Assembly: GCA_943325745.2 (NCBI GenBank)
Contig: CALPQP020000001.1
Coordinates: forward strand, 1-29,710
Length of the DNA stretch: 29,710 nt
Source: Gulosibacter massiliensis
Lineage (GTDB): Bacteria; Actinomycetota; Actinomycetes; Actinomycetales; Microbacteriaceae
Direction: 5' to 3'
Made by a program: the position numbers and the translations under genes. The notes below the pieces were generated by a model that saw only the letters and a list, made by a program, of their open reading frames with translations, made no database searches and was not told where the DNA came from. This document shows positions 1 to 29,710 of this stretch, in pieces. The first letter of the stretch is position 1, and each line of letters opens with the position of its first letter.

Positions 1-1
1 A

Positions 2-241
2 ACGCGTCGACTCGGGTCGGTGGCTTTTGCGTGGACAGCGTCCTACGTTCTGTACCTCGTCATGGTCTTGTTTCCACAATCCAGCATCTTCCGTTTGCTG
101 ATTCCAATATTCCCCATTGCCGGAGTTATTGCGCGAAATCGCACCCTCTCGCTCGTGGCGGTGGCCGTCGGAATTGTCGGTCAGGTTTTCTGGGTGAAAT
201 GGTTCTGGTCTGTCGAAGGGTCGGATTGGACGCCGCCGTGA
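2..241 (+). CDS. C-terminal end of a polytopic membrane protein, possibly a PIG-V/GT-C mannosyltransferase (partial)
   Basis: The frame is open to the left window edge, so only the last 79 residues are present and the true start lies outside. What remains is two or three hydrophobic helices separated by a short basic loop, ending in a tryptophan-rich tail. A proline-flanked Ser-Ser-x-Phe-Arg-Leu segment sits between two helices. That arrangement resembles the C-terminus of actinobacterial PIG-V-like or GT-C mannosyltransferases, which use polyprenyl-phosphate mannose in the membrane, but the catalytic N-terminal loop is not visible. The membrane assignment is firm; the enzyme name is a guess. 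An internal GTG at 20 is only an artefact of the window edge. Confidence 0.5.
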   Translation, partial: TRRLGSVAFAWTASYVLYLVMVLFPQSSIFRLLIPIFPIAGVIARNRTLSLVAVAVGIVGQVFWVKWFWSVEGSDWTPP

Positions 242-264
242 TTTTTCAGCGCCGAAATGGGCAC

Positions 265-270
265 TAAAAT
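265..270 (+). promoter_or_regulatory. -10 element (TAAAAT) of the DUF3117 gene
   Basis: TAAAAT lies 20 bases upstream of a strong AAGGAG ribosome binding site (290-295), giving a short leader. A T-rich stretch at 242-247 stands at 17-base spacing but matches -35 poorly. Inferred from motif and spacing only. Confidence 0.5.
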
Positions 271-302
271 GGGGTAAACGTCTGATCTGAAGGAGTACCG
301 CC

Positions 303-473
303 ATGGCCGCGATGAAGCCACGCACGGGGGATGGCCCCATGGAAGCGATTCGAGAGAAGCGGGACCTCATCATTGTCAAGGTTCCTGCTGAAGGCGGCGG
401 TCGTCTTGTGTTCTCGCTCAAGGACGAGGAAGCGGTCGCACTGCGCGACGCCCTCAACGGAGTCACTAAATAG
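303..473 (+). CDS. DUF3117 family microprotein (56 aa)
   Basis: A 56-residue protein beginning MAAMKPRTGDGPMEA, followed by a Val-Pro-x-Glu-Gly-Gly-Gly-Arg segment and a C-terminal Glu/Ala-rich helix ending in Asn-Gly-Val-Thr-Lys. The N-terminal Lys-Pro-Arg-Thr-Gly-Asp-Gly-Pro motif and overall length match the DUF3117 family of small actinobacterial proteins, whose function is not established. The start is supported by AAGGAG at 290-295 with a 7-base spacer. The family has no predicted membrane segment, so the product should be cytosolic. It is separated from the upstream membrane gene by 61 bases holding its own promoter. It faces the glycosyltransferase on the opposite strand, 44 bases away. 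Codon use agrees with the surrounding genes. Confidence 0.9.
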   Translation: MAAMKPRTGDGPMEAIREKRDLIIVKVPAEGGGRLVFSLKDEEAVALRDALNGVTK

Positions 474-517
474 TCTTCGTCCCGCGGTTGTGACCAACGC
501 CCTGCTCGAGGTGTCGG

Positions 518-1516
518 CTAAAACAGCGAGCGAAACGCCTGGCCGAATAGCTCAGCCGATCTGCGCCAGCGTGACAGTTTCTGGAAGCCTCTTTGCGCTG
601 AAAATGCGCGAATCTTCGGTATGACATAACGTTCCGCGAGGCGCTTGGCGAAATCTGCGCGAAACTGATCTCTTAGATCGGAAACCATAGCGGAGAAGTC
701 CACGGTGTTGATGTCGAACGGGACTGATGTGGGTGGACTGAAATTAAAGCGGGCGAAAGATTTTTCCGTCATATGTTCGCCTTCAGCGCCGATGTATTCT
801 CCGTAAGAAAGTCCCGTGGTGACGCCGATTCGATTGAACTTAAACGCGAGATTGAGCCGGTGGTGGTCGTTGCCGACACCCACGGGAAACACGCCTCGCG
901 ACGCCATGACAAGCGCGAGAGCGCTCTTGTCACGATCCGAGTAAGGCTTCCCGCTCATTTGCTCTCGGAAAATCTGAAGGTCCTCGCGACGTTCGCGAAC
1001 ATGCGCTACGCGCACGAGATAGGCCCACAAATGTCCGATGGGGAAAATGCCCTCCATGTCGCGTTTGTCGGGATCGAGTGTTTCCCCCGTCGCCGCGAGA
1101 ATCGCGATGTCGTCGATGGGTTCTGCGGCGGAACTCATTTGAGCGATGATGGCCAAATACTCGGGGCCGAGGACGTAGTCTTCCTCAAAGCATCCAAGCC
1201 AGGTTGCGTCGGGATGTGAAGCCAGCATACTGTCTTCGAGATAACGCAAGCTTTCGGGAAAAGTGTTTATTTCTCCACGTCGAATCGTGGCGTTCGGAAA
1301 CGTTGCACGCGCTAATTCCTCGATGGCGCGGGTGCTATCGGGTTTGCCCTGAAGCTCGGCCTTAGAGCCGGCGTAGCCATCAATCGAGATGTACAACTTA
1401 GATTGGTCGACCGGCAACGTCTGTGCGCTGAGTGACATCAACACTTGTTCTGAATACTCAAATCGGTTAAACAACATTAATCCGATCGGGTGCGGGAACG
1501 TCACGGGGTTCTTCAT
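518..1516 (-). CDS. GT-A fold glycosyltransferase-like protein (332 aa)
   Basis: The N-terminus has the nucleotide-sugar binding pattern of GT-A enzymes: a hydrophobic strand leading into Asn-Arg (residues 17-18), an 'Ile-Ser-Ile-Asp-Gly' strand end near 44-47, and an acidic Glu-Glu-Asp-Tyr-Val motif at 111-115 followed by Gly-Pro-Glu-Tyr-Leu. The last part resembles the metal-binding Glu-Asp-Asp motif of GlcNAc-transferase-I-like (GT13-like) proteins. No signal peptide or membrane segment is seen, so it probably acts in the cytosol on an unknown acceptor. It starts 13 bases after the stop of the O-methyltransferase and has only a weak AGAAAG upstream, so it is most likely cotranscribed with it. 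A 60-base sample has about 52% G+C, lower than the housekeeping genes here. The fold is likely; the substrate is unknown. Confidence 0.6.
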   Translation of the reverse strand: MKNPVTFPHPIGLMLFNRFEYSEQVLMSLSAQTLPVDQSKLYISIDGYAGSKAELQGKPDSTRAIEELARATFPNATIRRGEINTFPESLRYLEDSMLASHPDATWLGCFEEDYVLGPEYLAIIAQMSSAAEPIDDIAILAATGETLDPDKRDMEGIFPIGHLWAYLVRVAHVRERREDLQIFREQMSGKPYSDRDKSALALVMASRGVFPVGVGNDHHRLNLAFKFNRIGVTTGLSYGEYIGAEGEHMTEKSFARFNFSPPTSVPFDINTVDFSAMVSDLRDQFRADFAKRLAERYVIPKIRAFSAQRGFQKLSRWRRSAELFGQAFRSLF

Positions 1517-1528
1517 TTGTACTGCTTT

Positions 1529-2155
1529 CTATAGTTTGATGAGCGTGAGAATTCCGTCGCCTACGGGCACCATGGTCGCGCGGACGTTTTCGTCGACCGC
1601 GTAGTCGCCTAACAGCGTGCGAAGCTCAGACGTTACGGCATCGCGTTTAGTCGGCTGGGCAACAAGTCCGCCACCGAGAGCGTGTGTAACGGCGACGATC
1701 CCGCCGACTCGCGCAAGGTGGAGTGCGCGGTGGGTCAGGTCGAGCGTGCCCTTTCCCGTCGCGTTGACAACGATGAGGTCGTATGTGCCTTCATTCATTC
1801 GAGGAAGGATATCGACAGCGTCGCCACTGATGAGTCGAACTCGGCTTAGGGCAATTCCCGCGCTCGCGAAAAGGTCTTTGGCGGATTGCTGGTGATCCAC
1901 GTCTTTTTCGATCGTCGTCAGATGTGTTTCGGGGCTCGAGAGCAGCAACCACTGGCTGGCGACACCGAGTCCCGTGCCAATCTCGACAATTGATTGAGCA
2001 TTTGAGTAGGACACGAGGGAGGCAAGAAACGAGCCCATCGCCGGTGTAATTGGTTCCACCCCGTGTTCACGGGAAGATTGACGTGCCTTACGAATGGCAG
2101 CGGGCTCAGTGACATAGTTTTCGGTCCACGCAGCGACCTGTATTGCATCGAGCAT
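1529..2155 (-). CDS. Class I SAM-dependent O-methyltransferase family protein (208 aa)
   Basis: The Rossmann motif I is Glu-Ile-Gly-Thr-Gly-Leu-Gly at residues 58-64, followed by an acidic strand end (Glu83) for the SAM ribose and Gly-Asp at 111-112. Length matches the catechol/caffeoyl-CoA-type O-methyltransferase family (about 210 aa). The usual metal-binding Asp-Ala-Asp after the fourth strand is replaced by Val-Val-Asn-Ala (129-132), so a divalent-cation mechanism is doubtful. The mycobacterial relative Rv1220c, as I recall, is also degenerate there. An AGGAGG site at 2160-2165 lies 4 bases before the ATG. The gene is divergent from tatB across 55 bases and leads an apparent two-gene operon with the glycosyltransferase. 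Its substrate is unknown. In Mycobacterium a similar gene sits beside sigE; sigE is absent here. Confidence 0.8.
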   Translation of the reverse strand: MLDAIQVAAWTENYVTEPAAIRKARQSSREHGVEPITPAMGSFLASLVSYSNAQSIVEIGTGLGVASQWLLLSSPETHLTTIEKDVDHQQSAKDLFASAGIALSRVRLISGDAVDILPRMNEGTYDLIVVNATGKGTLDLTHRALHLARVGGIVAVTHALGGGLVAQPTKRDAVTSELRTLLGDYAVDENVRATMVPVGDGILTLIKL

Positions 2156-2178
2156 GTGCCCTCCTATCCGCTCCCTAA

Positions 2179-2184
2179 ACTCTA
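2179..2184 (-). promoter_or_regulatory. -10 element (TAGAGT) of the O-methyltransferase operon
   Basis: Read on the minus strand, TAGAGT lies 23 bases before the ATG, leaving room for a leader of about 16 bases that contains the AGGAGG site. Divergent from the tatB promoter, 14 bases away. Confidence 0.5.
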
Positions 2185-2198
2185 TGGTCTTTCGGCGC

Positions 2199-2204
2199 TA
2201 TTCT
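2199..2204 (+). promoter_or_regulatory. -10 element (TATTCT) of tatB, leaderless spacing
   Basis: TATTCT is followed by exactly 6 bases and then the ATG at 2211, so transcription would begin at or next to the start codon. There is no Shine-Dalgarno sequence in between. Confidence 0.6.
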
Positions 2205-2210
2205 AGAAAT

Positions 2211-2552
2211 ATGTCGTTCGGGCTCACTATCGAGAAACTATTCCTCATCGGACTCGTTGCGCTTCTCGTCGTCGGCCCGGATCGTCTTCCCGGATTCGCC
2301 TCGCAACTCGCTCGACTCGTTACTCGACTTCGGGACATGGCGCGAGGTGCGGAATCACGATTTAAGGACGAATTCGGCGATCAAGTTGACCTGACGGAAC
2401 TTAAGAAACTCGATCCCCGTCAGTATGACCCGCGTCGAATCATCCGCGATGCGCTGAAGGAGGAGCCCGTTCGGGTCAGGCCTCCGCGCACGCCGAAACC
2501 GCAAACCGAGACAAACACGTCTGCAACACCGTACGACGGCGAATCGACCTAG
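2211..2552 (+). CDS. tatB: Sec-independent protein translocase subunit TatB (113 aa)
   Basis: TatB, with TatC, forms the receptor for folded proteins carrying twin-arginine signal peptides at the cytoplasmic membrane. The protein has the standard layout: a short N-terminus with a conserved Glu (residue 8), one membrane helix (about 7-22), the Gly-Pro-Asp-Arg-Leu-Pro hinge (22-27), an amphipathic helix rich in Arg, and a long charged, proline-rich tail. The longer extension and hinge favour TatB over TatA. The ATG at 2211 was chosen over an in-frame ATG at 2154 because the family begins about three residues before the helix and a -10 element sits 6 bases upstream. The gene ends inside CTAG, shared with the stop of the convergent gene. 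In Mycobacterium tatB lies in the same neighbourhood, near mrp. No tatA or tatC is in the window. Confidence 0.93.
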   Translation: MSFGLTIEKLFLIGLVALLVVGPDRLPGFASQLARLVTRLRDMARGAESRFKDEFGDQVDLTELKKLDPRQYDPRRIIRDALKEEPVRVRPPRTPKPQTETNTSATPYDGEST

Positions 2553-3043
2553 GGCTTGTCGCGCGGCGCCTCGGCAAGGGCTCGTTGCGCCGCTCCGGCG
2601 GTTCCCGAGGGCACCGTGACCTCATAGCGCGAGGCGAGCACCTGCTGTACGGAAGAAAAATCCTGTCGGCGGCGGCGGATTGAGTAGAGCGCGAGGGTAA
2701 TCAGCACTCCCATTCCTGCTCCAATAGCGACGACGGCGGGCATCACGAATGTCGTTGTGGGCTCGCTCAGAAGGCTCAGAACAAGACTAAAGAACAGACC
2801 AAACCACGCTCCGTTCAATGCCCCGCGCAGTGCAACTCGGGCGTAGGTCAATCGGCCCGTCACGCGCTCGACGGTGACGAGGTCGCGACCGACAATAGCG
2901 ATGTTCGAGACGTTGTATCCGGCGTGCGCAAGACGGTTGACGATCGATTGTGCCTCGCCGTGCGTATCGACAGTCGACAACACATCGCCGCGCGGAATTG
3001 CGGGGGAAGGGCCGCGACGGGAGAACAGAGACGGAGTCGACAC
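2549..3043 (-). CDS. General stress protein 17M-like domain membrane protein (164 aa)
   Basis: Residues 18-55 form a short alpha/beta domain (Gly-Asp-Val-Leu ... Ala-Gly-Tyr-Asn-Val-Ser-Asn-Ile-Ala-Ile-Val-Gly) like the general-stress 17M-type domain. It is followed by two membrane helices (about 70-93 and 96-121) joined by a short loop, and a second small soluble segment after a basic Arg-Arg-Arg-Arg stretch. The function of this family is not established. It matches the membrane protein found between tatB/mrp and the MgtE-like gene in Mycobacterium (Rv1231c, from memory). The GTG start has no ribosome binding site but lies 6 bases after GAGAAT, consistent with the leaderless pattern. Its TAG stop overlaps the tatB stop in CTAG (2549-2552). 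It is divergent from the MgtE-like gene, 36 bases apart. Confidence 0.75.
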   Translation of the reverse strand: MSTPSLFSRRGPSPAIPRGDVLSTVDTHGEAQSIVNRLAHAGYNVSNIAIVGRDLVTVERVTGRLTYARVALRGALNGAWFGLFFSLVLSLLSEPTTTFVMPAVVAIGAGMGVLITLALYSIRRRRQDFSSVQQVLASRYEVTVPSGTAGAAQRALAEAPRDKP

Positions 3044-3049
3044 GTCTTT

Positions 3050-3055
3050 ATTCTC
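3050..3055 (-). promoter_or_regulatory. Weak -10 candidate (GAGAAT) of the stress-protein gene
   Basis: On the minus strand GAGAAT keeps the key A2 and T6 of the -10 consensus and stands exactly 6 bases before the GTG start. Weaker than the others; accepted mainly for spacing. Confidence 0.35.
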
Positions 3056-3067
3056 TCACCCCGCGAG

Positions 3068-3073
3068 TACGCT
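3068..3073 (+). promoter_or_regulatory. -10 element (TACGCT) of the MgtE-like/DUF1003/mrp operon, leaderless spacing
   Basis: TACGCT is followed by 6 bases and GTG at 3080. There is no ribosome binding site, which argues for a leaderless transcript and fixes the start of the first gene. Confidence 0.6.
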
Positions 3074-3079
3074 GGGAAC

Positions 3080-4336
3080 GTGAGTTCGACACGCGTCTAT
3101 GTCGCCCGACTCGCGGGATGTGCGGTCTTTGACCCACTCGGCGATCGGGTCGGTCGCGTGCGCGATGTTGTCGTGTCCTATCGGACCAAAGGCGCGCCGG
3201 TCGTCGTCGGACTCACCGTGGAAATTCCGGGCCGCCGTCGCGTTTTTTTGTCGATCAATCGAGTCGTCAGCATTCGTCCCAGCCAGATTCTGACGACAGG
3301 CATTATCAATATGCGCCGTTTTGAACAACGTGGTGGCGAGGTGCGCGTTTTTTCAGAGCTCATCGGTCGGTCGATGGATTTTCGCGATGGTTCCGGCTCA
3401 AGCGTCATTGAAGACGTCGCTATTGAGAGTGACGCCAATGGCCAGTGGGATGTCTCGCAACTGTATTTGCGCCGTGCGAAAGCGGCGTCGTTATTCGGCA
3501 AAGGTCAAACGGTGTTCGCGCGGTGGGAGGACGTCACGCCGTCAGGCGCGACCGGCGAATCACAAAGCGCCGAGCATCTCATCGCCACCTATTCGGAATT
3601 GCACCCGGTAGACCTCGCCGCGTCGATTCTGGATCTTCCGGACGACCGCCGCATCGAGGTTGCCGAGGAGCTCTCGGATGAGCGGCTTGCTGATGCCCTC
3701 GAAGAAATGCCCGAAACCGAACAAATCGAAATCTTGGCCGGAATGGATGACGAACGTGTTGCCGACGTGCTGGACAACATGGAACCCGATGACGCGGCGG
3801 ACCTGCTCGCACAGTTCCCGTCCGATCGTTCGGCGCAGATTCTTGACCTCATGGATCCCGATGAGGCTGACGATGTGCGATTCCTCTTGTCCTACGCACC
3901 CGACACCGCTGGCGGGCTCATGTCTACTGAACCGATCATTGTCTCGGCGGAAACGACGGTTGCCGAGGGACTTGCGATGATTCGTCGAAACGAGATCACG
4001 CCAGCGATGGCCGCGTCGATCTGTGTCACGCTGCCCCCGTTCGAGTCACCGACTGGCCGGTTTCTCGGTATCGTTCACTTCCAGAGGATGCTGCGCCATC
4101 CTCCGCAGACCCAACTCGGAACTATTATGGACGCAGGGGCGGAACCACTCCTTGATGTTGCTCCCTTGGGAGAAATCGCTCGCACCTTCGCCAGCTACAA
4201 CCTGGTGTCCCTCCCTGTGGTGGACGAGCAACAACGACTTCTTGGCGTCGTCACCGTGGACGACGTTCTCGACCACATGTTGCCCGAGGATTGGCGTAAC
4301 CCCTATTACGAGAACGAACGGACGAACGGAGCGTGA
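3080..4336 (+). CDS. MgtE N-domain plus CBS-pair protein without transport domain (418 aa)
   Basis: Domains in order: an N-terminal segment (about 1-160) with two PRC-barrel-like repeats (Gly-Asp-Arg-Val-Gly-Arg-Val-Arg-Asp-Val-Val pattern); an MgtE intracellular N domain made of acidic helical repeats (about 170-275: leucines, and Met-Glu-Pro-Asp-Asp-Ala-Ala-Asp); and a CBS pair (about 280-400) ending in Val-Thr-Val-Asp-Asp-Val-Leu-Asp. In full-length MgtE these parts sense cytosolic Mg2+ and gate the pore. The five-helix transport domain is absent, so this is probably a soluble sensor or regulator, not a transporter. An equivalent gene (Rv1232c-like) lies near mrp in Mycobacterium. The frame is open further upstream, but GTG 3080 is preferred because it sits 6 bases after TACGCT. 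It ends 3 bases before the DUF1003 gene, so they form an operon. Confidence 0.85.
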   Translation: MSSTRVYVARLAGCAVFDPLGDRVGRVRDVVVSYRTKGAPVVVGLTVEIPGRRRVFLSINRVVSIRPSQILTTGIINMRRFEQRGGEVRVFSELIGRSMDFRDGSGSSVIEDVAIESDANGQWDVSQLYLRRAKAASLFGKGQTVFARWEDVTPSGATGESQSAEHLIATYSELHPVDLAASILDLPDDRRIEVAEELSDERLADALEEMPETEQIEILAGMDDERVADVLDNMEPDDAADLLAQFPSDRSAQILDLMDPDEADDVRFLLSYAPDTAGGLMSTEPIIVSAETTVAEGLAMIRRNEITPAMAASICVTLPPFESPTGRFLGIVHFQRMLRHPPQTQLGTIMDAGAEPLLDVAPLGEIARTFASYNLVSLPVVDEQQRLLGVVTVDDVLDHMLPEDWRNPYYENERTNGA

Positions 4337-4339
4337 GCC

Positions 4340-4879
4340 ATGGACAAGCAGACCCCCAAGGCGACGACCCCTCGCATCCGTCGCCGTTCCGTCACGGTTG
4401 ACGAACAACTCAACGCGCCGAAGGGCCTTCGCCCTGCACTGACGCGTCGATCGAGCGATCGATTTGGGCGCTTCACGGAATCGGTTGCGCGAGCCATGGG
4501 AACCCCGTGGTTTCTCATCGGTCTCTCGTTTTTTGTCGTCCTCTGGATGACGTACAACACGGTGGTACCCGAGGATTGGCGTTTCGACTCTGCGGATATT
4601 GGCTTCACGGCCCTGACACTCATATTGTCGCTGCAGGCGTCCTATGCTGCGCCGCTTATTCTGCTGGCGCAGAACCGACAGGATGACCGTGACCGAGTGG
4701 GAATGGAACAGGACCGCCAGCGCGCCGAACGTAACCTCGCGGACACCGAGTATTTGGCACGAGAGGTCGTCGCCTTGCGGCTCGCGATCAAGGACGTGGC
4801 GACGAAAGACTTCATTCGTTCGGAGTTGCGTGCGCTTCTCGAGGAACTCGACAACGCTGCCCCCCATGATAAGTCCTGA
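4340..4879 (+). CDS. DUF1003 family membrane protein (179 aa)
   Basis: A basic N-terminus (1-50) leads into two membrane helices (about 55-75 and 87-110) and a charged C-terminal coiled coil (about 112-175). Diagnostic DUF1003 features are present: the Trp between helix 1 and the loop, Phe-Asp in the loop (82-83), and the Leu-Ser-Leu-Gln-Ala-Ser-Tyr-Ala-Ala-Pro-Leu-Ile-Leu run with Gln-Asn-Arg at the end of helix 2. The family's function is unknown; its placement beside an MgtE-like protein is conserved in actinobacteria. The ATG lies 3 bases after the upstream stop, so translation is probably coupled. The 3' end overlaps the mrp start by 14 bases in another frame. Confidence 0.85.
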   Translation: MDKQTPKATTPRIRRRSVTVDEQLNAPKGLRPALTRRSSDRFGRFTESVARAMGTPWFLIGLSFFVVLWMTYNTVVPEDWRFDSADIGFTALTLILSLQASYAAPLILLAQNRQDDRDRVGMEQDRQRAERNLADTEYLAREVVALRLAIKDVATKDFIRSELRALLEELDNAAPHDKS

Positions 4880-5960
4880 GGAACTTCGAGCCGCAGTCGG
4901 CGCGGTCATCGACCCCGAATTGCGGCGCTCGCTTGGCGAACTGGGGATGATCGAATCCGCCGAGGTCGAGGGCACGACGGCGAAAGTCACGGTTCTATTG
5001 ACGATTGAGGCGTGCCCGAAACGTTCTGATATCGACGCGGATGTGCGTGCCGCGGCGCTCGCGATGGTCGGGATTCAAGCGGTTGACCTGACACTGGGCG
5101 TGATGAGCACCGAGGCCCGCAAGGCGCTGTCGGCGCGGCTCCACGGCGGGCGAACGGCGGAAGACCGATTCGGACCGAAATCGCTGGTTCGCGTCATCGC
5201 CGTATCGAGCGGAAAGGGTGGAGTAGGGAAGTCCACGGTTGCCGCGAACCTTGCCGTTGCACTGGCCGCCCGCGGACAGAAGGTCGGCTTGCTCGACGCC
5301 GACGTCCACGGATTCTCTATCCCCGGTTTGTTGGGAATTTCGGACGAAAAGCCAACCAAGGTTGAGGACATGATTTTGCCCCCTCGCGCCTTTGATGTCG
5401 GGGTGATTTCGATCGGCATGTTCGTTGATCCACACACTCCGGTGTCGTGGCGTGGACCGATGATGCACCGCACCGTCAATCAGTTCCTCTCGGACGTGTA
5501 CTTCGGCGACCTCGACGTGCTTGTCTGCGACCTACCGCCGGGAACCGGCGACGTTGCGATATCGCTCGGACAGTTGGTGCCCACCGCGGACGTCCTCGTG
5601 GTGACGACACCTCAAGTAAGCGCGAGCGACATCGCCGAACGTTCGGGGCTCGTTGCGCGTCAACTCGGGCAGAGGGTCATCGGCGTGGTCGAGAACATGT
5701 CGGATTGGATCGACGCCAACGGTGTCGCTCACACGATGTTCGGATCAGGCGGTGGTGTCGAGGTCGCTGCGCGTCTTGATGTTCCGCTGTTCGGCAGTAT
5801 TCCGCTGACACCATCGGTGATTGCGGCAGGCGACACCGGAATGCCATTTTCACGTGGCGACCGCGCCGACGTCGCGGTCATCGCCTTCAATCGAATCGTC
5901 GAAGCCGTCATCGATTCGGCGCCACAACGCGGCACGACGTCAATTCCGCTCTCGGTTTAG
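4866..5960 (+). CDS. mrp: Mrp/ApbC-type iron-sulfur cluster carrier ATPase (364 aa)
   Basis: An N-terminal MIP18 (DUF59) domain (about 3-90, with Asp-Pro-Glu at 16-18 and Cys50) is fused to a deviant Walker A P-loop NTPase: Gly-Lys-Gly-Gly-Val-Gly-Lys-Ser at 116-123 and Leu-Asp-Ala-Asp at 143-146. Mrp proteins bind and hand over Fe-S clusters in the cytosol. The Cys-x-x-Cys pair that binds the cluster in enterobacterial ApbC is missing: after Glu-Asn-Met-Ser (276-279) there is Asp-Trp-Ile-Asp-Ala-Asn-Gly. The mycobacterial protein, as I recall, also lacks it, so this looks like a lineage trait. ATG 4866 was chosen because the conserved domain begins at residue 3 and the overlap with the DUF1003 gene suggests coupled translation. 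The stop shares TTAG with the convergent peptidase gene. Confidence 0.92.
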   Translation: MISPEELRAAVGAVIDPELRRSLGELGMIESAEVEGTTAKVTVLLTIEACPKRSDIDADVRAAALAMVGIQAVDLTLGVMSTEARKALSARLHGGRTAEDRFGPKSLVRVIAVSSGKGGVGKSTVAANLAVALAARGQKVGLLDADVHGFSIPGLLGISDEKPTKVEDMILPPRAFDVGVISIGMFVDPHTPVSWRGPMMHRTVNQFLSDVYFGDLDVLVCDLPPGTGDVAISLGQLVPTADVLVVTTPQVSASDIAERSGLVARQLGQRVIGVVENMSDWIDANGVAHTMFGSGGGVEVAARLDVPLFGSIPLTPSVIAAGDTGMPFSRGDRADVAVIAFNRIVEAVIDSAPQRGTTSIPLSV

Positions 5961-7408
5961 GCGAGGCGACGAACCCAGGATTCCACGTCGTCAGCGGTGC
6001 GTGGAATACCAATGGACAAGTTCTCTGCGCCGGTTGACGTGACAAGGATGTTGTCCTCGATGCGAACGCCAATTCCGCGAAAATGTTCGGGAACCGTGAG
6101 GTCATCGACCTGGAAATACAATCCCGGTTCAATCGTGAACACCATTCCCTCGCGCACAATGCCGTCCTTATAGAACTCTTTTCGCGCCTGCGGGCAGTCG
6201 TGCACGTCGAGCCCGAGGTGGTGTGACGTTCCGTGAACCATGTATCGACGATGATGTTGTCCTGATTCGGACAATGATTCGTCAAGAGCGACGGGCAAGA
6301 AGCCCCACTCAGACACGTGACGGGCGATGATGCCCATCGCGGCGGCGTGCACTTCCCGGAAAACAATTCCGGGTTTCACGATGGCGAACGCGGCATCGGC
6401 TGCCTCGAGGACCGCCTCGTAGACCAGTCGTTGGGTCTCAGTAAATCGGCCGTTCGCGGGGAAGGTTCTCGTGATGTCCGCGGTGTACAAGCTCTCGACT
6501 TCGACGCCCGCGTCCATCAGTACGAGATCGCCATCGCGGACGGGGCCATCGTTTCGCACCCAGTGCAAGAAGCAGGCGTGAGTGCCAGCGGCGGCGATTG
6601 TTTCGTAACCCACGTTGTTTCCCTCGGCGCGTGCGCGACGATTGAATGTTCCCTCGATCAATCGTTCGCCACGGCTGTGTGCGGTTACCTCCGGCATCGT
6701 TGCGAGCACATCATCGAACCCCGTCGCCGTTGCCGCAACCGCGAGTCGAATTTCGGAAATCTCGAACGCGTCCTTCACGAGTCGTTGTTCGCTCTGGAAC
6801 ACGGCGAGGTCGTCATCTCGAGTTTCGCAGTGCCCTCGTGCAATATCGACAATGTCGGTGACGGCCGAATCCGCTTCCCGAACCATCGCCCAACTGGAAT
6901 CGGCCTTTGCGAGAACGCCGGAAAGCTCGGCGAGTGATTTCGTCGCGATTCCCAATTCGACAGCAACGTCCTCGGGGGTCGGGCGAGGGCCCACCCAGAA
7001 CTCACCGATGTCGGCATCGGCATAGAACTCCTCGGTGCCACGCCCGGCCGGGAAACGGTAAAACATTGTGGCGTCGTGGTCGCGCCCGTTCGGCGTGAGG
7101 ACAAGAACGGAGTCGGGGACGGTATCGGCACCCCATCCCGTGTAATAGGTGAATGCCGAATGAGCGCGATACGGGTGGTGAGTGTCGTACGACCGCACCA
7201 ACATAGGCCCGGCCGGAATGACGAGTGTTTGGCCAGCGAAATCGGCAGACAAGGCACGTCGGCGTTCGGCACAAAATGGCGCCTGAGTGCGCTCAACCGC
7301 GACGGGCTGCTGAACGTTTCCCCACTGACCCGAGATGTAGCCGTGGAACGCCGAGTTGTGGGGCGTTGTCGATCGGTTTTCGTTGCGCGAGATAGCGTCG
7401 TCACTCAT
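5957..7408 (-). CDS. pepP: Xaa-Pro aminopeptidase, M24B family (483 aa)
   Basis: A PepP-type dinuclear metallopeptidase that removes N-terminal residues preceding proline. It has an N-terminal aminopeptidase-P domain (about 40-190) and a C-terminal pita-bread catalytic domain. All five metal ligands are visible: Asp299, Asp311, His396 (in His-Gly-Thr-Ser-His-His-Leu-Gly-Leu), Glu427 (Ile-Glu-Pro-Gly-Leu) and Glu451 (Val-Arg-Ile-Glu-Asp-Asn). Length is normal for the E. coli PepP type with a modest N-terminal extension. No signal peptide, so it is cytosolic. The ATG has no ribosome binding site but stands 6 bases after CAGACT, fitting a leaderless mRNA. It is divergent from the PHP gene (38 bases). 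Its TAA stop overlaps the mrp TAG stop by 4 bases. Confidence 0.94.
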   Translation of the reverse strand: MSDDAISRNENRSTTPHNSAFHGYISGQWGNVQQPVAVERTQAPFCAERRRALSADFAGQTLVIPAGPMLVRSYDTHHPYRAHSAFTYYTGWGADTVPDSVLVLTPNGRDHDATMFYRFPAGRGTEEFYADADIGEFWVGPRPTPEDVAVELGIATKSLAELSGVLAKADSSWAMVREADSAVTDIVDIARGHCETRDDDLAVFQSEQRLVKDAFEISEIRLAVAATATGFDDVLATMPEVTAHSRGERLIEGTFNRRARAEGNNVGYETIAAAGTHACFLHWVRNDGPVRDGDLVLMDAGVEVESLYTADITRTFPANGRFTETQRLVYEAVLEAADAAFAIVKPGIVFREVHAAAMGIIARHVSEWGFLPVALDESLSESGQHHRRYMVHGTSHHLGLDVHDCPQARKEFYKDGIVREGMVFTIEPGLYFQVDDLTVPEHFRGIGVRIEDNILVTSTGAENLSIGIPRTADDVESWVRRLA

Positions 7409-7414
7409 GACTCA

Positions 7415-7420
7415 AGTCTG
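7415..7420 (-). promoter_or_regulatory. -10 element (CAGACT) of pepP, leaderless spacing
   Basis: On the minus strand CAGACT is followed by TGAGTC and then the ATG, a 6-base gap. The same TGAGTC-ATG context precedes the DUF3107 gene. Confidence 0.5.
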
Positions 7421-7434
7421 CCACTTCTCGAAAC

Positions 7435-7440
7435 TATGCT
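7435..7440 (+). promoter_or_regulatory. -10 element (TATGCT) of the PHP gene, leaderless spacing
   Basis: TATGCT, 6 bases, then ATG at 7447. A -35 for this promoter would fall on the pepP -10, so the two divergent promoters probably compete for polymerase. Confidence 0.6.
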
Positions 7441-7446
7441 GACGGT

Positions 7447-8334
7447 ATGACGTCTCGCCGAATTGACCTTCATCTGCACTCGACCTGTTCGGACGGTGTC
7501 GAATCACCGACGCGTGTGATGGAGGTCGCTAAGGAACAACTGCTCGACGTGGTCTCACTGACCGACCACGACACGACCGCTGGTTGGGACGAAGCACGAG
7601 CAGCCTGCGCACGCCTAGGGATGACCTTCGTTCCGGGCATCGAGTTGTCGGCGTCATTGGACGGAGATTCTGTGCATCTCCTTGGCTATCTCGTCGATCC
7701 CGATTTCCCGGACCTCGTCGATGAGGCGACTAAGACCAAGGACGATCGCGTATGGCGGTTCGAGTCGATGGTCGACAAGATTCATGCGGATATCGAAGGC
7801 TTGACGCGCGAGTTTGTTTACACTTTCCACACGGAAGGCGGAACGCTCGGGCGACCGACAATTGCCCGTGCGTTGGTCGAGTTGGGTGTCGTCGCAACGG
7901 TCAGTGAGGCATTCGACGAGATCTTGGCGCCCGACAACGAGCGTTATTTTGTCGGACACTACGCGCCGACAATCGAACGGGCGATCGAGGTTGTGGTTGC
8001 GGCGGGCGGAGTGCCCGTTTTTGCACATCCGTGGACGGCAGACCGTGCCTCGCTCGCGAGCCCTGATTTGTCTGACGCAGCAATTGACGCAAAATTTGGT
8101 GCACTCGTCGACATCGGACTAGCCGGCCTCGAAGTTCATCACGAAGAAAACACGCCGGTTGGGCGCGAGCGGCTCGCCGCGATCGCCGCACGCTACGACC
8201 TGATCATCACCGGGTCGAGCGATTATCACGGGGACGGAATGAAACCCGTTTTACCCGGGCAACACACAACCGCACCGGACATGTTCGAGCGGATCGCTGA
8301 GACTGGAACGGGTTCTGCTATCGCGTGGGCGTAG
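7447..8334 (+). CDS. PHP domain phosphoesterase (295 aa)
   Basis: The N-terminus carries the full PHP metal signature: His-Leu-His at 9-11, Asp16, Thr-Asp-His-Asp at 39-42 and Gly-Ile-Glu-Leu-Ser around Glu66. Later come Phe-Ala-His-Pro (near 195) and Ser-Ser-Asp-Tyr-His-Gly near the C-terminus. Size and motif spacing match the YciV/RNase AM-type single-domain PHP proteins, which remove phosphate from nucleoside 3',5'-bisphosphates or trim short RNA 5' ends; the exact substrate here is inferred. No export signal. The start has no ribosome binding site and lies 6 bases after TATGCT. The TAG stop directly abuts the TAA stop of the convergent glycosyltransferase (TAGTTA, 8332-8337). Confidence 0.88.
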   Translation: MTSRRIDLHLHSTCSDGVESPTRVMEVAKEQLLDVVSLTDHDTTAGWDEARAACARLGMTFVPGIELSASLDGDSVHLLGYLVDPDFPDLVDEATKTKDDRVWRFESMVDKIHADIEGLTREFVYTFHTEGGTLGRPTIARALVELGVVATVSEAFDEILAPDNERYFVGHYAPTIERAIEVVVAAGGVPVFAHPWTADRASLASPDLSDAAIDAKFGALVDIGLAGLEVHHEENTPVGRERLAAIAARYDLIITGSSDYHGDGMKPVLPGQHTTAPDMFERIAETGTGSAIAWA

Positions 8335-9507
8335 TTAGCGGCTCTTCAATCGGTCGAGGAGAATGCGCACGAGGCTCGGTCGCGTCTGATCCAATTTTGA
8401 TTGGAGTTTGAGCAGTCTCCGTTCAAGGTTGCGTATAGAACGCATCTCGACAGTCGGATTGGAATTCCGTTCTGATGGAGCGATTGCCCGAACAAATGGA
8501 TCTGCAAGATCCAAAGCAATGTCAGCTATCCGTTGCGTTTCATCGATGCATTCCGCGGGGCTGGAATCTGGAGGGCGAATGCCTCGGATGATTTCTGGCA
8601 CTAGCGAAGACAATCGTTCATCCCGAACAGCAGTGACGCCGCTGACCGTGATCCGAGCCTCGGTTATGCCCGTCGGAACGGACGACAAATTCCACTCAGC
8701 TTCACGCACGGATTCCAGGATTTCAAACTCGGCGTCACCCGTGTCTAGTGACGTGCCGACGTCGCGTTGAGCTCGAATTGCCGTCGCTCGACGGACCGTG
8801 AGGCTGCTTCGACTTCGACACGGAAGATGGAGAACACTCACGGCGGACGATTCTGTTTCCGGATAAAAATCACCGGTCATCACGTTGAGAACTCGATGGT
8901 TTCCTTTACGAAGCCAATCGAAGTCTCCCTCTGTGCCTGGCACCAGACGCATGACGACCTTCTTCGGTTTTGATGAGAACGCATATCGTTTATATCCGGT
9001 GGGGCGATTGAGGAGAAACTCTGTGGGTTTTTCTCCTCGTTGAGCCAGATAGTGGACGTGCGACAGGTCGTTGGGAGTGAAGTCCGACACGTCGGAAGAT
9101 TGGTAGAAGTGTTCCATGACACACGACAACGCTCGTGTGTCAGTGTTTGCTAACCAATCGCGTACCTCGTCGATGAGTGGCCGCGACGTACCTGTGAAGA
9201 ACTCGTCGGCGTCGAAAGGGACGAAAGCGTCAAACCCGTCTTTTCGAGCGAGGTGGGCGAGCGCGGTCATTGTTGATGCTTGGCTGAACAGTGGGCTGTT
9301 TTTTCGAATCCAGCGAATTTTTGCCTCGGCGGGAATTTGGCGTAAAAAAAGGTCGCGGGGATCCCCGCTCGAACGGTGATCAAGGATGTAAAAATCCGTG
9401 ATTCCCTGGTTCACCATATGTGTCACGACCGCTACGGCAATATCCCACGAGTCGAAAATCATCGAACCCGCTGCGACGCGCGCGGAGGGAGAGGCTTTTC
9501 TTTTCAC
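8335..9507 (-). CDS. GT2-like glycosyltransferase family protein (390 aa), lower-GC gene
   Basis: Residues about 10-110 resemble a family-2-like transferase domain, with Asp43-His in the first turn and Phe-Asp-Ala-Asp-Glu-Phe-Phe at 98-104, the acidic sugar-nucleotide/metal motif. The C-terminal third is poorly conserved to the eye and ends in a charged, leucine-containing coiled-coil-like helix with a basic tail. No signal peptide or membrane helix. The acceptor is unknown and no polysaccharide cluster surrounds it. A 60-base sample has about 48% G+C against 60-65% in adjacent genes, and many codons end in A or T, so it may be a later arrival in a conserved locus. GTG 9507 is preferred because TAGTTT stands exactly 6 bases upstream. 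It begins 24 bases after the helicase stop. Confidence 0.6.
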   Translation of the reverse strand: MKRKASPSARVAAGSMIFDSWDIAVAVVTHMVNQGITDFYILDHRSSGDPRDLFLRQIPAEAKIRWIRKNSPLFSQASTMTALAHLARKDGFDAFVPFDADEFFTGTSRPLIDEVRDWLANTDTRALSCVMEHFYQSSDVSDFTPNDLSHVHYLAQRGEKPTEFLLNRPTGYKRYAFSSKPKKVVMRLVPGTEGDFDWLRKGNHRVLNVMTGDFYPETESSAVSVLHLPCRSRSSLTVRRATAIRAQRDVGTSLDTGDAEFEILESVREAEWNLSSVPTGITEARITVSGVTAVRDERLSSLVPEIIRGIRPPDSSPAECIDETQRIADIALDLADPFVRAIAPSERNSNPTVEMRSIRNLERRLLKLQSKLDQTRPSLVRILLDRLKSR

Positions 9508-9513
9508 GTTGCA

Positions 9514-9519
9514 AAACTA
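9514..9519 (-). promoter_or_regulatory. -10 element (TAGTTT) of the GT2-like gene, leaderless spacing
   Basis: On the minus strand TAGTTT, 6 bases, then GTG. It lies in the 24-base gap after the helicase gene, so the transferase can be transcribed independently. Confidence 0.55.
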
Positions 9520-9531
9520 TCAGGAGGCGCG

Positions 9532-10875
9532 TTAGTTGCGCGTTCGACGCCGACTACGCTCTCGGGGAGCACCTGCTGGCTTATCCGCCATCGAACCGCC
9601 AGATTGGTTGGACGGGTTTCCGCCGGGGTTCCCACCCGAGTTGCCGGCGCCGCGCGCGGGGCGGCTCGCTGGCTTTTCGACTCGCGGACCCGACGAAGCC
9701 TTGAGGCGTCCCTTGGATCCTTCGGGGATGTCGAGTTCGGAAAAGAGGTGGGGTGACGACGAATAGGTCTCGGTCGGTTCGAGTGGAAGGTCCAGTGCTC
9801 GGGAAATGAGTGCCCACTTGTGCAAGTCATCCCAGTCGACGAAGGTGACGGCGATTCCGGTGCGACCAGCGCGGCCGGTTCGGCCAACGCGGTGCAAGTA
9901 CGCCTTGTCATCCTCGGGAACGGTGTAGTTGATGACGTGGGTTACATCGTCAACGTCGATGCCGCGGGCTGCCACGTCGGTCGCGATGAGCACATCCTTC
10001 TTGCCCGCCTTGAAGGCAGCCATTCCCCGCTCGCGCGCCTCTTGGCTCATATCTCCGTGGACGGCGACGGCATTAAATCCTCGATCGATGAGTTCATCCG
10101 TCACCTTCGACGCGCTGCGTTTCGTTCGAGTGAAAACGATGGTCTTGCCTCGACCTTCGGCCATCAGAATGCGTCCGACAACCTCGTCTTTGTCGAGGTT
10201 GTGAGCGCGATAAATTACGTGTTTGATGTTCGCCTGGGTGAGACCCTCGTCGGGCTCGCTCGCGCGGATGTGAATCGGCTTGGTCATGAAGCGACGAGCG
10301 AGCGCGACAATTGCACCGGGCATCGTGGCTGAGAACAACATCGTGTGGCGCTTCTCGGGGATCTGGGCGAAGAGCTTTTCGACGTCGGGGAGGAACCCGA
10401 GATCGAGCATGCGGTCGGCCTCATCGAGAACCATGACCTCAACGTTGGCGAACGACAGCAATTTCTGGCCCGCGAGGTCGAGCAGACGGCCGGGGGTTCC
10501 GACAATAATCTGGGCCCCCGCCTTGATCTTGTCGACTTGCTCCTCGTAGGACTTACCGCCGTAAATCGCGGCAACGGTTGTCGAACGGTTACTCGTCGCG
10601 AGTTCCATGTCTTCGGTTACCTGGACTGCGAGCTCGCGCGTCGGCACCACGATGAGGGCCTTGACGCCCGGAGCGGGGTCTAGCCCGAGTTTTTGGACGA
10701 GCGGGAGACCGAAACCGAATGTTTTTCCCGTACCCGTTTTGGCTTGCCCAATGATGTCTTGGCTAGTCAGCGCGAGCGGAATCGTCTGTTCTTGTATCGG
10801 AAAAGGCTCGTTGATGCCACGAGCGGCGAGCGCATCGGCGACGTCATCGTCGATGCCAAGATCACGGAAAGTCAC
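9532..10875 (-). CDS. DEAD-box ATP-dependent RNA helicase, RhlE/DeaD type (447 aa)
   Basis: All core motifs are present: Q motif Pro-Ile-Gln at 26-28, motif I Ala-Lys-Thr-Gly-Thr-Gly-Lys-Thr at 45-52, Pro-Thr-Arg-Glu-Leu-Ala at 78-83, Asp-Glu-Ala-Asp at 151-154, Ser-Ala-Thr at 182-184, and His-Arg-Val-Gly-Arg-Thr-Gly-Arg in the second RecA domain. It unwinds RNA duplexes with ATP. The C-terminal 60 residues are a Gly/Asn/Arg-rich disordered tail ending in an Arg-Arg-Arg-Thr-Arg-Asn cluster, suited to nonspecific RNA binding. The GTG start has no ribosome binding site and follows a leader of about 20 bases, so initiation is less clear than for its neighbours. It is divergent from the ferritin-like gene, the order seen around Rv3211 in Mycobacterium. 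Confidence 0.93.
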   Translation of the reverse strand: MTFRDLGIDDDVADALAARGINEPFPIQEQTIPLALTSQDIIGQAKTGTGKTFGFGLPLVQKLGLDPAPGVKALIVVPTRELAVQVTEDMELATSNRSTTVAAIYGGKSYEEQVDKIKAGAQIIVGTPGRLLDLAGQKLLSFANVEVMVLDEADRMLDLGFLPDVEKLFAQIPEKRHTMLFSATMPGAIVALARRFMTKPIHIRASEPDEGLTQANIKHVIYRAHNLDKDEVVGRILMAEGRGKTIVFTRTKRSASKVTDELIDRGFNAVAVHGDMSQEARERGMAAFKAGKKDVLIATDVAARGIDVDDVTHVINYTVPEDDKAYLHRVGRTGRAGRTGIAVTFVDWDDLHKWALISRALDLPLEPTETYSSSPHLFSELDIPEGSKGRLKASSGPRVEKPASRPARGAGNSGGNPGGNPSNQSGGSMADKPAGAPRERSRRRTRN

Positions 10876-10902
10876 AAAACACCCAATCGGTTGGTAAACA
10901 TC

Positions 10903-10908
10903 AGTCTA
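10903..10908 (-). promoter_or_regulatory. -10 element (TAGACT) of the RNA helicase gene
   Basis: TAGACT on the minus strand, 27 bases before the GTG start. It is the same hexamer as the tRNA promoter -10. Divergent from the ferritin-like gene promoter. Confidence 0.5.
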
Positions 10909-10927
10909 CCCGTGGACGGGAACTGCC

Positions 10928-10933
10928 TATGCT
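10928..10933 (+). promoter_or_regulatory. -10 element (TATGCT) of the ferritin-like gene, leaderless spacing
   Basis: TATGCT is followed by 6 bases and GTG at 10940; the alternative GTG at 10937 would be only 3 bases away. The promoter therefore favours the second of two consecutive GTG codons. Confidence 0.55.
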
Positions 10934-10939
10934 GGGGTG

Positions 10940-11656
10940 GTGGCCAGCCTTTTTCGAAGGAGTGGGCGTTCCTCGACATCCGGCTCACGGAGCCGATCGA
11001 GGGTCGCCGATGCGAGCGCGCGCGTCGAATTTACCGACCTCGCGCCGTCTCCCGATGTCTTTCTCGGTCAGAGTGCTTATCTGTTTTTGCGCTACGCCGA
11101 GTCCGCGGCGCGCCACGCCCACGACGCGACCGACCTCGAGACGGAATCGACGCTCGCGATTGTCGCCGAGGAGTGCTTTGTTCGATTTTCGAGCCTCGCC
11201 GCGACGTTGGACAAATTGAAAGTTGATCGCGTCGCGGCGATGAGTCCGTTCATCGCCCCGACGAGGGAATTTGAACGACGGACTCGCGGACGAAACTGGG
11301 TTGAACGACTCGCGTGCACCTGGGTGACGATGGCGTTCCTCCAGGATTTTTGGCGTCGACTAGCCCAAGGTCTTCCCACGAAGGTCCGCGCGGATGTCAT
11401 TGCGGCGCTCGATGGTGACAGGATAATTGACGTCCTTCGAACGGAACTGGAACGTCGAATTGCTCTCGAACCCGGGCTGCGACCCACACTTGCGCTGTGG
11501 TCGAGACGACTGGTCGGCGACACGATGCTCATGGCCGAGAGCGCTCTGCTTGAGAACCCCAACCCGAAGCCCAAAGAGGACGGCCTCGGACCCGTCTTCA
11601 CCGAACTCATCACATCCCATTCGTTACGAATGGACGCGCTGGGTTTGACCGCCTAG
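10940..11656 (+). CDS. Ferritin-like-fold protein (238 aa)
   Basis: After a Ser/Arg-rich N-terminus the protein is almost wholly helical. Its helix pattern and position beside the DEAD-box helicase and DUF3107 match the 'ferritin-like fold-containing' actinobacterial family (the Rv3210c position). Classic diiron ligands are not obvious: the second helix reads Glu-Glu-Cys-Phe-Val-Arg-Phe, where a Glu-x-x-His would be expected. An oxidase or iron-storage role is therefore unsupported. No membrane segment or export signal. Two tandem GTG codons open the frame; 10940 is chosen from promoter spacing. The TAG stop overlaps the DUF3107 stop in CTAG. The family assignment rests on context as much as on sequence. 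Confidence 0.6.
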   Translation: MASLFRRSGRSSTSGSRSRSRVADASARVEFTDLAPSPDVFLGQSAYLFLRYAESAARHAHDATDLETESTLAIVAEECFVRFSSLAATLDKLKVDRVAAMSPFIAPTREFERRTRGRNWVERLACTWVTMAFLQDFWRRLAQGLPTKVRADVIAALDGDRIIDVLRTELERRIALEPGLRPTLALWSRRLVGDTMLMAESALLENPNPKPKEDGLGPVFTELITSHSLRMDALGLTA

Positions 11657-11874
11657 GAAACGAAGCCGACGGGCCGCGACTGGGCGGTGCCGAATTCGAT
11701 GTAGGTGACACCGGTTGCGGCAATCAGGTATTCCTGACCCTTGGCGTCGCTGAGGCGAAGAACGCCTTTCGCGGCCAGCGCGGCGGTGTACTTCTGCTCG
11801 ATGTCGGCGACGCTCGCATCCGTGTCGAATGCGAGTTCGCGGGGGGCGTGTTGAATTCCAATACGAATGTCCAT
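11653..11874 (-). CDS. DUF3107 family protein (73 aa)
   Basis: A 73-residue alpha/beta microprotein: an N-terminal strand (Asp-Ile-Arg-Ile-Gly-Ile), the Pro-Arg-Glu-Leu segment, an amphipathic helix, a Val-Leu-x-Leu-x-Asp-x-Lys-Gly turn and a C-terminal Tyr-Ile-Glu-Phe-Gly strand. This is the full DUF3107 pattern. The function is unknown; in Mycobacterium the homologue (Rv3208A) lies in the same neighbourhood. The cytosolic location is inferred from the absence of any hydrophobic segment. ATG 11874 stands 6 bases after TAGCCT with no ribosome binding site. The gene converges on the ferritin-like gene, sharing CTAG at the stops, and is divergent from adnA. Confidence 0.92.
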   Translation of the reverse strand: MDIRIGIQHAPRELAFDTDASVADIEQKYTAALAAKGVLRLSDAKGQEYLIAATGVTYIEFGTAQSRPVGFVS

Positions 11875-11880
11875 GACTCA

Positions 11881-11886
11881 AGGCTA
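11881..11886 (-). promoter_or_regulatory. -10 element (TAGCCT) of the DUF3107 gene, leaderless spacing
   Basis: On the minus strand TAGCCT, then TGAGTC, then ATG: a 6-base gap identical in sequence to that before pepP. Confidence 0.6.
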
Positions 11887-11907
11887 ATAGGCGTCAGAGC
11901 TCAGTTG

Positions 11908-11913
11908 TACAGT
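11908..11913 (+). promoter_or_regulatory. -10 element (TACAGT) of adnA, leaderless spacing
   Basis: TACAGT is followed by 7 bases and ATG at 11921, with no ribosome binding site. Only 46 bases separate the divergent adnA and DUF3107 start codons. Confidence 0.55.
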
Positions 11914-11920
11914 CGACTCA

Positions 11921-14900
11921 ATGACAACTTTCGAATTGGACGATTCCCAGCGCGCGGCCGTCTCGGCCGCTGCGGCTGGTGGCCTGTTCCGCATTGTCGG
12001 AGCCCCCGGTTCCGGCAAGACGACGGTGGTCACCGAAATCGTCGCAGCTCTCATCTCGCGTGATGGTGAATCCGCGGTTCGCATTCTCACCCCCTCTCGC
12101 CAGGCGGCGACTCGCCTCCGTGACCTCGTCGCGCTCCGGGTCGGTGTTGCCACCCGCGGACCCCTCGCGCGCAGCGTGTCATCGCTCGCATTCGAAATCG
12201 TCAGCGCAGAACATGGCAACGGTTTCACCGCTCGACTCATGTCCGGCGGTGAACAGGACTCCGACATCAAGGCACTTCTCGACGGGGAAATCGCCGACGG
12301 CACGGACGGGTACTGGCCGGCGTCGCTCAATGCCGATGTTCGACGCCTTCGCGAATTTCGCACCCAGCTTCGAGATCTGTTATCGCGCAGCCGCGACCTC
12401 GGGCTGGTCGACGAATCGAGTGCCACCCCTTTTGCCGCACTGGCAAACCTCGCGGTCGAGGCGGAACGTGGCTGGACAGGTCCTGGTGATTCCGAAAGCC
12501 CTTACGCGGCGTGGGCTGCAGCGGCGACGTTTTTCACCACCTATCGTCGCCTCGTTGCGCGGTCTCGCGCTGGTCAGGTCGATCCGGCGGAACTGGTGGA
12601 TCGTGCGCGATTGATTGTTGAATCGACGGCGTCTGACGCACCGCGCATGGTGCTCGTGGTTGACGATGCGCACGACCTCACCCCCGCCCAGTGGCGATTT
12701 GTGATCGCTTGGGCGAAACATCGGGGGTCGGTCATCGCAGTCGGAGACCCGGACGTCGCAACGTCGGGATTTCGCGGTGGACAGGTCACGTTCCTCGACG
12801 ACGCCGACCTCACGTGGGGTTCCACCCACGCCCTCACGACGATTCACCGCCAAGGTGGGGTCATGCCGTCCCTTCTCGGCTCGATCGCGTCAACGATTGG
12901 CGGCGGTATCCCCGAGATCCGTCGCGCGTATCCGCCAATCCCCGAACCGATGGTCGCTCGGTCACTTCCGGGATTCGATCTACTCAGCGCGACCGCAGCC
13001 TCGCCGGCTCACGAACGCGACGTCGTGGCGCGCTACATCCGCGACGCGGTCGCTCGCGGAACCACGTACGGTGACATTGCCGTCGTCGTTCGAAGCGGGT
13101 CGATGGCCGAGTCGATGGTGACACACCTCAATTCGATGTCGATCCCCACTTTCTCGGAAACGACGGGTTCCCCACTGCGCGACCACGCAGCGGTGTGGTC
13201 GCTTCTCAACCTGGTCAGCATCGGAATCGGGCGTGAACCGTTGACCGTCGGAATCGCTCAGGAATTGTTGCTCGGCCCATTCGGTCGACTGACAACTCTG
13301 GATCTGCGACGTTTCCGTCGAAACCTGCGGAAAGCCGAAATCGCGTCGGGCGGAAATCGACTCGCCGACGAACTCATGCTCGAGGCGCTCACGGAACTCG
13401 GAACATTCGAAACCGAGGTGACATTCGCCGCCCCCGGTGTGCGATGGATTGTCGACACGATACGTGCACTTCGACTCGTGGCTGATCGGCAGATTGACGA
13501 ATTACTTTGGGCCGTCTGGGCCCGCAGCGACAGGGCAAAGTCGTGGGCGGCCGCGACACTCGGCACCGGCCCCGCCGCGGTCAAGGCACACGAATCGCTC
13601 GACGCCATCATGGCGTTGTTCGGGGTCGCCGCAACGTCTCTCGAAAACGTCCCGACCGAATCCGCCGATGTGTTCCTCGACCGAGTGCTCGGACAAACCG
13701 TGCCGAACGACTCACTCACGCCGCGCGCCACCTCCGGTTCCGTTCTGGTGTGTACGCCGTCGGCGACAGTCGGTCGCGAGTTCGACGTTGTCGTTGTCGC
13801 GGGGCTAAACGACGGCGTGTGGCCCAATACGCGGGCCCGAAGCGCGCTTCTCAAAGCAAACGAACTCGCGTTGGTTCATGCGGGAATCGACCAGCGAACG
13901 GTGGATCACCGGCGTGACGTGATTTTCGACGAGGTGCGATTATTCCTCGTCGCGATGTCACGGGCGCGTCACCGAATACTGGTTACCGCGATTCAATCCG
14001 AAGACGAAACGCCGAGCGGATTGTTCCGAATGGTCGCCGGCGAAAAATCCTCGGGCGATGACTATTCCCGGGCGACCCCCGCAGCGAACGCCCGCGGCGG
14101 GGTGTTTTTCCCCGAAAGCATCGACGCCAGCATTGGGGACATGGTCGGGCGTCTTCGACACCTGCTCATGTCCCCGACCAGTTCGACGGCGGAACGGGCA
14201 CGGTGTGCGGCGGCCCTCCGTGAGTTGGCCAATCGAGGGGTTGTAGGCGCCCACCCCGACTCCTGGATCGGGTATCGCCAAACGACCCCGATCGAATTGT
14301 TCTCGGGTACTCACGTACCCGTGTCGCCATCCAACCTCGAGACCTTTGACAAGTCCGCGCTCGATTGGTTCGTTTCCAGCGTGGCCGGTGGTGCATCTGG
14401 ACTGAGCGCGACGATTGGCACCCTCGTACACCGAGCAATCGAAGTGGCGCCCGACGGCACTCGCGACGAAATGTGGGCTGCTGTCGAAGAAAAGTGGAAC
14501 GAAGTTAACTTCGACGCACCGTGGCTTCGCATGCAATGGCTCGCCACGACGCGGTCCATGATCGATGCGCTCGCCGATTACGTTCGCGACGTGGCGCTTG
14601 ATGGCCGGCGTGTTCTGGATAGCGAAAAATTCACCACCGTCACTCTCGCCACGAACGCGAAGGGTGGTCTGGACATCGTGGTGGGCGGAACAATCGACCG
14701 AGTCGAACAACATTCGGACGGATCGGTGTCCATCATCGACCTCAAAACGGCCAGAACCCCGCAATCGGTCAAAGCCACCGAAGCCCATTTGCAACTGAAG
14801 GCCTACCAACTCGCCTTTAGCCACAAAGCGCTGGGCGACGCCGTGGCCGAGGCAACCAAACTTCACTCGGCCGGACTTCTCTACCCCCGCGCGGCGAGCA

Positions 14901-15100
14901 AAAACTCGCGGTACACCGTTCGCACCCAGTCCGCGATGGATGCCGCCGCGCTCGACGACTTCACCAACTTGGTCATTGACATGGGAGTGGCGATGCATTC
15001 CGAACGATTCACCGGACCCGAAACCGCTCCCGAATACTCGGGTGTCCGCGACCTCGAAACCACGTGGGTCAGAATCGCTGAGGTGAGTTCTGATGAATAA
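11921..15100 (+). CDS. adnA: AdnA-like UvrD/RecB-type helicase-nuclease subunit (1059 aa)
   Basis: This is the first subunit of the AdnAB motor-nuclease that resects DNA double-strand ends in actinobacteria. The N-terminal UvrD-like motor has an intact Walker A (Gly-Ala-Pro-Gly-Ser-Gly-Lys-Thr, 27-34). Motif II reads Asp-Asp-Ala-His-Asp (248-252), so the catalytic Glu is Asp249. Motif III (Gly-Asp-Pro-Asp) lacks the usual Gln-x-Ile-Tyr. The C-terminal RecB-family nuclease is complete: His837, Asp926, Asp940-Leu-Lys942, and a Gln-Leu-Lys-Ala-Tyr motif. Length matches mycobacterial AdnA (about 1045 aa). As I recall, work on mycobacterial AdnAB places the lead motor in AdnB, which fits the degenerate motif II here. 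The start is leaderless-like. The end overlaps adnB by 8 bases, so the two are translationally coupled. Confidence 0.9.
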   Translation: MTTFELDDSQRAAVSAAAAGGLFRIVGAPGSGKTTVVTEIVAALISRDGESAVRILTPSRQAATRLRDLVALRVGVATRGPLARSVSSLAFEIVSAEHGNGFTARLMSGGEQDSDIKALLDGEIADGTDGYWPASLNADVRRLREFRTQLRDLLSRSRDLGLVDESSATPFAALANLAVEAERGWTGPGDSESPYAAWAAAATFFTTYRRLVARSRAGQVDPAELVDRARLIVESTASDAPRMVLVVDDAHDLTPAQWRFVIAWAKHRGSVIAVGDPDVATSGFRGGQVTFLDDADLTWGSTHALTTIHRQGGVMPSLLGSIASTIGGGIPEIRRAYPPIPEPMVARSLPGFDLLSATAASPAHERDVVARYIRDAVARGTTYGDIAVVVRSGSMAESMVTHLNSMSIPTFSETTGSPLRDHAAVWSLLNLVSIGIGREPLTVGIAQELLLGPFGRLTTLDLRRFRRNLRKAEIASGGNRLADELMLEALTELGTFETEVTFAAPGVRWIVDTIRALRLVADRQIDELLWAVWARSDRAKSWAAATLGTGPAAVKAHESLDAIMALFGVAATSLENVPTESADVFLDRVLGQTVPNDSLTPRATSGSVLVCTPSATVGREFDVVVVAGLNDGVWPNTRARSALLKANELALVHAGIDQRTVDHRRDVIFDEVRLFLVAMSRARHRILVTAIQSEDETPSGLFRMVAGEKSSGDDYSRATPAANARGGVFFPESIDASIGDMVGRLRHLLMSPTSSTAERARCAAALRELANRGVVGAHPDSWIGYRQTTPIELFSGTHVPVSPSNLETFDKSALDWFVSSVAGGASGLSATIGTLVHRAIEVAPDGTRDEMWAAVEEKWNEVNFDAPWLRMQWLATTRSMIDALADYVRDVALDGRRVLDSEKFTTVTLATNAKGGLDIVVGGTIDRVEQHSDGSVSIIDLKTARTPQSVKATEAHLQLKAYQLAFSHKALGDAVAEATKLHSAGLLYPRAASKNSRYTVRTQSAMDAAALDDFTNLVIDMGVAMHSERFTGPETAPEYSGVRDLETTWVRIAEVSSDE

Positions 15101-18100
15101 TCTTGATCCCCGCATGCTGGACAAGCTCCTCGGACTCGGGTTCGAACCTGTTGCCGAGCAGGCCGACGTCATCGACATGAGCCCCGAGGGTATTCACCTG
15201 GTCCTCGCGGGCGCTGGCAGTGGCAAAACGGAAACCATGTCGCTGCGTGCGCTGTGGCTCGTCGCAACGCACGGGATTCGGCCGGAGGAAGTCCTCGGTT
15301 TGACTTTCACCCGAAAGGCGGCCCGCGAACTGTCGGAACGGTTCCGACGACGGATCACGCTCCTCCGAAACCGTCGCGCCGAGTTCGCGGCGCTGGGCGT
15401 CAACGTCGACCACCTGGCCGACGACGACCACGGTTTTGCGACTCCGACCGTGTCCACGTACAACGCTTTTGCCTCGGAAATCTTTGCCGAGCACGCTGCT
15501 CGAATTGGGTGGGACTCCGATTCGCCCGTAATCACCGAAGCGACGGCGTATGCGATTGCCCGCGAGGTTGTGACCGCGTGCGCCGATCCTCGCCTCGGTG
15601 AGTATGACTTTTCGCTCGATGCCGTCGTCGATGCGGTCATTCGACTGGCGGCGGAGCTGGGGGAATTCGACGTCACGAATGACGACGACGTCATCACGTA
15701 TGCGCGCGCGGTTTCAGAACGTCGCGAACTACCGGGAAAGTCAACGCTCGATACCGAGAAGTTTCGCACGAAGTTGAACGCCGTCGGCGCGCTTGAGGTC
15801 TTGCTTCCCCTCGCTCGCGGGTTCATTCTCGAAAAGCAGCGCCGAGGTGTTGTCGAATTCTCGGATCAAGTGACCTTTGCTCGGCGCATCATCCAGCAGT
15901 TTCCCAGTGTCGCTCAGTCCTACCGCGACCGCTTCAAGGTCGTCATCCTCGACGAATACCAGGACACGTCGTTTTCACAGACAAGTTTGTTTTCGGAACT
16001 CTTCGGACCCCAGCGCGTCACGGCCGTCGGCGATCCCAACCAGTCGATCTATGGTTGGCGAGGTGCGAGCCCCGCGAACGTGGCGTCGTTCCACGATGAC
16101 TTCCACGTCGCCGAAGGTGAGCGCACTCATCGACCACTCGTCACCTCGTGGCGAAACGGAACCGCAATCCTGGCGGCGGCGAACGTCATTCTCGACAATC
16201 GCACCGAACAAAACCCCCTGGACGTCGATCGACTGAACTCGTTCCCTGGCGCGTCACGCTTTGACATCGATGGCACCTTTGCCGCCAGCACATCGGTCGA
16301 AGCGGAACGCTTGGCTAAGTGGTTCCAACACCACCTCGACCCTGTGAAGTCGGGTCGAAAGGCCTCTGACCCAGCGCCAACAATGGCGATGCTCATTCAA
16401 ACTCGCACCCACCTCGACACGTTTCTGCGGGCATTCGATGACAACAATGTCCCCTACCGCCTGTTGGGTGTCGCGGGCATTTTGGGCAACCCTTTCATCG
16501 CGGATCTTTACTGCGGGCTCTCGGTCGTTGCCGACCCGGGCAAAGGTGCGCGACTTGTTCGACTCCTCGGCGGAGCTCGATGGCAAGTATCCGTCGACGA
16601 CCTCTGGTCACTTCACAACCATGCGCGCAACGTGGCGAAGTCGTACACGACGAAAGACCAACGCGCTCGACTCGGTAGTTCTCTCGTCGAGGACGAATCG
16701 GACTCGCTCGTGGACGCACTCGATTCGCTTCGATACACCGCGCGCGACGTAATCGAGACGGACACTGTGTACGACAAGCGCGTGTCGTTCAGTGACGAGG
16801 GTTGGGAACGACTCGTGAGCGCCGCCGAGTTCTTCCACAACCTGCGGTCGCAGATCGACGTCTCGATCCCCGATATGGTCAGCCTCACCGCCACCGCCCT
16901 TCAACTAGATGTCGAAGGGGCTGCGTCACTACATCATTCACCCGCCGCCTACCGCGAGGCCTTCGACGACCTCGTCCACTCGTATCTCGCGATTCCGTCC
17001 AATCATTCGCTCCGCGGTTTTGTCAGCTGGCTTTTCGAGGTGGAAAAGCGCGAACGGATGACTCCGCGAACCGATGAGCCGGAACCCGGAGTGGTGCAAG
17101 TGCTGACCGTTCATTCGTCCAAGGGACTCGAGTGGGATGTTGTCGGCCTACCGCGTTGGACCCAGCCACCCATTCCCGCCAACGGAAGTCTTCGCGGCGA
17201 CAAGTCCAAGGCGGCCAACGAGATGGGGTGGTTGCAGCTCGGTGCATTGCCCCGAAAATTCCGCAGCGACCGCAGGTATCTGCCCGAATTCAATTGGGAC
17301 ACGGCGACCACCATCGATGAACTCGTCACCGAGTCAGAGGCCTATACGCTTCGACTCAAAACCACGTTGATCCTTCCCGAAGAGCGGCGGTTGATGTACG
17401 TCGGTGTGACGCGCGCGCGCCACCACTTGTGGATTTCGGGTGCGCATTTCGAGGGCAAGGGCAAGACGGCGAAGATTCCGAGCACCTATTGGGAGGAACT
17501 TCGCGCCGCTGGCCTCTTGGAAAAGGCAATCATCGATCCGGTTCCGGAATCGAACCCCGACGGTGACGGAATCGCGGTCGAGTGGCCCCCGCGTGACCCG
17601 CTCGGTCGGGCGAAGCATCGCGCCGCATATGATGCCGCCGCTCGGGAAATCGAGTCGTCAACGGTTTCAGTCGATGCAGCCGATGCCCGTGCCATCGAAC
17701 AACTCCTCGCGCACGAGACGGTCGGTGCCGCGGAAATTCCGGTGCGAATTCCCGCGTCACGCTATGCCGAGTGGTCGATGGACCTCGCCAAAGTACGGGA
17801 AGGCAACCGCCGTCCCGTCCCGACCCGCCCCTATCGAGCAGCACGTTTGGGAACCGAGGTGCACCTATGGATTGAACGCGGTGCCGTCGACGATGATTTC
17901 GTTGACGGATGGGACGAAGCGAACGACCTCCCTGATTCCGACGACGGAATGCGAAGGTTGAAAGACGCCTACCTCGCGTCGCGGTGGCCCGGACTCACAC
18001 CCGAACACACCGAGTTAGAGATTCTCCTTCCCCAAGGAAAACACATCGTGGTGTGCAAGATTGACGCGGTCTACCGCATCGACGGTCGTTGGGTTGTTGT

Positions 18101-18311
18101 CGACTGGAAGACCGGAGCGAAACCGACCGAATTGGAAAAAGACGCCAAGGCAATGCAGTTGGTGTTGTACCGACGCGCACTCGCCGCGCTTCTCTCAATT
18201 GATGTGACCGACGTTGACGCGGTGTTGTACTACATCGCTCATGACTGGGAATGGACCGTGGAACCCGAGCGTCTCGCGCGTCTCGAGGCACTTCCTCCCA
18301 TCGATAGCTAG
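15093..18311 (+). CDS. adnB: AdnB-like UvrD/RecB-type helicase-nuclease subunit (1072 aa)
   Basis: Second AdnAB subunit. The motor has canonical motifs: Walker A Ala-Gly-Ala-Gly-Ser-Gly-Lys-Thr (39-46), motif II Asp-Glu-Tyr-Gln-Asp (287-291), Gly-Asp-Pro-Asn-Gln-Ser-Ile-Tyr-Gly-Trp-Arg-Gly, His-Ser-Ser-Lys-Gly-Leu-Glu-Trp in motif V, and Val-Gly-Val-Thr-Arg-Ala-Arg in motif VI. The C-terminal nuclease has His924, Asp991 and Asp1004-Trp-Lys1006 followed by Gln-Leu-Val-Leu-Tyr. Both the ATPase and the nuclease are therefore expected to be active. It starts within the last codons of adnA; GAGGTGAG at 15080-15087 serves as the ribosome binding site, 5 bases before the ATG. The 1:1 heterodimer known in Mycobacterium agrees with this coupling. 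Its TAG stop overlaps the convergent phosphotransferase-like gene in CTAG. Confidence 0.93.
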   Translation: MNNLDPRMLDKLLGLGFEPVAEQADVIDMSPEGIHLVLAGAGSGKTETMSLRALWLVATHGIRPEEVLGLTFTRKAARELSERFRRRITLLRNRRAEFAALGVNVDHLADDDHGFATPTVSTYNAFASEIFAEHAARIGWDSDSPVITEATAYAIAREVVTACADPRLGEYDFSLDAVVDAVIRLAAELGEFDVTNDDDVITYARAVSERRELPGKSTLDTEKFRTKLNAVGALEVLLPLARGFILEKQRRGVVEFSDQVTFARRIIQQFPSVAQSYRDRFKVVILDEYQDTSFSQTSLFSELFGPQRVTAVGDPNQSIYGWRGASPANVASFHDDFHVAEGERTHRPLVTSWRNGTAILAAANVILDNRTEQNPLDVDRLNSFPGASRFDIDGTFAASTSVEAERLAKWFQHHLDPVKSGRKASDPAPTMAMLIQTRTHLDTFLRAFDDNNVPYRLLGVAGILGNPFIADLYCGLSVVADPGKGARLVRLLGGARWQVSVDDLWSLHNHARNVAKSYTTKDQRARLGSSLVEDESDSLVDALDSLRYTARDVIETDTVYDKRVSFSDEGWERLVSAAEFFHNLRSQIDVSIPDMVSLTATALQLDVEGAASLHHSPAAYREAFDDLVHSYLAIPSNHSLRGFVSWLFEVEKRERMTPRTDEPEPGVVQVLTVHSSKGLEWDVVGLPRWTQPPIPANGSLRGDKSKAANEMGWLQLGALPRKFRSDRRYLPEFNWDTATTIDELVTESEAYTLRLKTTLILPEERRLMYVGVTRARHHLWISGAHFEGKGKTAKIPSTYWEELRAAGLLEKAIIDPVPESNPDGDGIAVEWPPRDPLGRAKHRAAYDAAAREIESSTVSVDAADARAIEQLLAHETVGAAEIPVRIPASRYAEWSMDLAKVREGNRRPVPTRPYRAARLGTEVHLWIERGAVDDDFVDGWDEANDLPDSDDGMRRLKDAYLASRWPGLTPEHTELEILLPQGKHIVVCKIDAVYRIDGRWVVVDWKTGAKPTELEKDAKAMQLVLYRRALAALLSIDVTDVDAVLYYIAHDWEWTVEPERLARLEALPPIDS

Positions 18312-19312
18312 AGCGGCTCGGTCGCCGATTCGTCTCGCTGCGTCGGTGTGGCGGTTCGATTTTCTCCGAACACCAATGTCGTCGGCGACTTCGGCGGAGC
18401 GCCGAGATCGGTCGCGGGGTTGTGGGTCACTGCGGTGAGGAGGATATTCAGCATGGCAACCGCATCCGCAACGATTCCGTCGTCATGTGAATCAGCGCCG
18501 TGAATGAGCCAGCGGGCGATATCTAATTCCGAGGCGAAGCGCGCACGGTGTGCAAGGCGCCTGTCGTTCGTTGGGCGTTCGGCCGAATAGAGTCTCATGA
18601 ATTCCGCGGCGTCATCTGCACCTAACCGGGCGAACACTCGCCACAGGTCATCAGCGGGGTCGGCAACACGAGCGCCCGCCCAATTGATGACGCCTGACAC
18701 CGTTTCTCCATCCATCAGAACTGCATCGAAGTCCAGATTGCCGTGGGTGATTGTGGGCGTGAATTGCCACATCCCGGCGTCTTCGATGGCTGCGTCCCAG
18801 CGATCGAGAAGCGGGCTTGGAACCTTGGTCGTCTGGTGTGCGCGATCAATGATTCCGGCTGCGTCCCGCAAGCTGTCAAGTGAGGTCGTCGCGGGAATCA
18901 CATTTCGCGTGACGATCGACGCTGGCAGGCTATGGATTGCCGCGATGGCCGAAGCAAGCGATGGGATTGCGCTGCGTGCGTCCTTGAGGCTCGACAACGG
19001 AGATCCGCTGGTTTCCTCGGTAACCACAATTCGCCGCTTGTCATGGGAACCCGCCGCGAGAGTGTGGGGGACTCCGAACGGCAACCGTTCCCGCACTCCG
19101 GCCCCGAGGAGTTGCCCAACACGATGTTCCGCGTTCTGCAGGTCCGCCGAAGCCGCCGTCAGTGGCGACGAAATCGAAATCACGCGATCGTCCGAGGTCC
19201 GGCACGTGACGCGATCGAAGTCGGTGGTCGACGAGTCCCGATAGCCGTCGATTTCGAGGGACGGGATCTCTGCAACCGCCCACGCGGTTAGCATGATGGG
19301 GGACAATGCCAT
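18308..19312 (-). CDS. Phosphotransferase (APH) fold protein with degenerate active site (334 aa)
   Basis: The overall pattern is that of the aminoglycoside/choline-kinase-like (APH) fold. However, the catalytic loop His-Gly-Asp-x-x-x-x-Asn reads His190-Gly-Asn192-Leu-Asp-Phe-Asp-Ala197, and the metal-binding Ile-Asp-Trp reads Ile-Asn210-Trp. The catalytic Asp, the loop Asn and the DFG-equivalent Asp are thus all changed, while the structural Ala-Asp-Pro-Ala-Asp-Asp (217-222) is kept. Normal kinase activity is unlikely; ligand binding is possible. Homologues occur beside uvrD2 in related actinobacteria, so this may be a conserved pseudokinase and not decay; the reading frame is intact. The C-terminal 30 residues are polar and disordered. 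ATG 19312 lies 6 bases after TAAAGT. Divergent from uvrD2, convergent with adnB. Confidence 0.78.
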   Translation of the reverse strand: MALSPIMLTAWAVAEIPSLEIDGYRDSSTTDFDRVTCRTSDDRVISISSPLTAASADLQNAEHRVGQLLGAGVRERLPFGVPHTLAAGSHDKRRIVVTEETSGSPLSSLKDARSAIPSLASAIAAIHSLPASIVTRNVIPATTSLDSLRDAAGIIDRAHQTTKVPSPLLDRWDAAIEDAGMWQFTPTITHGNLDFDAVLMDGETVSGVINWAGARVADPADDLWRVFARLGADDAAEFMRLYSAERPTNDRRLAHRARFASELDIARWLIHGADSHDDGIVADAVAMLNILLTAVTHNPATDLGAPPKSPTTLVFGENRTATPTQRDESATEPL

Positions 19313-19317
19313 ATCCG

Positions 19318-19323
19318 TACTTT
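19318..19323 (+). promoter_or_regulatory. -10 element (TACTTT) of uvrD2, overlapping a minus-strand -10
   Basis: TACTTT on the plus strand would start a transcript about 40 bases before the uvrD2 ATG. It shares five base pairs with the opposite-strand TAAAGT. Confidence 0.45.
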
Positions 19324-19324
19324 A
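19319..19324 (-). promoter_or_regulatory. -10 element (TAAAGT) of the phosphotransferase-like gene, leaderless spacing
   Basis: TAAAGT, 6 bases (ACGGAT), then ATG at 19312 on the minus strand. Overlaps the uvrD2 -10 candidate, suggesting one bidirectional melting site. Confidence 0.55.
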
Positions 19325-19369
19325 AGCCGAACCCGCGTCCGTTCAGGTTTGCCACGCGAGAGGAACACG

Positions 19370-21028
19370 ATGAGCGCACTCATTGAATCTCTCGATGAAA
19401 ACCAACGCAAGGTGGCGCTTGCGTTGGTCGGTCCTGTGCGCGTACTCGCTGGTGCTGGGTCGGGGAAAACTCGGGCCATCACTCATCGGATCGCGTATGG
19501 CGTTGAGGCGGGCGTTTACAGTGCGGAAAAGGTGCTCGCACTGTCGTTTACGGTCAAGGCTGCGGGCGAAATGCGCAGTCGGCTCAGCGAACTTGGCGTC
19601 GAGGGTGTTGCGTGTCGCACCTTCCACTCCGCTGCGATGAGACAATTAGCTCATTTCTGGCCCGACCTTATCGGCGGTGATTTGCCGAAGGTTCTGCATT
19701 CCAAAGCGGCGACACTCAAGCGCGCTGCAGCGCAATTGAACATTCGTGCGACCGACGAGCTACTTCGAGGAATCGCGGCAGAGATCGAATGGCGAAAAGT
19801 TCGACTGTTGTCGATGGATCACTATCAGTCGGTTCTGCCCGAGCGACCGCTTCCCGGCGGATTGTCGGCGGATGCGACGCTCGCGCTCGTGCAGAGATAT
19901 GAAGACCTCAAGGACGATCAGCGCAATCTCGACTTCGAAGACACGCTCATCGCAACCCTGGGAATGTTGAATTCGGAAAAGTGGGTCGCTGACCGCGTTC
20001 ACGAACAGTTCCGTTTCTTCGTCATCGACGAATACCAGGATGTCTCGCCCGTCCAACGCGCGCTGTTGGACGCGTGGCGGGGCAGTCACTCGGAGGTCTG
20101 TGTCGTAGGTGACCCCAATCAGACGGTGTTCGGATTTGCGGGTGCGTCGGACGAGCACCTTCTCCGGTTTGAATCGGAATTCCCCGGTGCGACAACGGTC
20201 GAACTGGACCGTAATTACCGATCAACGCCTGAGATTGTGCGACTGGCGAACTCGATTGTTCCGAATTCTCCGTTGGAACTCGTGTCGATGCGCGAATCCG
20301 GCCCGGTGCCCAGCGTCATCGTGTCGGCGACGGATGAGGACGAAGCACGTGCCGTCGGCACGACCATTCGCGCCGCCATCGAGGCAGGAACCGACCCAGC
20401 GGATATCGCGGTGCTGTATCGCATCAACGTCCAGTCCCTCGTGTTTGAGCAGGTTCTTGGCGAGATGCGTATCCCGTTTCGGGTTCGCGGAGGACGGTTC
20501 TTTGATGAACCCGTCGTCACCCAGGCGCTCGTCTTAGTTCGGGGCCGCCTTCAGACCGATCCCGCCGCAAGTGCACGAGACACCATGGCGCTCATTTTGC
20601 GCGAAAATCTGGGGTGGTTGTCAAAACCACCAGCGAACCCGGTCGACCGGCACGCCTGGAACATTATGTCGGCGCTCGCACAGATTGCCGAAAACCTCCC
20701 GGTCACGGCGACCGTCATCGACCTGGCAGCAGATCTGAAGCACCGGGTCGACAACGAAATTGAACCGGCGGTATCCGCGGTGACCTTATCGACGACTCAT
20801 AACGCAAAAGGGCTTGAGTGGGACACCGTCTTTGTCATTGGCATGAGTGACGGACTGTTCCCGCTGTCCTATTCGATGGGTGATGGGCCATTGCAGGAGG
20901 AACGTCGACTCGCCTACGTTGCGTTCACCCGAGCGGGACGATCCCTCACACTGAGCTGGGCGGAACGGCAGAAGGCGTCTGGTCCGTTGCGAACTCGTAG
21001 TCGCTTCATTCCGGAACACCTGGGATAG
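19370..21028 (+). CDS. uvrD2: UvrD/PcrA-like superfamily 1 DNA helicase, short UvrD2 type (552 aa)
   Basis: A 3'-5' SF1A helicase core: Walker A Ala-Gly-Ala-Gly-Ser-Gly-Lys-Thr with Lys33, motif II Asp-Glu-Tyr-Gln-Asp (220-224), Gly-Asp-Pro-Asn-Gln-Thr-Val-Phe-Gly-Phe, Asn-Tyr-Arg-Ser-Thr in motif IV, His-Asn-Ala-Lys-Gly-Leu-Glu-Trp in motif V and Tyr-Val-Ala-Phe-Thr-Arg-Ala in motif VI. It stops right after the core, so the HRDC domain and tetracysteine module of mycobacterial UvrD2 (about 700 aa) are missing. Its place near adnAB supports the uvrD2 assignment over pcrA. ATG 19370 was chosen over TTG 19349 because GAGAGGA (19358-19364) lies 5 bases before it. Its 3' end overlaps the convergent cyclodehydratase-like gene by 23 bases. 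Confidence 0.85.
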   Translation: MSALIESLDENQRKVALALVGPVRVLAGAGSGKTRAITHRIAYGVEAGVYSAEKVLALSFTVKAAGEMRSRLSELGVEGVACRTFHSAAMRQLAHFWPDLIGGDLPKVLHSKAATLKRAAAQLNIRATDELLRGIAAEIEWRKVRLLSMDHYQSVLPERPLPGGLSADATLALVQRYEDLKDDQRNLDFEDTLIATLGMLNSEKWVADRVHEQFRFFVIDEYQDVSPVQRALLDAWRGSHSEVCVVGDPNQTVFGFAGASDEHLLRFESEFPGATTVELDRNYRSTPEIVRLANSIVPNSPLELVSMRESGPVPSVIVSATDEDEARAVGTTIRAAIEAGTDPADIAVLYRINVQSLVFEQVLGEMRIPFRVRGGRFFDEPVVTQALVLVRGRLQTDPAASARDTMALILRENLGWLSKPPANPVDRHAWNIMSALAQIAENLPVTATVIDLAADLKHRVDNEIEPAVSAVTLSTTHNAKGLEWDTVFVIGMSDGLFPLSYSMGDGPLQEERRLAYVAFTRAGRSLTLSWAERQKASGPLRTRSRFIPEHLG

Positions 21029-21794
21029 CGCGGCAACCACACTCCGGGTGTAGAGCGTGTGGCGAGACAGCGCGATGGAAGGTCACGCCGTCGACACGAA
21101 CGGAATATCCGCCACCCATCGGGTACATGCCCAACGATTCCGCGGCCGCGTGAATGGCGAGATGGACGGAGTCGGCGGCAGCGGTCCGACGCCACATTTG
21201 GGGGGCGACAGCGGACCATGACGGATCATCGTCAATGTGCGCCAACTCGACACAGCGAATACAGGCCGTCTCTCCCGGAAGAACGACGGGACCGACGCGC
21301 ACACTTGATTCGCCGAACACTATCGCGCAGTGGGCGATATCCCGACCAAGCCAGGGCTGGACGTCGATGGGGGAAACCACGAAATGACTCACGAGCACAA
21401 CGAAGTCGACGTTCACCGCCGTGATGTCCGCACTGGACCCCGCGACAACCGTCGATTGAGTCGACCCGACCCAGGTTCGCGCGATTGTGTCGGTTGCTGG
21501 GGCAACTCCCACCACGGCGAGCCGCGGCAGAGCGACTCGAGGTGGGCGATGAAACACGGCACCGCACGAATCAATGAGTGATCGGGCGGCGTGTTCACCG
21601 CCGACAATGGACGCAAGGCGCGCCAAACTCGTTCCCCGCACCAATTCGGCGACTCCTCGGGCACGGGTCAGGTCAAGCGGGCCGAGACGCGTGTATTCAG
21701 GATCGAGCCCCAACTGCACCGTTTCGGAATCGCGCCACACGACCGGAATCGAAGGGTCGATGCGAATGAACACGGTGGCATGCTCCCACACCAC
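21006..21794 (-). CDS. TOMM cyclodehydratase-like zinc protein, orphan (262 aa)
   Basis: The C-terminal half has the zinc tetrad typical of thiazole/oxazole-modified microcin cyclodehydratase C-domains: Cys178-x-x-Cys181 in the Pro-Gly-x-Thr-Ala-Cys-x-Arg-Cys context, and Cys252-x-Cys254 in His-Pro-x-Cys-Gly-Cys. The Ala-Cys-x-Arg-Cys-x-x-Leu and Asp-Pro-x-Trp signatures are also present. The N-terminal part (about 1-85) resembles the winged-helix leader-peptide-binding region. No YcaO protein, dehydrogenase or precursor peptide is nearby, so azole formation is unsupported. It corresponds to the Rv3196 position next to the Rv3195-like zincin. It starts 11 bases after the zincin stop with no ribosome binding site of its own. 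Two tandem GTG codons (21794 and 21791) leave the exact start uncertain. Confidence 0.72.
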   Translation of the reverse strand: MVWEHATVFIRIDPSIPVVWRDSETVQLGLDPEYTRLGPLDLTRARGVAELVRGTSLARLASIVGGEHAARSLIDSCGAVFHRPPRVALPRLAVVGVAPATDTIARTWVGSTQSTVVAGSSADITAVNVDFVVLVSHFVVSPIDVQPWLGRDIAHCAIVFGESSVRVGPVVLPGETACIRCVELAHIDDDPSWSAVAPQMWRRTAAADSVHLAIHAAAESLGMYPMGGGYSVRVDGVTFHRAVSPHALHPECGCRAIPGVPE

Positions 21795-21805
21795 GCCACA
21801 CGACG

Positions 21806-23137
21806 TCAGTCGCCCTCCACAGTCCCGTCTTCGTCGATTAACCTCCGGATTGCATCGTCCATGGCGTCGGGGGGTTGACCATTCCCCGACAGTCGAGAAA
21901 TCAGAGCAGCCGGATCGTCAATATCGCCACCGGTCGGCATGACGTCGGGGTGAGCCCAGACGCTGTCCCGTTGTTCGGGTGAAACGGCCGCATCGAGCGC
22001 GCGCCACATCGACGCCGCTTCGCGCAAGCGCCGTGGACGGGCATCGATTCCAATCAGTCCCGCGAGTGCTTTTTCTCCAGGTCGTCCCACAGCGCGATGC
22101 CGGCGAACCATTTCCGCGATTGCGTTGCGACTCGGCAGACGGTGGGCGGCGTTGTCGGCGACGACATCGACCCACCCCTCGATCAGTGCAAGTAGAGTTT
22201 CGATTCGAGTCAGGGCGATGACCTGGTCGTCCGTTTTGGGCGGAATGAGCGACCCGTCGCTGACGAGGCGTCGAAGCGCCTCGGCGTCCGTCAAGTCAAT
22301 GTCGCTCATCGCATCACGCATGCTCTCGGCATTGATAGAAATTCCGTTCGCGTAATCGGTGATACTCGCGACGAGTCCCAACTTGAGCCACTTGGAGTGC
22401 TTGAACAGGCGGGCGTGGGCAATCTCTCGGATTGCGAGGTAGAGCATGACGTCGTCCAGCGGGATGTCGAGACCTTCGGCAAATGCGGTGATGTTCTGCG
22501 GAATCAAAACCGCGCGCAACTCGTGTTCGAGGACGCCATCGAGGAGCGGAATTCCGATGTCACCGCCAGAGAGAACCTCACCAGACAGCTGGCCGATGAT
22601 TTGGCCGAGCTGCAACGAAAACAGCGTGCCTCCGAGTCGCCGCAAGGCGGCAAATGCGCCGGCTGCCGTGGCGGATTCGCCTTCGGGGATGCTGTCACCC
22701 AAGGCGCGCTCACCGGCGGTTGAAATCGACTGAGCGACGGGCTCGGAAATCTGAATCCATACGGGAATCGTGGCCCGCGCCCATTCGCCACGAGTCATGG
22801 TCGACGGGCTCACGGTGAGCGGGGAAATCGAGGTCGCTTCGTCCAACCACAAGGACGCCAAGTGGAGGGCGCTTTCGGCCGCTGCCACGGTCGCTTCAGC
22901 GACCGTCTCCGCCTGTTGGTTTGCCACCTTCGTTGCTGTGTCCCTGACCATCTGCTCGGTGATGCCTTCATTGCCGTGGGACAGGGCTTCGTGTAACTGG
23001 GTCAACATTTTTTCGATGGTCGCTGCGTCGCCCGGAAGCCCAGCCGCTTTGGCGAGTTCCGCGATATCAAAGTGCTCACCGTTCTCGAGGAACTTGCGCA
23101 GCATCTCCTGGAATTCATCGGAGCCGTCATCAGCCAT
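21806..23137 (-). CDS. Zincin-like metallopeptidase-family protein, DUF2342 type (443 aa)
   Basis: A helical protein with the DUF2342/zincin_2 signature in the middle: Leu-Ala-Ile-Arg-Glu-Ile-Ala-His-Ala-Arg-Leu-Phe (234-245) with His247 shortly after. The first His of the HExxH zincin motif is Arg237, as in this actinobacterial family generally as I recall it (Arg-Glu-x-Ala-His), so classical zinc protease chemistry is doubtful. The family is sometimes labelled 'putative hydrolase' or F420-biosynthesis-associated, without proof. No signal peptide or clear membrane segment. It is the first gene of a pair with the cyclodehydratase-like gene and is divergent from the PDZ-Lon-like protease across 44 bases, the same order as Rv3195/Rv3194c. 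ATG 23137 stands 7 bases after TACGGT with no ribosome binding site. Confidence 0.82.
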   Translation of the reverse strand: MADDGSDEFQEMLRKFLENGEHFDIAELAKAAGLPGDAATIEKMLTQLHEALSHGNEGITEQMVRDTATKVANQQAETVAEATVAAAESALHLASLWLDEATSISPLTVSPSTMTRGEWARATIPVWIQISEPVAQSISTAGERALGDSIPEGESATAAGAFAALRRLGGTLFSLQLGQIIGQLSGEVLSGGDIGIPLLDGVLEHELRAVLIPQNITAFAEGLDIPLDDVMLYLAIREIAHARLFKHSKWLKLGLVASITDYANGISINAESMRDAMSDIDLTDAEALRRLVSDGSLIPPKTDDQVIALTRIETLLALIEGWVDVVADNAAHRLPSRNAIAEMVRRHRAVGRPGEKALAGLIGIDARPRRLREAASMWRALDAAVSPEQRDSVWAHPDVMPTGGDIDDPAALISRLSGNGQPPDAMDDAIRRLIDEDGTVEGD

Positions 23138-23144
23138 GTCAACA

Positions 23145-23150
23145 ACCGTA
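23145..23150 (-). promoter_or_regulatory. -10 element (TACGGT) of the zincin operon, leaderless spacing
   Basis: On the minus strand TACGGT, 7 bases, then ATG at 23137. Divergent from the protease promoter 18 bases away. Confidence 0.55.
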
Positions 23151-23168
23151 CCTGCTGGATCCGTGACC

Positions 23169-23174
23169 TAGTCT
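23169..23174 (+). promoter_or_regulatory. -10 element (TAGTCT) of the PDZ-Lon protease gene, leaderless spacing
   Basis: TAGTCT is followed by 7 bases and the GTG at 23182; no ribosome binding site is present. Confidence 0.6.
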
Positions 23175-23181
23175 GGAATAT

Positions 23182-24294
23182 GTGACTGAATCCTCGGGTG
23201 ATACCGTCCCGCGTCGACCGCGCTTGAGTCGCGCCGGCTGGGGCGTGACGCTAATGGCATTGAGTGTTATTGGCACACTGGGACTTGCCTCGGTGCCGGC
23301 ACCGTACGTCATCGAAACGCCGGGCCCGGTTTACAACACGCTGGGGTCCGCCGAGGATGCCGACGGTAAGGAAACGCCCCTCATCACGGTATCGGGCACT
23401 GCCACCTATCCAACCGAGGGTCAACTCTCGATGCTGACGGTGTATATCCAAGGATCACCCGATTCTCACCCCACGTGGTTTGAGGTCGCGGCCGCCTGGA
23501 TGCGACCCGATTACGCGGTGCTCCCGATGCAATTGCTGTACCCCGAGGGAACGACGCGAACAGACTCGGCCAACGCCGCCAAGATCCAGATGGACAATTC
23601 GCAACAGGAAGCGATTGCGGCCGCGCTCACAAATCAGGGAATCCCCTTCGAATCCGAGATTGTTGTCGCCGAAGCGACCCCGGGGTATCCGTCCGAGAAA
23701 CTCGTTGAGCCAGGGGACATTGTCAAAGCGGCGGATGGCATTTCCATTGAAAACGTGTCGGACCTTCGCGCCGTCATCAACACAGCGGGAATCGGCAATT
23801 CAATCGAACTGGTCGTCGAGCGCAATGGTGCGACCGTGACATTGACCGTCGGCGTTGTGGCATCCGAGCACGACGGTACCACTCCGGTGATTGGAATTCT
23901 GGCTGGCGGCAATTACCGATTCCCCTTCGATGTCGACATTTCTCTTGCGGACGTCGGAGGCTCGAGCGCGGGCATGATGTTCGCACTGGGAATCATCGAC
24001 ACCATCACACCGGGGTCGCTCAACGGCGGGGCAAACGTCGCAGGGACGGGCGAAATCTCGGCGGACGGTTCGGTCGGCCCCATCGGCGGCATTGTGCAAA
24101 AGGCGTTCGGCGCACGCAATTCCGGCGCAACCTGGATGCTGGTTCCGGCCGAAAACTGTGGGGCGCTCTTTGGTCACATTCCGGATGGTCTCCGCGAAGT
24201 TTCCGTGTCAACACTCGATGATGCGATGGCCGCACTTCGCGCGATCTCGACTCAATCGGGCACCGAAGCGCTTCCCCATTGCTCTGCTGGCTAG
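23182..24294 (+). CDS. Membrane-anchored PDZ and Lon-like (S16) serine protease, YlbL type (370 aa)
   Basis: Order of parts: a short basic cytosolic tail; one N-terminal membrane helix (about 20-40); an extracytoplasmic linker; a PDZ domain (about 165-225, with Leu-Val-Glu-Pro-Gly-Asp-Ile-Val); and a Lon-type proteolytic domain (about 240-350). The Ser-Lys catalytic dyad is visible as Ser262 in Gly-Gly-Ser-Ser-Ala-Gly and Lys307 in Gly-Gly-Ile-Val-Gln-Lys, 45 residues apart as in Lon. It should degrade or process envelope or membrane proteins outside the cytoplasm. Length fits the YlbL/Rv3194c family (about 340-370 aa). GTG start by promoter spacing. UPF0182 follows 49 bases downstream with its own promoter, and no terminator lies between, so read-through is likely. 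Confidence 0.92.
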   Translation: MTESSGDTVPRRPRLSRAGWGVTLMALSVIGTLGLASVPAPYVIETPGPVYNTLGSAEDADGKETPLITVSGTATYPTEGQLSMLTVYIQGSPDSHPTWFEVAAAWMRPDYAVLPMQLLYPEGTTRTDSANAAKIQMDNSQQEAIAAALTNQGIPFESEIVVAEATPGYPSEKLVEPGDIVKAADGISIENVSDLRAVINTAGIGNSIELVVERNGATVTLTVGVVASEHDGTTPVIGILAGGNYRFPFDVDISLADVGGSSAGMMFALGIIDTITPGSLNGGANVAGTGEISADGSVGPIGGIVQKAFGARNSGATWMLVPAENCGALFGHIPDGLREVSVSTLDDAMAALRAISTQSGTEALPHCSAG

Positions 24295-24312
24295 CACACT
24301 GCGAGTCGCGGG

Positions 24313-24318
24313 TACACT
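24313..24318 (+). promoter_or_regulatory. -10 element (TACACT) of the UPF0182 gene
   Basis: TACACT is followed by a leader of about 19 bases carrying TAAGGAG (24329-24335), 8 bases before GTG 24344. Unlike most genes here it has a conventional ribosome binding site. Confidence 0.5.
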
Positions 24319-24343
24319 TTTATCAACATAAGGAGTTCATGCC

Positions 24344-27178
24344 GTGACTGTTCCCGCTTCGCTTCGACAGCGTTCCCCCCTCATCGTTGCCATAAGTGTT
24401 CTTCTCGCTCTGGTTGCCGCATTCGTGACCTTCGCGGGCGTGTGGGTTGATGTCCTCTGGTACGACCAGGCCGGGTTCACCTCGGTTCTGTTCACCCAGT
24501 GGATCGCTCTCGGAATCATTGGAGTTTCCGCCTTTTTCCTCATGTCCATTCCGCTGTGGCTGAGCCTCAACATCGCCTATCGAACGCGTCCGCTGACGGT
24601 TCGATTGTCGGAGGGTGCGGAACGCTACCGCCTCGCTGTTGAGCCGATTCGCAAACTCGTCATGCACCTCGGACCGCTGGTTGTCGGTGTGTTCGCCGGG
24701 ATTGCTGCGGCAAGCAACTGGCCCATCGTGGTGCAGTGGCTTAACAAAACCCCGTTTGGTCAGACCGACCCGCAGTTCGGGCTTGATGTGTCTTTCTACG
24801 TCTATGACCTTCCGATGTATCAGTTTGTCGTCGGCCAGGTGGAGGGGGCGCTCCTCGTTTCCCTTCTCGCAGGTGCTGCCGCCGGTTTCCTCTATGGCGG
24901 AGTTCGCATCTCGTCGAACCGTGAGGTCATTGTCTCAAAGCCGTTCCGCGCCCAAATCGCGATTCTTGGCGCACTGTACGTGCTGATTCAGGCGGCAAAC
25001 CTCTGGATCAATCAGTACACCACTCTGGTGTCGCCCTCTGAGGGCTTTCTTGCAGCGGGAGCCGGATTCACCGAGGCCACCGCAACAATTCCCGGACACC
25101 AGATTCTCGCGGGCATTGCCGTGCTCGTTGCGTTGTTTTTTCTGGTGACCGCATTCATCGGGCGCTGGCGTCTCCCCATCCTCGGTGGCGCCATGCTCAT
25201 CGTTGCCACCATCGTTATCGGCGGTGTCTACCCGTGGATCGTGCAGAGATTCCAGGTTGACCCCAGCGCTCGAACCCTCGAAGCCGAATACATCCAGCGG
25301 AACATTGATGGGACGCGTGCGGGATTCGGTTTGGACAAGGTGAACGAGGTTCTCTATGACGCGACGACGACCGCGGAGCCGGGTGCTCTCCGTGCCGACG
25401 CTGAAACCACGGCACACATTCGAATCATTGACCCCGGACTCGTGTCGGACGCGTTTGCGCAGCTCGAACAATTCCGTCAGTATTACAAGTTTCCCGCGCA
25501 TCTTGATGTCGACCGATACCTGATTGACGGGACGATGCAGGACACCGTTCTTGCCCTTCGCGAACTTGACCTCAGTGGACAATCGTCAACCACGTGGTAC
25601 AACGACCACATCGTGTACACGCACGGCTACGGAATCGTCGCAGCGTTCGGAAACGAACGCAACGCCGACGGCCAACCGACGTTCCTCGAGTCGGGGATTC
25701 CCGTTTCCGGCGCGCTGGGCACCTACGAACCCCGAATTTATTTCGGCGAGTCATCTCCGCTCTACTCCATCGTCGGCGCAAAAGGGGCGGACGGGGCACT
25801 CGAGCTCGACTACCCGTCGGCGTCCTCCGAGTCCGAGGCGGGAAACGCGAAGTACACCTTTGAAGGCGACGGCGGTCCGAAGTTGGACAACATCTTCACT
25901 CGGTTGATTTACGCGATGTACTTCCAATCCGAACAGTTTTTGCTGTCGGACGCCATTTCTGATGACTCACAGATTTTGTACGACCGTAACCCGTTGGTGC
26001 GAGTCAACAAGGTCGCGCCGTATTTGACGCTCGACAACGACCCTTACCCCGCGGTTGTGGACGGACGGATCACCTGGATTGTCGATGGGTACACGACGAG
26101 CAACAACTACCCCTATTCGACGTCGGTTGACATTTCGACAGCGATTCTCGACACGTACACTCTGGGATCGACTGTCCCAAGCGGCCCGGCCAACTACATG
26201 CGCAACTCGGTCAAGGCCACGGTTGATGCTTACGACGGCACGGTCACCGTTTATGCGTGGGACGAGACGGATCCAATGTTGTCGACCTGGGGAAAAATTT
26301 TTCCCGAGACACTGAAGCCTGCGAGCGAAATGAGCGCGGACCTGCTCGCTCACATTCGGTACCCATCAGACCTGTTCAAGGTCCAGCGCGCGGTTTTGGG
26401 CTCGTATCACGTGACGGACCCGGGAACCTTCTATTCGTCTGAAGACACGTGGGTCACACCCAATGACCCGGTGTCGACACCCGAAAACCCGACGCTTCAA
26501 CCTCCGTATTACTTGACGATGCAAATGCCGGGGGCAGAAAAGCCAGCTTTCTCGTTGTACTCGACCTTCATTCCGCAGGCGACGGGCGAAAACTCGCGAA
26601 ACGTTCTCTACGGCTACTTGTCGGCGAACTCTGATCCAGGCCCGGACTATGGCAAGTTGACGCTGTTGACTCTGCCCAAACAGACCACCATCCCGGGACC
26701 GGGTCAGGTGCAGGCACAATTCGACTCGGACGCGACCGTGAGTCAGCAGCTCAACCTGCTGCGTCAAGGACAGACCGAGGTTGTCCCCGGAAACCTCTTG
26801 ACCCTTCCGGTCGGTGGCGGACTCCTGTATGTTCAGCCGGTCTATGTGCGGTCGACGGGAGAGACCTCGTATCCGTTGCTGAGAAAGATCCTGGTGTCGT
26901 TCGGTGACTCCATTGCATTCGAAGACACGCTTCCGGCCGCGCTCGACACCCTCTTCGGTGGAAACGCTGGTGTCGATCCGGGGACCCCGGAAACACCAAC
27001 AGAACCGGGAACTCCGAACGACAACGTGTCGCCGCAACTTCAAGCAGCACTCGAGGAAGCACGACAGGCCCTGCTCGACCGTGCAGCGGCGTACAAGGCG
27101 AACGACCTGGTCGCCGCCGCCGAAGCGGACAAGAAACTCCAAGCCGCTTTGCAGAGGGCATACGAGCTCTCGCGCTAA
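24344..27178 (+). CDS. UPF0182 family large membrane protein (944 aa)
   Basis: The first 310 residues contain about seven membrane helices, beginning with an N-terminal helix followed by a Trp-rich Val-Trp-Val-Asp-Val-Leu-Trp-Tyr-Asp motif characteristic of UPF0182. The remaining 600 residues form a large, probably extracytoplasmic domain rich in Tyr, Asp and Pro. It ends in a Pro/Thr/Glu-rich linker and a charged coiled-coil-like helix of Ala, Glu and Lys. The function of the family is unknown. Mycobacterial Rv3193c sits in the same position next to the PDZ-Lon-like protease, implying a lasting link, perhaps as substrate or partner. GTG 24344 is chosen because AAGGAG lies 8 bases upstream; the ATG at 24339 is out of frame and meets TGA after two codons. 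Confidence 0.93.
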   Translation: MTVPASLRQRSPLIVAISVLLALVAAFVTFAGVWVDVLWYDQAGFTSVLFTQWIALGIIGVSAFFLMSIPLWLSLNIAYRTRPLTVRLSEGAERYRLAVEPIRKLVMHLGPLVVGVFAGIAAASNWPIVVQWLNKTPFGQTDPQFGLDVSFYVYDLPMYQFVVGQVEGALLVSLLAGAAAGFLYGGVRISSNREVIVSKPFRAQIAILGALYVLIQAANLWINQYTTLVSPSEGFLAAGAGFTEATATIPGHQILAGIAVLVALFFLVTAFIGRWRLPILGGAMLIVATIVIGGVYPWIVQRFQVDPSARTLEAEYIQRNIDGTRAGFGLDKVNEVLYDATTTAEPGALRADAETTAHIRIIDPGLVSDAFAQLEQFRQYYKFPAHLDVDRYLIDGTMQDTVLALRELDLSGQSSTTWYNDHIVYTHGYGIVAAFGNERNADGQPTFLESGIPVSGALGTYEPRIYFGESSPLYSIVGAKGADGALELDYPSASSESEAGNAKYTFEGDGGPKLDNIFTRLIYAMYFQSEQFLLSDAISDDSQILYDRNPLVRVNKVAPYLTLDNDPYPAVVDGRITWIVDGYTTSNNYPYSTSVDISTAILDTYTLGSTVPSGPANYMRNSVKATVDAYDGTVTVYAWDETDPMLSTWGKIFPETLKPASEMSADLLAHIRYPSDLFKVQRAVLGSYHVTDPGTFYSSEDTWVTPNDPVSTPENPTLQPPYYLTMQMPGAEKPAFSLYSTFIPQATGENSRNVLYGYLSANSDPGPDYGKLTLLTLPKQTTIPGPGQVQAQFDSDATVSQQLNLLRQGQTEVVPGNLLTLPVGGGLLYVQPVYVRSTGETSYPLLRKILVSFGDSIAFEDTLPAALDTLFGGNAGVDPGTPETPTEPGTPNDNVSPQLQAALEEARQALLDRAAAYKANDLVAAAEADKKLQAALQRAYELSR

Positions 27179-27207
27179 ACCGATTACGCGTGGCAATTGC
27201 CCCGTGA

Positions 27208-27213
27208 TAGACT
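27208..27213 (+). promoter_or_regulatory. -10 element (TAGACT) of the initiator tRNA gene
   Basis: TAGACT lies 12 bases before the mature 5' end of the tRNA, so the primary transcript would have a 5' leader of about 6 bases. No good -35 match is seen. Confidence 0.55.
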
Positions 27214-27225
27214 CGACCCTTGTGA

Positions 27226-27302
27226 CGCGGGGTGGAGCAGTTCGGTAGCTCGCCGGGCTCATAACCCGGAGGTCGTAGGTTCAAATCCTGCCCCCGCAAC
27301 CA
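27226..27302 (+). tRNA. Initiator tRNA-fMet (anticodon CAT), CCA encoded
   Basis: A complete 77-nt cloverleaf. The acceptor stem pairs 27226-27232 with 27292-27298, and the first pair is the C1 x A72 mismatch that marks initiators. The anticodon stem 27253-27257/27265-27269 has the three stacked G-C pairs required for P-site binding, with anticodon CAT at 27260-27262. The T arm is 27275-27279/27287-27291 with the TTCAAAT loop. Discriminator A is at 27299 and the terminal CCA (27300-27302) is encoded. These features separate it from elongator tRNA-Met. An intrinsic terminator follows at once. Confidence 0.97.
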
Positions 27303-27307
27303 AGTGA

Positions 27308-27338
27308 AACGGTCCCGAATTCGTTCGGGGCCGTTTTT
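27308..27338 (+). terminator. Intrinsic terminator of the initiator tRNA gene
   Basis: A 12-bp stem (27308-27319 with 27324-27335, one G-U pair) closes a TTCG tetraloop (27320-27323) and is followed by a T run. It begins only 6 bases after the tRNA end and insulates the tRNA from the nitrilase gene. Confidence 0.9.
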
Positions 27339-27360
27339 GTTGAGAAAAATCGCTGAGCGA

Positions 27361-27366
27361 TAGGCT
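27361..27366 (+). promoter_or_regulatory. -10 element (TAGGCT) of the nitrilase gene, leaderless spacing
   Basis: TAGGCT, 6 bases, then ATG at 27373. Because a strong terminator ends at 27338, this promoter must drive the gene, which makes the leaderless reading convincing here. Confidence 0.65.
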
Positions 27367-27372
27367 CGGAAT

Positions 27373-28161
27373 ATGGAGAAACTCAGCGTCGGGTTGGTGC
27401 AATTTTCGCCGTCCGATGACGCCGCCGACAACCGTGAAGTGTTGCGTGACGCGTTCGGCCACCTCGGCGACGCCGACCTCATCGTTCTTCCCGAATACTC
27501 CGCGTGGTTTCACACCGACACCGAGCGCTGGCATGACGGCGCAGAGCCCATCGACGGACCGTTCGTCACTTTCCTTAGAGAACAATCACGGGAACTCTCG
27601 GCGACCATTCTCGCCGGATTACTTGTATCGAACGGCGATAGCATCACGAACACGGTTGTCGCGGTCGATGCCCACGGGGTGGTCGGACGATACGACAAGG
27701 TCCACTTGTATGACGCGTTCGGCGCGCTCGAATCGGCGGTCATCACCGCCGGGGACCCCGCCGAATCCCCGTTGGTCGTTGACGTCAACGGATGGTCGGT
27801 CGGCGTTCAAACCTGTTACGACCTCCGATTCCCCGAGGTCTCGCGCCGCTTGGTCGATGCGGGAGCAACAGTTCTGGCGGTTCCCGCGGATTGGGTTCCG
27901 GGTCCGCGAAAGTCGGAACACTGGCAGACGCTCCTGAGGGCTCGTGCCATCGAGAACGTCTCGTGGGTTGTCGCTGCGAATCACGCCGGGTCTTCTGGAA
28001 TCGGCGAATCTATGGTCGTCGACCCTCAGGGGGACGTCATCATCGAGGCCAGTGCGGGCGAAATTGTGTTAGATGTTGTCCTTGATCCCGACGCGGTCCT
28101 GGCGGCTCGCCGCTCGAACCCGGCTCTTCGGAACCGTCGTTACGGGGTCGCACCTCTGTAG
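27373..28161 (+). CDS. Nitrilase-superfamily carbon-nitrogen hydrolase (262 aa)
   Basis: The catalytic triad Glu41 (Leu-Pro-Glu-Tyr), Lys109 (Tyr-Asp-Lys-Val-His-Leu) and Cys148 (Thr-Cys-Tyr-Asp-Leu-Arg-Phe-Pro-Glu) is complete, with the alpha-beta-beta-alpha spacing expected for the superfamily. Length and the Asp-Leu-Arg-Phe-Pro-Glu motif place it with the Nit/omega-amidase-like amidohydrolases, which hydrolyse small amides such as deaminated glutathione or 2-oxoglutaramate; the substrate here is not determined. It is cytosolic and monocistronic: a terminator precedes it and the next gene has its own start signals 48 bases later. The start is leaderless-like, with no ribosome binding site. 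Confidence 0.9.
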   Translation: MEKLSVGLVQFSPSDDAADNREVLRDAFGHLGDADLIVLPEYSAWFHTDTERWHDGAEPIDGPFVTFLREQSRELSATILAGLLVSNGDSITNTVVAVDAHGVVGRYDKVHLYDAFGALESAVITAGDPAESPLVVDVNGWSVGVQTCYDLRFPEVSRRLVDAGATVLAVPADWVPGPRKSEHWQTLLRARAIENVSWVVAANHAGSSGIGESMVVDPQGDVIIEASAGEIVLDVVLDPDAVLAARRSNPALRNRRYGVAPL

Positions 28162-28197
28162 CTGGGGATAATTCGCCCCTTCCTCACCGAGGTGTGG

Positions 28198-28203
28198 CAC
28201 CCT
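28198..28203 (+). promoter_or_regulatory. Weak -10 candidate (CACCCT) of the lipoprotein gene
   Basis: CACCCT keeps A2 and T6 and lies 6 bases before ATG 28210. A better hexamer, GATAAT at 28167-28172, would instead give a leader of about 30 bases; no ribosome binding site is well placed for either. Confidence 0.3.
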
Positions 28204-28209
28204 CACTGA

Positions 28210-28707
28210 ATGCGCACTCTATTTGTCATTGCATTCGGGTTGCTCCTCGCGGGTTGCTCTGCGGGCGTCCCGCCTGAGAACGAACCGACCGCAACACCGC
28301 CGGCGATCGCGGATACCAGTGTCCTCGTCGCGGATGCCGAGTTGTTGATTGGGGCAACGCTGGAAGATTACATTGAGGTGACGAATCAAATTGTGTCCGG
28401 TGATACGCCGGTTTCGGCGATAAATGGCCTGACCACTCCCGAGTGGGCAATCGAAGAATCCAACGGATTCGCGGCGCTCACCGCGTTGGGCCCAAACGCA
28501 GCGACAGTGTCGATGTCGCGCTGGCAACTCACCGCGATGCGGGGACGACACACAGTGGTTGATGCGCTCGTTTCGGCCTGTCTGGGCAGCGCGACAACAC
28601 AGTTTCACGTGACCGTTCGATTGATTCCGCGCAACGGCGCACTAGTCATCGATGAGATTTCACCCTGGGAGGACTCAACATGGTGCACCGTGTCTCCGTC
28701 GCTCTGA
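28210..28707 (+). CDS. Small predicted lipoprotein (165 aa), function unknown
   Basis: A lipoprotein signal peptide is clear: Met-Arg-Thr, a hydrophobic run (4-13) and the lipobox Leu-Ala-Gly-Cys with lipidated Cys16. A Pro/Thr-rich linker leads into a compact domain of about 120 residues with a helix, a Trp-x-Leu-Thr-Ala segment and strands. Two cysteines in the mature part (one in Val-Ser-Ala-Cys-Leu, one in Ser-Thr-Trp-Cys near the end) could form a disulfide. It should sit on the outer face of the membrane. I recognise no named family. Its last 28 bases overlap the next gene, so the two are coupled and probably act together. Confidence 0.8.
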   Translation: MRTLFVIAFGLLLAGCSAGVPPENEPTATPPAIADTSVLVADAELLIGATLEDYIEVTNQIVSGDTPVSAINGLTTPEWAIEESNGFAALTALGPNAATVSMSRWQLTAMRGRHTVVDALVSACLGSATTQFHVTVRLIPRNGALVIDEISPWEDSTWCTVSPSL

Positions 28708-29435
28708 TCGTGGTGTTGGCGGCGACCGCGATGTCTGCCCCCGCGACGGCCGTCTCGTGTAGCGGCGCACAAATTGCTGCGGGGTCGTGTTCAGTTGGTG
28801 GTGGCACAACCGACACCGGAGTCGACCTGTGGGGTGACGCGACATCGGGCGGCTCATCAGGTGGCGCTGACAACGACGGGCCGGATGAATGCCCCGTCGT
28901 TGTCAACGGGCAGTGTGTTGGTACGTCGCCACCCAAGGGTGGTGGTGGACCGACGTCCGTCAGCGATCTCGAATCGTTTGAACCGCGGTCACCGCAGCAG
29001 TTCGTCGAACCGACGGGATGGGCGATCCGACGGATCCCCGCGAATTTTTGGTCGACCGCCCAGGCCCACGTCGTCTCGGGCAGACTGCTGGACCACCCCG
29101 CCCGTGTCAGATTTTCCCCGGTGCTGTATCGGCGTTCCTTTGGAGACGGTTCTCGGCAGACGAGTGAGAGTCCTGGCGAAACCTGGCGGGCACTCGGCCA
29201 GCCACCGTGGACACAAACACCGACGAGCCACTCATACGCCGAGGTCGGAGACGTTCGAGTTCAGCTCGTCGTTTTTTACTCGGCGAAATTTAAGTTCGGT
29301 TCTCAGGGCTGGCGGTCTCTTACCGGCCTCGTGAAGGCCAGGGCGAATGACCTCACCGTAAGCGTTCTCGCGGCCGACACGGCCCTCGTTGATCAACCGT
29401 GTTCGCGAGGGGCATTCGGATGTCCCTTCGAGTGA
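28680..29435 (+). CDS. Secreted PKD-like domain protein (251 aa), function unknown
   Basis: A Sec signal peptide (about 1-24, ending Ala-Thr-Ala) precedes a Gly/Ser/Asp-rich low-complexity region and a C-terminal beta domain. In the latter, Phe-Gly-Asp-Gly-Ser (154-158), Ser-His-Ser-Tyr (183-186) and Val-Gly-Asp-Val-Arg-Val-Gln-Leu-Val-Val reproduce the PKD-domain pattern. Six cysteines remain after cleavage (27, 37, 71, 79, 241, 248), an even number suited to disulfides outside the cell. No LPxTG or transmembrane anchor is seen, so it may be released or held by the lipoprotein. GGGAGGA at 28667-28673 lies 6 bases before the ATG, inside the upstream gene. PKD folds usually bind proteins or carbohydrates; no catalytic residues are apparent. 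Confidence 0.8.
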   Translation: MVHRVSVALIVVLAATAMSAPATAVSCSGAQIAAGSCSVGGGTTDTGVDLWGDATSGGSSGGADNDGPDECPVVVNGQCVGTSPPKGGGGPTSVSDLESFEPRSPQQFVEPTGWAIRRIPANFWSTAQAHVVSGRLLDHPARVRFSPVLYRRSFGDGSRQTSESPGETWRALGQPPWTQTPTSHSYAEVGDVRVQLVVFYSAKFKFGSQGWRSLTGLVKARANDLTVSVLAADTALVDQPCSRGAFGCPFE

Positions 29436-29496
29436 CAAATGGAAACATTTAGGTAACTTTGGGAAATTCTTAGGAAAAGCGTCCATTCTTGAGGGT
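29436..29496 (+). promoter_or_regulatory. Regulatory gap with TTAGG direct repeats and -10 (CATTCT)
   Basis: This 61-base, AT-rich gap holds two TTAGG elements at 29449-29453 and 29470-29474, 21 bases apart (two helical turns). CATTCT at 29484-29489 stands 7 bases before the ATG at 29497. The arrangement suggests an activator or repressor acting on the downstream gene. Confidence 0.4.
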
Positions 29497-29710
29497 ATGG
29501 AAAACGAGAACGTCCCCACTCCCGCCCTTCGCAAACCTCGCGTTCGCAAACCCGTCATCGAGCCGCCGTCGATTCCCCAACCGCGCCAGCCATTCCTTGT
29601 CGGCGACATGCCCATCAAAACGGCCGCGGCAATCGCGGTCATTGCTGGATTGATCGGAGGCGGTGTGGGCGTTGCAATCACCGGGTTGACGGGAGCGACG
29701 TATCGAACGG
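29497..29710 (+). CDS. N-terminus of a single-pass membrane protein, possibly HtrA/DegP-like protease (partial)
   Basis: Only the first 71 codons are in the window. They encode a proline- and arginine-rich cytosolic tail (about 1-41) followed by one membrane helix (about 43-66) rich in Ala, Ile and Gly. Membrane-anchored trypsin-like HtrA proteases of actinobacteria begin this way, and the AT-rich upstream repeats would suit a stress-controlled gene, but no catalytic domain is visible, so the name is speculative. The start follows CATTCT by 7 bases; GAGGG is too close to serve as a ribosome binding site. Confidence 0.6.
   Translation, partial: MENENVPTPALRKPRVRKPVIEPPSIPQPRQPFLVGDMPIKTAAAIAVIAGLIGGGVGVAITGLTGATYRT

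Follow-up and report, generated by a model that had tools for sequence, protein, structure and literature searches.

Leaderless genes are a known kind in actinobacteria. As given in the available portions of the sources, about 20% TA-led (leaderless) genes have been predicted across actinobacteria (Zheng et al. 2011, PMC3160421), 26% of the genes with a primary start site are leaderless in Mycobacterium tuberculosis (Cortes et al. 2013, PMC3898074), and start-site mapping assigned 33% (707 of 2,147) to this class in Corynebacterium glutamicum (PMC3890552). A legend in the M. tuberculosis paper calls closely juxtaposed divergent promoters common. In Gulosibacter massiliensis about a fifth of the genes likewise appear, judging from sequence, to start transcription on their start codon, which is ordinary for actinobacteria.

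The window, that is the whole stretch of DNA analysed (29,710 nt), holds 26 genes; the distance d is counted from the hexamer to the start codon. The sequence-only reading had placed TAnnnT 6 or 7 bases before 11 named starts, and CAnnnT or GAnnnT variants at the same distances before pepP, the stress-protein gene, the lipoprotein-like gene and the last gene. All 11 hexamers and all four variants were found there (Table 1). TAnnnT at d = 6 or 7 is thus present before 11 of the 26 genes, compared to about 0.9 of 26 expected by chance (background 14.9 in 444 genes). The methyltransferase and DEAD helicase genes, which are leadered, have TAGAGT and TAGACT, respectively, further upstream.

Table 1. 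Putative -10 hexamers and predicted genes in the window.
Predicted feature	Position	Strand	Remarks
TATTCT -10 hexamer	2199..2204	+	d=6 to tatB ATG 2211
tatB-like gene, predicted leaderless	2211..2552	+	TatA_B_E E=0.00037, just under Pfam cut-off
GAGAAT, -10-like	3050..3055	-	d=6 to GTG 3043, YflT-domain stress protein
YflT-domain stress protein, probable leaderless gene	2549..3043	-	PF11181 E=6.4e-21 (scan from 2983)
TACGCT -10 hexamer	3068..3073	+	d=6 to MgtE-like GTG 3080
MgtE_N/CBS/PRC-barrel (MgtE-like) gene, predicted leaderless	3080..4336	+	domain matches
CAGACT, -10-like	7415..7420	-	d=6 to pepP ATG 7408
pepP (aminopeptidase P), probable leaderless gene	5957..7408	-	PF00557, PF05195
TATGCT -10 hexamer	7435..7440	+	d=6 to PHP ATG 7447
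PHP-domain gene, predicted leaderless	7447..8334	+	PF02811
TAGTTT -10 hexamer	9514..9519	-	d=6 to GT2-like GTG 9507
GT2-like gene, predicted leaderless	8335..9507	-	PF13704, below curated cut-off
TATGCT -10 hexamer	10928..10933	+	d=6 to MiaE_2 GTG 10940
MiaE_2 ('ferritin-like') gene, predicted leaderless	10940..11656	+	PF13794
TAGCCT -10 hexamer	11881..11886	-	d=6 to DUF3107 ATG 11874
DUF3107 gene, predicted leaderless	11653..11874	-	PF11305
TACAGT -10 hexamer	11908..11913	+	d=7 to adnA ATG 11921
adnA-like gene, predicted leaderless	11921..15100	+	UvrD + PDDEXK domains
adnB-like gene, operon-internal, SD-like GAGGT	15093..18311	+	
TAAAGT -10 hexamer	19319..19324	-	d=6 to APH-like ATG 19312
APH-family phosphotransferase-like gene, predicted leaderless	18308..19312	-	PF01636
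TACGGT -10 hexamer	23145..23150	-	d=7 to zincin ATG 23137
Zincin_2 metallopeptidase gene, predicted leaderless	21806..23137	-	PF10103
TAGTCT -10 hexamer	23169..23174	+	d=7 to PDZ-Lon GTG 23182
PDZ-Lon protease gene, predicted leaderless	23182..24294	+	PF05362, PF13180
TAGGCT -10 hexamer	27361..27366	+	d=6 to nitrilase ATG 27373
nitrilase (CN_hydrolase) gene, predicted leaderless	27373..28161	+	PF00795
CACCCT, candidate	28198..28203	+	d=6 to lipoprotein-like ATG 28210
CATTCT, candidate	29484..29489	+	d=7 to last gene ATG 29497

A peak at 6-7 bases in a genome-wide plot of TAnnnT-to-start distances, proposed as a check in the earlier reading, was observed on the half of the genome analysed (449,781 of 899,666 bases; 444 usable genes from our own simple gene caller). 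The number of usable genes was 405, 424 or 444 as caller settings and filters changed, and some window genes were missed at first. In these gene-based counts, which accepted every candidate start close to where coding begins, TAnnnT was found 79 times at d = 6 and 29 times at d = 7, versus 1 to 16 times (about 7) at each other distance from 0 to 40; chance alone would supply about 15 of these 108 matches. The control motifs T[CGT]nnnT and TAnnn[ACG] gave no peak among called genes. When positions were counted without gene calls, ATG followed TAnnnT 66 times at d = 6 and 46 times at d = 7 (11-35 elsewhere, d 0-20) and GTG 54 and 35 times (21-48 at other distances); no peak was found for TTG. 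In the same count TGA reached 62 at d = 7, where it overlaps ATGA, and CAT 45 at d = 5, where it overlaps CATG; CAT was also raised at d = 0 and CAC reached 66 at d = 0 and 58 at d = 3, the d = 0 and d = 3 cases being without explanation. The same d = 6/7 peak was detected in three relatives: G010 (208/64, 1123 genes), G015 (27/12, 345 genes) and G020 (45/28, 335 genes).

The variants gave a fainter signal. Among genes lacking TAnnnT, CAnnnT occurred 19 times at d = 6 (background 10.0) and 26 times at d = 7 (19.6), and GAnnnT 26 (16.0) and 19 (17.8) times. Because the excess over background is small, a single variant match is weak evidence. The proposal that the variants are signals is credible only where they are conserved (pepP, YflT). 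Those of the lipoprotein-like and last genes are weak candidates; the last gene has CATTCT/7, and across the genome CAnnnT at d = 7 hardly exceeds background.

The genome-wide TAnnnT excess at d = 6/7 amounts to 21.7% of the 444 genes. This lies inside the known actinobacterial range, contrary to the sequence-only view that a share of about 13 to 15 of 25 genes is high. The window (11 of 26) is richer than the genome (108 of 444; one-sided binomial 0.033). Its many divergent pairs explain this at least in part: seven such pairs account for 14 of the 26 genes, compared with 126 divergently oriented genes among 444 in the genome.

The 109 signal-bearing starts comprise 69 ATG, 38 GTG and 2 TTG; in G010, where only ATG and GTG were eligible, the 270 comprise 184 ATG and 86 GTG. 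A Shine-Dalgarno (SD) core precedes 4 of 108 TAnnnT-led starts versus 118 of 336 other called starts, and 7 of 270 versus 338 of 853 in G010. The TAnnnT excess reaches 42.5% of the 126 divergently oriented genes versus 10.1% of the 164 genes that follow a same-strand neighbour at under 25 bp, operons being assigned from orientation and distance only. Both comparisons support the suggested split between leaderless genes with their own promoter and SD-led operon-internal genes, and the use of TAnnnT as a guide to start codons is supported as well.

Conservation was evaluated in G010, a genome of the same genus (median protein identity 67.5%). Counting only spacings 6 and 7, orthologs carry the signal in 53 of 70 cases where the gene is TAnnnT-led and in 18 of 232 others (Fisher p = 1e-28). 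Nucleotide identity is 55-66% in the hexamer middle (the T, A and T being fixed by the selection itself), 32-51% in the ten upstream bases and 18-50% in the spacer. The 53 conserved pairs have spacings 6/6 (34), mixed (13) or 7/7 (6), and ATG and GTG are swapped in 17. Of the 70 orthologs, the remaining 17 show no signal in G010, where an SD is found for 7 of them and an NAnnnT variant for 4. In this further lineage, too, genes tend to inherit their predicted leaderless state one by one.

Individual hexamers of the window (motif/d) were followed in related loci. That of tatB is retained in L062-L064, is TATTGT/7 in L069 and precedes a GTG in G010. Three of three close relatives keep those of the MgtE-like gene (before GTG or ATG; TAGGCT/6 in G010) and the PHP gene (TACGAT/6 in L069, TAGACT/6 in G010), both absent in the distant L070. 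The GT2-like gene has TATTCT/6 in L061 and none in the 49%-identical L060. Retention is complete for MiaE_2 (7/7 relatives; TATGCT/6 in G010), DUF3107 (7/7 close relatives; TACGCT/7 in L069, TACCCT/6 in G010) and the APH-like gene (6/6 close relatives; TACCCT/7 in L069, TAGCCT/6 in G010 and TATAGT/6 in L070 at 28.6% identity). For adnA, d is 7 in six of seven close relatives and 8 in L063; L070 lacks the hexamer, and G010 has TATTCT/6 ahead of an ATG lying slightly upstream. The nitrilase TAGGCT/6 is retained in G010. Concerning the variants, CAGACT/6 of pepP is retained in L062, L063, L064 and G010. GAGAAT/6 and the GTG of the YflT gene are legible on the reverse strand of the MgtE-like sequences of L062, L063 and L064, CACAAT/6 precedes the equivalent of GTG 3043 in G010, and the alternative start codon at 2983 is not retained in L063, L064 and G010. 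The zincin and PDZ-Lon hexamers are each found in 4/4 relatives (zincin d = 7; 6 in L063); G010 has TACGGT/6 before the zincin gene and no signal at d = 6 or 7 before PDZ-Lon. Beyond the genus, among 30 zincin loci examined (98 genomes matched), both signals were seen only at the own locus, L173. Three other loci have divergent match points less than 900 bp apart, none with both signals, and four have points further apart; 22 of the 30 are without a PDZ-Lon match, for which short loci may account (five measured about 4 kb).

These starts are most probably (roughly 0.88) sigma-A promoters that start transcription on the start codon, leaderless mRNAs being the best reading of the sequence. TAnnnT would be the -10 element of the primary (sigma-A type) RNA polymerase; since the polymerase would start 6-7 bases downstream, the first transcript base would be the A or G of ATG or GTG. 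The mRNA would have neither leader nor SD, the ribosome would have to begin on the 5'-terminal codon, and many operon-internal genes would rely on SD sites instead. A TTGACA-like -35 element at spacer 15-19 was not enriched versus control offsets (108 own, 270 G010, 39 G015 and 72 G020 promoters) and a TGn extension is rare at TAnnnT-led starts. As the -35 is undetectable and TGn rare, recognition would lean on the -10 element, and RbpA and CarD-type proteins plausibly stabilise such promoters. RbpA is present in 29 of 30 relatives. The own genome (G000, assembly 66% complete) gave no CarD/TRCF-domain match; loss of CarD in the genus is ruled out by matches in 27 of the 30.

Very short leaders, with the same -10 elements and transcription beginning at an offset of one to five bases from the start codon, would fit the occurrence of both spacings and the adnA distance of 7 or 8 among relatives. 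Leaders as short as one or a few bases are indistinguishable from none because the distance between -10 and start point is variable (3-11 nt in C. glutamicum, according to the available text of PMC3890552). However, the peak at 6-7 is sharp, with other distances at background, and the ATG/GTG bias fits a start on the codon, which makes such leaders improbable. A translation or DNA-binding signal unrelated to promoters, which the undetectable -35 might suggest, is a more remote prospect still: TAnnnT is the mapped -10 motif of M. tuberculosis and C. glutamicum in the accessible text of PMC3898074 and PMC3890552, it is rarer ahead of close same-strand genes, and the two leadered genes carry it further upstream. 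Finally, although the sequence-only reading partly used the motif to pick starts and the gene-based counts let any nearby start qualify, an artefact of start choice is refuted as the source of the overall peak by the presence of this peak without gene calls, by the identically scored other distances that stay at background and by the 78 of 109 signal-bearing starts favoured by coding score alone; single gene starts could be wrong.

The leaderless kind itself is known; the least familiar part is the compact divergent pairs, whose starts are mostly 30-47 bp apart. Four lie in the window, with start-codon gaps of 36 bp (YflT/MgtE-like), 38 bp (pepP/PHP), 44 bp (zincin/PDZ-Lon) and 46 bp (DUF3107/adnA), the first two resting on CA/GA variants. 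In the own genome and G010 together, 23 of 43 doubly TAnnnT-led divergent pairs fall at 30-47 bp. Between two diverging leaderless genes the gap could shrink to two -10 hexamers and their spacers; polymerase binding should then be mutually exclusive, since the -35 region of each promoter would fall on or near its partner's -10. Median divergent gaps, with overlaps of at least 20 bp excluded, shorten stepwise when none, one or both genes are TAnnnT-led (own 145/72/42 bp, G010 177/96/46 bp), so the compact pairs may simply result from the loss of leaders and of the need for a -35. Co-selection of leaderlessness within pairs was rejected, both-led pairs matching independence (own 15 versus 12.9; G010 28 versus 26.2). 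Helical phasing was also rejected: at least 103 places hinted at clusters at 30-34, 38-45 and 51-52 bp, and the distribution was about flat over 30-54 bp after similar sequences were collapsed to 44 groups with a strict threshold that may merge unrelated sites. What is left is a floor at roughly 30 bp, with two of the 44 groups below it, and the numbers are thin. A pattern search was non-zero in 167 of 199 genomes versus 10 of 199 for the reversed control (19 versus 1 in an earlier search), but these controls flatter the pattern, since its reversed form has rarer triplets (GTA 5,145, ATG 11,379), and no figure given here depends on them. We regard as doubtful the stronger proposal that these pairs form a distinct architecture of small-genome actinobacteria, in which two back-to-back -10-only promoters, with starts mostly 30-47 bp apart and a floor of about 30 bp (leaving some 6 bp or more between the hexamers), each lie in the other's -35 region, so that one polymerase footprint would cover both starts and allow alternate expression without a regulator. 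If the compact pairs behave as predicted, they would make it simple to test whether -10-only promoters exclude each other. For annotation, the 6-7 base TAnnnT rule together with conservation is useful in fixing the start codons of about one fifth of the group's genes, at starts that offer no SD as a guide.

The comparison with known systems refers to the available text of each source. The TA-led genes of Zheng et al. 2011 (PMC3160421) are alike in carrying TAnnnT some 10 bp upstream of the start in about 20% of genes and in restricting leaderlessness to the operon-proximal gene; no qualitative difference from them was found, and the share seen here is an ordinary one. M. tuberculosis (PMC3898074) also has a TANNNT -10 without a conserved -35, its starts being mapped by experiment whereas those here are deduced from sequence. 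C. glutamicum (PMC3890552) shares TAnnnT and uses AUG (79%) and GUG (21%) only, but has a weakly conserved -35 (ttgnca), none being seen at the starts here. P. acnes (PMC3848588) shares TAnnnT with AUG 68%, GUG 29% and UUG 3%, ferritin being one example; its translation-gene promoters have a GnTTnG -35 beside TAnnnT, which is not seen here. Bidirectional promoters (PMC12825309) are alike in placing divergent promoters on one short stretch where binding at one blocks the other. Their start points are commonly 18, 10 or 23 bp apart, whereas most pairs here are spaced by 30-47 bp and have a separate -10 hexamer for each gene, and the predicted start points in the window are 36, 38, 44 and 46 bp apart. 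A few pairs elsewhere, at 12 bp in the own genome, 18 bp in G020 and 23 and 23 bp in G010, could fit the bidirectional type.

Scanning the 4 to 10 bases upstream of start codons in the window confirmed that TAnnnT stands 6 or 7 bases before all eleven starts named in the sequence-only reading; CAnnnT or GAnnnT stands likewise at 6 or 7 bases in its four variant cases. The sharp peak that it had predicted was recovered over 449,781 bases from the genome to which the window belongs (444 genes; the assembly has 899,666 bases in 141 contigs and is 66% complete), with TAnnnT 6 bases before the start codon in 79 genes, 7 bases in 29 and any other distance between 0 and 40 in 1–16 each. After background correction, the excess at these two distances amounts to 21.7% of the genes, with 42.5% among the 126 divergently oriented genes and 10.1% among the 164 genes lying less than 25 bp behind a same-strand gene. 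The altered hexamers T[CGT]nnnT and TAnnn[ACG] gave no distance peak in this genome.

The signal was also visible when gene calls were left aside. ATG followed TAnnnT 66 times at 6 bases and 46 times at 7, GTG 54 times at 6, and TTG showed no peak; TGA at 7 bases and CAT at 5 were also high, by overlap with ATG. The strict pattern TAKANTN6ATG had 19 matches in the whole genome versus 1 for the reversed control, a control that is somewhat too favourable. In the count made without gene calls, CAC was found 66 times directly adjoining TAnnnT and 58 times three bases on (24–46 at other distances), and CAT directly after the hexamer was also high.

Upstream sequences of the window genes were compared by eye with those of close relatives. 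Hexamer and spacing were kept in all close relatives compared for tatB, MgtE and PHP (3/3 each), MiaE_2 and DUF3107 (7/7 each), APH (6/6), zincin and PDZ-Lon (4/4 each), and also in locus L069 for tatB, PHP, DUF3107 and APH and in the distant locus L070 for APH. The adnA hexamer lies at 7 bases in six of seven close relatives and at 8 in the seventh; relatives of AdnA at 72–96% identity occupy nine loci (5 Microbacteriaceae, 2 Gulosibacter, 2 Actinomycetota), which very likely places the window in a Microbacteriaceae genome. The GT2-like signal was kept in one of two relatives, the other row being only 49% identical, and no hexamer at the right spacing was found in the L070 rows of MgtE, PHP and adnA. 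Ten TAnnnT-led window genes have an ortholog row in G010, a genome of the same genus (genomes of the genus measure 0.7–1.6 Mb, several being incomplete). Nine of them keep the signal (tatB, MgtE, PHP, MiaE_2, DUF3107, adnA, APH, zincin and nitrilase); the tenth, PDZ-Lon, has no TAnnnT at 6 or 7 bases there. Among 306 reciprocal best orthologs of the two genomes, 302 of them scorable, 53 of the 70 TAnnnT-led genes of the window's genome are still led in G010, and 18 of the other 232 are led in G010 only.

The CA and GA variants stood in part. In genes lacking TAnnnT, CAnnnT was seen 19 times at 6 bases versus 10.0 expected and GAnnnT 26 times versus 16.0, both being near background at 7, so a lone match is about equally likely to be chance or real. 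Two of the four window sites are conserved: CAGACT before pepP is kept in loci L062, L063 and L064 and in G010, and GAGAAT before the stress-protein GTG is kept in the same three loci and replaced by CACAAT in G010. This GTG is the start that fits the hexamer; coding score favours another, at a position where L063, L064 and G010 have no start codon. The lipoprotein and last-gene variants are left as candidate sites.

Positions and start-codon gaps of features in the window
Feature	Coordinates	Start-codon gap	Remark
YflT/MgtE pair		36 bp	one gene rests on GA variant
pepP/PHP pair		38 bp	one gene rests on CA variant
DUF3107/adnA pair		46 bp
zincin/PDZ-Lon pair		44 bp
Methyltransferase/tatB divergent pair	2155-2211		mixed modes: tatB predicted leaderless, methyltransferase leadered
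Stress-protein start fitting the hexamer	3043		GTG
Stress-protein start favoured by coding score	2983
DEAD-box helicase start	10875 (- strand)		GTG; predicted leader of ~20 bases, without SD
Helicase upstream stretch	10876-10908 (- strand)
tRNA-Met (cat)	27226-27302		TAGACT ends ~13 bases upstream

Compact divergent pairs recur beyond the window: in the window's genome and G010 together, both genes are TAnnnT-led in 43 divergent pairs, and the gap measures 30–47 bp in 23 of these. The median divergent gap is 145 bp (177 in G010) when neither gene is led, 72 bp (96) when one is and 42 bp (46) when both are. Seven conserved pairs are doubly led in the window's genome, only four of them in G010 too; four of the seven gaps agree within 1 bp (46/45, 32/33, 43/43, 44/45) and three changed (56/82, 43/88, a 13-bp overlap versus 147). 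Since the number of doubly led pairs equals that expected under independence, the simplest reading is geometry: without a leader and a -35 element little DNA remains between the genes. From the size of the RNA polymerase footprint, the paired promoters would be expected to exclude each other. Phasing of the divergent gaps was tried and failed. Among the matches listed for leaderless with divergent or bidirectional transcription, no title or abstract opening named compact divergent leaderless pairs, and by title none of the three papers matched for leaderless genes in Microbacteriaceae concerned the present subject. Closely juxtaposed divergent promoters are called common in M. tuberculosis (Cortes et al., PMC3898074) and start points of known bidirectional promoters are most often 18, 10 or 23 bp apart (PMC12825309).

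Leadered genes lie nearby. For the methyltransferase, the window shows an AGGAGG-type Shine-Dalgarno (SD) sequence; the TAGAGT hexamer that belongs to this gene is found again in close relatives. The stretch before the helicase GTG, ttaccaaccgattgggtgtttt, lies behind a conserved TAGACT-like -10 element, carries a small CCAA/TTGG inverted repeat and is strongly conserved in seven close relatives (slightly altered in L063); G010 diverges from it. It is possibly a regulatory leader. The hexamer before tRNA-Met is consistent with a short tRNA leader behind the same promoter type.

The spacing of hexamer and start codon is that normally seen between a -10 element and the transcription start, which would therefore fall on the codon: RNA polymerase using TAnnnT as its -10 element would begin the transcript there. 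SD sequences proved rare at these starts, a core being present in 4 of 108 TAnnnT-led genes (7 of 270 in G010) and at 35% (40%) of other called starts. Together, the peak, its conservation and the scarcity of SD sequences make leaderless starts very likely the right interpretation of the hexamers. RbpA is present in 29 of 30 relatives and a CarD/TRCF-domain match in 27 of 30; both proteins may help hold -10-only promoters open. Ten of 15 genus genomes carry two RbpA matches (PF13397), of which the second is mostly more divergent; one of them is a contig-end fragment.

A leaderless share above the ordinary, as claimed in the sequence-only reading, was not supported. The window is a local high (11 of 26 genes TAnnnT-led, one-sided 0.033), with 14 of its 26 genes in divergent pairs. 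The excess share is 21.7% in its genome (450 kb), 20.8% in G010 (1.2 Mb), 9.2% in a genome of the same family (400 kb) and 17.5% in one of the same order (400 kb). Published figures are a prediction of about 20% for actinobacteria (PMC3160421) and mapped shares of 26% of genes with a primary transcription start in M. tuberculosis (PMC3898074) and 33% of mRNAs in C. glutamicum (PMC3890552); the mapped shares compare only roughly with ours, since their denominator is transcripts or genes having a start site and ours is genes. Leaderless starts here are an ordinary actinobacterial trait.

The promoters also resemble known ones in part. TAnnnT-led genes start with ATG or GTG (only 2 TTG among 109), matching the AUG/GUG limits of C. 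glutamicum (PMC3890552) and nearly those of P. acnes (3% UUG; PMC3848588). A -35 element is described in both species, whereas none is visible in our aligned promoters (108, and 270 in G010), of which 7% and 4% carry TG before the hexamer. In this, they agree with M. tuberculosis, for which no conserved -35 and TGN in 7% are reported (PMC3898074).
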